Part shown: piece after piece, positions 1-47,939 of the stretch
Layout of the letters: each line of letters starts with the position of its first letter
Position numbering within the stretch: the stretch's first letter is position 1
IMG/VR virus record: IMGVR_UViG_3300025117_000097
Span: 1 to 47,939 of that record
From: a virus
Length of the DNA stretch: 47,939 bases
Strand: one strand, 5' to 3'
Notes under the pieces: model-generated
What the model was told of the DNA's origin: nothing
Seen by the model: only the letters and a program-made list of their open reading frames with translations
The model's database searches: none
Translations under genes and position numbers: made by a program

Positions 1-303
1 ATTGATCTTGGGGTCGCGTCTCATGCAGGTGACGGTGCCCAGCTTCGCGGTCGCATTTCTTGCGGTGGCGGCGATATGACTGGTACTACTGCACTCGTAA
101 TAAAGACGGGAACCACATCCGCTGGCGCAACTGGAACAACTATTGCGACGTTGCCGATGACTCACACACAGGCAAATGCTGGATTTAATTTCAATATCCC
201 GATGGACAATCTGTTGCAGTGGGTTACGATCTCGCTTACCGGAGTAACTGCCGGTACGCTTATAACAGCGGGTCTTTCTCTGGACGTTCAGTCGAGTCTG
301 TAA
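1..303 (+). CDS. Bbp16-like capsid protein, C-terminal part of a gene split by the window ends
   Basis: The frame is open from base 1, upstream of the first ATG at 76. Joining it to 47867-47939 with the shared ATTGATC gives one protein of about 123 residues. The joined N-terminus (MLDKKLLWLDAAAYNATPT then IDLG) resembles the small Bbp16 protein encoded just after the major capsid gene in BPP-1-like podoviruses, thought to stabilise or decorate the capsid. The remainder is Thr/Gly/Ala-rich and beta-like, ending at TAA 301-303. A separate gene starting at ATG 76 is possible but lacks a clear ribosome site. The family call is from memory of the N-terminal pattern and gene order. Confidence 0.75.
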   Translation: MDLGVASHAGDGAQLRGRISCGGGDMTGTTALVIKTGTTSAGATGTTIATLPMTHTQANAGFNFNIPMDNLLQWVTISLTGVTAGTLITAGLSLDVQSSL

Positions 304-328
304 TAGCGAATAGCGTTAGATAAATCAG

Positions 329-360
329 AAACCCTAACTAGCCAACTAGTTGGGGTTTTT
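329..360 (+). terminator. Rho-independent terminator built on a CTAG palindrome
   Basis: AAACCCT + AACTAG pairs with CTAGTT + GGGGTTT around loop CCAA, one G-T wobble, and the stem runs into TTTTT at 356-360. It lies between the Bbp16-like gene and the next gene, whose AGGAGG (361-366) begins directly after the T run. Some read-through is likely, since the genes downstream are still virion genes. Confidence 0.7.
336..351. repeat. CTAG palindrome 1 (spacer ccaa), intergenic
   Basis: AACTAG-N4-CTAGTT with perfect arms, forming the core of the terminator hairpin at 329-360. Confidence 0.95.
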
Positions 361-373
361 AGGAGGAATTGGT

Positions 374-787
374 ATGAAATGTGTATGCGCGGAAGACTGT
401 TTCTTGAAACACGAAACGTCAAGACCTATCCATTATCTTCGCGGTGATGTGAAGGAGTTTGAGGAATGCCCCCAGCATTTTATAGCGGCGGCTGGTGCTG
501 TTGTAAAAGAAAAAACCAAAAGTCGTATGGTAAAGGCCGCCGTAGATGCTGGACAAGTGGATAACGCCGGGATTTTCGACTTTGCCTCGGCAACTGAAGA
601 AGTCCTCATGGCCGCTGATTACTCTCTTGAGGATCTGAAAGCTTTTGGCACAATCAACTATGCCGCGAAATTCGGAGACGACGACGACAAGACCAAGATC
701 GTCGCTAAGTTTGTTGATGCCCGGTATCGTAATTATGTTACGAATCAAGGACTTCATGCTTCCGGGGTAACGCTTAATAAATCATAA
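374..787 (+). CDS. Hypothetical virion-cluster protein, 137 aa
   Basis: No domain recognised. ATG 374 is chosen because AGGAGG at 361-366 is correctly spaced from it; the frame is open further upstream only through the terminator hairpin. The N-terminus is Cys-rich (C3, C5, C9) and reads like phage proteins that place a conserved D-C-F and Y-x-R-G-D-x-x-E-F near the start. The middle is helical and charged, with a run of four Asp. It sits between the capsid decoration gene and the tail tube gene, so a head-completion or minor head role is an inference from position. It ends in TAA. Confidence 0.8.
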   Translation: MKCVCAEDCFLKHETSRPIHYLRGDVKEFEECPQHFIAAAGAVVKEKTKSRMVKAAVDAGQVDNAGIFDFASATEEVLMAADYSLEDLKAFGTINYAAKFGDDDDKTKIVAKFVDARYRNYVTNQGLHASGVTLNKS

Positions 788-803
788 TCGTAGGTAATTC
801 GAC

Positions 804-1424
804 ATGCCGACACCAGTTGAAATATGCAACATCGCGTTAATTATGATAGGGGCAGATGAGATAAGGGACTTTGACAAGTCTACTAAAAGACATCGGGCTT
901 GTGAGACGATGTATAACCATCTATTGCCGACTCTTCTAATAACGCATGACTGGTCCTTCGCAAGGGAAGTCGAGCCGTTGCGTCTTCTTGCTGATGGTAT
1001 TCCGAATGAATATGGAACCCCCTATGAGATTCCTGTTGAATGCCTACGGCCAATAGATGTTCTTCCTATTGGTCACGGCCAGAAATGGGAGGTAATAGGG
1101 GGCTACATATACACAAATACCTCTTCACCAAGTTTGAAGTACACAAAAAAGATAACGAACTATTCAAAGTTCAGTACCCCGTTTGTTAACGCTTTGGCTT
1201 TTGCCATAGCTGCCGCCATAGCGCCATCCATAAAACAAAATGAAAAATTCGAAAAAGGTATCGAAACAAAAGCAGCGATTGCACTTGCTGAAGCGCAAGA
1301 GGCTGATGCTCAGATAGGCAATGAGCATAGACATCCAGACACTGATCCGGACAATGACACTTTTGTAAACCCTGACGGAACTGACGCTTTAGGGTTGTTG
1401 GAGCCAAACAATGGGAACTCATAG
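804..1424 (+). CDS. Tail tubular protein A-like (T7 gp11-like), 206 aa
   Basis: The opening (P-x-x-V-E-I-C-N-I-A-L, then G-A-D-E-I with a following R-A-C-E-x-M-Y) is the typical start of podovirus tail tubular protein A (T7 gp11 family), which forms the ring joining portal to nozzle. A W-S-F-A-R motif and a Y-x-x-P-x-E-C-L-R-P segment follow, as in that family, and the size is usual (about 200 aa). The C-terminus is acidic. It ends in TAG and overlaps the next gene by 14 bases, consistent with coupled translation of the two tail-tube proteins. Confidence 0.85.
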   Translation: MPTPVEICNIALIMIGADEIRDFDKSTKRHRACETMYNHLLPTLLITHDWSFAREVEPLRLLADGIPNEYGTPYEIPVECLRPIDVLPIGHGQKWEVIGGYIYTNTSSPSLKYTKKITNYSKFSTPFVNALAFAIAAAIAPSIKQNEKFEKGIETKAAIALAEAQEADAQIGNEHRHPDTDPDNDTFVNPDGTDALGLLEPNNGNS

Positions 1425-3210
1425 GCTGAAAAGAAACTTCACAGGGGGAGAGCTTTCTGATATATTGCTTGGTCAGATTGAAAACGACCGATATAAATAC
1501 GGCTGCCGAAGACTTAAAAACATGATAGTTCGCCCTCAAGGTCCAGTATCAAGGAGAGAGGGCTTTCAATTTATATACGATCTGACATCCCTTATCGGTA
1601 CTTATGGGATGGCCGTAAAGCCACGTATAATACCGTTCGAGTATGACAAAGATAATGCGTATAGCCTTGTGTTCTTTTACAGCACAAATACAAGCGTAAC
1701 GACAACAAGGGTTGTATTTGCTACAGGGACCGGACTCGTCGAAGATCCGACATCCCCTGGCGACCCATACATCTATGAATTTACCGGAACGTTTGAGCTT
1801 GAGAAGATGGTTTGCAAACAATCCGCTGACATATTATTTATCGTTCAACCGAATCGTGTACCCATAGAGTTTAAACGGTTAGACCATGACGAATGGTCCG
1901 CGAACGAAATCTCTTTTACAAGTATGCCCTCTGATTGGAACGCCACGGACGGGTATCCTCAATTTGTAGATTTCTACGAACAAAGGATGGTTTTCGCGTC
2001 TACTCTCGAAAGACCGCAAACGGTATGGTTCTCTAAGTCGGGGGACTTTTTCAATTTCGGTGTAAGCTCGCCAATTGTGGCTTCCGATGCTGTTACTCTT
2101 ACCATGGATAGCGGCACTCAGAACAAGATCCGATGGACGAACACAACTAAGCAACTACTGCTTGGTACTCTCGGGGATGAGTGGTCTATAGCGGGGAGTG
2201 GCTACGAGCCTTTGTCGTTTTCATCGAATAGAACGTCCAGGCATACGAATGTCGGAAGTGAGAAGATAAACGCCCTGATGATAAACAACGTAACACTGTT
2301 TATCGAAAAACATGGCCGCAGGGTCAATCAATTTGTTTTTGACTTCAACTCTGATACCTACGATACCGTTGACTTGTCGGTACTCGCCCCACATATGACT
2401 GATAACAATTCTATCATATCTTGGGCTTATCAACAGTCCCCTTACGGCATAGTATGGTGCATTCGAGACGATGGCGCTATGATCGCCCTGACGTTCAAGA
2501 GGGAGCATAAGGTAGCTGGCTGGCACTTCCATGAAACGGACGGAAAGTTCCTCACTGTTGGCTGCACCCCCGGCTCAAGAGAAGACGATATTTGGGTTGT
2601 CGTTGAGCGGACGATTGATGATAATGTGGTCTGGTACATTGAGAAAAAGGCACCTGAGTACAAGAGCGATTCTATTCTCGATGCGTACTTTCTTGACAGC
2701 CACATAGTATACGATGGTGCATCTGCGACCACGATAACAGGACTCGAACACCTTGAAGGAGAGACAGTTAGCATCCTGGCTAATGGCGGTGTAATGGCTG
2801 ATAGGGTTGTTGAGCTTGGGGCCATAACTCTTGACTATGCTGTAGAAAAGGCTGTCATCGGATTTAAATACGAATCAATACTCGAACCTACTTTACTCGA
2901 TATAAACATGATCGACGGAACACGAATCGGGAGGGTCCAACGGATAACGAAAGTTGATGCGTACATCTATAAATCTATTTTGTTTGAGTATGGTCGTTAT
3001 GATGATTCTGGTAATACTATTGTTACCGAAGAGCTTCCATTTATGTATCCGTCGAATATTACGGGGCAACAAATCCCCCTATTTACTGGGAACAAAGAGT
3101 TTGACTTCCCCGAAGGATACGACCCGGAAACTAGGTTACTAGTTAGACAGATCAAGCCGCTACCCCTCACAGTAATAATGCTAACTGATACAGTGGAGAC
3201 ATACGGATAA
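1411..3210 (+). CDS. Tail tubular protein B-like (T7 gp12-like nozzle), 599 aa
   Basis: The N-terminus (N-F-T-G-G-E-L-S, then R-L-K-N-M-I-V-R-P-Q-G and R-R-E-G) is characteristic of podovirus nozzle or tail tubular protein B relatives. The family forms the distal tail tube through which DNA passes. Later segments (V-D-F-Y-E-Q-R-M-V-F-A, W-F-S-K-S-G-D-F-F-N-F) are also typical. It starts at ATG 1411 with GGAG upstream and overlaps the tail tubular A gene by 14 bases. CTAG palindrome 2 is embedded near the C-terminus. TAA overlaps the next ATG. Confidence 0.85.
   Translation: MGTHRLKRNFTGGELSDILLGQIENDRYKYGCRRLKNMIVRPQGPVSRREGFQFIYDLTSLIGTYGMAVKPRIIPFEYDKDNAYSLVFFYSTNTSVTTTRVVFATGTGLVEDPTSPGDPYIYEFTGTFELEKMVCKQSADILFIVQPNRVPIEFKRLDHDEWSANEISFTSMPSDWNATDGYPQFVDFYEQRMVFASTLERPQTVWFSKSGDFFNFGVSSPIVASDAVTLTMDSGTQNKIRWTNTTKQLLLGTLGDEWSIAGSGYEPLSFSSNRTSRHTNVGSEKINALMINNVTLFIEKHGRRVNQFVFDFNSDTYDTVDLSVLAPHMTDNNSIISWAYQQSPYGIVWCIRDDGAMIALTFKREHKVAGWHFHETDGKFLTVGCTPGSREDDIWVVVERTIDDNVVWYIEKKAPEYKSDSILDAYFLDSHIVYDGASATTITGLEHLEGETVSILANGGVMADRVVELGAITLDYAVEKAVIGFKYESILEPTLLDINMIDGTRIGRVQRITKVDAYIYKSILFEYGRYDDSGNTIVTEELPFMYPSNITGQQIPLFTGNKEFDFPEGYDPETRLLVRQIKPLPLTVIMLTDTVETYG
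3129..3144. repeat. CTAG palindrome 2 (spacer gtta), coding
   Basis: AACTAG-N4-CTAGTT inside the nozzle gene, read as Thr-Arg-Leu-Leu-Val. Confidence 0.95.
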
Positions 3211-4310
3211 TGAGAGTTTCAGATATCTATTCATCGGCACCAATGCCCGATGTGTCAAATGTCATGGGGATCGTGTTGTGCTCACTGATGGCCGCTGTAT
3301 TTGTTCTTCATTGGGCACCCGTAGTTATGGCTGTTGTTGCGGCTGCTAGCGCCATATATAGTGGTGTATCAGGGAGTAACGCTGCAAAGAGAAACGCTAA
3401 TGCTTCGCGAATGGCCGCTGTAGCAACAGCAAGAAGTATATATGAAACAGGCTATTACAACTCACAGGCCATATTAAAGTCTCAATTCTTCAACAATCAA
3501 TTGTCCGCTAAACTGGTGCAAATGAATGTTGAAAGCAATTGGGATGTAACGATGTATAACGCTGACTTGCGTATGCTTGTTGGTGATTATAACGCAAAGG
3601 TAAGAGAGAAAGAGGCTTTCGATATCTGGCAAGCTGCTGAACTTGACGTTACACAAGTTGAGAACGCGGGAGAGCAAGTCAAAGGAAATATCCTGGCATC
3701 ATACGGGGCTTCCGGCGCTCAGATAAACTCTACTGATTCCGTGGCCGACGCGATGATTGACGCTGAAACTCAGGTTGAGTTTGAGAAGTTTATCATTCGC
3801 TATGGTGCAGACATAAGAGCCAACCACGTTAAGAATGAAGCCGCCCGCTCAAGATGGGACGGGTACATGGCGGCTCAACAGTTGATCTATGAGGGCGGAA
3901 TGTCGAATATAAACGCACTCGTAAATACTGGTGTTCGTATGGTAGGAAGCACCATTCAGAGTAGCATTGACGCAAGCATGGTATACAACAATGCCGTTCG
4001 GGGTGCTAACTCTGCATTCTCAGGAGGACAGATTCAAGCGTCACAATATAACGCCCAAGCAAGCCAGCTAATGGCTAGCGGATTTGTTTCTGCTGCTGGT
4101 GCTGCGATATCTGCTTACTTGGGCGCTGGTGGAACTGTTGGGGGCGGTGGAACAACGGCACAACCAATAGCAAATGTTAGATCTTCCGGGGCATCATATA
4201 ATAGCATGTATACCTCTCCTGGCAATACCCAGTATGGGAACTATAGCGCCAGCCTTTATGGTAATGGCTCGCAAAGATCCGCATATACAGCTTCACTCTT
4301 TGAAAATTAA
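3210..4310 (+). CDS. Internal virion (core) protein, gp14-like, 366 aa
   Basis: Ala-rich protein with a hydrophobic N-terminal stretch (about residues 19-50), then long Ala/Asn/Gln-rich helices. Lengths, order and composition match the gp14-type internal core or DNA-ejection proteins of podoviruses, which pass into the cell envelope during infection. The C-terminal 90 residues are Gly/Ser/Tyr/Gln-rich and low in complexity. It starts at ATG 3210 in TAATG, coupled to the nozzle gene. The role is inferred from order and composition; no enzymatic motif was seen. Confidence 0.7.
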   Translation: MRVSDIYSSAPMPDVSNVMGIVLCSLMAAVFVLHWAPVVMAVVAAASAIYSGVSGSNAAKRNANASRMAAVATARSIYETGYYNSQAILKSQFFNNQLSAKLVQMNVESNWDVTMYNADLRMLVGDYNAKVREKEAFDIWQAAELDVTQVENAGEQVKGNILASYGASGAQINSTDSVADAMIDAETQVEFEKFIIRYGADIRANHVKNEAARSRWDGYMAAQQLIYEGGMSNINALVNTGVRMVGSTIQSSIDASMVYNNAVRGANSAFSGGQIQASQYNAQASQLMASGFVSAAGAAISAYLGAGGTVGGGGTTAQPIANVRSSGASYNSMYTSPGNTQYGNYSASLYGNGSQRSAYTASLFEN

Positions 4311-4321
4311 CAGGTGACAAC

Positions 4322-6313
4322 ATGGCAAGCGTACCTGAATTAGAAGGAACGATACTGACTGAAGGGATTGGGACCGGAAGAGGAACACGGTTTGCGACAC
4401 CTATGGTCAATAGGAAGCTGGAAACTGGTGGCGGGGAGCGTGGTATACAAGGCGGACGCGGAGAACTGTCGGGACGAGCTACCATATCAGTTGATCCATT
4501 CGCTGCTGATACGCGCCCAAGAATGCTGAATCCTCTTGAGACAAAGCCTGTTATAACCAATGGCTCTGGACCATCGCCGGAGTCTATCAGGAGCCTCGGT
4601 GAGAACATAACAAGAGCGACATTCAGCTACATAGATAAAGTTGATGACCTTAAAGCTGATGAAGCTGTTCTTGCGTACAACGACTTTGCCAGAACGCAAT
4701 TCTTTGGTGACGATAAGAACGCCGGACTATACGGACTGAAAGGAGAGGCGGCTGTATCATCCAGAGAAGACTACTTTAGCTCTATTGACTCTAAGCTTGC
4801 TGAGGTTGCCAAAGGACTCGAACCCCGCGTAAGGCAAAAAGCTCTTGCAAGGCTTGCCGGTATACGTGACACCGCTCTTAATAGGGCGGCAAGCCATATA
4901 GCCGGGGAGCAAAAGGAATGGGAAAAACAGGTTCAAATGGCGAAGATTGACGACATCGCCAGAGAGTTAACCTTTGACTATTCTAACGCAGAGGGACTGA
5001 AAGATGCCCTGGCTGGGGTATTTGGCCCGAACATTGACGGGGCAAAAGATGCGTGGGACTCTGTTGTTATTCAAGCTCTGCATTCGAACTACATCGAAGC
5101 ATACAAGTCAACCAAGAAGGACGGACAACCCGGAACAGGGGTTGAAGCCGCTAAGTTGTTTCAGAAAACGGTTGGTGATACCATATCAGTAAAGGCGAAA
5201 AATGCAATCGACGAATACATACAGGCGCAAGAGTCCCATGAAGAGACTGCAAAGCGCTCGGCTGAGGCTGACAGCAAACGTCAAAAGAATGAAGCCCTTG
5301 ATAAGATTTACGATCAAGTTATTGACGCATTTGATGAAGATCCGACCTTGATTCAATCCAAGGCTGACATATACAACGTAGCACCGGCCTTCGCTGAGGA
5401 TGGACAAGGTAGACACGCTAGGGCACTATGGCGTTATGTAAGTGCGGAACGGAAAAGAAATGCAGGGGAAGGTCTTCAAGAGAAGAGAGAGGATTTCTAT
5501 GTTGATGTTGTCATTCCAATGCGCGAAAAAGGAGAAGTGTTTCCAGACGAAGCCACCTTCTCAGAAGCCGCCATGGATTATGGGATATCAGATAGAAGGA
5601 CTTTGCGTCCGATATGGCGCGAAATGAAAGAGCGGCTTACGGAAGACAAGAGAACGCTCAATACACATTACAAGAATACCCTCAAGGGGTTAAAGCAAGA
5701 GTTCATGGGGGCCGATATGGATATACCACGGCCTGGACCAAATGCAGACGAGAAAGAGATACGTGCATATGAAAGAGCCGTGTTTCTTGAGTCGGCAAAA
5801 GCTCAGACGAAAAAGCAAGAGCCTCAAATACTCAAGGATCTCAAAGGAGAGATAACCGCGATATACCTTGATAAGGACAAAACTCCTGCACAGGCGGCGC
5901 TTGATATTGACAAGCATATAGAATCGAGACTGCTTGCAGCGGGAGCGAGTAAAGAGGCTGCAAACATGCACAGCCTCAGAGCGCTTGCGGAGCAGTATCG
6001 TTTCCAAACGTATGTTGGAGAATTGCAAGCAAGAGAAACCGAAGACAATAGCGGGGATGTAGTGCAGCCACAACCATTGCCAAGCGACCTTTCTACACTT
6101 GAACGCAGTTCACTTGCAAACGGGTATAAGCTTCCGCCATCGGAGAAGTCGAAAAATAAGATAATAGCCGCTGCAAAGAAAGCTGGCATCGAAAACGTTG
6201 AGTTTGTCGATAACCTGGAAATCGACGGGGAAGCCTTTACAGGATATGTTGGCCTTGTAAAACAAGCTGATGGATCTTACGCTCAAAAACGATTAGGGAT
6301 TCGTCCAAAATGA
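4322..6313 (+). CDS. Internal virion protein (core/ejection), 663 aa
   Basis: No catalytic motif recognised. Strongly charged, helical protein; residues about 120-340 look like coiled coil. Position between a gp14-like and a very large internal protein fits the gp15-like ejection protein of T7-type phages. It begins at ATG 4322 after AGGTGA. Its TGA overlaps the next ATG (ATGA at 6310), so translation of the two core proteins is probably coupled. Confidence 0.65.
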   Translation: MASVPELEGTILTEGIGTGRGTRFATPMVNRKLETGGGERGIQGGRGELSGRATISVDPFAADTRPRMLNPLETKPVITNGSGPSPESIRSLGENITRATFSYIDKVDDLKADEAVLAYNDFARTQFFGDDKNAGLYGLKGEAAVSSREDYFSSIDSKLAEVAKGLEPRVRQKALARLAGIRDTALNRAASHIAGEQKEWEKQVQMAKIDDIARELTFDYSNAEGLKDALAGVFGPNIDGAKDAWDSVVIQALHSNYIEAYKSTKKDGQPGTGVEAAKLFQKTVGDTISVKAKNAIDEYIQAQESHEETAKRSAEADSKRQKNEALDKIYDQVIDAFDEDPTLIQSKADIYNVAPAFAEDGQGRHARALWRYVSAERKRNAGEGLQEKREDFYVDVVIPMREKGEVFPDEATFSEAAMDYGISDRRTLRPIWREMKERLTEDKRTLNTHYKNTLKGLKQEFMGADMDIPRPGPNADEKEIRAYERAVFLESAKAQTKKQEPQILKDLKGEITAIYLDKDKTPAQAALDIDKHIESRLLAAGASKEAANMHSLRALAEQYRFQTYVGELQARETEDNSGDVVQPQPLPSDLSTLERSSLANGYKLPPSEKSKNKIIAAAKKAGIENVEFVDNLEIDGEAFTGYVGLVKQADGSYAQKRLGIRPK

Positions 6314-9300
6314 AAGATATAGATGTATTCGCAATTCCTGACAGTATGCCGAATGATGCTGCAACGGCTATACCACATATGCAACCTGAAGAGGCTGACG
6401 AGGTTCTGAATAGCTTCAGCGATGACTTTGAAATAGTACCAATTGACAGTGGTGCCCCAACGGATACCGAGCAATTTCAAGCTATGCCAGAGCAACCAGT
6501 AGCGGTTACGTCCGCGCCTGATACTGGCCTTGAAAACTTTCGTGATTCATTTGACGCTGCTGTCGCAAAAGAGATCGAGAATACAGAAACGCAACCATTG
6601 GCAACTAGTAGCCTAGTTGAGCCGGTTGGACCTATCCCTGAAGACGCGCCAGTAATAACCCATATCAGCGGAGAGAAGACGGTCGAAGAACTGACTAAAC
6701 TCACCGCTGCAAGGGAGAAGTGGGACTACTTACTTCAAGGTGCTTGGCAAATGTCCGTTACTGGGTCCGTACTTCGCGGAACGTTCGAGATGGAACTTGA
6801 CAAGAACATGGAGGAAAGCCTTAACTTCAAAGATAAGATGACTCGCTTTGCTTTGTCCATGGGGCCAGACTTATGGCTGTTTGGCTTAGGCGCTGCAATA
6901 CCAAAAATTGGTAGCGCTGCACTGGCAAGACTTCCGCAAGCCACTAGAAGTCTTCCTATAATTCAGACCCTAGCGAAAGAGGCTGCACCTATAGAAAAGT
7001 CAATGGCTTCCTTTGGATTCTTCGAAGGCATCCGTCAGATGTATATGAACAAGCTTAAAGCTCAAGGTGAAGGTGATGGAAAAGCCGACTTTGTAGAGCT
7101 TGTTGGTGATGTGTTCATTTCCGCTATAAAGGGATCTGCTACAGGTGCAGCGTTGGGGAAAGGCCACCAAATTCGTAGCTCAATAATGGCCGCTTCTGAG
7201 AACGCTCTAGCAGGAACAGCTAAAGCAACAGCAACATTGATCCCTGAAGCGTCTGCTATAGCGCTACTTCAATCACAACTGCATACCCCTGGCGTACTTC
7301 CCACACTGGAAGACTTCGCGCTTGCTGCTGGTATGATTTTTGGGTTTGAGAGTTTCGGTCATGTAAGAAGACTTGTTGGTAGCATGAAAAGCGGAGTTGT
7401 GCCGCCTGAAGTTCAGCAAGTTATGGACTACTATGTTCGCAATGGTGTTCATCCCGATACTCTCACCCATGATATGCTTTCAAACGTAAGCGTAATGGAA
7501 GATGTTTCCAACGTCCTGAACGAGGGGAGGATACGCATATACGAGATCGACGGAGGGGTAAAACCTGAAATCCATCCAATGGTTGATGAAGTACGGAAAG
7601 CATATCAGGAGGCAAAGAAACCTGTCATGCCTGAAGCTGAACAACCAACGGGCGAAGCTGCAACAGGTCCAGAGGTATTGGAAGCGAAACCTGCACCTGG
7701 AACACCGACCGGAGCGATAACGGCGCAACAGCCTATTCCGCTCCCAAAAGTTCCAGGAATTGAATTTCCTATGCAGTTGTATGCAGGGGAGGTTGTCGAT
7801 ATTATAACACTCCCTGATGGACGAAAAGTCGCTGTACCTACGCATCCAAGCAGAGAGCTTGCTATGTCAGAACATGGCAAGATGGACAGTGCTATGGCTG
7901 TCATTCTTGGGAGCGAGATCCTGAAAGGTATAAAGATAAGAGCAGACAGTCCGGAAACCATAAAACGGAACATTGGCAAAGACACTGTACTTGGATATTT
8001 TTCTCCCCCTGAGTTAGGAAGTAAACTTGCAGAGGTTGAGTTAGCCAAGAGAATACAGAGCGTGAACCGAGCATATAACAAAGCTGTGCGAACAAATGAC
8101 GCAACGAGAGAATCCGCGCTGGCACAAGAGCTTTCCGCGCTCAACGAAAAGATGACGGAAGTTCAGCAAGAGGGGCTTAAAAGCCATAGGGCTTCAGTTG
8201 TTATAAGCAAGATCCTCGGTCAGGCCACCCCCGGCGCTCAACTTGGAACCATACTGCATGAGATAGGTCATGTTTTATCCTACTCCGTCGATCAGTGGAA
8301 CCTTGGGAACTCTCCTGGCGTGTCCTCGTTGTTCTTCAGAACGATGTCGGGATATCCACATCTAATGCAGAGCATTATGGACTTTGCGAATGCAAATCAT
8401 CTTAACTATGCTCAGGTCGAAGCTGAAGCAAAGCTGCTTAGTAGGCTATGGCGCCCTGTATCCGACGCTGCTTTATCTCAAAATCCGGAGTATGCGAACT
8501 ATAGAAACGCTGGCGCTGAGATAATTGCCGACGTTGTTAGCGTAAGCCTTCACAGGCCAGACATTATCCAACAGTACGCACCCTCGCTTCACAAGGCTAT
8601 GGAGCATTTCTATGAAGCCCACCCTGAAGCAAAGGCCCGCGTTGATGGCATGAACGAGATGATGCGAACGGGCGATGAGATCAATGCTGTTATCGAGGCT
8701 TACAAATCTTCGTTTGCCACTGAAGAACAGATGCTCAGGGCAAAGAGAGACATCGATTCAGTGCAGCTTGCAAGACGTACAACCTCTGGCGTATCGAAGA
8801 TGTTCGGCATGATGTTCGATACATTTCAGCCGTTGTGGGATGCAGCCAAAATACCTCTTCGCTTGCAGAACATGATTCAGCGATACCAGTTTCGGGCCAC
8901 GGTAAAGCAGGGATATATATCCCAACTAGACAACCTAGTTACTAAGCCACTGAGGAAGCTCGGGCTTACTAACGAGGAAATCGGGATATTACTTCAGAGT
9001 AGGCGTATAGCGCTTGACCCTGATAGGGCGAACATCTTTAACACCCTGGCAACTGATCCGATGAAGGCTGCTGAAGCCTACGATAGACTTGCAGCCAGAG
9101 ATCCTGCACAGATAAATGCTCTACTTAGCAACTTTCACGAAGTGAGGAAAGCTACCATACTGAAGGAATATGCAAAGTCAGGGTTGTATGGGGATGACTT
9201 TCTTGAAACGATAATGGACAACGATGTATACGCAAGATTCTCAAGCCTTGACCATTTTGAGAAGTGGCTTGAAGAGGGGCGTTATAGCTTGTCAGAGAAT

Positions 9301-11559
9301 CGTGGGTCGCAGACATACTCAACAGCCGAAGCGGAAGCGCTCAAGCAAACGGGTATGATTGGACAAATACGTAACCCGTTAAGCGCTACTATAGAGCTTG
9401 ACTTGTTTATGTATGACGTTCTCTTGCGTGAATCAGCCTTGCGTGGCTTAATAGAACACAGCGTAGACACAGGGGATTTACCTTTTATCCCTGCTGAGTC
9501 ATTTGCAAGCGTACAAAAGCACACTCCTGCCCTTATGAAAGGCTATTCCGCTGCTGAGTTTAAAACCATAACCATACCTACTAGGGTACTCGATCCAAAA
9601 ACAGGGAAAACAATAACGGTTCGTAAGGCGTGGAAAGCGCCCGCTGATATACTAGAACCATTTACCGGAAAGCCTTCAGAAGTTCAGGCGTTTATAAGCG
9701 ACCTTGCTCGATACTCTTTCGGCAAGTTGGCAAAAGAGACACTTACTTCACCGAATAAAGATCGCGGAATGTGGGCGTTTAAATCGGGAGTAAAAGGGAT
9801 AACCAACGTAAATGATAGCTTCCGGTTCTTAACTATTGTTATAGGTGCGTCGTTCCAGGTTGCTAACTTCTTCTCTTATGACCCGTTGAGAACGCTTCAC
9901 CATCTTCCTACACCTGAAGGTGAGATTGGATTGCAGAAAGTAACAGTATTCAAGCACTACCCGGAAGCTCTTTATGACTTACTAAAACAGGGGCTTACTG
10001 GTAATGTATCCCCAAAAATGCAAAGCTTACTTGATCGTGGGATACTGTCAACCAGACAACGTTTCGTTGAGGACTTTGGCAATACTGATCTGTCGGAACG
10101 TCTATTGCACGAATACGGTAGTACAGGGTTCATGTCTAACGTACAGTGGAAAGGTTTGAACTTTCTGAACGCCGTACCAAGAACAATCGGGGAGCTATTA
10201 CAAGTGACCCTGAATGCAACGGATAATACCGCGAAGTATGCCGCCGATTCCTGGATGACAGAGAAAGCGAACCAAGGAAAGCTTAACCTGATGCCTGGAG
10301 AACAGGACGTTATATTGAGGGAGCAGATAGGTTCCCCCGCGTACTCAATAAAGGGATCTGCTTCGTCTCTTGGGAATGCCATATTTCCTTTTATGACTTC
10401 TATCTCTATGGCGCTACGTGGGGATTACAGGGCGTTCAAAAGAAACCCAACGTCTTGGGCTATGGGGGCTGCAACATATATGATTCCGACGATAATCCAG
10501 GGTCTTATGCTGAATGGATTCTTTGACGGTGACGAACCGCAAGATGGACTTGACTCCGTTATTGACGCTACTGTTCCAAGGGTATCAGCACCACCGCCCA
10601 GCTTGATAATGAGAACCCAAACGTCAAGGACTCATAACAGCAACTGGACCTTTCCTGCTGGCATAGATCCGAAGACAGGGGAAGGAACGACTTTCAATGT
10701 CCCTATTCCCCAAAACCCAGCTTTAAGGCTTATGCACGTTACCACACTGGCGCTGATAAACGCCATAGCCGAAGGGCTGAGAGATGACCCTGAAGACAAG
10801 GAGCTTAGAACAGTCGCGGACCAACTGATAGGGGTAGCCACGAGTACAATGCGATCCGTTGTTGACACTGGCGGCTCGGCCACTCCTAGCTTCACCCCCG
10901 CTTTGAGTATACCTGTTGACGCTTACCGTATACTCACACAAGGGAATACTTTTGATGATTTCACCATGAGGATGAAGTATTACAAAGATATTCCTGAAGG
11001 AGAGGAAAGACTTGAAGCCGCTGCGAAGTCGGTAATGGAGAACTTGGGTGTTCCGAAAGAGATACGAAATCTTGACGATTTTGGTGGAGCGCTGAGAGCG
11101 CTTGTTAACCCCACCCCAGAGGAAACCGAACGAACGTTAACTAGTAGGCTAGTTGATGCTGGTGTAACTGCGCCTTTTGTAGGCGGCGGCTGGAATCGCA
11201 TAATCAAGAAAGGCAACCAAGGGCTGGCGGAAAGGAACGCAAAAGAGTTGAAGGAGAAAGCAAGAATCTCTGCACTGAAAGCGAACTCTCTTGATAAAGA
11301 CTTCGAGGCTATTTTAGCGGGGGAGGATGTAGAGCTTGATTCTCTTAAGCACCCTGAACGTGGGCCAATATCAAGGGCCATGATCCTAGCGCATAGAAGG
11401 AAGTGGGCCAGGAAAGAAATAGGAAAAGATAATAAATACTTGCAAAACATTTTGGAAAGTGGTACTAATGCGAGTATAGATGCTGCACGGCAAATGGCAC
11501 CATACTCACCTGAAGCGCGGGAAGCCGTAGAATTTGCGGAAAGTAGGAGGAAAAAATAA
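6310..11559 (+). CDS. Very large internal virion protein with HExxH protease motif, 1749 aa
   Basis: The largest gene, placed where T7 carries gp16, so probably ejected with the DNA. A zinc-metallopeptidase motif is visible: H650-E651-I-G-H654 in an I-L-H-E-I-G-H-V-L context, followed by A-E-I-I-A-D (E737, D741), which could supply the third ligand. The N-terminal 150 residues are acidic and disordered; around 180-210 and 280-300 there are hydrophobic helices. A Pro/Glu linker (about 430-490) precedes the peptidase region. No lytic transglycosylase motif was seen, so the protease may replace that wall-opening activity or process core proteins. CTAG palindromes 3, 4 and 5 lie inside. TAA overlaps the next ATG. 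Confidence 0.8.
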   Translation: MKDIDVFAIPDSMPNDAATAIPHMQPEEADEVLNSFSDDFEIVPIDSGAPTDTEQFQAMPEQPVAVTSAPDTGLENFRDSFDAAVAKEIENTETQPLATSSLVEPVGPIPEDAPVITHISGEKTVEELTKLTAAREKWDYLLQGAWQMSVTGSVLRGTFEMELDKNMEESLNFKDKMTRFALSMGPDLWLFGLGAAIPKIGSAALARLPQATRSLPIIQTLAKEAAPIEKSMASFGFFEGIRQMYMNKLKAQGEGDGKADFVELVGDVFISAIKGSATGAALGKGHQIRSSIMAASENALAGTAKATATLIPEASAIALLQSQLHTPGVLPTLEDFALAAGMIFGFESFGHVRRLVGSMKSGVVPPEVQQVMDYYVRNGVHPDTLTHDMLSNVSVMEDVSNVLNEGRIRIYEIDGGVKPEIHPMVDEVRKAYQEAKKPVMPEAEQPTGEAATGPEVLEAKPAPGTPTGAITAQQPIPLPKVPGIEFPMQLYAGEVVDIITLPDGRKVAVPTHPSRELAMSEHGKMDSAMAVILGSEILKGIKIRADSPETIKRNIGKDTVLGYFSPPELGSKLAEVELAKRIQSVNRAYNKAVRTNDATRESALAQELSALNEKMTEVQQEGLKSHRASVVISKILGQATPGAQLGTILHEIGHVLSYSVDQWNLGNSPGVSSLFFRTMSGYPHLMQSIMDFANANHLNYAQVEAEAKLLSRLWRPVSDAALSQNPEYANYRNAGAEIIADVVSVSLHRPDIIQQYAPSLHKAMEHFYEAHPEAKARVDGMNEMMRTGDEINAVIEAYKSSFATEEQMLRAKRDIDSVQLARRTTSGVSKMFGMMFDTFQPLWDAAKIPLRLQNMIQRYQFRATVKQGYISQLDNLVTKPLRKLGLTNEEIGILLQSRRIALDPDRANIFNTLATDPMKAAEAYDRLAARDPAQINALLSNFHEVRKATILKEYAKSGLYGDDFLETIMDNDVYARFSSLDHFEKWLEEGRYSLSENRGSQTYSTAEAEALKQTGMIGQIRNPLSATIELDLFMYDVLLRESALRGLIEHSVDTGDLPFIPAESFASVQKHTPALMKGYSAAEFKTITIPTRVLDPKTGKTITVRKAWKAPADILEPFTGKPSEVQAFISDLARYSFGKLAKETLTSPNKDRGMWAFKSGVKGITNVNDSFRFLTIVIGASFQVANFFSYDPLRTLHHLPTPEGEIGLQKVTVFKHYPEALYDLLKQGLTGNVSPKMQSLLDRGILSTRQRFVEDFGNTDLSERLLHEYGSTGFMSNVQWKGLNFLNAVPRTIGELLQVTLNATDNTAKYAADSWMTEKANQGKLNLMPGEQDVILREQIGSPAYSIKGSASSLGNAIFPFMTSISMALRGDYRAFKRNPTSWAMGAATYMIPTIIQGLMLNGFFDGDEPQDGLDSVIDATVPRVSAPPPSLIMRTQTSRTHNSNWTFPAGIDPKTGEGTTFNVPIPQNPALRLMHVTTLALINAIAEGLRDDPEDKELRTVADQLIGVATSTMRSVVDTGGSATPSFTPALSIPVDAYRILTQGNTFDDFTMRMKYYKDIPEGEERLEAAAKSVMENLGVPKEIRNLDDFGGALRALVNPTPEETERTLTSRLVDAGVTAPFVGGGWNRIIKKGNQGLAERNAKELKEKARISALKANSLDKDFEAILAGEDVELDSLKHPERGPISRAMILAHRRKWARKEIGKDNKYLQNILESGTNASIDAARQMAPYSPEAREAVEFAESRRKK
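6603..6618. repeat. CTAG palindrome 3 (spacer tagc), coding
   Basis: AACTAG-N4-CTAGTT in the large internal virion gene, read as Thr-Ser-Ser-Leu-Val. Confidence 0.95.
8924..8940. repeat. CTAG palindrome 4 (5-base spacer acaac), coding
   Basis: AACTAG-N5-CTAGTT in the large internal virion gene, read as Gln-Leu-Asp-Asn-Leu-Val. Confidence 0.93.
11139..11154. repeat. CTAG palindrome 5 (spacer tagg), coding
   Basis: AACTAG-N4-CTAGTT near the end of the large internal virion gene, read as Thr-Ser-Arg-Leu-Val. Confidence 0.95.
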
Positions 11560-12929
11560 TGTCTGTAGCAGATATCCCCCCGGTCAAAAAACATGTCTAT
11601 ACTGGCGCTGGCGTGTATGGTGTTGAGTATAAGATACCATCTATATCAAACATCATAGCTACTCTGGTATTCCCTTCCGGTGCTACTCGAATACTGCTGC
11701 AACCATCTGAGTATGAGGTAGCACTTATTGACGACGGTGAAAACGGCGCAAATATAACAGTCAAAACAGACGATTATTCAGGCGGCACCTTTGTCCTTGT
11801 TAATGAGGCTGGAGAGCTTGTACTACAAGAAGACGGTACTCTCGCCTATAAGGAAGGCCAAGTCCTCGAAGACAGGGCCGCGTCATACATCATAATTGCA
11901 AGGAGCCTTGGCTTTACTCAAGACACTGATTGGGTCAATGGCGGCATTCTTGACATGCCTCTTCTTACGCGGTCCTTCGATAAAGTTATTATGCTTTTGC
12001 AACAGATGAATGAAGTTGTTCAAGGTGGCTCCATCGCTTCAAACTGGCGTGGCCCTTGGGTTACTGGTGTTCCATACTATGCAAAGGATATTGTTGTTGG
12101 GCCTACGGGTAACTGGTACGCTTGCCATATAACTCACCAATCAGGAACCTTCGTGAATGACTTGGCTGCTGGATACTGGGTTATAGCTCTTGACATTGTG
12201 AGCATGACCACGTTGATGAATGCCGCTATTGCAGCGAAGGAGGCTGCTATTGCAGCGAGAGACATTGCATTAGCCGCTCAAGCCATAGCAGAGCAAGCCG
12301 CCGCTTCCGCTCAAACAGCAATTGACGCAAGCAAAACTGTACTAAGTCAAGACACATCTGTTACTGTCACATCCGATGCCGACTCTATTGATCTGAGTGT
12401 TACTCCATATGTTGTGCCGTATGTCAATGGATTGCTTGATAGCATGGGGAAGCCTATGCTTCACATCCAAGAAAGGCAAGCGTACAACATAGAAGGGCCG
12501 GCGTTTCTTGGGGATGTATGGAATACTTCAAGATTCAATACGATTCTGACTAATGAAATCGCGGAAGCCACAATTGGTATTGATGGGTTGGGTAAAATAA
12601 CACTACCCGCCGGAAAGTATTATATGAGAGCAAAAATAATGCTGTATAATAACGCTACGGGAGGATACATACTTGCTCTGCAATCTAACGGAGTCGAAGT
12701 ACTATACTCTGTTACTGAGTACCATGGACCTGGTGGAGTTGAGATATCAGTAGAAGGAAGATTCCTCCTTTTAAACAAGGGTGATGTATATATCAAATTC
12801 CTCGCCGGGGCCGCAAGCACAGCACGTGCTGGAGTTTCAAACGCTGCTGGATCTATACCAGGTATAACAATGAATAGCATATACGCGGATGCACATTTTT
12901 GGAAAATTGACGATGCGGTTCAGCATTAA
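11559..12929 (+). CDS. Tail fibre with T7-fibre-type N-terminus, 456 aa
   Basis: Residues 1-150 follow the T7 gp17 N-terminal pattern that attaches the fibre to the tail: a Y-x-G-x-G start, an L-E-D-R-A block, then F-T-Q-D-T-D-W-V-N-G-G and a D-K-V-I-M-L-L-Q-Q-M segment. Next is an Ala-rich coiled coil (about 220-270) typical of fibre trimers. The C-terminal 150 residues look like a beta-sandwich (R-F-N-T, then I-T-L-P-A-G-K-Y-Y), as in C1q/TNF-like or other jelly-roll receptor-binding tips. The tip probably contacts the host receptor. Start ATG 11559 has GGAGG upstream and overlaps the previous TAA. Confidence 0.85.
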   Translation: MSVADIPPVKKHVYTGAGVYGVEYKIPSISNIIATLVFPSGATRILLQPSEYEVALIDDGENGANITVKTDDYSGGTFVLVNEAGELVLQEDGTLAYKEGQVLEDRAASYIIIARSLGFTQDTDWVNGGILDMPLLTRSFDKVIMLLQQMNEVVQGGSIASNWRGPWVTGVPYYAKDIVVGPTGNWYACHITHQSGTFVNDLAAGYWVIALDIVSMTTLMNAAIAAKEAAIAARDIALAAQAIAEQAAASAQTAIDASKTVLSQDTSVTVTSDADSIDLSVTPYVVPYVNGLLDSMGKPMLHIQERQAYNIEGPAFLGDVWNTSRFNTILTNEIAEATIGIDGLGKITLPAGKYYMRAKIMLYNNATGGYILALQSNGVEVLYSVTEYHGPGGVEISVEGRFLLLNKGDVYIKFLAGAASTARAGVSNAAGSIPGITMNSIYADAHFWKIDDAVQH

Positions 12930-12949
12930 CATAACAGGAGAATAAAAAC

Positions 12950-14797
12950 ATGAGACGCATAACAACTACGATTTTCATCCTCTTTGCGCTTCTGGCTTGG
13001 CATCTGCCAAATACCGCATTCGGCGCTTCAGGTCAAGGGTTCTCGTCCTGGACGAAATACACGGAACCTATAGCTGATGGCGATTACTTTGGTATGACTG
13101 ATGTAAGCGACACTGCACAGTCAAGCGATGGTACATCGAAAGCCGCTACTGCTTTACAGGTGAAAGTATACCTCGATCAGTACTTCTTGGATGACCAGGA
13201 CGCAACTGAAGTTTCCGTAACTGCAACAGGCTTTAACGGTATACTTACTACAACGGATGATACTGTTCAAAAAATGGCGCAAAAGCTTGATGATTTAGCG
13301 GCTACTCAAATGCCCGTAGATGCTTCTGGTTTCGGTGGCAACTTAGCGCTTACTGATGACACCTTGCAGGAGGTGGCACAAAAGCTGAATGATCTTCCTG
13401 GACTTGATAACCCAACCGCTGAAGAGGTTGACGTAAATACAACGGCATTCGGAAATAACTTGTCGGCCTATGATTCGACTGTTCAGAATGCGCTCAACAC
13501 CATTGACGATCTTGTTATTCCCGTCGATACTGACGATCAGTTAGCCTCGGATGTACCTGTTGAATCTTCAGGATTTAACGGTATGCTTACTACAACGGAT
13601 GATACTGTTCAAAAGGTGGCACAAAAATTTGATGACCTGTCCATAACGGCGGCGAATACTTCTGTCTCTGCTGCTGGGTTCGATGGCAATCTTACTGTGT
13701 CTGATGACACTGTTCAAGAGGTAGCGCAAAAGTTCGATGACATTGCAGTCCCAACTAACTTAACTTCGTTTGTGAATCAAACTAACTGGAGACTATTTTA
13801 TTCGAATGGCTCTGGCGATGTGACGGAACTTGTTTGGGGAGTTGACGGAACTTATCTCAGGTCGAATGGAACAACTAGCGCACCTACTTTCGATGTTCCT
13901 TCTGGATCTGGTGACATGCTGCTTGCTGGTATCCAGGCTGTAACCGGCTTGAAGACTTTCGATCCGAGCAAGGTCGCAATGAAAGGAACAAGCACTGGTG
14001 TTACTACGATACAGACCGCTAACACTTCAGCGAACAACTACGGAATAATTCTCCCTGCCGCAAGCGGAACCTTTGCTTTAACGTCTGATGTACCAACCGC
14101 TGCAAGCCTTTCTGTTGATGACCTTATCACTCTGTCTGGAGTATCTACGGGGGCCGTTAACCTTGGAGCATTCACAGGTACAACCATTGCGGATAACGTC
14201 ACAAACAAAGCCGCAATGCAAGCGCTTGAAACAGCCGTTGAGTTGAGGATACTTACTTCAGGGATAGGTAGCACCGTTCAAGCCTATGACGCAGACCTGA
14301 CCACATATGCTGGTATAACCCCTTCAGCAAATATTCAATCCCTTCTTGGTTCGGCTGATTACTCAACAGCAAGGACCAACCTCGGACTGGCTATTGGTAC
14401 GAACGTTCAAGCATACGATGCTGACTTAACGACTTGGGCTGGCGTAACGCCTGGAACAGGAGTTGCTACAATGCTCGCTGTCAACCAAGGCTCTGCTGGT
14501 AGCGCTGCAAAGATCATTGCCTCTGGAACGTCCGCAATGGGAACCGGCGCTATAGCTTCAGCTACTTGCGCTACTGTTGTGACAACAGCGGCAACAGGTG
14601 TTGCTACTACTGACGTTATAAACTGGGGATTCAACGGAGATCCAACAGGCATAACAGGATATGTGCCAAGCACAAACGGTATGCTTACGATCATATCCTA
14701 CCCTTCCGTGAACAACGTCAACTACAAAGTATGTAATAACACCTCGGCTTCGATAACTCCTGGAGCATTAACACTCAACTGGAAAGTGTTTAGATAA
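12950..14797 (+). CDS. Repeat-containing tail fibre-like protein with a signal peptide, 615 aa
   Basis: Begins with an apparent Sec signal peptide (M-R-R, about 15 hydrophobic residues, then N-T-A-F-G-A as cleavage site, about residue 25). Residues about 90-285 hold five copies of a module with F-x-G-x-L-x-x-x-D-D-T-V-Q-x-V-A-Q-K-x-D-D-L, a unit known from phage tail fibres. Further on, two copies of a V-Q-A-Y-D-A-D-L-T-T motif occur, also common in fibre proteins. It follows the T7-like fibre with GGAG upstream, so a second fibre or exported adhesin is likely. A signal peptide on a virion component is odd and may mean the protein acts at the cell surface. Confidence 0.75.
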   Translation: MRRITTTIFILFALLAWHLPNTAFGASGQGFSSWTKYTEPIADGDYFGMTDVSDTAQSSDGTSKAATALQVKVYLDQYFLDDQDATEVSVTATGFNGILTTTDDTVQKMAQKLDDLAATQMPVDASGFGGNLALTDDTLQEVAQKLNDLPGLDNPTAEEVDVNTTAFGNNLSAYDSTVQNALNTIDDLVIPVDTDDQLASDVPVESSGFNGMLTTTDDTVQKVAQKFDDLSITAANTSVSAAGFDGNLTVSDDTVQEVAQKFDDIAVPTNLTSFVNQTNWRLFYSNGSGDVTELVWGVDGTYLRSNGTTSAPTFDVPSGSGDMLLAGIQAVTGLKTFDPSKVAMKGTSTGVTTIQTANTSANNYGIILPAASGTFALTSDVPTAASLSVDDLITLSGVSTGAVNLGAFTGTTIADNVTNKAAMQALETAVELRILTSGIGSTVQAYDADLTTYAGITPSANIQSLLGSADYSTARTNLGLAIGTNVQAYDADLTTWAGVTPGTGVATMLAVNQGSAGSAAKIIASGTSAMGTGAIASATCATVVTTAATGVATTDVINWGFNGDPTGITGYVPSTNGMLTIISYPSVNNVNYKVCNNTSASITPGALTLNWKVFR

Positions 14798-14803
14798 TAC
14801 AAG

Positions 14804-14831
14804 TTGACAAAGTAGGGCTGTGTGGTACAGT
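14804..14831 (+). promoter_or_regulatory. Sigma70-like promoter for the lipoprotein/lysis cassette
   Basis: TTGACA (14804-14809), a 16-base spacer, then TACAGT (14826-14831). A start near 14838 would put CTAG palindrome 6 at about +12 to +27. The -10 overlaps the right arm of the hairpin at 14810-14838, so the region may switch between terminator and promoter. Confidence 0.5.
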
Positions 14832-14838
14832 CCTACTT
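14810..14838 (+). terminator. 12-bp hairpin after the fibre gene
   Basis: AAGTAGGGCTGT pairs with ACAGTCCTACTT (one G-T wobble) around a five-base loop GTGGT, 13 bases after the stop of the fibre gene. The following bases are only moderately T-rich, so termination may be partial. Confidence 0.45.
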
Positions 14839-14849
14839 AGTCAATTATT

Positions 14850-14865
14850 AACTAGTGTACTAGTT
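14850..14865. repeat. CTAG palindrome 6 (spacer tgta), promoter-proximal leader
   Basis: Extended arms TTAACTAG/CTAGTTAA (14848-14867), just downstream of the -10 and directly before AAGGAGG of the lipoprotein gene. Placed like an operator in the early transcribed region. Confidence 0.95.
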
Positions 14866-14878
14866 AAGGAGGCTTCAA

Positions 14879-15415
14879 ATGAACAGGGCGTTATTGATTT
14901 TCTTGTGTGGGCTTATCATGGCTTTATCGGGATGCTCGATGGATGCCGGAAACATGTCAATCATCAAGCCGATAGATGATGACACGATTATTCAACTTGC
15001 CGGGACCACAAAGGATGCATCGGTACAGAAAGAGATGGTGTACTATGCAGCAAGGACAGCCAGGGATAAGCTTTATGCATCGATGTATAAGCTTTCCGGG
15101 TTCAATGTCGAATTTGAAATGATGGAAGTAAAGCCGGGAGTGTTTGTTCAAACCATGAAGAAGGTTTCATTCAAAGAAGCTCCACGGTTTGAACAGCCAA
15201 TGCCGGATGGTCCATCGTTTCATCCTATTTGGAAGACTACTGAGAAGTTCATCGATAGGGGCTTCGATGCTTTCGAATGGTGGACAGCAATAACCGGCCT
15301 ACTGAGTTTCGGCGAGAAGAGTCTTGACCAAGCCTCTACTCAGTACCATGGGGACTACAACCCAAGAACAGCCGAACCTTATATAGTTCGACCGGAAATA
15401 ATCACAGTACAATAA
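14879..15415 (+). CDS. Phage-encoded lipoprotein, 178 aa
   Basis: A clear lipoprotein signal: M-N-R, a hydrophobic core, then L-S-G-C with C19 as the predicted lipidated residue. The mature part is mixed charged without a known domain; a W-W-T-A segment and an S-F-G-E-K-S segment sit near the C-terminus. AAGGAGG precedes ATG 14879. It opens a cluster of small membrane proteins, so a lysis (spanin-like outer membrane) or superinfection-exclusion role is possible. It is longer than usual o-spanins, so that label is uncertain. Confidence 0.8.
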   Translation: MNRALLIFLCGLIMALSGCSMDAGNMSIIKPIDDDTIIQLAGTTKDASVQKEMVYYAARTARDKLYASMYKLSGFNVEFEMMEVKPGVFVQTMKKVSFKEAPRFEQPMPDGPSFHPIWKTTEKFIDRGFDAFEWWTAITGLLSFGEKSLDQASTQYHGDYNPRTAEPYIVRPEIITVQ

Positions 15416-15427
15416 GGAGGTACTGAA

Positions 15428-15685
15428 ATGTGGGCGAAGATAAAACTTATGCTTGCTGTATTGAAAAAAGGAAAAGAGCTTGCTGATCCGGCGGGGTGGA
15501 AGAACACCCAAGTAATGACCAACGTTATAGCTTCCGTTATAACTGCGGCACTGGCGTCCTTTGCTCCAGGCTGGGATTTATCAGAGGGCACAATTCTGCT
15601 TGTATCCGGTGTTATCAGCGGGGTGCTGGCGATAATTAATATTTACTTTACTTATGCAACGTCCAAAAAGGTAGGTGTGCAATGA
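15428..15685 (+). CDS. Small two-helix membrane protein, holin candidate, 85 aa
   Basis: Two hydrophobic segments (about residues 32-46 and 54-74) follow an amphipathic basic N-terminus, and the C-terminus is basic. Size and topology suit a class II holin, and it lies between a lipoprotein and further small membrane proteins. GGAGG is well placed before ATG 15428. Its TGA overlaps the ATG of the next gene. Function is inferred from topology and neighbours only. Confidence 0.7.
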   Translation: MWAKIKLMLAVLKKGKELADPAGWKNTQVMTNVIASVITAALASFAPGWDLSEGTILLVSGVISGVLAIINIYFTYATSKKVGVQ

Positions 15686-15789
15686 GCAATCTCACATTTG
15701 CATTACTGGTTATTTGTGTTATCGCTGTTGGCTTCTTGTCGGGCTTTGGAATAGCTGCACTGTATGGTATGATTTCTTTCGGGATGTAA
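15682..15789 (+). CDS. 35-aa single-helix membrane protein
   Basis: ATGA overlap with the preceding gene implies coupled translation. The product is almost entirely one transmembrane helix (about residues 5-30) with no charged residues. It could be a holin accessory or antiholin. AGGTGTGC upstream gives a moderate ribosome site. Confidence 0.6.
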   Translation: MSNLTFALLVICVIAVGFLSGFGIAALYGMISFGM

Positions 15790-15828
15790 AACAAGAAAGC
15801 GGGGTTCTACTCAAAAGGGAGCTAGACC

Positions 15829-16137
15829 ATGGAAGTACACAACAGGTATGGGGGTAAGGATCGAAACATAACAGACGATGATATTGCCGCAATCGTTATC
15901 GCAACAATCGAAGCTTTAAAAACGAAATGCCCTGACTGTCAGTTCGAGGGTATATCGCGTGACGATCTTGTTCATGTGATTGAGTTCGTAAAAGCTTTTA
16001 TGAATACGATAACAGAAAGCAAATCAGCCGTACTCAAAACACTCATAACGCTTTTGGTAGGTGGGGTTGTAGGTGGGGGTATAAGCCTTATGGCGTATGG
16101 GGCTTACACTAAAATCATGGACTGGTTCTTACCGTGA
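15829..16137 (+). CDS. C-terminally membrane-anchored protein, 102 aa
   Basis: The N-terminal 60 residues are soluble and charged with one C-x-x-C pair (residues 34-37); the C-terminal third is a Gly/Val/Leu-rich transmembrane helix (about 68-94) ending W-F-L-P. GGAGC precedes ATG 15829. GTGA overlap links it to the next gene. A lysis-cassette role (holin or spanin-like) is possible; no family recognised. Confidence 0.7.
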   Translation: MEVHNRYGGKDRNITDDDIAAIVIATIEALKTKCPDCQFEGISRDDLVHVIEFVKAFMNTITESKSAVLKTLITLLVGGVVGGGISLMAYGAYTKIMDWFLP

Positions 16138-16364
16138 AAAATCCATGCACCATAATGATTACAAAGTGCTGTGTTTGTAATCGTTACAAGGATGAAAAAG
16201 GGCACTATAGGGTTTTTCTACCTACGTGCCCTTTTATTGTCATATCCCATGGGTACTGTAAAGAATGCTCTGACGCAGTTCTCCATGAGATAAGATCTCG
16301 TCAACTAGGTAAGCTAGTTAACGCACTTCACAAATATTTGGGTCTCCTTTTATCATCCCGATAG
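16134..16364 (+). CDS. Small zinc-ribbon-like protein, 76 aa
   Basis: Starts at GTG 16134 in a GTGA overlap with the previous stop. It contains C-C-x-x-C followed by a K-D-E-K-G segment and later S-H-G-Y-C-K-E-C, a pattern seen in many short bacterial and phage zinc-binding proteins. CTAG palindrome 7 is inside (Gln-Leu-Gly-Lys-Leu-Val). A perfect 10-bp inverted repeat (16196-16235) also lies within it. Its end overlaps the convergent endolysin gene by 37 bases. TAG stop. Confidence 0.65.
   Translation: MKNPCTIMITKCCVCNRYKDEKGHYRVFLPTCPFIVISHGYCKECSDAVLHEIRSRQLGKLVNALHKYLGLLLSSR
16196..16235. terminator. Candidate bidirectional terminator at the convergence of the two operons
   Basis: AAAAGGGCAC (16196-16205) and GTGCCCTTTT (16226-16235) form a perfect 10-bp stem with a 20-base loop, A-rich on one side and T-rich on the other. 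It lies between the endolysin stop and the lysis cassette, where two converging units must end, although inside a short gene. Confidence 0.45.
16303..16319. repeat. CTAG palindrome 7 (5-base spacer gtaag), coding, convergent junction
   Basis: AACTAG-N5-CTAGTT inside the small zinc-ribbon gene and eight bases beyond the endolysin stop. Confidence 0.93.
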
Positions 16365-16738
16365 AAATCGTGGTTGCCGTTTCTGGCGATGAACACCATA
16401 CTTCTGGCCCACTTGGGTCGGACAATGTTTGGGTTGAAGTAATGGTCGGCTCCTTTGTATATATTTCCAAGGGATCTTTGCCCTAGGCATATGGCCGCAC
16501 TGACCATACAACCAAGGAATGCTTCAGGGTTATTTATAGGCTTCTTCAATGGGTCAATTCCGATTGTCCAGGAGAATTGGTCACTCTCGATAATTACTTC
16601 CTGAATAGACTTTCCCCGGTTGGCAACTCGATTCATTACCACATGGCACACAGCTATTTGTCCGCCTATCGGCTCCCCTCTTGCTTCGTGGTATGCATTG
16701 AGTGACAACCAAAAAAGACTTAAAGCATACAACTTCAT
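16328..16738 (-). CDS. SleB-type cell wall hydrolase (endolysin), 136 aa
   Basis: Matches the Hydrolase_2 (SleB/CwlJ) family that cleaves peptidoglycan glycan strands. The family signature E-A-R-G-E-P (residues 18-23, E18 being the expected catalytic Glu) is followed by G-Q-I-A-V-x-x-V-V-M-N-R-V. The C-terminal A-D-H-Y-F-N-P segment is also typical. The first 13 residues are hydrophobic and could act as a signal-arrest or export signal. ATGA overlap with the thymidylate-synthase-like gene makes it the last gene of the leftward unit. It is separated from, and opposed to, the membrane-protein cassette. Confidence 0.88.
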   Translation of the reverse strand: MKLYALSLFWLSLNAYHEARGEPIGGQIAVCHVVMNRVANRGKSIQEVIIESDQFSWTIGIDPLKKPINNPEAFLGCMVSAAICLGQRSLGNIYKGADHYFNPNIVRPKWARSMVFIARNGNHDFYRDDKRRPKYL

Positions 16739-17466
16739 ATTCCGTTCTCCTCTTCGTATCTTTTTTTCTTTTCCATTATGGACGTACTAAGAACTATCTT
16801 GCTGGTATTGAGGCAATCAGCAAGGTTGAAGTACTGTTCATACAGATGAAGCCCGTCGCTAACGGCGTATATGCTTCCGTCCCTGACATCTTTCGTTGAC
16901 TTGTTTAATGACAGATAGGTAAGTACAAGCTCTTTCAGTAGTTGAAGCCCGCCAAGGTTCTCTGAAAACGCGCCGAACAAATCCCAAGAGCGGAAGTACG
17001 CGAACATGTCAAGGTATCTGTCAACGACTTTGAATGAAATGCATCGAAGACATGGTGGATCATCAAGCAAAGAAGACCACTCGTTACCTATATTGATGGT
17101 AGCCTGATTGGTGTATCCCCCAGAGCTTCTGAGAAGCTCCAAGATACGGTCCATTTGTGGTGCTATGAACTGGCCGTATGTGTAATCCTCATTTTCTGCT
17201 TTCTCTGTTCCGACAATGTAACATATAAAATATTCGCATATCTTATCTTCACTTGTCGGTGCAGGGATTGAGGGAGGAAGGATAGGAGCGAGAGGACGAG
17301 AGCCAGGATTAGATATCTCAATTGCAAACATCTTCAGTTGCCTTCTGATCTGACCCATGTATGACCCACCCTCTACGATGTAGTCATGGCCTCTCTGTAT
17401 ACATATGGTCATTGCTGTGCGCCATGCGTCATCAAGACTAAATGCTTTTGTTGCGTTTATGTTCAT
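16735..17466 (-). CDS. Thymidylate synthase-family enzyme, 243 aa
   Basis: The core aligns with thymidylate synthase: P-P-C with C139, then R159-S-x-D162, N170, and S-D-G-L-H207-L-Y209. Spacings C to RS (20), C to D (23) and C to N (31) equal those of E. coli ThyA (C146, R166, D169, N177). An Asn, not Asp, at the pyrimidine-selecting position favours dUMP over dCMP. The enzyme would make dTMP or a 5-hydroxymethyl-dUMP-like product, in the cytoplasm, supporting phage DNA synthesis. It is shorter than ThyA and resembles archaeal/phage forms. It overlaps both neighbours, so translation is coupled. Confidence 0.85.
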   Translation of the reverse strand: MNINATKAFSLDDAWRTAMTICIQRGHDYIVEGGSYMGQIRRQLKMFAIEISNPGSRPLAPILPPSIPAPTSEDKICEYFICYIVGTEKAENEDYTYGQFIAPQMDRILELLRSSGGYTNQATINIGNEWSSLLDDPPCLRCISFKVVDRYLDMFAYFRSWDLFGAFSENLGGLQLLKELVLTYLSLNKSTKDVRDGSIYAVSDGLHLYEQYFNLADCLNTSKIVLSTSIMEKKKRYEEENGI

Positions 17467-17470
17467 GCTG

Positions 17471-17812
17471 TCACCCCATCTTTCTAACTAGTTGTGCTAG
17501 TTGTTCTATGTCATATTCAAGCTCTTCGATGATTGTATACAGTTCGCTCTTTTGCCGCTCCAATACATTTACATACTCCAACAAGCTCTGAAGCGCTGGC
17601 TTCAATTTATCATTGGCAAGAAAGTTTTCAGCAACAGCCGAACGTATCCCAGCCGTCTTCAGCCGGTCCCTGTATGTAGTACCGATGCTCTTATGAAGAG
17701 GCTGAACGATCTTTGCGTTAGCCTTGTCGGTTGTTATACACAGCTCACACTTGGGGCTTGCTGGGTGCTTATCCCTTCCGCAATCAGGGCATTTCAAATC
17801 TTGTGCTTTCAT
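17471..17812 (-). CDS. Zinc-ribbon plus coiled-coil protein, 113 aa
   Basis: N-terminal C8-P-D-C and C22-x-x-C form a short zinc ribbon. Residues about 75-110 form a heptad-rich coiled coil, which contains CTAG palindrome 8 (Gln-Leu-Ala-Gln-Leu-Val). AGGAGGG overlaps the previous gene's stop and is ideally spaced from ATG 17812. Possibly a small nucleic-acid-binding accessory factor; function unknown. Confidence 0.75.
   Translation of the reverse strand: MKAQDLKCPDCGRDKHPASPKCELCITTDKANAKIVQPLHKSIGTTYRDRLKTAGIRSAVAENFLANDKLKPALQSLLEYVNVLERQKSELYTIIEELEYDIEQLAQLVRKMG
17486..17502. repeat. CTAG palindrome 8 (5-base spacer ttgtg), coding
   Basis: AACTAG-N5-CTAGTT at the end of the coiled-coil gene; on the minus strand it reads Gln-Leu-Ala-Gln-Leu-Val. 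Confidence 0.93.
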
Positions 17813-17822
17813 CGGTGCCCTC

Positions 17823-18026
17823 CTAGTGCTTAGTTTTGTCGCCGCCGTTCAAAAGATCCATATTGATATCTCTCATTTGAAGGCCAAGCTTTGCCCGCGT
17901 CAATGCTGGTTTTGCTTTTCTAAGAAATGACAGTGCGGCGGCAGTTGTAGCCGTAAGCTCTTCAAAGGACATCATAGAAGGTTCGGCTGATAGTAAGCAG
18001 TCAGATAATCTCTTTTTCTTTTTCAT
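17823..18026 (-). CDS. Hypothetical small basic protein, 67 aa
   Basis: Starts M followed by four Lys; helical and Ala/Leu-rich. No family recognised. The start lies in a TAATG overlap with the preceding zinc-ribbon gene, and its TAG stop overlaps the AGGAGG of the following gene, so it is packed into the leftward operon. AAGGAAAA upstream serves as ribosome site. Confidence 0.65.
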   Translation of the reverse strand: MKKKKRLSDCLLSAEPSMMSFEELTATTAAALSFLRKAKPALTRAKLGLQMRDINMDLLNGGDKTKH

Positions 18027-18307
18027 TAGAATATTTTCCTTTTGTCTTCTTCAGCTTTTGCTAGCCTAGCTTCTTCAACACGCTGAATTATTTCTGACAC
18101 TGTGAATGCGTCACAACATTTATCGCATACAATAACCATGCACGGAGACATCCCTATTATGCGCCATCTGTTAGGGTACTCAGAATAGTGAACAGATACC
18201 TTATTGTCTCTTATCCTTTTATCCTCTACGATCCCACAAGAGTCACATTCATACATTTCAATCTCTTTGTCCACTGTGACCTGAACAACCTTTGTAATTC
18301 TACCCAT
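18026..18307 (-). CDS. Small zinc-binding protein, 93 aa
   Basis: Two C-x-x-C pairs (E-C-D-S-C-G near 20-25 and V-C-D-K-C-C near 61-66) suggest one zinc site, followed by a charged helix. The start codon immediately follows CTAG palindrome 9, whose spacer reads GAGG on this strand; the ribosome site therefore lies in the loop of the palindrome. TAA overlaps the next ATG. Confidence 0.75.
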   Translation of the reverse strand: MGRITKVVQVTVDKEIEMYECDSCGIVEDKRIRDNKVSVHYSEYPNRWRIIGMSPCMVIVCDKCCDAFTVSEIIQRVEEARLAKAEEDKRKIF

Positions 18308-18323
18308 AACTAGCCTCCTAGTT
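18308..18323. repeat. CTAG palindrome 9 (spacer cctc) with Shine-Dalgarno in the loop
   Basis: Minus strand reads T-TAACTAG-GAGG-CTAGTT-ATG. The helicase stop TAA overlaps the left arm, the loop is a Shine-Dalgarno GAGG, and the start codon of the next gene follows the right arm directly. Confidence 0.95.
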
Positions 18324-19716
18324 AACTGATTTTTTCTTCTATGTACTTGACGAGTTCATCAATCAAGCTGTTTTGAGTCTTATCTTTTTTGGCTAACGAC
18401 TTGAGTATTACCTCGTCGATGGTATTTGTCATGCATATGATATGCTCAATCACATTAAATATTTGTCCAGGCCGGACAAGCCTTGCCAATAGCTGGTCAT
18501 AGTGGTCAAGATCCCAAGGAATACCGAACCATACAATTACGTTTCCGCCTGACTGTATGTTCAATCCGTGGGATACACTTGCGGGATGAACTATAAGAAG
18601 AGGTATCTTTCCGGCGTTCCAATCAGCTATGTATTTATCTGATTGCTTATCCGTTGTGCCTGAGTATATGGCAGGTGGATTGTGAAACCATTCTTTTATT
18701 TTTATTACGTCCTCGATGAATTGAACAGCTACTATCATGTTCATTCCTACCGAGCCATCAATTATCTCTCCTAGCGCTTCAAGCTTCTTAACATGAATGG
18801 TCATTGTATCACGCCCTTTAGTCAATTCCTTTGGAGCGCCATACATAAAACCTTGAGCGAACTGTCTCAACTTAGCCAAGGAAGATGCAGGGTTATTGCA
18901 TATTATATCCAGATCCCCTATGCTTATGAGATGATCCCTTTCAAACTTGTCATAACTTTTCTGATCCCAATCATCAAGTTCGCACTTGACAGTGTTCTGA
19001 ATAAGAGCAGGTAGCTTAACTGACTCGTCATCCTTTATTGTTATAATGATGTCGCTTATCTGTTTTGCTATCCATTCTCTCGTTCCCTGCATTGGTTCGT
19101 ATCGCTTATATATACCCTCGCCAGCGGGTATAAATTTACAGGACCGAAAAGCCTCATATGATCTAAATAATCTTTCTCCGTTATCGAGCAAATATATCTG
19201 TGACCACATGTCAAGTAGGCCATTAGGGGCTGGCTTACCGGACAGAATAACCTTTCGCTTGACGTTGGCGAACATGGCATTACATAACTCCCATCGTTGG
19301 GAGCCTTGGTTTTTGAGGAATTTGCTTTCATCGTATACCACCATGTCAAATTTAGGAACTGAGTTAGGATCTTTTATCATCTTTCGGTAAAGCCAAGGGA
19401 GGGTACTGTAGCTTAACAAATAGATCTCTGCGTACTTAGCAAGATCCCTCTCCTTATCGTCGTATATAACAGAATATTTCAGATCAGGATACCATTCTTT
19501 TATCTGTTGCGGCCATGCTATGCGAGCCACACGCTTAGGCGCTATAACAAGAACCTTTCTTACAGAAAGATAATTCCACATAAGTTCATGTATCGCGTCC
19601 AGTGTAGACAAGGTTTTACCAAGCCCCATACTGAAGAATAGTCCACAGCTAGGGGAGGATATAATCTTGTCCTTTCCTCGAAGCTGGTATGGCCGCCTTG
19701 CAGCGTTCTCTGTCAT
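18322..19716 (-). CDS. SNF2-like DEAD/DEAH helicase, 464 aa
   Basis: Superfamily 2 motifs in order: F-S-M-G-L-G-K-T (Walker A, residues 28-35), a D-E-S-K box (about 129), S-G-K-P-A-P-N (motif III), V-S-H-G-L-N-I-Q (motif V) and Q-L-L-A-R-L-V-R-P-G-Q (motif VI). This is the short SNF2-type ATPase commonly encoded beside VRR-NUC and PolA in phage replication modules; it likely remodels or translocates on DNA at forks. GGGAT precedes ATG 19716. The TAA stop is shared with CTAG palindrome 9. Confidence 0.9.
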   Translation of the reverse strand: MTENAARRPYQLRGKDKIISSPSCGLFFSMGLGKTLSTLDAIHELMWNYLSVRKVLVIAPKRVARIAWPQQIKEWYPDLKYSVIYDDKERDLAKYAEIYLLSYSTLPWLYRKMIKDPNSVPKFDMVVYDESKFLKNQGSQRWELCNAMFANVKRKVILSGKPAPNGLLDMWSQIYLLDNGERLFRSYEAFRSCKFIPAGEGIYKRYEPMQGTREWIAKQISDIIITIKDDESVKLPALIQNTVKCELDDWDQKSYDKFERDHLISIGDLDIICNNPASSLAKLRQFAQGFMYGAPKELTKGRDTMTIHVKKLEALGEIIDGSVGMNMIVAVQFIEDVIKIKEWFHNPPAIYSGTTDKQSDKYIADWNAGKIPLLIVHPASVSHGLNIQSGGNVIVWFGIPWDLDHYDQLLARLVRPGQIFNVIEHIICMTNTIDEVILKSLAKKDKTQNSLIDELVKYIEEKIS

Positions 19717-19773
19717 GTGGCTATATCCCTACGCACAATTGGTATCGTTTAATACAGGTCATCCTCAAGCGTT

Positions 19774-19971
19774 TTAGAGGCATACCACCATGTGGCATCT
19801 TACAGTCCTCTTCAGCAACTCCCTGTATTCTTCATCTCTATCTAGTACCCACTGAGGAAGTTCGTCCATCTTCTTCATACACGCTTTGCAAACATTCTTG
19901 CATTTGTATGTGTCAGTATAGATAGATTTTCTACAGCCACACAACTCACAGTTATCAAACTCTTGTGGCAT
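19774..19971 (-). CDS. Cys-rich zinc-binding protein, 65 aa
   Basis: C8-x-x-C11-x-C13 and C24-x3-C28-x-x-C31 suggest a small zinc knuckle; the rest is acidic and helical. AGGAGG directly after CTAG palindrome 10 gives a strong ribosome site for ATG 19971. A 57-base gap follows before the helicase. No family recognised. Confidence 0.65.
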   Translation of the reverse strand: MPQEFDNCELCGCRKSIYTDTYKCKNVCKACMKKMDELPQWVLDRDEEYRELLKRTVRCHMVVCL

Positions 19972-19984
19972 GCCCGGTCCTCCT

Positions 19985-20000
19985 AACTAGTGAGCTAGTT
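19985..20000. repeat. CTAG palindrome 10 (spacer tgag), gene junction
   Basis: On the minus strand the upstream stop TAA overlaps the left arm (TAACTAG) and the right arm runs into the next gene's AGGAGG. Confidence 0.95.
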
Positions 20001-20220
20001 ACACTAAACCTTTTTGAACTGCCAACCACTCAGGAATTACTATCTCAACTTCAGGGCGCTCACCTTCGAGAATAGGTTCTCCTACATCTTCGCACAATGA
20101 CAGAGGCACCCATATCGGATTCATACCGTACGTTGATATCAGTATCGCTTTGGGTGATCTGCAATGCATAAACACAGTAAGCTCTACATAGTTCCCGTCA
20201 GTTGATTGAAGAAGTTTCAT
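19999..20220 (-). CDS. Hypothetical protein, 73 aa
   Basis: No domain recognised; mixed beta and acidic C-terminal half. ATG 20220 is preferred over GTG 20229 because AAGGTGGG lies just upstream and the ATGA overlap with the VRR-NUC gene gives coupled translation. Ends in TAA shared with CTAG palindrome 10. Confidence 0.7.
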   Translation of the reverse strand: MKLLQSTDGNYVELTVFMHCRSPKAILISTYGMNPIWVPLSLCEDVGEPILEGERPEVEIVIPEWLAVQKGLV

Positions 20221-20549
20221 ATTACCCACCTTAAAAAGTAGAATGGACCAGGGGAAAGCATATACAGATCGACTATGAACTCAACTTCCGTGAAGTTCGT
20301 TATGCACCAACAGTGCATCCACTGTCCGCGTATGTCTTTTGCTTTCCCTTCCTGTTTTGGAGTAAGCCATTTGCCTGGCGCTTTCAACTCAACGAAAAAG
20401 ATCCAGCCGTTGAGCATTACTAGTCTGTCTGGAACAGACCTGTTATTAGGTGAAACGAATTTCCAGGCAAGCCCGCCTCTTTTGTTCACCCTAGTAACAA
20501 GTCTGTTCTCTATGTCAGACTCTTTTGGGTCAAGGATATCAGTTCTCAC
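20217..20549 (-). CDS. VRR-NUC domain nuclease, 110 aa
   Basis: The virus-type replication-repair nuclease core is visible: E-x-x-L-V-x-x-V at about 14-21, P-D-R-L-V (about 41-45), F-V-E-L-K-A-P-G-K (about 52-60) and L-T-P-K-Q (about 62-66). The D...E-x-K residues form the PD-(D/E)xK active site that cuts branched or single-strand flap DNA. Stand-alone VRR-NUC proteins are usual in phages next to SNF2 helicase and PolA genes, as here. GTG start at 20549 in a GTGA overlap with the preceding stop. Confidence 0.9.
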   Translation of the reverse strand: MRTDILDPKESDIENRLVTRVNKRGGLAWKFVSPNNRSVPDRLVMLNGWIFFVELKAPGKWLTPKQEGKAKDIRGQWMHCWCITNFTEVEFIVDLYMLSPGPFYFLRWVI

Positions 20550-20854
20550 AGTTCATCATCGAAGGTAGCGTCGTCGTCCTCTGGCGGAATATTACGCGGT
20601 GCAACGATACTCGTCTGAACGAATCGATTCCCGGCCCTACGGTCCTTCTCCATTTCTTTTTTTATATCATCGTAATTATTGATTATGAACCATGCTACTG
20701 AAGGTAAGGTTGATGACGCTACATTCGTGTTCGATTCAGCCAAGTCAAGAATGGCTCTATACAGCTCCTCTTTAATTGCCGACGCTTCCGAGCCATGACC
20801 ACAAAGAGTCTTTCCTTTTAACTCTGGGTAGTACATAACTTTACTTGTAACCAT
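20546..20854 (-). CDS. Hypothetical protein, 102 aa, in the replication operon
   Basis: Helical, with an acidic tail (P-P-E-D-D-D-A) like those of single-strand-binding or scaffold-type factors, but no domain recognised. AGGAG precedes ATG 20854. The stop overlaps the VRR-NUC start, implying related expression. Confidence 0.7.
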   Translation of the reverse strand: MVTSKVMYYPELKGKTLCGHGSEASAIKEELYRAILDLAESNTNVASSTLPSVAWFIINNYDDIKKEMEKDRRAGNRFVQTSIVAPRNIPPEDDDATFDDEL

Positions 20855-20866
20855 TTCGCTTCTCCT

Positions 20867-21007
20867 TTAGATTAGATAGCCAAATCTGATAGCTACTCGG
20901 ATAAGTACAATGATGCTGAATACAAGTATACTAATTACTATACCTGTTATAGCCCCATCAACTATTTGATGAAGCACGCTTTTTACCTCCTCAATTTCAT
21001 CGTTCAT
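20867..21007 (-). CDS. 46-aa single-helix membrane protein
   Basis: ATG 21007 with AAGGAG upstream opens a frame that overlaps the preceding gene's end by 11 bases. A short acidic N-terminus (M-N-D-E-I-E-E-V-K) is followed by a strong Ile/Val-rich transmembrane helix (about residues 18-40). An internal GTG at 20977 with AGGAGG upstream could give a 36-aa form, which is unusual and holin-like (dual start), though it lies among replication genes. Function unknown. Confidence 0.6.
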   Translation of the reverse strand: MNDEIEEVKSVLHQIVDGAITGIVISILVFSIIVLIRVAIRFGYLI

Positions 21008-21185
21008 GGCTATGCTCCTTAGACTTTTCGATCCTTGCTACCCATGTGTACCGATGATAGTTACCTGAAGATCCCACCCCAGGACATTTTTTGTTGCCTT
21101 GCTTGTGACTCTTTAGTGCAAGGTCAGTTCTTCTTTTTTCGATCAACCTGTTGCAATGAGCGCATATAGCTTTCCTGACCCACAT
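20997..21185 (-). CDS. Small zinc-finger-like protein, 62 aa
   Basis: C9-x-x-C12 near the start plus H and C further on (K-S-H, K-K-C-P-G) suggest a zinc-binding fold; strongly basic, so nucleic acid binding is plausible. The start codon follows CTAG palindrome 11 with GAGG in its loop, the same arrangement as at 18308. Confidence 0.65.
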   Translation of the reverse strand: MWVRKAICAHCNRLIEKRRTDLALKSHKQGNKKCPGVGSSGNYHRYTWVARIEKSKEHSHER

Positions 21186-21201
21186 AACTAGCCTCCTAGT
21201 T
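21186..21201. repeat. CTAG palindrome 11 (spacer cctc) with Shine-Dalgarno in the loop
   Basis: Minus strand reads TAACTAG-GAGG-CTAGTT-ATG: polymerase stop TAA on the left arm, ribosome site in the loop, next start codon after the right arm. Same spacer as palindrome 9. Confidence 0.95.
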
Positions 21202-23179
21202 AATCTTTTTTATAGCGTTGACTTACATACCCAGACGAATCAAGGGGGAAGCCCTTGGCCCAATCCGGAACCTCAAGTATTATCTTACGAATGTCTTCAG
21301 ATTTTCTACCAAGAAACTTAGGAAGCATGGTAATTCCTTCATCATGTACTGAACCTATCTGAGGATATCCGGCATCTTCCAGCCGTAGCTGTGCGTTAAC
21401 AAGTAGGTCACGGCATAAACCTTGGATTGCATTCTGAAAGAACAACGGGCCGGACATATTTCTTTTGGTCCATTGATGTGTAGTTGAATCGATCCAGTAA
21501 CTTGAAACCATATCAACTAAGTTACCAAAGTTATTATAGTCCTTCTTTATCTCGGCGAAAGGATAGTATATAAACCTGCCAGATGGGAGATACATTCTAA
21601 GGAAGTTTCTATACTTCTGAAACACAACCCGTATATTCTTAACAGGTATTACATCCCCCGGTCTATTCATCGCTTCAATAGCAGCAAGCTCGAAGTTCTT
21701 CCAGGCTTCAGTTACTTTTGGGCGGGACTTTCTGAATGCGTTAACGTATTGTTTAGCCTCAGCTTCAGTACATTCGAATTTACTTTTCTTTGCTTCTTTT
21801 AAAAACACAATGTGGCCGCCAGCATAGCCACAAGCAAGCACACATATCTTACCAGCCATCCGTTCAGGTGAGGGGTTGAGTATGCTATGCATAGGCCGTT
21901 TGAACATATCGGCGGCTTGAACTATATAGATGTCGTGCCCCTTTCGGAACATCTCTAATAATTCTTCTTCCCCGCACAGCCAGCAAACACCTCTCGCCTC
22001 TACGCCTTTGAAGTCCTCAACGAAAAGCTCATACCCTTCTGGCGCTTTTATTATCGGACGAATAAGCCCTTTTGCTGCTCTCGATATGGGGAAGTACAGC
22101 CTCAACTCTTCATAGCTGCATTCATTGAAAAGCTTTAGAACATGCTCAGGATCTTTGTGCTTGAAGCGCGGGAGGTTTTGCGGTTGCAGTCCCATGCCTG
22201 AATGCCGCCCTGGTCCTGCCCCATAGTAGCGAAGATTTCCCTTTACGGTGTTATCACTGCAAAGCTGTTGCTTTATCTTAGCAAATTTCCCTACCGCTGA
22301 CCCACCGCCAAGCTTTCTAAATTCAAGTACTCTTCTAAGGTTTGGGTGTAAATTATGTTTCTCTTTGTCGATGTCGAGTAATTCTTCAACAGCTTCAGCC
22401 GATAGACTGGGTATGTCAACCCCATATCTTTTAGCGTATGCTATTATTCGCTCCCCTTGTGTGGGTTTTGTTATCACTCCACCAGTAAGAACGCTAACAA
22501 GAGCGCCGTTGTATTCAACATCCTTCTTCAAATGATTTATTATATTTTCAAGACTGCCAACATCTATAGGAAGCCCGCGCTGGTTCATCAACACTACACT
22601 TTCCCATATTCGTTGTTCGTTCGCTGTCATAAGCCCAGCAAGATAGTTATGTACCGATCTTTCCGATGTAACATCGCATCTATTATAATGCTTGAAAGTT
22701 TTGAACTCCACTTCAAATTTTTTTGGACTTCTAAACATGCCGTTATTGTCTGGTACGCAGAATATTTTTATTAAGGCGTTTCCGGTTTCTAATTTTATGT
22801 TACTGCTAACTAGGCGGCTAGTTGTGTATAGATCTTGTGGAAGTCCGGCAACCCCACACTCAGCCATGGTATCACGCCATCTTGATAACTCGGGGCACTT
22901 AGGCCAGCCATACCTAGGGGTGAGAACGTTCTTCCAGATTTCTATTTCAAATTGAGCATTGAATGCATGAAATATGGCGTCAGACTCAGCAAGTAATCTC
23001 AGGTTATAGTGACACCACCCTTGACTTGTTACTATATCATCTGTATTAACAAGCGGCTGATCGTCAACAAGCCAAGACCAACAGAGAGGACTTGTTGATT
23101 TGTCCCTCGCATACTTATATAGACCCTCGGTCTTTAAGTTGACCTTGGATCTAGTTTCGAAGTCTATTGTTACGTCCAT
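21200..23179 (-). CDS. Family A DNA polymerase, 659 aa
   Basis: The N-terminus has D6-F-E8-T-R, exonuclease motif I (DxE), so a proofreading domain is present. The palm motifs follow: motif A E-D-F-K-G-V-E-A-R-G (about 386-395), the finger helix R-M-A-G-K-I-C-V-L-A-C-G-Y-A-G-G (about 438), and motif C S-V-H-D-E-G (about 610). No 5' nuclease domain. The length is typical of phage PolA in DUF2800/DUF2815 modules, and it is the probable phage replicase. CTAG palindrome 12 is inside (Thr-Ser-Arg-Leu-Val) between the two domains. The TAA is shared with palindrome 11. Confidence 0.93.
   Translation of the reverse strand: MDVTIDFETRSKVNLKTEGLYKYARDKSTSPLCWSWLVDDQPLVNTDDIVTSQGWCHYNLRLLAESDAIFHAFNAQFEIEIWKNVLTPRYGWPKCPELSRWRDTMAECGVAGLPQDLYTTSRLVSSNIKLETGNALIKIFCVPDNNGMFRSPKKFEVEFKTFKHYNRCDVTSERSVHNYLAGLMTANEQRIWESVVLMNQRGLPIDVGSLENIINHLKKDVEYNGALVSVLTGGVITKPTQGERIIAYAKRYGVDIPSLSAEAVEELLDIDKEKHNLHPNLRRVLEFRKLGGGSAVGKFAKIKQQLCSDNTVKGNLRYYGAGPGRHSGMGLQPQNLPRFKHKDPEHVLKLFNECSYEELRLYFPISRAAKGLIRPIIKAPEGYELFVEDFKGVEARGVCWLCGEEELLEMFRKGHDIYIVQAADMFKRPMHSILNPSPERMAGKICVLACGYAGGHIVFLKEAKKSKFECTEAEAKQYVNAFRKSRPKVTEAWKNFELAAIEAMNRPGDVIPVKNIRVVFQKYRNFLRMYLPSGRFIYYPFAEIKKDYNNFGNLVDMVSSYWIDSTTHQWTKRNMSGPLFFQNAIQGLCRDLLVNAQLRLEDAGYPQIGSVHDEGITMLPKFLGRKSEDIRKIILEVPDWAKGFPLDSSGYVSQRYKKD
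22808..22823. repeat. CTAG palindrome 12 (spacer gcgg), coding
   Basis: AACTAG-N4-CTAGTT in the DNA polymerase gene, read on the minus strand as Thr-Ser-Arg-Leu-Val. Confidence 0.95.
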
Positions 23180-23324
23180 TTTCTTTTATCCTGTTAACGC
23201 AAAATGCTTCACATTTGATACGTGTGGTCGGGCCTTTCAGTTGAGTACCGTTCGGATATAATATAACAACCCAACTATCTTCCGGGGGTAGTCCTGTTGC
23301 TGAGAGTCTTCTTATTACAAACAT
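23151..23324 (-). CDS. Small protein overlapping the polymerase start, 57 aa
   Basis: A frame starting at ATG 23324 (GGTGA upstream) fills most of the gap between ssDNA-binding protein and polymerase and overlaps the polymerase start by 29 bases. The product is basic with two Cys and a W-V-V-I-L-Y-P-N-G-T segment that looks like a beta hairpin. No family recognised. It ends at a TAG inside the polymerase gene. Confidence 0.5.
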   Translation of the reverse strand: MFVIRRLSATGLPPEDSWVVILYPNGTQLKGPTTRIKCEAFCVNRIKENGRNNRLRN

Positions 23325-23343
23325 GGCTTATTTTCACCCCGTA

Positions 23344-23375
23344 CCGCCACTAACTAGTTGTCTAGTTAGTGGCGG
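23344..23375 (-). terminator. 14-bp perfect hairpin after the ssDNA-binding gene
   Basis: CCGCCACT plus AACTAG pairs exactly with CTAGTT plus AGTGGCGG around loop TTGT, nine bases beyond the stop of the DUF2815 gene. No T run follows, so it could be an attenuator, an RNA-stability element or a protein site as well as a terminator. Confidence 0.5.
23352..23367. repeat. CTAG palindrome 13 (spacer ttgt), intergenic hairpin core
   Basis: Core of the 14-bp stem at 23344-23375. Confidence 0.95.
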
Positions 23376-23383
23376 GTAATAGG

Positions 23384-24007
23384 TTAGAACAACTTGGATA
23401 CGTCAGTGAAGCCGCCACCGCCCTGCACTACACCACCCAAGGCTGCTGCGGCTTCAGCCTCGGTTACTCCGTTTGTGAATCGTTCGCCGGTTCTTGTCTT
23501 GCGGATAGCCTTGGGGATGCATGATACGCCCTGGCTCTTGTTGTCGTAGGGTACGAACTCCACTACAACATCCGCGTAGTCACCGGACTGAATGTCCTGC
23601 GGGTTTGTGCTGACCGTTCTCTGCTCGGTAAGCATAAGAGGTTTGCCTTTTTCGGGGTCTTGCTTGGCGTTAATGAACCAATTCCCTACGTAGGGTTGCC
23701 GTTTGTCTGGCTTCTGTGCCGCATACATATCGCCATCTCGTAAGGGCATCTGAAGATTGGGGGGTTGGTATCCCTTCCACGGTCCTTTGATACCATTGGC
23801 GATTGCAGCACCGATTGCATTGTTAATGTCGGTAAGGTTATAGGTTTTTGGGATCAACAGAGTAACAGAATACTTAGGTACTCCATTCAGATCCTTAGCC
23901 GGGATGTAGGCGTTCAAGAAAGAAAGACGAACGCCTTGAATGATACATCCATGCGGGGGGAGTCCCGTTACTACGGGCTGTTGTGGTTGCTGGTATATTT
24001 GAAACAT
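23384..24007 (-). CDS. DUF2815-family single-stranded DNA-binding protein, 207 aa
   Basis: Matches the DUF2815 (Enc34-type SSB) family: V-R-L-S-F-L-N (27-33), a Y-S-V-T-L-L-I-P-K segment, a P-L-R-D-G-D block and a G-D-Y-A-D-V-V-V-E-F strand typical of its OB fold. It would coat single-stranded DNA during phage replication. The neighbours DUF2800 and PolA are its usual partners. AGGT upstream of ATG 24007. The C-terminus is Gly-rich and then V-S-K-L-F, rather than the acidic tip of classical SSB. Confidence 0.88.
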   Translation of the reverse strand: MFQIYQQPQQPVVTGLPPHGCIIQGVRLSFLNAYIPAKDLNGVPKYSVTLLIPKTYNLTDINNAIGAAIANGIKGPWKGYQPPNLQMPLRDGDMYAAQKPDKRQPYVGNWFINAKQDPEKGKPLMLTEQRTVSTNPQDIQSGDYADVVVEFVPYDNKSQGVSCIPKAIRKTRTGERFTNGVTEAEAAAALGGVVQGGGGFTDVSKLF

Positions 24008-24040
24008 TTGCTACCTCTTTACATTTTTGTTAGTTGAGTG

Positions 24041-25234
24041 TTAAAAAAGAATTGAAACATCCATAACGTTAGCCGATGGATCAGGCTCCTCTACGGGTGA
24101 GGTATACTCTGACCTTGGGTCGTCCGCTGGTGCGTATTCAGGCTCGCCTATTGGATACTCTATAAGCGCTCTGAATGCGTTCTTTGACACCGTAGGAAGA
24201 TTGTCCACGTCAATAAGCTTCTCAGCTTGGGCTGGTGATATGAGCTTTTTGGTATACCGCTCGGATTCCTTCAGTTTTTTCCGCTGTAAGTACCCGTCCG
24301 CTTTCTCTTCGTCGGCCCACTTACGACGAGTTTCCTTATGAACAAGCTTGAAGTCTGGAATGCTCTCCCCTTTGAGCATCCTTGCCGTTGCTGCGTACTC
24401 CGTATTTTTTATTGCTACCTCCATGAAAGGGATAAGTTTTAATGCGTCGGAAAGGTCTTCCGCTGACATACCGTCATAGTCAGGCTGGGGTTGATTTTTC
24501 TTAGATGGTGCGGGGATTGAGTCTATCCTATCAAACGCTTGCAGCAACAGGTTTGTCTGTGCCTGGCATCCCGCTTTACCACGTACACAGAATGAGCACT
24601 GTTTATCACCTGGAATTAAAGGCGCGTTCGGATTCTTTGTGGCTTCAATAGCCGGAAGCAGAACCTCAGATTTCCACTTCAGAACATCGGCTCCCGTAGT
24701 AGTCCATACGTCGATAGGTTTTACCCTTGGCTGAATGATAACGATGTCAACCGTTGCCGCTTCAGCAATCGAAGGGTCCATAGAGGCGTAACACAATCCT
24801 TGCTTGTTCTCCCTCGCAAAGACAATCCCCATGCCGAATTTGTAGTCCAGCACAACTAGATGCCTAGTTAACGGGAACCACAAGCTAAGATCCCTAGTCC
24901 CAAATATCGTAGGATCTTCCGGTAAAAAGACTTGCTCCTCAAGGGTCATTTCAGGCTGCCCGTGCATAAGCATAAGCCCACCTATATACTGGTCAACCTG
25001 CTTTGCCGCTTCAATAACAGCGTCCTTCTGGTATGTCCCCGCCTTGAATGCAGAGTCGGGATCAGTAGCGGCACCGCTGTAATAGCTCTTCATGTGTTCG
25101 TGGCATTCAGTTCCGAGCTTTCCATCTTGCGTTTGTATATCGTCTAAACCCTTGCAAGCATTAATCCGGCCAGGGCATAGGATATTAGCTTCAGTTTTCG
25201 ATGGTGAAAACCAGCTATGTTCGTTTTGTTCCAT
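24041..25234 (-). CDS. DUF2800-family RecB-like nuclease, 397 aa
   Basis: The family signature is present: a start H-S-W-F-S-P-S-K with a C-P-G-R motif, G-T-E-C-H-E-H (about 42-48), V-V-L-D-Y-K-F-G-M-G (about 127-136, D-x-K of a PD-(D/E)xK core), and a C-terminal Cys set C-S-F-C-x6-C (about 213-222) likely binding an Fe-S cluster, as in Cas4/AddB-type nucleases. Likely processes DNA ends in replication or recombination with the DUF2815 protein. CTAG palindrome 14 (Thr-Arg-His-Leu-Val) lies just before the D-Y-K motif. AGGTGA precedes ATG 25234. Confidence 0.85.
   Translation of the reverse strand: MEQNEHSWFSPSKTEANILCPGRINACKGLDDIQTQDGKLGTECHEHMKSYYSGAATDPDSAFKAGTYQKDAVIEAAKQVDQYIGGLMLMHGQPEMTLEEQVFLPEDPTIFGTRDLSLWFPLTRHLVVLDYKFGMGIVFARENKQGLCYASMDPSIAEAATVDIVIIQPRVKPIDVWTTTGADVLKWKSEVLLPAIEATKNPNAPLIPGDKQCSFCVRGKAGCQAQTNLLLQAFDRIDSIPAPSKKNQPQPDYDGMSAEDLSDALKLIPFMEVAIKNTEYAATARMLKGESIPDFKLVHKETRRKWADEEKADGYLQRKKLKESERYTKKLISPAQAEKLIDVDNLPTVSKNAFRALIEYPIGEPEYAPADDPRSEYTSPVEEPDPSANVMDVSILF
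24854..24869. repeat. CTAG palindrome 14 (spacer atgc), coding
   Basis: AACTAG-N4-CTAGTT in the DUF2800 gene, read on the minus strand as Thr-Arg-His-Leu-Val next to the nuclease core. Confidence 0.95.
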
Positions 25235-25268
25235 ATCTTCACCTTGGCCGGATACCGGCAGGTTAAGG

Positions 25269-25700
25269 TTACTGAATCATTCCACCAGAAAGAGCGACAA
25301 CCTGAGTTTTGAAGTCCTGACGCTTTTCAGGGGGCAACTGCCCGATGGTAGCAACACCCATGCTAGTCAAAATTCCCAGTATCCTTGGCACATCAACACC
25401 CGGAAGCTGTGCCTGAATTAGGCGCTGGACAAGCCCTTGAAGGGCGGCGTCAGATACATCGGCTCCAACCTGCTGTTGCGGTGCAGGTGCAGGTTGCTGC
25501 ATAGCAGGTGCAGGAGGAGGCATAGCAGGTGCAGGTTGCGGCATAGCAGGTGCAGGTTGCGGCATAGCAGGTGCAGGTTGCGGCATAGCAGGTGTGGGGG
25601 TAGGTTGCGGCTGTGCATTCGCGCCCCAGATAGCCTGAACAAGCTTGCTTACCTTGTCCACTTCTTCCTTGTTGAAAATGTCAAAAGTAATTTGTGCCAT
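25269..25700 (-). CDS. Protein with Pro/Ala/Met/Gln repeat linker, 143 aa
   Basis: A short folded N-terminus (about 1-28), then a repeat of A-P-A-M-P-Q-P units (about 36-75, DNA unit of 21 bases at roughly 25485-25590), and a C-terminal helical domain. The linker suggests two domains on a flexible tether. It precedes the DUF2800 and ssDNA-binding genes and follows a strong promoter (25788-25816). Function unknown. Confidence 0.75.
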   Translation of the reverse strand: MAQITFDIFNKEEVDKVSKLVQAIWGANAQPQPTPTPAMPQPAPAMPQPAPAMPQPAPAMPPPAPAMQQPAPAPQQQVGADVSDAALQGLVQRLIQAQLPGVDVPRILGILTSMGVATIGQLPPEKRQDFKTQVVALSGGMIQ

Positions 25701-25787
25701 TGTGATACCTCTTTTGTTGTTTTTTACTACGTTACGGCTCCCTCTGAGCCACCAGACATCTCGAACCTTTCTACAATTTATATTCTA

Positions 25788-25816
25788 AGTATACCATTTT
25801 ATAGGATGTTTGTCAA
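25788..25816 (-). promoter_or_regulatory. Strong sigma70-type promoter inside the primase gene end
   Basis: On the minus strand TTGACA (25816-25811), a 17-base spacer and TATACT (25793-25788), about 90 bases before ATG 25700. The -35 lies within the last codons of the primase gene. It would drive the repeat-linker, DUF2800, ssDNA-binding and polymerase genes separately from the primase. Confidence 0.65.
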
Positions 25817-28717
25817 GTTGAGTTTTCTGGTATACTTGCGCCGGATACCTTTGCTGTTACGTCCATGCATGTCAAGATGCCAACCACTAAGCGCTTCAAA
25901 GGCATGGTGAAACTTGTTGAGCATCCACCCCATAGCATTGTTAGACTCTGGAACAGCTTTAAATGATATCCTAAACTCATGCTCTCCGTAATACTCTGCA
26001 TCGGAGCATATCTTTGCCCTCTTTGTAACCCCTCTGTTCAATTCGGCCCACTCTGCAAACATTGTCCTTAACTCGGAGGTAGTCAGTATTACAATATTAT
26101 TCTTTTGCTCCTGAAAGAAACAAAACAAAGCAAGACAGAAATCGCTCCCCGTTACCTGATCTATATATTGGGCCATGTTTCTATTAATAACGGCTTTGGT
26201 ATCGATCATAGTCACGCCACTAAGAACAGAAGACACCGCTGCAAATACAATATCTCTTTGCGATATCTTTCCGAAATCTTTAGCGGATGCACCGTCAATA
26301 TATTTCATAACCAACGACGCTATGTGAAGAAGTCCGCCAAACAGAAATGGCTTATCAGCATACCATTCATTTATGAAGTCGCTATTGAACTTAGGAATAT
26401 CCATGAAATTAATTGTCATCGTTCTGCTAATCAAGTCCGGCCTTGTTATTATCTTGGATAGTCCAGTAAGGATTATAGGACGCTGTATAAACCTATCAAG
26501 TTGGGTTTGGGTATACATTATTCGTATGTTGTATTTCATTCCCGTAGACACCTGACATAAGACATCCTGAGTTTGAGGGGATAGCACCCCAACGTTGTCA
26601 ATTATTGTTATCAGTTGGTCATGGATAAGCGAGAAGAAATTTTCATCCGTCTTACCTGAAAATACGGATCTGCTTGCTCCACTACCTAGCGCCTGGATTG
26701 ATGGGTCTACTAGATCTTTTGCTAAGTCTGCTCCTGTTGACTTTCCACAGTTATGTGGCCCGATAAACTCTCCTATGTATGCAAGCGGTCTATTCGTCAA
26801 GGCCGTAACTAGCCAGCTAGTTAACGCGGTTAAATCGTAACCGTCACAGCGTATAAATTTTGTTATGTTCTCCTTGAAGAAATCAATAAGAAATTCAGGC
26901 GTAGGTTTTAGCTCTTTTCCGAATCGAGAATGAAACATGTCGTCGGTAGGCAATATATTACTGGCAACATTGATCCACTTTGGAGTTTCAACGTTTTCAT
27001 GTATGACAGGCCCAGAACTGGAAAGATGTATTGATCTGTGTATTCCGTCTAACTGATGCCCTGCATTATACCAACAGCCTTTTGCTATGCCATCCCCTAA
27101 TGGAATAACCCGCTTACCAACAAGCTCTTTCTTGAACTTCACCGCTACACTCATTGGGTTGTATCTATCTGCAAGAAGAACTGATACACATTTTTTGCCA
27201 AATTGAATAGATACTGTGTTGTTAGATCTTAGCAGTCCATCTCTATAGAATATATTCGTCACCTCTCCATTTAGTGGTAGTATGTTTCCTTTACCATTCA
27301 GCGGAACCATGTAGCTGTTCCCGTCTTGGTCTAATATGAAGTCATATGTGCTTAATATCGGACGTATTAGATCATTCTCTGATTGGCCCTCATGGATAGT
27401 TGTACCGCCTATTTCTGCGGGTGTTAATGATGTACCTGTTGACGGCTCCCCTGCCGTCCGTTTCATCAATTCGTTTATTTCAGCTATGGTTATAATACCT
27501 TTCAGCTTCTTTCGAAGCTTCATTTTAACCTGTGTCCATACTCCGGGGTATCGCTCCCTTAGCTTCTTGGCTGATGTTATGGCCGGTCTACCTGTTAAAA
27601 CAGTAAGATCCCCTATACAAGCCAGGTCTGCTGCTGTCATTATCTCCGCTGTTAACTCATCAACCTCTTCCCCGAACTTCTTACCTTGTCTGGTTGCTGA
27701 TTCAAGGTATTGTCGAAACGTTGATACAGTGTATGTTTGTCTGTCTGCTGCATTGCCGCGTTTGCCATGTGATATAATGGCTTTCCAGGATGCATCAAAC
27801 ATCTCTTGAGCATAGCGGTCAATGTTCTGTATTACTTGGTTCTTACCTACTTCATTGACAAGTTGGGCGGCGGCTCGGAATGCCGGTTCATTTATCCCAC
27901 GCTCTGTACCGACATATAGCCGAATACTTTCCAACCAGTTTGCGCCAATCTTATCAACTAGTCCGCTAGTTGACCATCCCTTCGGGGTGTTGTTGAATAC
28001 ATCTTGTTGGAACAGTTGTTCAGGTACAATAGCAGAAAGCCCTTGGCTGTATGCAATTCGGGCATGTTCTGGTATAGGATCTGCAAAGTTGATACACTTT
28101 GGGGGCGCGATGTAGTCAGGCTGAACAGGGTTATATGGTGCTGGATCAAGAACTTTGGCCCCTTTCAATCTATTATAGGCAATGACGATTGCCCGCATTT
28201 CATCAAGAGATTTCTCTTTCTCAAGAACGAAATACACATGACAATTTATTATATCTCTAGTGAATTGACTAGAACTTAGGACAAAGACGAAATCGGAAAA
28301 GGCAACAGAACCCCAGCCAAGATATGAAAGGACTTCGCGAATTAATGTTGCGGTGGAATTTGGATCTGAAAGGGACCAATTGGCTTTTGCTGGTAACTCG
28401 TTTGGAACCGTAAATTTATCTATATCCAGGTGAACAAACTTGTTAGGTAATTCAGGAAAATTTTCTGCTAGCTTTCTATCCGCCGTTCCTGTTATGCCAA
28501 TGGCGGGTACTCCGTATATGCGGAACCAACCATCTCTAGCGAAGTTGCGAAATGTCTCTGCAACAATGCTTAGGTTCTCTGAATGGCTGAATGAGACCGA
28601 TCTAAAATAATATCCAAGATCGAAGCCACTAACTTTAACTATCCCCGATGGCTCAAGCCTAAAGCTCTTAGCTGGTACATAGGTGGGGGACGTGCCATAT
28701 AGGAACGTAAGATGCAT
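25799..28717 (-). CDS. Primase-helicase (AEP-type primase plus SF3-like ATPase), 972 aa
   Basis: N-terminal half has an archaeo-eukaryotic primase pattern: V-H-L-D-I-D (about 94-99) and later N-C-H-V-Y-F, matching the D-x-D and His of the catalytic site. The C-terminal half carries a Walker A, G-P-H-N-C-G-K-S-T (about 652-660), and a D-N-V-G Walker B-like segment, as in D5/SF3-type helicases of phages and plasmids. It should unwind and prime at the origin. CTAG palindromes 15 and 16 are inside. A promoter lies directly upstream, with AGGGC before ATG 28717. Confidence 0.85.
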   Translation of the reverse strand: MHLTFLYGTSPTYVPAKSFRLEPSGIVKVSGFDLGYYFRSVSFSHSENLSIVAETFRNFARDGWFRIYGVPAIGITGTADRKLAENFPELPNKFVHLDIDKFTVPNELPAKANWSLSDPNSTATLIREVLSYLGWGSVAFSDFVFVLSSSQFTRDIINCHVYFVLEKEKSLDEMRAIVIAYNRLKGAKVLDPAPYNPVQPDYIAPPKCINFADPIPEHARIAYSQGLSAIVPEQLFQQDVFNNTPKGWSTSGLVDKIGANWLESIRLYVGTERGINEPAFRAAAQLVNEVGKNQVIQNIDRYAQEMFDASWKAIISHGKRGNAADRQTYTVSTFRQYLESATRQGKKFGEEVDELTAEIMTAADLACIGDLTVLTGRPAITSAKKLRERYPGVWTQVKMKLRKKLKGIITIAEINELMKRTAGEPSTGTSLTPAEIGGTTIHEGQSENDLIRPILSTYDFILDQDGNSYMVPLNGKGNILPLNGEVTNIFYRDGLLRSNNTVSIQFGKKCVSVLLADRYNPMSVAVKFKKELVGKRVIPLGDGIAKGCWYNAGHQLDGIHRSIHLSSSGPVIHENVETPKWINVASNILPTDDMFHSRFGKELKPTPEFLIDFFKENITKFIRCDGYDLTALTSWLVTALTNRPLAYIGEFIGPHNCGKSTGADLAKDLVDPSIQALGSGASRSVFSGKTDENFFSLIHDQLITIIDNVGVLSPQTQDVLCQVSTGMKYNIRIMYTQTQLDRFIQRPIILTGLSKIITRPDLISRTMTINFMDIPKFNSDFINEWYADKPFLFGGLLHIASLVMKYIDGASAKDFGKISQRDIVFAAVSSVLSGVTMIDTKAVINRNMAQYIDQVTGSDFCLALFCFFQEQKNNIVILTTSELRTMFAEWAELNRGVTKRAKICSDAEYYGEHEFRISFKAVPESNNAMGWMLNKFHHAFEALSGWHLDMHGRNSKGIRRKYTRKLNLTNIL
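26807..26822. repeat. CTAG palindrome 15 (spacer ccag), coding
   Basis: AACTAG-N4-CTAGTT in the primase-helicase gene, read as Thr-Ser-Trp-Leu-Val, shortly upstream of the Walker A codons. Confidence 0.95.
27956..27971. repeat. CTAG palindrome 16 (spacer tccg), coding
   Basis: AACTAG-N4-CTAGTT in the primase-helicase gene, read as Thr-Ser-Gly-Leu-Val. Confidence 0.95.
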
Positions 28718-28772
28718 CTTATGCCCTTCTATTGTATAAATAGCAAAATTGCATAGTGCGAATTAAAGTTGA

Positions 28773-28801
28773 ATTATAACATACAATTAGAGATAAAGCA
28801 A
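28773..28801 (-). promoter_or_regulatory. Promoter of the primase-helicase gene
   Basis: On the minus strand TTGCTT (28801-28796), a 17-base spacer and a perfect TATAAT (28778-28773), about 55 bases before ATG 28717. CTAG palindrome 17 ends 16 bases upstream of the -35 and overlaps another TTGACA (28818-28813), suggesting control by whatever binds the palindrome. Confidence 0.6.
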
Positions 28802-28816
28802 CACCTATTTTTTGTC

Positions 28817-28832
28817 AACTAGTTAGCTAGTT
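28817..28832. repeat. CTAG palindrome 17 (spacer ttag), gene end and promoter-proximal
   Basis: Supplies the TAG stop (28819-28821, minus strand) of the 49-aa gene and lies immediately upstream of the primase promoter. Confidence 0.95.
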
Positions 28833-28968
28833 CGCGCAAAACAGCATAATACTCAGAGTTCTTGAACCTGAGAAATGAGCTGTTGTTTGATCTCATGTCA
28901 AGGGTAAAATATAAGTATGTGTGTCTAGTTGCAAAATGAATTGTAGGTATTACTATATGTGGCTTCAT
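28819..28968 (-). CDS. 49-aa hypothetical protein
   Basis: ATG 28968 lies in an ATGA overlap with the preceding gene's stop. The frame stays open to a TAG inside CTAG palindrome 17. Product is basic with aromatic-rich strands (T-Y-L-Y-F-T, E-Y-Y-A-V-L). It resembles the preceding 80-aa protein in having a Y/F-rich strand after a short basic N-terminus. No family recognised. Confidence 0.6.
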   Translation of the reverse strand: MKPHIVIPTIHFATRHTYLYFTLDMRSNNSSFLRFKNSEYYAVLRELAN

Positions 28969-29207
28969 GCTCGGAATATCTTCAGGTATGTTAAATGAGA
29001 GATAAATGCATGAATCTCTTTCTTTTGGAAAGGGAATAGACTATCAAATGTAAGGTCATAATAAAATATGGTAGCGCGGGGCAATTCAAGCCTACTGCCA
29101 TCATAAGAAATTGCTGTATCATAGAATTTATGCCTTTTTATGTGTATCGTAGAAAACAAGTCATTAAGCAGATTCGCGTTAATTAAAGTATTCCGTTCTT
29201 TATGCAT
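28965..29207 (-). CDS. Hypothetical protein, 80 aa
   Basis: No domain recognised. GGAGC is well placed before ATG 29207. It overlaps the upstream membrane protein gene by 25 bases and the downstream 49-aa gene by 4 bases. The I-F-Y-Y-D-L-T-F-D-S-L-F segment suggests a beta strand core. Confidence 0.65.
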   Translation of the reverse strand: MHKERNTLINANLLNDLFSTIHIKRHKFYDTAISYDGSRLELPRATIFYYDLTFDSLFPFQKKEIHAFISHLTYLKIFRA

Positions 29208-29428
29208 CGTATTAGCTCCTTAACCATAAGCCAAAAACCATAGAAACACCATGCCGCAAACACAACAGAAAGAAGATGCGAGAGGAGCTTTGCTACAACC
29301 TCGCCAAAAGTAGCATCCCCGACATGCATATTAGGGTTGTGTCGCATATGCTGAATATTCTGCAAATGATTCTCAATTGCTATGCGTCTTTGCTCTTTCT
29401 CTTTTCCCATGTCTATCGGCTCCTGCAT
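29183..29428 (-). CDS. Small membrane protein, 81 aa
   Basis: Charged N-terminal half (about 1-45, His/Asn-rich) and one transmembrane helix (about 50-70: L-L-S-V-V-F-A-A-W-C-F-Y). AGGGAGA follows CTAG palindrome 18 and serves ATG 29428. No family recognised. Confidence 0.65.
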   Translation of the reverse strand: MQEPIDMGKEKEQRRIAIENHLQNIQHMRHNPNMHVGDATFGEVVAKLLSHLLSVVFAAWCFYGFWLMVKELIRCIKNGIL

Positions 29429-29441
29429 CTTCTTTCTCCCT

Positions 29442-29457
29442 AACTAGTCCGCTAGTT
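29442..29457. repeat. CTAG palindrome 18 (spacer tccg), supplies a stop codon
   Basis: On the minus strand AAC-TAG of the left arm is the last codon and stop of the VWA gene; the right arm abuts the next gene's AGGGAGA. Confidence 0.95.
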
Positions 29458-30603
29458 GAAATCAACTGGTAATACTTCACCATATGGCGGGTTGAAATCT
29501 CTTTTTCCTCCATAAATACACCACAAGACCGGGTACTCTGGCTCTGGGGCAAAACTGTTACACTCGCCATCGGTAAGATAGACAAGTCCGGCAGGTTGTA
29601 ACCCTTGCTCTGCTACCCATTCGAAGGGCGGCTCGAAGTCAGTACCGCCACCACCTTTAGGCTTCAATTCGATTACATCCCCTCTTTCGAATTTCTGAAC
29701 ATTTGCAATTCTCGTATCGCACCATAACACGTAAAGAGTTTGGATATTAACACTCTCGAAAGCGCTTATCAAATCGGTGCCGTACTCCTTTAACTCTTTC
29801 TCTGATATACTGCATGAAGTATCCCCGACGAATACAAGCGACTCGATCATTTCCCCCCACAGCGAAGGGAATATGAATCCAGTATGAGATAGGCGCGTAT
29901 TAACTATCCGATAAGAAAAATCGTCTCGAACTGTCACTTGAATGAAGTTAGCCAGGGCGGACTTCCAATCGATACGCGCTTCGAGCAAGGGGGCAAAAAG
30001 CTGCTCAAGACTTCCCGGCAACGTTCCAGCCATCTTAGCTACCATCAATCCTTCCGATATCTGCGACTGAATTTCCGCTTCAATCTGCTCTTTCTCAGGG
30101 GAACTTTCGGCCCCTTCCGGGATGCTGGGATGATCTTCAATAGAATCAAAGCTTTGCTGTCCGCGTGAAAGTTCCTTAGCTTCCTGTTCCGGCTCCTGAA
30201 TGAGAATGTCGTATATCTGGTAATCCGTCATATCGTGAAATCTTGTATCGTACAACACTCCCGGAAGAAATTCCACGCCCGGCAACTCTTTCATGTGGTC
30301 ATTAATCATATAGTCCGTTGCACGTCGCCATGTCTCAAGATCTCTAATACCGCGTCTTACATGGTGGCAAAACATAATGTGATACCATTCATGTAAGACA
30401 ACAAACATACGCTGTCCGGGTGTAATATGATTTATGAAATCTTCCCGGAATATAATCCGAGTTCCGTCAGTTGCAGCGGGTTTGTCCTTTGGCAGGTTGT
30501 TATCAACTTCGAGTTTCAGCCTAAGAATGCCAGGGGCAAAGTATGGGAACTGCGATACCGTTCGAGTCACCGCGTTATCCATTAACTGTAATCCAGTTAT
30601 CAT
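29452..30603 (-). CDS. VWA-like protein with metallopeptidase motif (DUF2201-type), 383 aa
   Basis: Residues 68-76 hold a zinc-peptidase motif, V-L-H71-E-W-Y-H75. The C-terminal half is a von Willebrand A-like domain with MIDAS residues: D261-T-S-C-S, then G-G-G-G-T-D-F and L-T-D-G-E. This domain pair is the DUF2201 type, often found with a MoxR AAA+ ATPase, which is encoded two small genes upstream. MoxR-VWA pairs act as metal-insertion or remodelling chaperones; the target here is unknown. GGGGGA precedes ATG 30603. The stop is the TAG of CTAG palindrome 18. Confidence 0.85.
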   Translation of the reverse strand: MITGLQLMDNAVTRTVSQFPYFAPGILRLKLEVDNNLPKDKPAATDGTRIIFREDFINHITPGQRMFVVLHEWYHIMFCHHVRRGIRDLETWRRATDYMINDHMKELPGVEFLPGVLYDTRFHDMTDYQIYDILIQEPEQEAKELSRGQQSFDSIEDHPSIPEGAESSPEKEQIEAEIQSQISEGLMVAKMAGTLPGSLEQLFAPLLEARIDWKSALANFIQVTVRDDFSYRIVNTRLSHTGFIFPSLWGEMIESLVFVGDTSCSISEKELKEYGTDLISAFESVNIQTLYVLWCDTRIANVQKFERGDVIELKPKGGGGTDFEPPFEWVAEQGLQPAGLVYLTDGECNSFAPEPEYPVLWCIYGGKRDFNPPYGEVLPVDFN

Positions 30604-30604
30604 A

Positions 30605-30748
30605 TCAATCCCCCAACCGACTAACGGTTCTAACTTGTTTTGCGGTAAGTTGCCACAAGACCATGGCCCACAAATACGTAGTGCGTTCTGAGAAACAAAA
30701 ACAGTCCTTATTGAACATCTGACTATCGAGCCACATTAAATATGTCAT
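30605..30748 (-). CDS. 47-aa protein, paralogous at its start to the preceding gene
   Basis: ATG 30748 with GGGGGC upstream opens a frame beginning M-T-Y-L-M-W-L, identical to the first seven residues of the preceding gene; from the shared C-[FY]-S onward both have 26 residues up to a Gly. It overlaps that gene by 26 bases and ends next to the VWA gene start (TGATATG). Not a known family. Confidence 0.5.
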   Translation of the reverse strand: MTYLMWLDSQMFNKDCFCFSERTTYLWAMVLWQLTAKQVRTVSRLGD

Positions 30749-30902
30749 TTCGACGCCCCCATATCTTTATGAGTTTTTTCATTCGGTTCTGCCGGTATAC
30801 CGCGAAGTACAGCTTGAATGTTTCGTTGCTCACACTGTAGCACCAATATCCCTTCATTCTTGATAGATCAATCAAATCCTGTAACCACATTAGGTAAGTC
30901 AT
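30723..30902 (-). CDS. 59-aa basic protein with loop-encoded ribosome site
   Basis: ATG 30902 directly follows the right arm of CTAG palindrome 19, whose spacer (GGTG on this strand) is the probable ribosome site. An earlier in-frame ATG exists but would start upstream of the palindrome within the MoxR gene. Product: M-T-Y-L-M-W-L start, then a basic helix-rich tail. TAG stop. Function unknown. Confidence 0.65.
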   Translation of the reverse strand: MTYLMWLQDLIDLSRMKGYWCYSVSNETFKLYFAVYRQNRMKKLIKIWGRRNDIFNVAR

Positions 30903-30918
30903 AACTAGCACCCTAGTT
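30903..30918. repeat. CTAG palindrome 19 (spacer cacc): stop codon, ribosome site and start in one element
   Basis: Minus strand reads AAC-TAG-GGTG-CTAGTT-ATG. The MoxR gene ends at the TAG, the spacer carries the next Shine-Dalgarno, and the next ATG follows directly. Confidence 0.95.
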
Positions 30919-31953
30919 GACATGAGCATGGGCAAGACGCTCGGAATACCGACCATATGCCTCGGTCAATTCGATATTCGGGCAAACTGCTCTAGCGTCA
31001 TGCATTAGAATGGTTGCATACTGGGGCGGCATACGCTCAGTAAGCATAACAATGTTATCAATGGTATCCAGGCTTGCACGCATAGCAATCGAGGAAGCTA
31101 TAGCATACATCTCATCCGCTGCACGTGGCGGTACAAAAGTATCAGGATACCTTATAATAGTATCGACATCTTGAAGTCTTCCATGAATCTTTTCGAAGCT
31201 GCAATATGGAATACTTGCACCTTCACCAATGGCGGACGCTACTATTCGTTGCCTGATAAGCGGATGGGAATTTCCAAGCTCTTTCAGCAACTTGGAAAGT
31301 TTTGCCCAAGTACGCGGTGATGGCGATGCTTCCATGTCGCCATTAGGATTGAAGTCAAGTAGGTGTTTGGAATTAAAACGGACATAGGCGGGAATTGATT
31401 CAATGACTCCGTTTGTATAGCAGAACTGGCAGAAATCGTCAACATGCTCTTTCAATTGAAATATCGAAGCGAAGCGGCTCTTAACTGGCTCAAGAATGCC
31501 AAGCACGCCTGCTCTATGCTTTCGATCATTGGTTGCAGCGACGAAAGTAACAAGATCAGAGATCTTATGACCGGAAACTTCACGTGCAAGTAATAGCTGC
31601 ATGTAAGCAGCTTGCACGGCTGGCGATGCCTGACCTAGATCATCGATAAACCAGATTGTAGGCCGGGTTGCATTCATCGCAAAGCGAAGATCGCCATATG
31701 GGATGAAATCTGCCCAAACAGCGCCCGAACCATCAGAACTTTGATAACAGTAGGGGAATCCTTTCGCGTCCGTCTGATCGGACGTTACAGGTGTTGAGAG
31801 TATCAGGTCATAGTTTAAACCTAACCTGACTTGGTTTATTACATCCGACTTGCCTATTCCTGGCGGACCGACAACAAGACACGGCTCCTTTACCTTGACG
31901 CACAACTTGATGAGTTCCACAGCTTCAGGAATACGGAATGCTGGCAGTGCCAT
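30913..31953 (-). CDS. MoxR-type AAA+ ATPase, 346 aa
   Basis: Walker A G29-P-P-G-I-G-K35-S, Walker B I-W-F-I-D-D-L-G-Q-A (about 94-103), sensor 1 V-A-A-T-N-D (about 134-139) and an arginine-bearing V-K-S-R-F segment. The length and motifs match the MoxR group, which works with VWA-domain partners; the partner (29452-30603) lies two genes downstream. The pair probably remodels a protein complex during infection. Its stop TAG belongs to palindrome 19. Confidence 0.88.
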   Translation of the reverse strand: MALPAFRIPEAVELIKLCVKVKEPCLVVGPPGIGKSDVINQVRLGLNYDLILSTPVTSDQTDAKGFPYCYQSSDGSGAVWADFIPYGDLRFAMNATRPTIWFIDDLGQASPAVQAAYMQLLLAREVSGHKISDLVTFVAATNDRKHRAGVLGILEPVKSRFASIFQLKEHVDDFCQFCYTNGVIESIPAYVRFNSKHLLDFNPNGDMEASPSPRTWAKLSKLLKELGNSHPLIRQRIVASAIGEGASIPYCSFEKIHGRLQDVDTIIRYPDTFVPPRAADEMYAIASSIAMRASLDTIDNIVMLTERMPPQYATILMHDARAVCPNIELTEAYGRYSERLAHAHVN

Positions 31954-31983
31954 AATTTTACCCCTTTAACAGTTGAGATTGAT

Positions 31984-32316
31984 TTATTTAAGCGCTTGAC
32001 CACACTCAGGGCAATAGTTGAAAGCATTGATCTGCTTGCCTTCGCCAAAAGCTTCGACGTGCGCTTCAAGATGCTTTTTACCGCAAACAAGTCTGGACTC
32101 CTCAAACCAGAACCACTCACCATAGGTATGGTCACAGTTTTTTCGTTGCTCATAAATACTGAGCACGTCTTCCATTATCTTTTCGAGTACAGCGGCATCG
32201 GACTTGCCAGTGTTATAGGGTCCGGTAACGATAGGCTTATTGTGAAGATCTTCACACAGCTTATCAACTTGCGGTGCAGGCGCGCACAACAATTTGATTC
32301 TCTCAATTCTATCCAT
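31984..32316 (-). CDS. Hypothetical protein with C-terminal zinc ribbon, 110 aa
   Basis: ATG 32316 is chosen over the longer frame (from 32412) because GGAGC lies just upstream and the longer version would run through a 15-bp hairpin. C-terminal C-P-E-C-G-Q and upstream Cys/His (C-D-H-T, L-V-C-G) suggest a zinc site. A G-P-Y-N-T-G-K-S segment resembles a Walker A loop, but the protein is too short for a P-loop NTPase. It belongs to the MoxR gene cluster. Confidence 0.65.
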   Translation of the reverse strand: MDRIERIKLLCAPAPQVDKLCEDLHNKPIVTGPYNTGKSDAAVLEKIMEDVLSIYEQRKNCDHTYGEWFWFEESRLVCGKKHLEAHVEAFGEGKQINAFNYCPECGQALK

Positions 32317-32364
32317 GGTAATAGCTCCTTTTTTGACGTTAACGGTTTGATTGTTTGCCCGCAC

Positions 32365-32398
32365 AATCTTACCAACTAGTTGTCTAGTTGGTAAGATT
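32365..32398 (-). terminator. 15-bp perfect hairpin between two leftward genes
   Basis: AATCTTACC plus AACTAG pairs exactly with CTAGTT plus GGTAAGATT around loop TTGT. It follows the stop of the Lys/Ala-rich gene by 18 bases. No T run, so attenuator, processing site or protein-binding site are alternatives. Confidence 0.5.
32374..32389. repeat. CTAG palindrome 20 (spacer ttgt), intergenic hairpin core
   Basis: Core of the 15-bp stem at 32365-32398; the same spacer occurs in palindrome 13. Confidence 0.95.
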
Positions 32399-32416
32399 AG
32401 ACTGACCTGCAATCAA

Positions 32417-33544
32417 TTACCCAACAAGGTTCAAAGCTTTCTGGATCTCTTCATCGGCGCAAAGCACGTTGCGGAAGTTGTCATCCATGGCGAGTATACA
32501 AGCTTTCGCCAAAGTACAAAGTTGTTCCTGCGTCATGCCGGAAACGTCCATTTGTGCGTTGCTGGTTGCCGTTGTAGTGGTCTTGGTAGTAACGTTGCTA
32601 GTCTGTGCGGCAAGTCCAGCGGCTTCAAGTGCGGCTTCCTCAAGACGCTTTCGTTCAAGCTCTTTCTTAGCGGCTTCCCGTTTTTCGATGTTTGCAGGGT
32701 TGAGCATGGTAAATCGTTCCGATGCCCGGTTGACCATATGGCCCCAAGAAATCAGATTGTTGTCACGTTCCGTCTGGTACAATTTCTGGTATCCCCATGC
32801 CGTTCCGTCTTCTTTTACGGGCCATACCTTTTCAGCTACGAGATCCGCAACAAGATCTTTCACCGACCAGTTGTAACGACCGCCAAGCTCTTTGTATCCG
32901 AGTTCGGCATTGCTTTCGGCGGAAAATGCAGCTTTCAGGGCGGTGCTAGCTTTGCCAGATTGGAGAGTCTTAATCATGCTTTCCGGTGCTCCTTTGACTT
33001 CGACGGGCGGGAGAAGAGGGGCGGGAGTGTTACGAACTGCATCCCGCTTCGCTTTGGCTTCAGCCTTCTCTGCATCTTTCTTCGCTTTGGCAGCGGCTTT
33101 TTCCGCATCTTTGGTGGCTTTGGCATCCGCCTTGACCTTATCGGCAGCGGCTTTTTCCTCTGCTTTCTTTGCAGCAGCAGCGGCTTTTTCTGCGTCTTTG
33201 GTGGCTTTTCCGGCATTCTTCGCGGCTTCTTTTTCGGCTTTGGCTTTGGCTTCCGCTTCTTTTTTGATTCTGGCGTTATTTTCCGCCTCAGCTTTCAGGG
33301 CGGCGAGTTTGGCTTTTGCTGGGTTCAAGGGTTCAGGGTTTGATACCGTTGCCGGTACAATATTAATGTCAACGTCTGAATCATCATTTGCGGCATTGGT
33401 ATCGATGTTGGCTCTTTCGGCAGCTATACGTTCATCGACGCTAACGAGTGTAGGGGATTGAGCAGCGGCGGCGAGTGCGGCAGATGGCGGTGCGGGAACG
33501 GGAATGGTTGCCGGTTTATTGGTTTCGGTCGTTATGATTGCCAT
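32417..33544 (-). CDS. Lys/Ala/Glu-rich coiled-coil protein, 375 aa
   Basis: Residues about 75-170 are a long run of A-K-A-E-K-A-like heptads, predicted as a single stable helix or coiled coil; the N-terminal 70 residues are Pro/Ala/Asp-rich and disordered; the C-terminal part (about 185-375) is folded and has a V-K-D-L-V-A-D-L-V segment with a W-x-V-x-x-D-G-T-A-W loop, then a Thr-rich linker and a final helical domain. This resembles phage abundant early proteins but no family was recognised. AGGAG precedes ATG 33544; a short promoterless gap separates it from the upstream gene. Confidence 0.75.
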   Translation of the reverse strand: MAIITTETNKPATIPVPAPPSAALAAAAQSPTLVSVDERIAAERANIDTNAANDDSDVDINIVPATVSNPEPLNPAKAKLAALKAEAENNARIKKEAEAKAKAEKEAAKNAGKATKDAEKAAAAAKKAEEKAAADKVKADAKATKDAEKAAAKAKKDAEKAEAKAKRDAVRNTPAPLLPPVEVKGAPESMIKTLQSGKASTALKAAFSAESNAELGYKELGGRYNWSVKDLVADLVAEKVWPVKEDGTAWGYQKLYQTERDNNLISWGHMVNRASERFTMLNPANIEKREAAKKELERKRLEEAALEAAGLAAQTSNVTTKTTTTATSNAQMDVSGMTQEQLCTLAKACILAMDDNFRNVLCADEEIQKALNLVG

Positions 33545-33591
33545 GGTTGTTACTCCTTTAAAAAGGGTTGTGTGGTATGGGGCGGTGCCCG

Positions 33592-33798
33592 TTAAAAGTT
33601 CATTTCCTCGAAATAATCCGTACTTGGAAATTGAATTTTAACATTTTCTTCATCTTCTGTCAACAAAGAATCTGCCGTTTGCGTAGCCTCTTTAATGGCC
33701 CGCATAGTATCTTGAATTTCATCGATGAGATCTTGTTGGTCTTTAATCGGTAACAATCCACTACAATCAATTACCCTTCTCTTTCTTAGCTTTGTCAT
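33592..33798 (-). CDS. Hypothetical acidic protein, 68 aa
   Basis: A basic N-terminus (K-L-R-K-R-R) followed by an acidic helical body; no family recognised. AAGGAG is well placed before ATG 33798, and CTAG palindrome 21 lies 33 bases upstream of the start. A phage-encoded host-interaction factor is possible, unsupported by motifs. Confidence 0.7.
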   Translation of the reverse strand: MTKLRKRRVIDCSGLLPIKDQQDLIDEIQDTMRAIKEATQTADSLLTEDEENVKIQFPSTDYFEEMNF

Positions 33799-33830
33799 AA
33801 CTTGTACTCCTTTAACATTTGATTGTTGCC

Positions 33831-33846
33831 AACTAGACAGCTAGTT
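33831..33846. repeat. CTAG palindrome 21 (spacer acag), intergenic
   Basis: Lies between the pentapeptide-repeat gene stop and the next gene, three bases past the TAA. Confidence 0.95.
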
Positions 33847-33849
33847 GAA

Positions 33850-34302
33850 TTAAATTTTAGTCAAATCATTACGATAACTAAGAAAATCATTTTTAAACGG
33901 ACAATCTTCAAGCCATTGTTTTTGATTTTCATTTAACGAAGACCAATCTTGTCTAGTCAAATGATATATCATTTGGGAAAACAACCGTGCGTCCCCCTTT
34001 ATAAGTGTTCCCCCGCATGAAAATGGAATACCCGATGAAAGATCCAAGTTAGCGCCCCGCAAGTCAGCGCCCCGCAAGCTAGCGCCCCGCAAGTCAGCGC
34101 CCCGCAAGTCAGCGCCCCGCAAGTTAGCGCCCCACAAGCTAGCATCCTGCAAGTCAGCGCCCCGCAAGTCAGCGCCCTGCAAGCTAGCATCCTGCAAGTT
34201 AGCGCCCCGCAAGTCAGCGCCCCGCAAGTCAGCACGCTTTCCGTTTTCAATACCTTTCGTCCAGTTTTCATGCGATTTTAATATTACTGATATATTTTCC
34301 AT
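33850..34302 (-). CDS. Pentapeptide repeat protein, 150 aa
   Basis: Residues about 22-85 are tandem A-D-L-R-G / A-N-L-Q-D / A-S-L-x-G pentapeptides forming a right-handed beta helix; DNA repeats of 15 bases (AGCGCCCCGCAAGTC type) are visible at about 34050-34230. A helical C-terminus (about 95-150) follows. Such proteins can mimic B-form DNA and inhibit or protect topoisomerases, but many have other roles. ATG 34302 is preferred to ATG 34308 because GGGG is spaced correctly. Confidence 0.85.
34050..34235. repeat. 15-bp tandem repeats encoding the pentapeptide helix
   Basis: About twelve near-identical 15-base units (gcgccccgcaagtca and variants with gcatcctgcaagt) in the reading frame of the pentapeptide protein. 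Repeat number is likely to vary between relatives. Confidence 0.85.
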
Positions 34303-34331
34303 AATCATCCCCTTTTTTGTGTTGTGTTGTC

Positions 34332-34347
34332 AACTAGTTGACTAGTT
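34332..34347. repeat. CTAG palindrome 22 (spacer ttga), intergenic
   Basis: AACTAG-N4-CTAGTT; the stem extends by CA/TG (CAACTAG/CTAGTTG). It lies four bases past the stop of the 132-aa gene. Confidence 0.95.
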
Positions 34348-34351
34348 GGTG

Positions 34352-34750
34352 CTACCAGTCGGTGGCTTCATTCGTCCATGACAGATCTTCAATCGGCGCT
34401 GTGTGTCGTCGATCAGGGATATGTCGCCTGTCTTCTTTGTTTTCCCATAACATACAAAGTTTCGTCTTACCAAACAGCTCTTCTTGGATTGCAACGACAT
34501 CCGCCTGAATCTCTTTGTCCGACACGCCGACCGGATATAAAAACTTGCTTATGAATCGTTGCAGACCTGATACTGACCATAACCAATTTGCCAGATTATG
34601 GTCAACCCGAATGGCTGTCTCTTCAGATGAGCTACCATTCTTTATCAGTTTAGCCATAACAGCCTGACGTTGCTGCTCATAGGCCGATACTGATACCGCA
34701 TGACTTATCATACCCTTGATGTGTTTGTATTCGTCAATCTGCAATTCCAT
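34352..34750 (-). CDS. Hypothetical protein, 132 aa
   Basis: Helical, with a C-terminal H-I-P-D-R-R-H segment and two Trp near the end; no family recognised. GGAGC precedes ATG 34750. TAG stop. It is one of a set of small genes near the leftward promoter end, probably early-expressed host-takeover proteins by position. Confidence 0.7.
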   Translation of the reverse strand: MELQIDEYKHIKGMISHAVSVSAYEQQRQAVMAKLIKNGSSSEETAIRVDHNLANWLWSVSGLQRFISKFLYPVGVSDKEIQADVVAIQEELFGKTKLCMLWENKEDRRHIPDRRHTAPIEDLSWTNEATDW

Positions 34751-34762
34751 GGCTCTAGCTCC

Positions 34763-34981
34763 TTATGCTGAAGTTGAGATCTGGTCAAGGTCAGCTTCCG
34801 TGAATGTGGCATAGTCATACAGACCATGCTTGACTCGTACTTCGACTCTATCCGGGTTGCGCTTCCAGGTTTTAATACTTGTTACCCTGGCGCGCATGGC
34901 TGTTTTGCCATCGGCATTCTTTTGGGTTGTGTGGTAGACCATTTGCCCTTTCCTGAGTGCTTTCGCTTCTTGTAATGTCAT
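34763..34981 (-). CDS. Small SH3-like beta protein, 72 aa
   Basis: L-R-K-G-Q-M-V-Y-H, then R-V-T-S-I-K-T-W-K-R and V-R-V-K-H-G-L-Y-D-Y resemble small beta-barrel phage proteins (KOW or SH3-like). GGAG is well placed before ATG 34981. Possibly nucleic acid or protein binding; function unknown. Confidence 0.7.
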   Translation of the reverse strand: MTLQEAKALRKGQMVYHTTQKNADGKTAMRARVTSIKTWKRNPDRVEVRVKHGLYDYATFTEADLDQISTSA

Positions 34982-35017
34982 GGTAGTAACTCCTTGTTTG
35001 ATGTTTACGATTGAGAG

Positions 35018-35380
35018 CTATGCAAAATACCTTGTTTCGCCAGTAGTTGAGCCATAATGATTTTTAAATGTCTCCTTTGCTGGTATGCTGGACCACTCCT
35101 TAATGATCGCAACGGCATGTTTAGGAAGGATGTCTTGCCAATCTTCCTCTTGCACATAGCGCCCGTCTTCCAGGTCCATTACTTGCTTCTTGCTTCGGAA
35201 CGTTTTCCTTCGCCCCATCTCTGTTTTTTCAAGAGTTCGAATAGTTCTGAGAGATCCGGCATCGATATACAGCTCATAGGTGTGAGTAGTGACAAGCTTC
35301 GCTCTATGGCCCGTTCCCGACAAAGACGTAATGTGATAGACTTGAAGCAATACAGCTTTTTGTGTGGGTTGTGTTGTCAT
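35018..35380 (-). CDS. Hypothetical early protein, 120 aa
   Basis: No domain recognised; basic with beta-like segments and a C-terminal G-S-T-T-G-E-T. ATG 35380 overlaps the previous gene's stop (ATGA), and GGAG is eight or so bases upstream. Close to the leftward promoter region, so expressed early by position. Confidence 0.65.
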   Translation of the reverse strand: MTTQPTQKAVLLQVYHITSLSGTGHRAKLVTTHTYELYIDAGSLRTIRTLEKTEMGRRKTFRSKKQVMDLEDGRYVQEEDWQDILPKHAVAIIKEWSSIPAKETFKNHYGSTTGETRYFA

Positions 35381-35592
35381 TGCATCGTCTCCTTATTTGT
35401 GTTGAGGATTGAGATCCGGGTATCAAACCTATTGATCTGGCTTTGGCTTGCTTCCCATACTCGCCTTGCCTGCTCCATGCTCTCTTGATATTGATCTTGG
35501 GTCATGGCCTTAATCAGAAAGAGGCGCTGTATGATCGCCAGGTTGTTCTGATACTGGTCAAGAGCCATTTCATGTAGCTGTGTAGTTGTCAT
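35377..35592 (-). CDS. Hypothetical helical protein, 71 aa, first leftward gene
   Basis: ATG 35592 is chosen over the longer frame from 35661 because AGGAGAGG lies just upstream. The product is helical, Gln-rich (M-T-Q-D-Q-Y-Q) and probably a coiled coil. It is the promoter-proximal gene of the leftward operon. Function unknown. Confidence 0.65.
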   Translation of the reverse strand: MTTTQLHEMALDQYQNNLAIIQRLFLIKAMTQDQYQESMEQARRVWEASQSQINRFDTRISILNTNKETMQ

Positions 35593-35716
35593 GGTAGCCT
35601 CTCCTTGTATTGCTTTGTGGTTGTTGGTGGCTTCCTGGTGTGTCCTGTAGTGGAGTCTCAATAGTAAGTCCGAATAAGAACAATTGCAAGATCAGTCAAG
35701 GAATTAATGGTCATTA

Positions 35717-35857
35717 ATGCTTATGATATGTATAAATGAAAATGATGTATATTGTAAATGCATGAATTATCAGTCTATAGATTGTGAATCCATGGGTTGT
35801 GAATGTATGGGTTGTGAATCTATAGATTGGTGTAGTGACAGATGGGGTATTTGCTAA
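35717..35857 (+). other. Possible Cys-rich microprotein over iteron array A (46 aa)
   Basis: A frame from ATG 35717 to TAA 35857 reads the 15-bp units as Cys-containing pentapeptides (I-D-C-E-S, M-G-C-E-C, M-G-C-E-S). No good ribosome site is visible. Two of three frames of the repeat lack stops, so this may be chance. Confidence 0.2.
35774..35829. repeat. 15-bp iteron array A (about 3.7 copies)
   Basis: Direct repeats of TCTATAGATTGTGAA and variants (units at 35774, 35789, 35804 and 35819). The same consensus recurs in array B, in the same orientation, about 460 bases away. Confidence 0.8.
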
Positions 35858-35962
35858 CTGGGGCGGATAACACCTACTATTTCTTTATTAATATTATATA
35901 CTTATGTATAGTGTATAGATAGAGTAAAGAAAAGAAAGGATTGAAGAAAAAGAGATATTTCT

Positions 35963-35977
35963 GTGTTATTTTGACAT
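35963..35977. promoter_or_regulatory. Operator-like 15-mer, reverse copy
   Basis: GTGTTATTTTGACAT matches 13 of 15 bases of the reverse complement of the element at 36389-36403. It overlaps a TTGACA hexamer (35971-35976). Confidence 0.35.
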
Positions 35978-35978
35978 A

Positions 35979-35993
35979 TGTTGCATTGCAACA
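35979..35993. promoter_or_regulatory. Perfect 15-bp palindrome TGTTGCA-T-TGCAACA
   Basis: Seven-base arms around a single T, next to a TTGACA hexamer in the AT-rich tract. Typical size and symmetry for a dimeric repressor or initiator site. Confidence 0.5.
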
Positions 35994-36209
35994 AAAATAT
36001 TTATTTCTAATAAAAACTTTTAAAATGGCAAAAAAATATACACTCTATACACGAAGTATACATTATGCAAGCGATATCAAGAGGTTAAGCCAGTGCTATC
36101 CTATGTGCTGACCTCTTATATGTGCGATCTCAAGGACTTACGTAAGATATTGTGTTAGGCATATCCCCAGATCTATATATTAGCAGCTACTATCCTGGTC
36201 TACCCTTCT

Positions 36210-36377
36210 ATGGATTCATACCCCATGCATCGACAGTCTATGGATTGTGAGTCTATGGACTGTAGATCTATGGGTTGTGAATGCATGGACTGTGGATCTA
36301 TGGCTGAAACGGAGGGGGTGGGGGGAAAAACGGGCGCGTCATATATCTATATTAGACCCACACACGAAATTTTATAA
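36210..36377 (+). other. Possible Cys-rich microprotein over iteron array B (55 aa)
   Basis: A frame from ATG 36210 to TAA 36377 reads array B as pentapeptides M-D-C-E-S, M-D-C-R-S, M-G-C-E-C, M-D-C-G-S. It shares a Q-S-[IM]-D-C-E-S start with the frame over array A. No clear ribosome site; low confidence. Confidence 0.2.
36236..36305. repeat. 15-bp iteron array B (4 or more copies)
   Basis: Direct repeats of [GA]TCTATGGATTGTGA and variants (units at 36236, 36251, 36266, 36281 and a partial at 36296). Another partial unit lies at about 36207. Confidence 0.8.
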
Positions 36378-36465
36378 AATTTTAGGATGTGTCAAATTAA
36401 CACAAAAATAACATAGAAATTTTATAAAATTTTAGGCTGCGTCAAATTAGTATAAAAATACCACA
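36366..36465. repeat. Tandem 50-bp direct repeat upstream of the rightward promoter
   Basis: Two units of exactly 50 bases (36366-36415 and 36416-36465) identical at 43 positions. Each starts with the palindrome AAATTTTATAAAATTT and carries a 15-mer (GTGTCAAATTAACAC or GCGTCAAATTAGTAT) related to the element on the promoter. Confidence 0.85.
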
Positions 36466-36485
36466 AAAATAATATAAAAATTTTC

Positions 36486-36514
36486 TGGACAAAAAATTAA
36501 CTACGTGTTAAAAT
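36486..36514 (+). promoter_or_regulatory. Rightward promoter with operator on the -10
   Basis: TGGACA (36486-36491), 17-base spacer, TAAAAT (36509-36514). The perfect inverted repeat GTGTTA-AAA-TAACAC (36505-36519) covers the -10, so binding there would block transcription of the regulator gene 30 bases downstream, an autoregulatory arrangement. Confidence 0.6.
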
Positions 36515-36548
36515 AACACAAAATCAGACCACCTTGGAATATACAATT

Positions 36549-36863
36549 ATGAATGAGAACAGCGTCCCGTCCCCCGCCGAACTAAAAAACCAATTTATCA
36601 TTCCGTGGAATTTGGCGGATATGATGTCGCCATGGCTTGGCCTATCCACAAGCATGTCCTACCAGATCTTAAGGCAAGGAAGAAAGCCCTCTATACGAAC
36701 CAAGAATAAGCTCAGGGAGCGGTTAGGCATACCGACTGAAATATGGAATAAAAACATTGACGAACTGGCCGAATATCTATATATTATGTGGTATGAGTCT
36801 ACTCAGGAGAGGGACCAGCAAGCAACTGGAGAACAACTGCGGAAACTACAAGAACTCTTTTAA
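36549..36863 (+). CDS. Helix-turn-helix transcriptional regulator, 104 aa
   Basis: Residues about 18-60 fit a Cro/CI-type helix-turn-helix: L-A-D-M-M followed by L-G-L-S-T-S-M-S-Y-Q-I-L-R-Q-G-R-K-P-S, then a L-x-E-R-L-G-I-P terminus. ATG 36549 is preferred to TTG 36534. It is the first gene of the rightward unit and lies next to operator-like repeats, so it probably controls its own promoter and perhaps the leftward one. Whether it also binds the CTAG palindromes is unknown. The C-terminal tail is charged and helical. Confidence 0.75.
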   Translation: MNENSVPSPAELKNQFIIPWNLADMMSPWLGLSTSMSYQILRQGRKPSIRTKNKLRERLGIPTEIWNKNIDELAEYLYIMWYESTQERDQQATGEQLRKLQELF

Positions 36864-36875
36864 GGAGCAAGAACG

Positions 36876-37070
36876 ATGACGATGAAAGCGTTAGTACCAA
36901 TTATTTTTGTTTTAATAGTCCTGTCAATACTATTAACTAGGTCGCTAGTTAACTCTGGACAGGGGATGGGACCAGGACCGGGGATAGGAATAAGTTACAT
37001 TGCTCCGGATGCTGTGCTGTTTAATACTGATACCGTAACATTTAATGGCGATGCCGCCGTGACATGGTGA
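36876..37070 (+). CDS. Small membrane-anchored or secreted protein, 64 aa
   Basis: An N-terminal hydrophobic helix (about residues 7-20: I-I-F-V-L-I-V-L-S-I-L-L) is followed by CTAG palindrome 23 (Thr-Arg-Ser-Leu-Val), a Gly/Pro-rich stretch and a beta-like tail. AAGGAG precedes ATG 36876. No family recognised. Confidence 0.6.
   Translation: MTMKALVPIIFVLIVLSILLTRSLVNSGQGMGPGPGIGISYIAPDAVLFNTDTVTFNGDAAVTW
36935..36950. repeat. CTAG palindrome 23 (spacer gtcg), coding
   Basis: Extended arms TTAACTAG/CTAGTTAA in the small membrane protein gene, read as Thr-Arg-Ser-Leu-Val right after its hydrophobic segment. Confidence 0.95.
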
Positions 37071-37074
37071 GAAC

Positions 37075-37839
37075 ATGAACATGAGACTACTTACTGCTGT
37101 ATTATTGACCTTGGTGCTTGCTGCTCCCTCATTCGCTGCTGTTGAGCTTGATGCCGATGCGAATGGACTCATTGACATTAGTAAAGGTGGGCTGAACTCA
37201 ATGCCGACCGCTGATAACCAGATCCTACAGGCGAACGGGGCGAACTCATATGCATGGGTGTCAACCCTGGAAGGGATCATTGACGATACGAAGGGCAACG
37301 GGGACACTACTTATATATGGTCGGCTGACAAAGTGTTCGATCAACTGTTTCTGAAAGCACCGCTGGCCGATCCGGTGTTCACTGGGTCAATGGCGGTCCC
37401 AGTAGGCACAGGTCCAACGGTGGATGCGAACGGTGAAATGGCTATCGATACAACGGCATCTCAACTTCTGTACTATTCCAGCGCTGAGTACGCGATATCA
37501 CCGTTTAGGCAGATTGACTTTGCAGTGAAGAACCCTGTCGATGCGGACGACTTCTTCTTGTTCAAAGCTCAAGTTGGCATGACAATAACCGATATTCACG
37601 TAATCACCATAGGTGGAACGTCCATATCAGTTGACATCCAGGAGTGTTCGGCTACAGGAACGACATGCACTACTGTTGACGCTGCCATAACCGCTGACTC
37701 TGATGGTGCTACCGACGATGGAACGCTGTCCAATCCAAGTATTGACATTGGTGACTGGGTAAAGGTCGTCCTTGGAGCGCCGACCGGAACAGTGACATTC
37801 TTATCTGGATCAATATTCTACAAGGAGACACGATTCTAA
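37075..37839 (+). CDS. Exported virion-type protein with signal peptide, 254 aa
   Basis: Sec signal peptide: M-N-M-R, hydrophobic core L-L-T-A-V-L-L-T-L-V-L-A, cleavage at S-F-A-A (about residue 22). The mature part is Thr/Asp/Gly-rich and beta-like with a short M-P-T-A-D-N-Q-I-L motif common in fibre-type proteins. Overlaps the next gene by one base (TAATG). Exported structural or surface protein; no family recognised. Confidence 0.7.
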   Translation: MNMRLLTAVLLTLVLAAPSFAAVELDADANGLIDISKGGLNSMPTADNQILQANGANSYAWVSTLEGIIDDTKGNGDTTYIWSADKVFDQLFLKAPLADPVFTGSMAVPVGTGPTVDANGEMAIDTTASQLLYYSSAEYAISPFRQIDFAVKNPVDADDFFLFKAQVGMTITDIHVITIGGTSISVDIQECSATGTTCTTVDAAITADSDGATDDGTLSNPSIDIGDWVKVVLGAPTGTVTFLSGSIFYKETRF

Positions 37840-38516
37840 TGAAAACTCTAACACTGTTGGTATCGATACTACTGTTTATGGTAGCACCGTTGCAGTCAGC
37901 GGTGCTGGTGGGATTTGGGGAATCTGGAGCGGCACCTATATTCCTTGAGACGTTTGAGGCAACCGGATACGACAATGCTGTGTGGACTGAGACGGGAACG
38001 CCTGACGAGGACTACACAACTGGTCCGTTGTGCGGATCTCAATCACTGGATATCAGCTCAACTACTGCTGTTGTTCAATCCTCTGATCTAGGGGAGTATA
38101 CAGGGATTAAATTTTTAATTAAATTTGGCACTTTAACTAACTCAGCGGATAGTTATCAGTTCGCTATGCGGGATAGCACAGGAACGACGAATCTTGGCCT
38201 AATAGCCGTAACCTCTTCCGATTATTTCAAGATCGCGTGTGGTACTGCTAATGTGACTGATAACACCATGCTCCTTTCTGCCACAGCTACGTATATGGTA
38301 TGGCTTGACTACGTGAAAGGGACGGGTAGCAATGCACAGTTGAGGCTGTATGTGGCTGAAGACGCCAGTGCGGATTGTGTAGAAACAAAACCAGGAACAC
38401 CGCTATTAACAATAACAACTGGAACATCTACGCTTAACGCCCAAACGATAAGGATACTACAGAGCAATGCTATGTCGTCCCATATTTTATGGGATAATGT
38501 GGAGATAACACAATGA
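37839..38516 (+). CDS. Exported beta-sandwich-like protein, 225 aa
   Basis: Signal peptide M-K-T-L-T-L-L-V-S-I-L-L-F-M-V-A-P-L-Q-S-A (cleavage about 21). The mature sequence (E-T-F-E-A-x-G-Y-D-N-x-V-W-T-E-T-G, a V-W-L-D-Y strand, I-L-W-D-N-V-E-I) resembles concanavalin/laminin-G-like carbohydrate-binding sandwiches seen in phage and environmental proteins. ATGA overlap with the next gene, GGAGA before ATG 37839. Confidence 0.7.
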   Translation: MKTLTLLVSILLFMVAPLQSAVLVGFGESGAAPIFLETFEATGYDNAVWTETGTPDEDYTTGPLCGSQSLDISSTTAVVQSSDLGEYTGIKFLIKFGTLTNSADSYQFAMRDSTGTTNLGLIAVTSSDYFKIACGTANVTDNTMLLSATATYMVWLDYVKGTGSNAQLRLYVAEDASADCVETKPGTPLLTITTGTSTLNAQTIRILQSNAMSSHILWDNVEITQ

Positions 38517-40306
38517 GATGGATACTTCCGATTATCGTCTATATATTAGTACTCTCGAATGGATATGCAGCCTGTAACTGCGGGTCAGTCGATCAAGCTA
38601 ACCCTTGCACTGGACAATCCATATCTGTAACAGTGCTTGCTGATACTCCTAATTTTGGTACTGCTGTTGATAATGTCTATTCTTGGGCGTTCAACTCCGG
38701 TGGTGGTGACGCCAGGTGCGGACAATTCTCAAATGGTGATTACTGGGTAGCTCCAGCTTCAGGACAAAGCACCGTGACGATAACCGGGATATCGAGTAGT
38801 AGCCATGCATCTTGGATAAGAGCGGACGCGAACCCCACATTGGAGTTGATGGGGTTACTCACAGGAACTGTTGCTTATGGTAATTATAGCGCTACTGAAA
38901 ATATTATCCCTAACCTTCCAATATCATATAGTGGTATAGATTCAATCGTTGCAGCGATACAGCGTAATGAGGCGGTAGAGGGCGTTTGTGGCACTCAGAA
39001 CATTGAGGGGCAATGTATTGATTCATACCACGTTGTAACCGTACTTCCAACGGTGCCAGAGAATGCGGGGTCAACTGTTATAAGGCCAAACATTACCGGC
39101 GAAACAAAGGTGATGCTGACGTATAGCGATTTCGATTTTACGAGGCTTCCAGTGTATTCTTTCCTTACTGGAACTGATGCCGCTGGACTTGCCAGGATGA
39201 AGAAGAGATGGTCACACAGTACAGAGATGTTTGCCCTTTTCAGCGTCAATGACAATAACGGGTACTCTGAAGGAGGGCGTGCGTTCAGGTCGCATGTTTT
39301 GATAGATGACTATGGCGCTGGCATGGCATCGACATGGTACAATGACATGCTGATTCTGTTCTCAGATGACCACACAACGGCTGAGAAGATGCCAATATTA
39401 TCAGCCATGCTTACCTATGGCCTGGATCTATATAAATGCAGGTATGACCCGCCAGCCGGGTACTCTCGATATTGGGGAACAGGAGCTACACAACACCCTG
39501 GACGATTTGCACCAACAGCATTCCTTGCCGCATTGATGGTTGACCAGACATATGCCAATAACCTCAAGTTGGTTGCGGGGCACAGCAAAGACCATTTCAG
39601 TATGGGGCCACCTGAATTTGCACAGATTCACGATGGACCTAATGGCAGTGTATACGGGGACATACCGAACCTAACAGGGAAATATTTTCAGGGGGCATAT
39701 TGGAATGATTTGCTTAACTCTAAATGCTGGGATGGGCATCCTGGAACATGCAACGAGGCTCTGGGTGCAAAAACAATGTTTGACCCATATCTCTATATCG
39801 ATGGCCCACCAAACTATCCCGGCACAAGCTATTTTTACACATCTCTTGGGGTTGACAGATCGTTAGCCGCAATTGGGATACTTATGCCACAAATCGGGGC
39901 GATTATCAATTTCACCCCGCTGTATGATTTCGTTTTCCGGGTAGCTGACCATGGCGTTCTTGCCGCCCCCGATCCTTGTGTTACTCCAGATAGCAGAGAA
40001 GATCTTGTGAACTGCGATGCGTATAGGAATACAGGTTGCTTATATTACGGAACGACATGGGGGCCGGTTGACGTAAATGACCCGGCGTCCGCATGTATTA
40101 CGACGCCAACAGAATCATACAACAAGCAGGGTAGATTTGAACTTAGGGATGGGGCACCTGCTAATGGTGGGTATACGACTGCTCAGATAGAAAGCAACTG
40201 GACAACGATACGATCAATGTATATCGCGAATATAAGTAAAAGCGCTGACCTGAATGGGGTTGGATCGGTTTTATTGAATGGAGCGGGTAGCTTGACAATT
40301 CAGTAG
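38513..40306 (+). CDS. Exported alpha/alpha-toroid-like protein, 597 aa
   Basis: Signal peptide (about 1-20, ending N-G-Y-A-A). The N-terminal part is Cys-containing and beta-like. Around residues 290-370 the pattern Y-G-L-D-L-Y, G-A-T-Q-H-P-G-R-F-A and following helices resembles alpha/alpha-toroid glycan-active proteins such as polysaccharide lyases. A capsule- or polysaccharide-active surface protein is a reasonable inference; catalytic residues were not identified. Followed after two bases by CTAG palindrome 24. Confidence 0.65.
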   Translation: MRWILPIIVYILVLSNGYAACNCGSVDQANPCTGQSISVTVLADTPNFGTAVDNVYSWAFNSGGGDARCGQFSNGDYWVAPASGQSTVTITGISSSSHASWIRADANPTLELMGLLTGTVAYGNYSATENIIPNLPISYSGIDSIVAAIQRNEAVEGVCGTQNIEGQCIDSYHVVTVLPTVPENAGSTVIRPNITGETKVMLTYSDFDFTRLPVYSFLTGTDAAGLARMKKRWSHSTEMFALFSVNDNNGYSEGGRAFRSHVLIDDYGAGMASTWYNDMLILFSDDHTTAEKMPILSAMLTYGLDLYKCRYDPPAGYSRYWGTGATQHPGRFAPTAFLAALMVDQTYANNLKLVAGHSKDHFSMGPPEFAQIHDGPNGSVYGDIPNLTGKYFQGAYWNDLLNSKCWDGHPGTCNEALGAKTMFDPYLYIDGPPNYPGTSYFYTSLGVDRSLAAIGILMPQIGAIINFTPLYDFVFRVADHGVLAAPDPCVTPDSREDLVNCDAYRNTGCLYYGTTWGPVDVNDPASACITTPTESYNKQGRFELRDGAPANGGYTTAQIESNWTTIRSMYIANISKSADLNGVGSVLLNGAGSLTIQ

Positions 40307-40308
40307 TC

Positions 40309-40324
40309 AACTAGGTGACTAGTT
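40309..40324. repeat. CTAG palindrome 24 (spacer gtga) with Shine-Dalgarno in the loop
   Basis: Plus strand reads AACTAG-GTGA-CTAGTT-ATG. The AGGTGA overlapping the spacer is the only ribosome site before ATG 40325, and it lies between the arms. Same arrangement as at 18308, 21186 and 30903 on the other strand. Confidence 0.95.
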
Positions 40325-41017
40325 ATGTTAGTAAGAGACGGAGAAGTAACGATTCAATGCCACCTATCGCCGGACGTAATAATGGAGTCCCCCGAATGGG
40401 TACGTATGGGAGTCGAACAGTATTTTAATCACTCTGAAATAGTATCGTTCATCAAATCCATACAGACCTTTTATGAGGATGAGCTGGATCATTCCAAAAA
40501 GCAAGCAAGAAAGACACTGAATGAGAGCCTTCCAAGATTACTGAGATCGATGCGGATGCCTACGCCTGAAGAGTACGCTAGGGCCATGGGGTTCAGCAAC
40601 TTCGCGGCTATGCGGAAAGCAATCGAGAATCCAAGCTACAAGGAAGCCTCAAGGCACTATCTTCTTGTAGGATGCTCTATCATTTCTGACATGTTGACAA
40701 GAGCTGGTTTATCGGACAGACTTAACTCTAAGTTCGTTCAATTTGTCATGTCGGCTTATCTTGGAGTGAATGAAAAACGAGAGATGATATCGCAATCGGA
40801 CAACAAAATAACAATCGAGTGGGGATCTACCCCAATGATGCGGAGTATTCAAAACGCTATACCGCTTCCATCCCCTGAACAGCTTGCATTGCTCCCTGTT
40901 CAACCCGATACTCTCGATATGGAACTTGACAGACTCGAAAGAGCGCTACCAAACACAATGCAATTACCGGTCTACAAAGCACTCAATCCAGAAACCCCTG
41001 AAGGAGAAAACGAGTAA
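40325..41017 (+). CDS. Probable small terminase subunit, 230 aa
   Basis: Lies immediately before the large terminase gene, overlapping its ATG. Helical with a P-T-P-E-E-Y-A-R-A-M-G-F-S-N-F segment that could be a helix-turn-helix recognising the packaging site, and a C-terminal acidic tail as in small terminases. Start ATG 40325 follows palindrome 24. The label relies on position and domain impression. Confidence 0.6.
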   Translation: MLVRDGEVTIQCHLSPDVIMESPEWVRMGVEQYFNHSEIVSFIKSIQTFYEDELDHSKKQARKTLNESLPRLLRSMRMPTPEEYARAMGFSNFAAMRKAIENPSYKEASRHYLLVGCSIISDMLTRAGLSDRLNSKFVQFVMSAYLGVNEKREMISQSDNKITIEWGSTPMMRSIQNAIPLPSPEQLALLPVQPDTLDMELDRLERALPNTMQLPVYKALNPETPEGENE

Positions 41018-42432
41018 TGTCTACCATAATGGGGCTGGTGCCAAGACCGGCACAGATGATAATACTTCGAAGGCTGCTGCTATATCGGTTTGTGGTTGCA
41101 GTATGCCATCGTCGTTTAGGCAAAACAAGATTGGCGGTTGATTGGCTGGCCGAAGAGGGCTTGAAGTCACCGCTTGATGACTATAGGGGCTATTACTTTT
41201 GTAATACCCAAAAACAAGCTAAAATTGTATCCTGGTCGTACTTCAAGAGGGCGCTTGAACCTCTGCGAAGGTTAGGACTTGTAACATTCAACGAAACTGA
41301 GCTACGTGTTGATCTTCCAGGAGATAAGAAGATCTATCTTGGCTCTGCTGAATCGATAGAAAACTATCGTGGTATCTATATTGATCGAATCGTAATGGAC
41401 GAAATAGCGTCCTGGATAAATGCAGAGTACGCATACGCTGAGGTATTACGACCGGCAATGGCAGACCGCGAAGCACATGCGCTGGTGATTGGTACTGTAA
41501 AAGGGCTGAATCAGTTTTATAACTTCTATCAGTATGGAGTATCATACTCCCCCGACCTTGAGGATTGGTGTACTGTTGATTTGAAAGCAAGCATGACAGG
41601 CATCATCCCAGAGAAAGAGCTTAAAATGCTCAAAGCTACTATGTCATCTGGCGCGTATGAAAGAGAGTTTGAAAATAACTTCTTTGCAAATGTCCCGGAT
41701 GTACTCATATCCGCCATAGAAGTATTGGAAGCGATGAAACGAATCGTTGACCCAATGCTTACTGCTCTTTCCCCTGTCACTGTTGGCCTTGACATAGGGT
41801 TGTCAAATGATCCTTCCATGATCTGCATAACGCAGGGTCGGCAGGTTCGCCCCTTCATTGAAGTGAAGTCTGAAGGGAACCCGATGGCTACAGCTTCGAA
41901 GATCTCAAGAGAACTAAAGATGATAAAACCGCCGCCAACCACTATCTTTGGTGATGCTGGTCAGGGCATGGCTGTTCTTTCAAGGTTACGTGATCTAGGG
42001 CATACAAATATAGTCGATGTGTACTTTGGTTCTGCATCGGACTTGGATAACTGCTTTAACAAACGCGCTGCAATGGCATACCGAGTCAAGGAGTATCTGC
42101 AAACAGCAAGCTTACCATATGATGAAGAGTTTATGCAGGAGGCGGTAAATCAATACCTGGAGGAAGACCCGAACAGAAAGATACGGCTGATTAAAAAGCG
42201 TAAAATTCGTGACATCATCGGTAGAAGTCCTAACAAGATGGACTCTTTGATGTTGGCAATGGCGGAACCGAGCGAACAGCAAGATGATATATATGACACT
42301 ATTAGAGCAACAGGACTATCGCCTCAACAGTTAATGGCTTATAAAGCGGCTCTTGATTCTATGCGTAATAAACAAGACTCAGAAGGAAATGACTACGATG
42401 TATTGGACTTTTTCAATGGGGGAACGCGATGA
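41017..42432 (+). CDS. terL: Terminase large subunit, 471 aa
   Basis: ATPase: C-H-R-R-L-G-K-T (30-37, Walker A), V-M-D128-E129 (Walker B with catalytic Glu). Nuclease domain: T-V-G-L-D259-I-G (first metal ligand) and T-I-F-G-D313-A-G-Q (second), as in RNase H-fold terminase nucleases. It drives DNA packaging into the prohead. AGGAGA upstream, ATG overlaps the small terminase stop. Its TGA overlaps the next ATG. Confidence 0.92.
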   Translation: MSTIMGLVPRPAQMIILRRLLLYRFVVAVCHRRLGKTRLAVDWLAEEGLKSPLDDYRGYYFCNTQKQAKIVSWSYFKRALEPLRRLGLVTFNETELRVDLPGDKKIYLGSAESIENYRGIYIDRIVMDEIASWINAEYAYAEVLRPAMADREAHALVIGTVKGLNQFYNFYQYGVSYSPDLEDWCTVDLKASMTGIIPEKELKMLKATMSSGAYEREFENNFFANVPDVLISAIEVLEAMKRIVDPMLTALSPVTVGLDIGLSNDPSMICITQGRQVRPFIEVKSEGNPMATASKISRELKMIKPPPTTIFGDAGQGMAVLSRLRDLGHTNIVDVYFGSASDLDNCFNKRAAMAYRVKEYLQTASLPYDEEFMQEAVNQYLEEDPNRKIRLIKKRKIRDIIGRSPNKMDSLMLAMAEPSEQQDDIYDTIRATGLSPQQLMAYKAALDSMRNKQDSEGNDYDVLDFFNGGTR

Positions 42433-42965
42433 ATATTAAGTTGATAGATATAAAACACATGTATGCATCTGATAGTAAGGTAGCAGAAGGACTGATGAGA
42501 GACTATACGCATGAAATCATGTTGGACGGTTTGCTGCATCATGCCTTCTATGACGGATTTGTCCATAATTTCGATACATTGATGAGCTTTTCCCTTGACA
42601 AATCCAACATCTTCATGTTAGTGTGGGATAACGACATAAAAAAGGTTGTCGCACATATTTTCTTGAATGGGTTTGAGGCGCTTGTATGCAGAGCGCACTT
42701 CTCAGTATTAAGAATCGCACATGGGAGAGAATATTCTGTGAGATTGGGAAAAGAAGTCATATGGAAGATATTCGAATTGAAAAGAGACAACTCGAATATT
42801 CCGTTAACTAGGACGCTAGTTGGCCTTACCCCCGTTCAAAATAAAAACGCTTGTAGGTTTGCAAAACTAATAGGCTTCAAGGAAGTTGCGATACTTCCAA
42901 AGTCCTGCTATATCTCTTTAACAGGTAGCTTTGAATCCGGTATGCTGTCGGTATTAACCAAGTAA
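42429..42965 (+). CDS. GNAT-like acetyltransferase, 178 aa
   Basis: C-terminal V-G-L-T-P-V-Q-N-K-N-A-C-R-F-A-K-L-I-G-F-K-E-V matches the last motif of GNAT acetyltransferases (N-x-x-A-x-x-[FL]-x-x-x-G-F). Related GNAT-like proteins (for example T7 gp13) sit between packaging and head genes in podoviruses, possibly acting on assembly or host proteins. ATGA overlap with the terminase. CTAG palindrome 25 (Thr-Arg-Thr-Leu-Val) lies just before the C-terminal motif. Confidence 0.7.
   Translation: MNIKLIDIKHMYASDSKVAEGLMRDYTHEIMLDGLLHHAFYDGFVHNFDTLMSFSLDKSNIFMLVWDNDIKKVVAHIFLNGFEALVCRAHFSVLRIAHGREYSVRLGKEVIWKIFELKRDNSNIPLTRTLVGLTPVQNKNACRFAKLIGFKEVAILPKSCYISLTGSFESGMLSVLTK
42806..42821. repeat. 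CTAG palindrome 25 (spacer gacg), coding
   Basis: AACTAG-N4-CTAGTT in the GNAT-like gene, read as Thr-Arg-Thr-Leu-Val. Confidence 0.95.
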
Positions 42966-42980
42966 TCAGGAGACTATGAC

Positions 42981-43682
42981 ATGGGTGGCGGCAAAAAGGG
43001 GAATGATGGCAGCAAAGCCCCAAACGTATCTAGTTTTGACAAGGACTATGCCAATCGCTACCCTGATGTAGCGGCTTCCGGCATGAACTCGTATTACCAT
43101 TTCCTGACATACGGCCAAAATGAGGGCCGCACGTATGGAGAAGCGCCAAAGAGTAGTAGCGCTGGGTTCGAAGCTCCATTCAAGGGCATAATGGATTCTA
43201 TGGCTAAACAGCAAGCTCAGATGAAAGCTGAAGCTGACGCCGCCAATGCAGCATACGCGGAGCAACAGCGTGTAGCTCAGGGCACAGCGTATCTCGATCA
43301 GTTGTTTTCAACAAAACTGGATGCTGCGACAAGAGCCGCGTCTGAAGTTGATAAGCAGATAACAGATGAACTTGCACATGCATCGGTTAAGGGGATCGAC
43401 TATGCTATTACACCTGAAGAGAAGCAAACACGGATTAATAACATGTTCGGTGATTACTGGTCAGAATCACAGGAAGCGGACTTCTCTACTTATGCAAAGG
43501 ATTTTGGATCGACACGACATCAATGGAAGCTCGCTACTGTTAGAGGTTCCGGTGCCGGCTCGAGTGGTGCATTAGCCCCTGAAGTTAAGGTTGGGGGCAA
43601 AGTTCAAAAAGGTGCTGGAACTGTTCTTACCGGGGATGAAGAAGAGGAAGAACAAGAAAGCACCACATTGTTAGGGGGCTGA
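42981..43682 (+). CDS. Structural-cluster protein with a YPDVA motif, 233 aa
   Basis: Residues about 19-55 match the F-D-x-x-Y-x-x-x-[NY]-P-D-V-A-x-x-G-x-x-x-x-x-H-[FY]-x-x-x-G-x-x-E-G-R pattern that occurs in bacterial surface and glycan-associated proteins, here F-D-K-D-Y-A-N-R-Y-P-D-V-A. The rest is helical (Ala/Gln/Lys), ending in an acidic run. GGAG before ATG 42981. Its role in the virion is unknown; it could be a head-vertex or adhesion factor. Confidence 0.65.
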   Translation: MGGGKKGNDGSKAPNVSSFDKDYANRYPDVAASGMNSYYHFLTYGQNEGRTYGEAPKSSSAGFEAPFKGIMDSMAKQQAQMKAEADAANAAYAEQQRVAQGTAYLDQLFSTKLDAATRAASEVDKQITDELAHASVKGIDYAITPEEKQTRINNMFGDYWSESQEADFSTYAKDFGSTRHQWKLATVRGSGAGSSGALAPEVKVGGKVQKGAGTVLTGDEEEEEQESTTLLGG

Positions 43683-43683
43683 T

Positions 43684-44013
43684 ATGGGAGGAAAAGGAGG
43701 GAGCAACACTGCTCCTGTATATACACCGCCACCGCAAGAGATGAATTTTGAACCCATGATGGCCGCTATGGGTGAAATGATGCTGATGGCTTCCAGTATG
43801 AACGCTCCAAAATATGAGCCGCCACCAGCTATCATTGAAGCCCCTACTATCGATTGGACCGCCAAGCAGAAAGAGGTTGCCAGCAAAGCCAATATTGACA
43901 TAACTGAAGAGATGAAGCGGCGAAGGGGTAGAGCGTCCACCGTGTTAACTAGTCCGCTAGTTAACGAGGAAGATCCTTTGACGGTATTCGCTACAGCGAA
44001 GAAGGGGCAATAA
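43684..44013 (+). CDS. Small portal-associated protein, 109 aa
   Basis: A Gly-rich start (M-G-G-K-G-G-S) and Met/Ala-rich helical body; a similar G-rich small gene precedes portal genes in BPP-1-like phages. CTAG palindrome 26 sits near the C-terminus (Thr-Ser-Pro-Leu-Val). GGGGGC provides the ribosome site and TAATG joins it to the portal gene. Confidence 0.6.
   Translation: MGGKGGSNTAPVYTPPPQEMNFEPMMAAMGEMMLMASSMNAPKYEPPPAIIEAPTIDWTAKQKEVASKANIDITEEMKRRRGRASTVLTSPLVNEEDPLTVFATAKKGQ
43947..43962. repeat. CTAG palindrome 26 (spacer tccg), coding
   Basis: Extended arms GTTAACTAG/CTAGTTAAC (43944-43965), read as Thr-Ser-Pro-Leu-Val in the small portal-associated gene. Confidence 0.95.
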
Positions 44014-44843
44014 TGAGCATGAAAGTATCGGAGCTTCGAGCGCTGTGCGCTGAGGTTTTTCAAGAGGCTAAGGATTGGTTCGATGAAGGGAAAGAGATAT
44101 CCCGATACATTATGCCGAAGAATGGCAGGTTTGATGACTTCACCACCCCCATAAAGAAAAACCAGAACCGCAAAAAATATATCATTAACCCAACTGCAAC
44201 CGATGCATTTTCTGTTCTTACCAGTGGACTGCATGGCAGGTTGACAGGTCAGAATCGTGCGTGGTGCAGGTTGGAGTTTGCAGACTCTCAAACCAAGAAG
44301 AACTCTTTTCTCGGTAACTGGCTGTCCGATGCTCAGAAGCGGCTGCATGGTGCGTGGAATATGTCGAACTTCTACGAGGTAATGCCTATATTGTATAAAG
44401 AGTGTTCTGGCTTTGGCACTTGCGCTGTTCACATAGCTGACAGCGATAAGCGAATGTTCAACTTCGACCTTATGACGTTTGGGGAGTACGCATTCGTTCT
44501 TAGTCCCGATGGAACAGTGGATAAGTTCTTCAGGAAAATAGAGATGTCGATACGCCAGATGCAGATCCAGTATGGCACTTCAAGGCTTCCTGAGTTTATG
44601 CGGGATATCATAAAAAACAAGTCCCCCCTCATTCTGCAAAAGTTCATCGTCATACAATGTGTGTATGTCGAGAACTATCTTGATAAGCCTATCCGGTCGG
44701 TACATTTCCTCGAAGGCGGGAGTTCAGCGATAAGAACTGCTGCCGCGTCCGCCGTGAATAATGACCCTGATTCGTCTCTTAGAGTGTCCGGGTATTACGA
44801 GTTTCCTGTGCCAGTAGCTCGCTGGGACGTTGTGGGGTCATAG
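44013..44843 (+). CDS. Portal (head-tail connector) N-terminal half, 276 aa
   Basis: The sequence follows the head-tail connector family (BPP-1/T7-type portal): the L-T-S-G-L-H-G-R-L-T-G segment, W-C-R-L-E-F, and F-G-T-C-A-V-H-I at the usual places. Family members are a single protein of 500-560 aa; here a TAG at 44841-44843 interrupts the frame at a P-V-A-R-W-D-V-V-G-S block, and the same frame continues as the next CDS. AAGGGGC precedes ATG 44013. Confidence 0.85.
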   Translation: MSMKVSELRALCAEVFQEAKDWFDEGKEISRYIMPKNGRFDDFTTPIKKNQNRKKYIINPTATDAFSVLTSGLHGRLTGQNRAWCRLEFADSQTKKNSFLGNWLSDAQKRLHGAWNMSNFYEVMPILYKECSGFGTCAVHIADSDKRMFNFDLMTFGEYAFVLSPDGTVDKFFRKIEMSIRQMQIQYGTSRLPEFMRDIIKNKSPLILQKFIVIQCVYVENYLDKPIRSVHFLEGGSSAIRTAAASAVNNDPDSSLRVSGYYEFPVPVARWDVVGS

Positions 44844-44846
44844 GCC

Positions 44847-45716
44847 ATGGGTATCGGTCTTGGCTCTGATGTCCTGCCGCTTTCAAAGAGGCTTCAGGAA
44901 ATGGACAAATCTTTTATGATGGCTACTCATAAGGCTGTTGACCCGCCTATGAATATACCGTCAAAAATGCGTGGCAATGTTAATCTTCTTCCAGGTGGAA
45001 GGAACTGGACAACCAATCCAGATCATAAAATAGAGCCTATTGAAAATCGTGGGTTCGAGTACATGGGGGTATCCAATGCGTCAGAGCGAGTTGAAAATCA
45101 TATTAAAAAAATGTGCTATAACGACGTATTTCTTACAGGTATGCGTGATCCTAATGCTTCCCCACTCAAAGCCCGTCAGGTTGACGCTCAAGAAGATGAA
45201 GGCGTCATGCGACTTGGGCCGATGATAGGGAGGCTCTATAAAGAGCTTTTGACCCCGATAGTCGGGCGCTGCATGGGAAGCATGTTTAGAAGAGGGCTGC
45301 TCCCCCCGATAGATCCTGAGTTGCTTTTGACAACTGGCGGGATAAACGTAATTCTTATCGGCCCGTTGGCTCAACAGCAAAAACTTATCGAGGTTCGTGG
45401 TATCCAAAACTTCTTCAGTTTCCTCGGAGGGCTTGTTCCGTTCGATGACTCAGCAAGAGACAAGATCAATATCGACCGTACCATTGATGAGGTTGCCGAT
45501 ATGACAGGCGTACCTAGCGCCATTCTTGCAACTGATGAAGAGTTGAAGGCTGCACGCCAAGCAAGGATGCAAGCTGCAATGGCTCAAAAACAAAAAGAGG
45601 ATGCTATTCTGAAGCAACAGATGAACAATGAGCAGACATCCGTTCAAGCGTCTTCCGCTAAAGACTACGCTGCTGCTGGCGTAGACATTCAATCCGTCTT
45701 AGGGGGCGGCATGTAA
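44847..45716 (+). CDS. Portal (head-tail connector) C-terminal half, 289 aa
   Basis: Continues the portal family from G-I-G-L-G-S-D-V-L-P-L (compare G-x-G-P-G-x-x-A-L-P in intact relatives), then V-D-P-P-M-N-I-P-S and a helical C-terminus. ATG 44847 is three bases past the TAG, in the same frame, with GGGG about nine bases upstream, so reinitiation or read-through are both possible. If neither occurs the phage would lack a portal. Confidence 0.82.
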   Translation: MGIGLGSDVLPLSKRLQEMDKSFMMATHKAVDPPMNIPSKMRGNVNLLPGGRNWTTNPDHKIEPIENRGFEYMGVSNASERVENHIKKMCYNDVFLTGMRDPNASPLKARQVDAQEDEGVMRLGPMIGRLYKELLTPIVGRCMGSMFRRGLLPPIDPELLLTTGGINVILIGPLAQQQKLIEVRGIQNFFSFLGGLVPFDDSARDKINIDRTIDEVADMTGVPSAILATDEELKAARQARMQAAMAQKQKEDAILKQQMNNEQTSVQASSAKDYAAAGVDIQSVLGGGM

Positions 45717-46090
45717 TGAGAAAGCGAAAGGTTACGGATCGTTCCATTGATGAAACGGCTGCTGTGAATGCGATGCAGGAAAAAATAATCGCGAAGGAGC
45801 GATTAATTAAGCTTGCAAATTATGAGAATTTGTTACATAATAACGTAATTGCACAAGACCTATTATGGGACGTTCTGGACATGACCGGATTCAACTCAAT
45901 ACATCATAATCCAGACAACACTTTAATATTAGCGGAGGGAAAACGGCATGTTGGGTACGAGATAATAGACCTACTGAACGAAATCGACCCGATGCTATAT
46001 CCCACTCTTATAATTCAACGAGGAAAACGCCATGGCTACAGAGAACACGATCCCGATGCCGGACTTGACGATAACGAATCCGAGTCCTGA
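45716..46090 (+). CDS. Bbp19-like structural protein, 124 aa
   Basis: Residues about 45-100 follow the Bbp19 family pattern: L-L-W-D-V-L-D-M-T-G, N-x-x-x-x-x-x-A-E-G-K-R-x-V-G, then L-L-N-E-I-D-P-x-L-Y. In BPP-1-like phages this gene lies between portal and scaffold, as here. The 59-base overlap with the next gene is unusually long. TAATG joins it to the portal. Confidence 0.75.
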   Translation: MRKRKVTDRSIDETAAVNAMQEKIIAKERLIKLANYENLLHNNVIAQDLLWDVLDMTGFNSIHHNPDNTLILAEGKRHVGYEIIDLLNEIDPMLYPTLIIQRGKRHGYREHDPDAGLDDNESES

Positions 46091-46775
46091 AGCTGCCGCA
46101 CCAGTACAGCCTGAAGCTGCCGCACCAGTACAGCCTGAAGCTACCGCACCAGTACAGCCTGAAGCTGCCGCACCTGCTGCACCTACAACCGATGATCCTC
46201 TTGGGACCGGGGAGCCAACTAGTCAACCTAGTTGGCTTGATTCTCTGCCAGAAGATTTACGGAAGAATGAGAAGTTGCTTGGGTTTAAGAGCGTAGAAGA
46301 GTTAGCGAAGGCTCATGCCGACTCGCAACCCGCCCCTACGATCCCCGAAGCCGACGCTTATAAACTTCCAGAAAGCTTCCCGATTAAAGATATCGGGAAG
46401 TGGGCCAACAAGGTCGGGCTGACTCAGCAACAGCTTGAACACATTATCAACCTTGACAACCATCTCAATACGGAGCGAATGAATAGCGTGGATAAGGTAT
46501 ATGCTGCCGGGCTTAACACGCTGTATACTGAATGGGGCGAAGCGAAGACAGAGAATATCAGGCTGGCGAAAGCTGCCCTTTCTCACTTCGACGACACCGG
46601 GGAGTTAAAGACTATGCTTAACGCCTCGAAAGCTGGCAACCATCCTGTTGTTGTTAACTTTTTTGCTAAGCTTGGGAAAAAGTTGATGAAAGAGGACTGG
46701 TTTGTAGCGAACGGAGGAAACTCCAATAGCGGCACTGAGATTTCGGCGGCTGATACAATTTTTGACGGGAAGTAA
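46032..46775 (+). CDS. Probable scaffolding protein, 247 aa
   Basis: Lies directly before the major capsid gene. The N-terminal region (about 20-48) has repeats of A-P-V-Q-P-E-A-A; then CTAG palindrome 27; the middle has W-L-D-S-L-P-E-D-L-R and L-G-F-K-S-V-E-E-L-A-K-A, a pattern commonly seen at the start of phage scaffold proteins, followed by helices. GAGG before ATG 46032. Assists prohead assembly. Confidence 0.8.
   Translation: MATENTIPMPDLTITNPSPEAAAPVQPEAAAPVQPEATAPVQPEAAAPAAPTTDDPLGTGEPTSQPSWLDSLPEDLRKNEKLLGFKSVEELAKAHADSQPAPTIPEADAYKLPESFPIKDIGKWANKVGLTQQQLEHIINLDNHLNTERMNSVDKVYAAGLNTLYTEWGEAKTENIRLAKAALSHFDDTGELKTMLNASKAGNHPVVVNFFAKLGKKLMKEDWFVANGGNSNSGTEISAADTIFDGK
46090..46172. 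repeat. 27-base tandem repeat in the scaffold gene
   Basis: Units of about 27 bases (gctgccgcaccagtacagcctgaa type, here split for length: gctgccgcacca then gtacagcctgaa plus one codon) encode the A-P-V-Q-P-E-A repeats of the scaffold N-terminus. Confidence 0.7.
46217..46233. repeat. CTAG palindrome 27 (5-base spacer tcaac), coding
   Basis: AACTAG-N5-CTAGTT in the scaffold gene, in a frame reading Thr-Ser-Gln-Pro-Ser, the only copy in this phase. Arms extend to GCCAACTAG/CTAGTTGGC. Confidence 0.93.
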
Positions 46776-46800
46776 ACAAAACCTTTAAGGAGAAACCACA

Positions 46801-47829
46801 ATGGCTTTTGATCCCACATCCGGGGCGGAATACCCCAACTTACTGAATCTTGCAAGACGGCAAGACCCGAATGGCAAAATTGCGAAGGTCGTTGAACTGC
46901 TCAACAAGACCAACGAAATGCTTGATGACGCCTACTGGGTCGAAGGCAACTTGCCGACCGGACACCGCACAACTGTCCGATCAGACATCCCGCATGGTAC
47001 ATGGCGGAAATTCAACTACGGTGTTAAGCCGATTAAATCCAATACCGCTCAAGTCGATGACGTATGTGGTATGCTCGAAGCCCGCTCTTTGATTGACTGC
47101 AAACTCGCTAAACTCAACGGCAATGCCAAAGAGTTTATGCTTTCTGAGTCTATGCCGATCCTTGAAGGTATCAACCAGGATCTCAACTCAACCCTGATCT
47201 ATGGCGATCTCGTCACCTATCCCGACCGGTTCAACGGCCTCGCTGTTCGGTACGATGTTCTAGGTACTCCGACCGGGAAGCCGACTGCAAACAGTTACCT
47301 TAATCAGGTAATCAACATGGCTGGTAGCGGCGACGATCAGACATCTATCTGGCTCATTTGTTGGGGTGCAAACACCGTTCACATGATCTATCCAAAAGGG
47401 TCCACTCAGGGCATCGAGTCCCAGGATCTCGGAGAGATTGACGCTTATGACGAGAATGGTGGCGTATACCGCGCATTCGCAAATCGGTTCGCTGTAACTG
47501 CCGGTCTGACGGTTCGCGACTGGCGCTATGTAGTCCGTATTGCAAATGTTGACGTTGCTGCCATTGCTGCCGATGCAACTGACGCACTGCTCAAGGCTCT
47601 GTATCGCAGTATGATTACGGCTATCAACACAATCCCGATCCTCACCCTCGGAAGGCCGGTATTCTACATGAACCGCGCCGTTAAGAACCTGCTCGATATC
47701 GCTGCAACCGATAAGAGCAATGCCGCGCTGAAGACTGACGAGGTTTTCGGTAAACCGCGTACTACCTTTTGGGGTATTCCGCTTAAACAGTCGGATGCAT
47801 TGCTGCTTACCGAATCCCCGCTGACCTAA
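46801..47829 (+). CDS. Major capsid protein (Bbp17-like), 342 aa
   Basis: Pattern and order match the BPP-1 Bbp17 capsid family: L-L-N-L-A-R-R-Q-D-P-N-G near the start, R-T-T-V-R-S-D-I-P-H-G-T-W-R, F-N-G-L-A-V-R-Y-D at about 142-150 and W-G-I-P-L near the C-terminus. Expected to form the HK97-fold shell. AAGGAG before ATG 46801. Codon use looks more even and GC-richer than its neighbours, as in highly expressed capsid genes. Confidence 0.9.
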   Translation: MAFDPTSGAEYPNLLNLARRQDPNGKIAKVVELLNKTNEMLDDAYWVEGNLPTGHRTTVRSDIPHGTWRKFNYGVKPIKSNTAQVDDVCGMLEARSLIDCKLAKLNGNAKEFMLSESMPILEGINQDLNSTLIYGDLVTYPDRFNGLAVRYDVLGTPTGKPTANSYLNQVINMAGSGDDQTSIWLICWGANTVHMIYPKGSTQGIESQDLGEIDAYDENGGVYRAFANRFAVTAGLTVRDWRYVVRIANVDVAAIAADATDALLKALYRSMITAINTIPILTLGRPVFYMNRAVKNLLDIAATDKSNAALKTDEVFGKPRTTFWGIPLKQSDALLLTESPLT

Positions 47830-47866
47830 TAGGCTGTTGGGCTAAAACCATTCAAGGAGACTTACA

Positions 47867-47939
47867 ATGGGTATGTTAGACAAAAAACTTTTATGGCTTG
47901 ACGCGGCGGCATATAATGCCACCCCCACCCCTATTGATC
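47867..47939 (+). CDS. Bbp16-like capsid protein, N-terminal part cut by the window end
   Basis: ATG 47867 with AAGGAGA upstream opens M-G-M-L-D-K-K-L-L-W-L-D-A-A-A and runs off the window at C47939. Continued from base 8 (the shared ATTGATC counted once) it becomes one uninterrupted protein with 1-303. Joining without the overlap gives a stop after four codons, so the 7-base overlap is needed for a complete gene. Confidence 0.75.
   Translation, partial: MGMLDKKLLWLDAAAYNATPTPID

Follow-up and report, generated by a model that had tools for sequence, protein, structure and literature searches.

The question raised by this locus is what reads a family of identical short palindromes scattered along an entire phage genome, and what such an array may be for. 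The window, that is, the whole 47,939-nt stretch of viral DNA analysed here, is, judged by sequence comparison, an essentially complete podovirus with BPP-1/phiV10-like virion genes. Its capsid protein is ~45% identical to those of the podoviruses BPP-1 (Rauchvirus) and phiV10/epsilon15 (Uetakevirus), and its gene plan resembles that of BPP-1; those phages differ, however, in that they encode integrases and their genomes contain no copies of the motif.

The first-pass annotation of this DNA described 27 copies of AACTAG-N4/5-CTAGTT, all of which were recovered as exact matches (Table 1), 23 with a 4-base and four with a 5-base spacer. They occur about once per 1.8 kb, within genes as well as between them, and no copy arose in 100 dinucleotide shuffles of the window. 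The next most frequent inverted repeat with 6-base arms and a 3-5 base loop occurs only twice in the window, where versions with one or two mismatches at N4/N5 are also missing, with the sole exception of AACTAGCGCACCTACTT at 13873. The tetramer CTAG is depleted in the window (101 observed vs 184 expected), and 54 of these 101 tetramers fall within the palindromes. The sites are spaced more evenly than random positions in the window (CV 0.49 vs 0.95, P=0.00015), and even spacing was found in both complete genomes of the group (P=0.00015 and 0.0033). The base flanking each arm on its outer side is Y in 52 of the 54 half-sites of the window; therefore, the fuller unit is YAACTAG-N4/5-CTAGTTR. 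The spacers, said at first to differ freely, are indeed varied, but A seldom adjoins CTAG. Rfam and tRNA scans returned no matches, a DNA-level search against annotated phages gave none, and the motif was not found described in a literature search.

Table 1. Palindromic sites and candidate site-binding genes in the window (positions in nt; strand given for genes).
Feature	Position	Strand	Spacer	Context
Site 1	336..351		N4 CCAA	Intergenic, within longer terminator-like hairpin
Site 2	3129..3144		N4 GTTA	Tail tubular protein B gene; identical codon position in L137, G006
Site 3	6603..6618		N4 TAGC	Within 1749-aa gene
Site 4	8924..8940		N5 ACAAC	Within 1749-aa gene
Site 5	11139..11154		N4 TAGG	Within 1749-aa gene
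Site 6	14850..14865		N4 TGTA	Intergenic, start codon 13 nt later
Site 7	16303..16319		N5 GTAAG	Inside small ORF close to convergent gene junction
Site 8	17486..17502		N5 TTGTG	Close to 3' end, ORF 17471-17812
Site 9	18308..18323		N4, minus strand GAGG	Gene junction, start codon immediately after
Site 10	19985..20000		N4 TGAG	Gene junction
Site 11	21186..21201		N4, minus strand GAGG	Gene junction, start codon immediately after
Site 12	22808..22823		N4 GCGG	Within DNA polymerase gene
Site 13	23352..23367		N4 TTGT	Intergenic; complementary arms extended
Site 14	24854..24869		N4 ATGC	Within exonuclease gene
Site 15	26807..26822		N4 CCAG	972-aa primase/helicase-like gene; position and spacer kept in G001
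Site 16	27956..27971		N4 TCCG	972-aa primase/helicase-like gene; position and spacer kept in G001
Site 17	28817..28832		N4 TTAG	Intergenic/ORF edge
Site 18	29442..29457		N4 TCCG	Gene junction
Site 19	30903..30918		N4 CACC	ATPase gene, 3' end
Site 20	32374..32389		N4 TTGT	Gene junction; complementary arms extended
Site 21	33831..33846		N4 ACAG	Gene junction
Site 22	34332..34347		N4 TTGA	Gene junction; final site ahead of divergent control region
Site 23	36935..36950		N4 GTCG	Small ORF; first site past control region
Site 24	40309..40324		N4 GTGA	Junction, TerS-like gene start codon immediately after
Site 25	42806..42821		N4 GACG	GNAT-like gene; position common to G004
Site 26	43947..43962		N4 TCCG	109-aa gene; position common to G004
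Site 27	46217..46233		N5 TCAAC	Scaffold-like gene; position common to G002, G004, G006
XRE-like helix-turn-helix protein, long C-terminal helix	36534..36863	+		Candidate site-binding protein
375-aa protein	32417..33544	-		Common to G001, not found in motif-free relatives; second, weaker candidate

In related records the palindrome family recurs in the form YRACTAG-N3..5-CTAGTYR. The 48-kb genome G001, whose proteins are mostly 30-70% identical to those of the window, contains 31 copies, and further relatives contain 15, 10, 4, 4, 3 and 3; the outgroups have none, and the motif is confined to one clade. The invariance noted at first for all 12 arm bases holds in the window, where the outermost arm base is A in 54 of 54 half-sites, but not across the clade, in which this base is a G/A mix (R/Y on the two arms) in other relatives; the clade-wide invariant core, as read from these sequences, is ACTAG..CTAGT. 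Several other records with multiple motif-like copies are unrelated: L014 has three in ~120 bp of AT-rich DNA, the 19 in G017/L404 all share the centre ACGT, and L338/L339/L348 and L332 have local repeats.

At 13 sites shared by two ~84%-identical strains, the core ACTAG/CTAGT had 0 changes in 130 positions, compared with 7/52 in the spacers and 99/753 in the flanks (P=8e-8). The core is under strong purifying selection, which bears out the earlier description of a strongly selected signal. Random absence of copies from relatives, the outcome set in that annotation as counting against it, is not what is observed: near relatives retain the sites, and distant clade members retain their density with shifted positions. 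Sites in coding regions arise through substitution, in alignments that are mostly ungapped; point mutation thus creates and removes individual sites, yet their even spacing is maintained. The many near-identical copies per genome might suggest a short palindromic element that moves or copies itself, but the spacers differ, the flanks are unrelated past one base, site-free homologous genes mostly align without gaps, one gain or loss proceeded via point substitutions and the core is selectively maintained, so that we regard such an element as extremely improbable.

The variable arm bases reveal the level at which selection acts. The left/right pairs at this position were GC 21, GT 10, AC 19 and AT 11, which is the distribution expected for independent halves (P=0.79), and C..G or T..A pairs were never seen. 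A second co-variation test of arm positions also indicated independence (P=0.46), and A..C mismatches outnumber G.U at variable positions. Since the two halves vary independently, the selected level is double-stranded DNA and not an RNA hairpin. RNA hairpins were among the roles first proposed; in mRNA they could serve processing, the control of translation or termination, and they would fit the 6-bp stems with 3-5 base loops, the copies with a GAGG loop that abut start codons, and the few copies with longer arms, one of which (19686) shows compensatory outer changes between strains. Nevertheless, with no co-variation at variable arm and flank positions, about half of the copies within coding sequence and no Rfam match, this role is disfavoured and appears very improbable.

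The intragenic share depends on spacer length: 12/13 sites with 3- or 5-base spacers are intragenic vs 20/45 with 4-base spacers (P=0.003). The off-length spacers, almost all intragenic, give access to other reading frames, and the intragenic 4-base sites all lie in the single TAG-free frame, encoding T-[S/R]-x-L-V in unrelated proteins. Sites immediately upstream of start codons are enriched (9/27 vs 4.5% expected), and this could reflect regulation at the gene level. The divergent control region (34348-36934) contains no exact copy and no N4/N5 copy with one or two mismatches.

Cluster A (L5-like) mycobacteriophages carry up to ~30 stoperators per genome, with a motif that drifts between relatives (PMC6550527). 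By analogy, the palindromes could be transcription roadblocks at which a phage repressor holds the genome silent. The number of dispersed short sites is similar (27 here and 31 in G001), the sites are enriched at gene junctions and start codons, the candidate protein described below is XRE-like, and the half-site preference shifts between relatives in a manner resembling stoperator-repressor drift. However, Cluster A stoperators are asymmetric, most of them pointing in the direction of transcription, whereas the site here is a perfect symmetric dyad, for which orientation relative to transcription is impossible. Stoperators also occur near the early promoter, while the region where the divergent promoters must lie is devoid of copies. 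Furthermore, Cluster A phages, whose stoperators are bound by the immunity repressor, are temperate; here PHROGs/Pfam protein scans, which distant homologs could escape, found no integrase, excisionase or ParABS in either complete genome. The stoperator-like role suggested by the first-pass annotation is thus disfavoured in its strict sense, and silencing of this type seems unlikely.

The E. coli trp operator, located just upstream of trpL, has exactly the core seen here, ACTAG-N4-CTAGT. This identity raises the possibility that the sites serve a host DNA-binding protein, such as a TrpR-like regulator, that is titrated or used by the phage. TrpR sites are regulatory, occur at few promoters and have a fixed centre; the centre here varies in sequence and may be 3, 4 or 5 bp long, and 27-31 evenly spread copies, half of them intragenic, are unlike a regulatory use. 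The motif is also clade-specific, with a half-site preference that varies among members. A TrpR encoded by the phage was rejected as binder, given that PF01371 had no match in five phage records. Phages may carry sites for host regulators, as in the case of CtrA (PMC9437464), but for these palindromes a host reader is quite improbable.

In our preferred explanation, to which we give about an even chance overall, the palindromes form a genome-wide array of sites for a dimeric phage protein. The sites would be double-stranded DNA targets of a sequence-specific protein binding as a dimer, with YRACTAG as the half-site, a 4-bp centre preferred and 3 or 5 bp tolerated. The reader is very probably a dimeric protein, and we expect, with somewhat less confidence, that it is encoded by the phage. 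Although the first-pass annotation saw no obvious partner protein, a conserved helix-turn-helix gene (36534-36863) is a reasonable candidate, and on sequence and structural modelling its 109-aa product is the likeliest binder, with an evenly balanced chance of being the right one. The gene is present in G000, G001, G005 and G003/G007, all motif-bearing, and absent from the motif-free G008 and G011-G015, a co-occurrence that amounts to about three lineages of a single clade. The predicted structure (pLDDT 77, medium confidence) combines a helix-turn-helix with a long C-terminal helix that could hold the dimer or connect bound dimers. Its fold neighbours are mainly of the XRE/Cro/C-protein/P22 c2 type, none of them significant (best PDB E 0.64); the sequence had no significant Pfam or PHROGs match and only weak matches, to double-homeobox proteins, in the PDB. 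Operators of the P22 c2/XRE type are dyads of ~18 bp with a 4-bp centre, clustered at one control region. The present sites resemble them in dyad length and centre, and the candidate in fold, but are dispersed genome-wide. For the 375-aa protein, the structure of the C-terminal part was predicted with low confidence (pLDDT 57).

The conserved property would be one site per 1.5-1.8 kb and not one per promoter, and we somewhat favour an array-type role over local operators. With protein bound along it, the genome might become a nucleoprotein array in which phage DNA is organised, bridged or condensed, and transcription may also be blocked locally; the function may lie in genome architecture or in silencing. 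Of the roles first listed, a condensation or centromere-like one may thus still apply. The matS, SlmA, parS and KorB sites are short palindromes distributed across a replicon, also within genes, and read by one protein. The array described here is likewise dispersed and partly intragenic but unrelated in sequence, and ParA/ParB were not found by a PHROGs family search; ParB also had no match in Pfam scans, several shared proteins being unclassified. A more speculative and rather doubtful extension is that a non-temperate podovirus lineage evolved a sequence-coded genome organisation, in which a small phage protein bridges or condenses the whole chromosome via evenly spaced dyads that turnover maintains in coding and non-coding DNA alike; a condensed chromosome might serve packaging, protection or orderly transcription.

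To our knowledge, few phages carry one protein-binding site genome-wide, and where stoperators do so, the phages are lysogenic. The array presented here is symmetric, half intragenic, strongly conserved in its core and missing from the promoter region of phages without visible lysogeny genes, and it raises the question of whether tailed phages encode chromosome-scale DNA architecture in their sequence. With a candidate protein of 109 aa and a site of 18 bp, the identity of the partner is experimentally tractable.

Sigma-70 promoter and terminator scans gave counts no higher than those of shuffles and therefore provided no link between sites and promoters. A few intergenic copies with longer complementary arms also resemble terminator hairpins; among terminator-like copies, the one at 19686, with its compensatory outer changes, is an exception to the absence of arm co-variation.

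Pattern searching of the window, a 47,939-bp IMG/VR virus record, for AACTAG-N4/5-CTAGTT recovered the 27 copies reported in the first-pass annotation, each at exactly the position claimed for it. Their claimed non-chance frequency was also borne out, as dinucleotide shuffles of the window gave zero copies. No other inverted repeat of the same size is present more than two times, and imperfect versions of the palindrome hardly occur (a single case; see Table). A pyrimidine lies outside the arm in 52 of the 54 half-sites, and CTAG is depleted (101 observed vs 184 expected), with 54 of the 101 occurrences falling within sites.

Contig L001, 99.99% identical to the window, crosses its ends with a 7-bp overlap, so the record, laid out as a circle, represents an essentially complete genome. 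Based on simple ORF calls, the window encodes terminase, connector, scaffold, capsid and tail proteins together with a DNA polymerase, an exonuclease, a Gp2.5-like SSB and an SNF2-like helicase. Searches for integrase and partition genes found none. Its capsid protein shares 44-51% identity with the counterparts in BPP-1, BcepC6B, phiV10-type phages and vir555, and its gene plan resembles that of BPP-1.

Chance matches dominate a motif scan of viral contigs, from which the true relatives, few and some only fragments, were picked out by their proteins. The second complete genome, G001 (L177; 48,131 bp), bears 31 copies of ACTAG-N3..5-CTAGT and shares 69% (terminase), 74% (capsid) and ~30-64% (other shared proteins) identity with the window. 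Further relatives carry 15 (G005), 10 (G006), 4 (G004), 4 (L275) and 3 (L137) copies, and G007 has 3 good copies in 28.6 kb. L275, a 5.7-kb contig from another sample with a 69% identical terminase, is a further clade member. The outermost arm base is only A in the window (54/54) and R in G001, G006, G004 and L137 pooled (G 59, A 36, T 1). The motif is absent from the more distant relatives G008, G009, G011-G016, fourteen bacterial genome loci, vir555, BPP-1 and phiV10, and the array is thus a trait of a single clade.

Direct evidence that the ten-base core (ACTAG..CTAGT) is under purifying selection, in coding and non-coding places alike, comes from G001 and G005, which differ at ~16% of aligned bases. 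At their 13 common sites, the core shows 0/130 changes, compared with 7/52 in spacers (P=1e-4) and 99/753 in 30-base flanks (P=8e-8); outer arm bases changed in 5/26 cases, all R-R or Y-Y. Every intragenic copy with a 4-base spacer lies in the sole TAG-avoiding frame and is translated as T-[S/R]-x-L-V, although the proteins concerned are unrelated; intragenic 3- and 5-base spacers occupy other frames. This pattern and the mostly intragenic location of off-length copies (12/13 vs 20/45 for 4-base copies in the two complete genomes, P=0.003) show a preference for 4 bp, with departures from it accepted where the reading frame requires them.

An RNA hairpin had been among the proposed roles. Selection for a hairpin predicts co-variation of the left and right variable bases, and none is seen in the outer arm pairs (G-C 21, A-T 11, G-T 10, A-C 19; P=0.79) or at the flanking Y/R position (P=0.46); C..G and T..A, equally good pairs, never occur at the outer position. 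Thus, selection acts on DNA, not RNA, and the bases of each half-site are read separately from those of the other, in the manner of a DNA-binding dimer. Some copies with longer complementary arms may double as terminators.

Mean site spacing is 1.78 kb in the window and 1.55 kb in G001, more even than random under a uniform null that ignores gene layout (P=0.00015 and P=0.0033, respectively). In the window, sites are enriched in non-coding DNA (12/27 touch it vs 8% expected) and just 5′ of start codons (9/27 vs 4.5% expected). Long genes bear several sites each: the 5.2-kb gene for a 1749-aa protein has 3, 4, 5 and 3 in the window, G001, G005 and G006, respectively, most of them placed differently from genome to genome, and only two sites, both in the 972-aa primase/helicase-like gene, share an intragenic position between the window and G001. 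A mobile element is ruled out because site-less homologues align mostly without gaps and one site was gained by substitution. The divergent region at 34.35-36.93 kb, where two transcription units part, has no motif copy; its repeats could be a replication origin or operators, and G001 has different repeats there.

Beyond the observed sites, their selection at the DNA level and their spacing, we infer that a phage-encoded dimer would occupy the array and organise the genome, perhaps also blocking transcription when bound. Cluster A mycobacteriophage stoperators (PMC6550527) are alike in number and spread, but the sites of the window phage have no orientation relative to transcription and no copy in the control region, and searches of its proteins found no lysogeny genes. 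The E. coli trp operator has an identical core; however, no TrpR homologue was found in the phages, and the spacer of their sites is free.

Few unclassified non-structural genes are common to both complete genomes. Although no partner protein had seemed obvious in the first-pass annotation, a 109-aa ORF conserved in motif-bearing phages (G001, G005, G003/G007) is a candidate, not a proven, site-binding protein. It adjoins the terminase genes, with four extra ORFs intervening in the window, and is missing from G008, which has no motif copy and in which this locus lies within the contig, as well as from G011-G015. Its predicted structure (pLDDT 77) combines a helix-turn-helix with a long C-terminal helix; fold matches are all non-significant, the best being of XRE/Cro/C-protein/HigA/P22 c2 types.

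Palindromes also occur in unrelated viruses. That of L404 looks like a spread repeat because its spacer is fixed, and the cluster in L348, L339 and L338 is operator-like.

Table. Positions of individual features in the window and compared records
Record	Position	Feature	Remark
Window	13873	Near-miss palindrome
Window	336, 23352, 32374	Longer-armed copies	Intergenic
Window	46217	Longer-armed copy	Intragenic
G001	19684	Longer-armed copy	Intergenic; compensatory changes
Window	16735-17466 (-)	Protein distantly resembling thymidylate synthase	Phage genome of 48 kb
Window	29452-31953 (-)	MoxR-like ATPase and adjoining 383-aa protein	Pair conserved with G001; 383-aa protein labelled 'HNH endonuclease' in PHROGs, yet looks VWA/metallopeptidase type
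Window	32417-33544	ORF	Also common to window and G001; absent from G011-G015
Window	33850-34308	Pentapeptide-repeat-like gene (GADLRGA..)	Coding sequence formed by a 15-nt tandem repeat, 12.6 copies
Window	35760-35830, 36190-36310	~Eight 15-nt repeats, TATGGATTGTGAATC type	Divergent region
Window	36366-36484	50-nt AT-rich repeats	Divergent region
Window	36534-36863	109-aa ORF
L404 (G017, IMGVR_UViG_3300001594_001545)	13575-27583	19 copies of invariant 14-bp palindrome ACTAGACGTCTAGT	Often directly 3′ of stop codons
L348; L339; L338	1805-1990; 6239-6424; 11447-11632	TGACTAG-N4-CTAGTCA	Four copies within ~190 bp; unrelated phage
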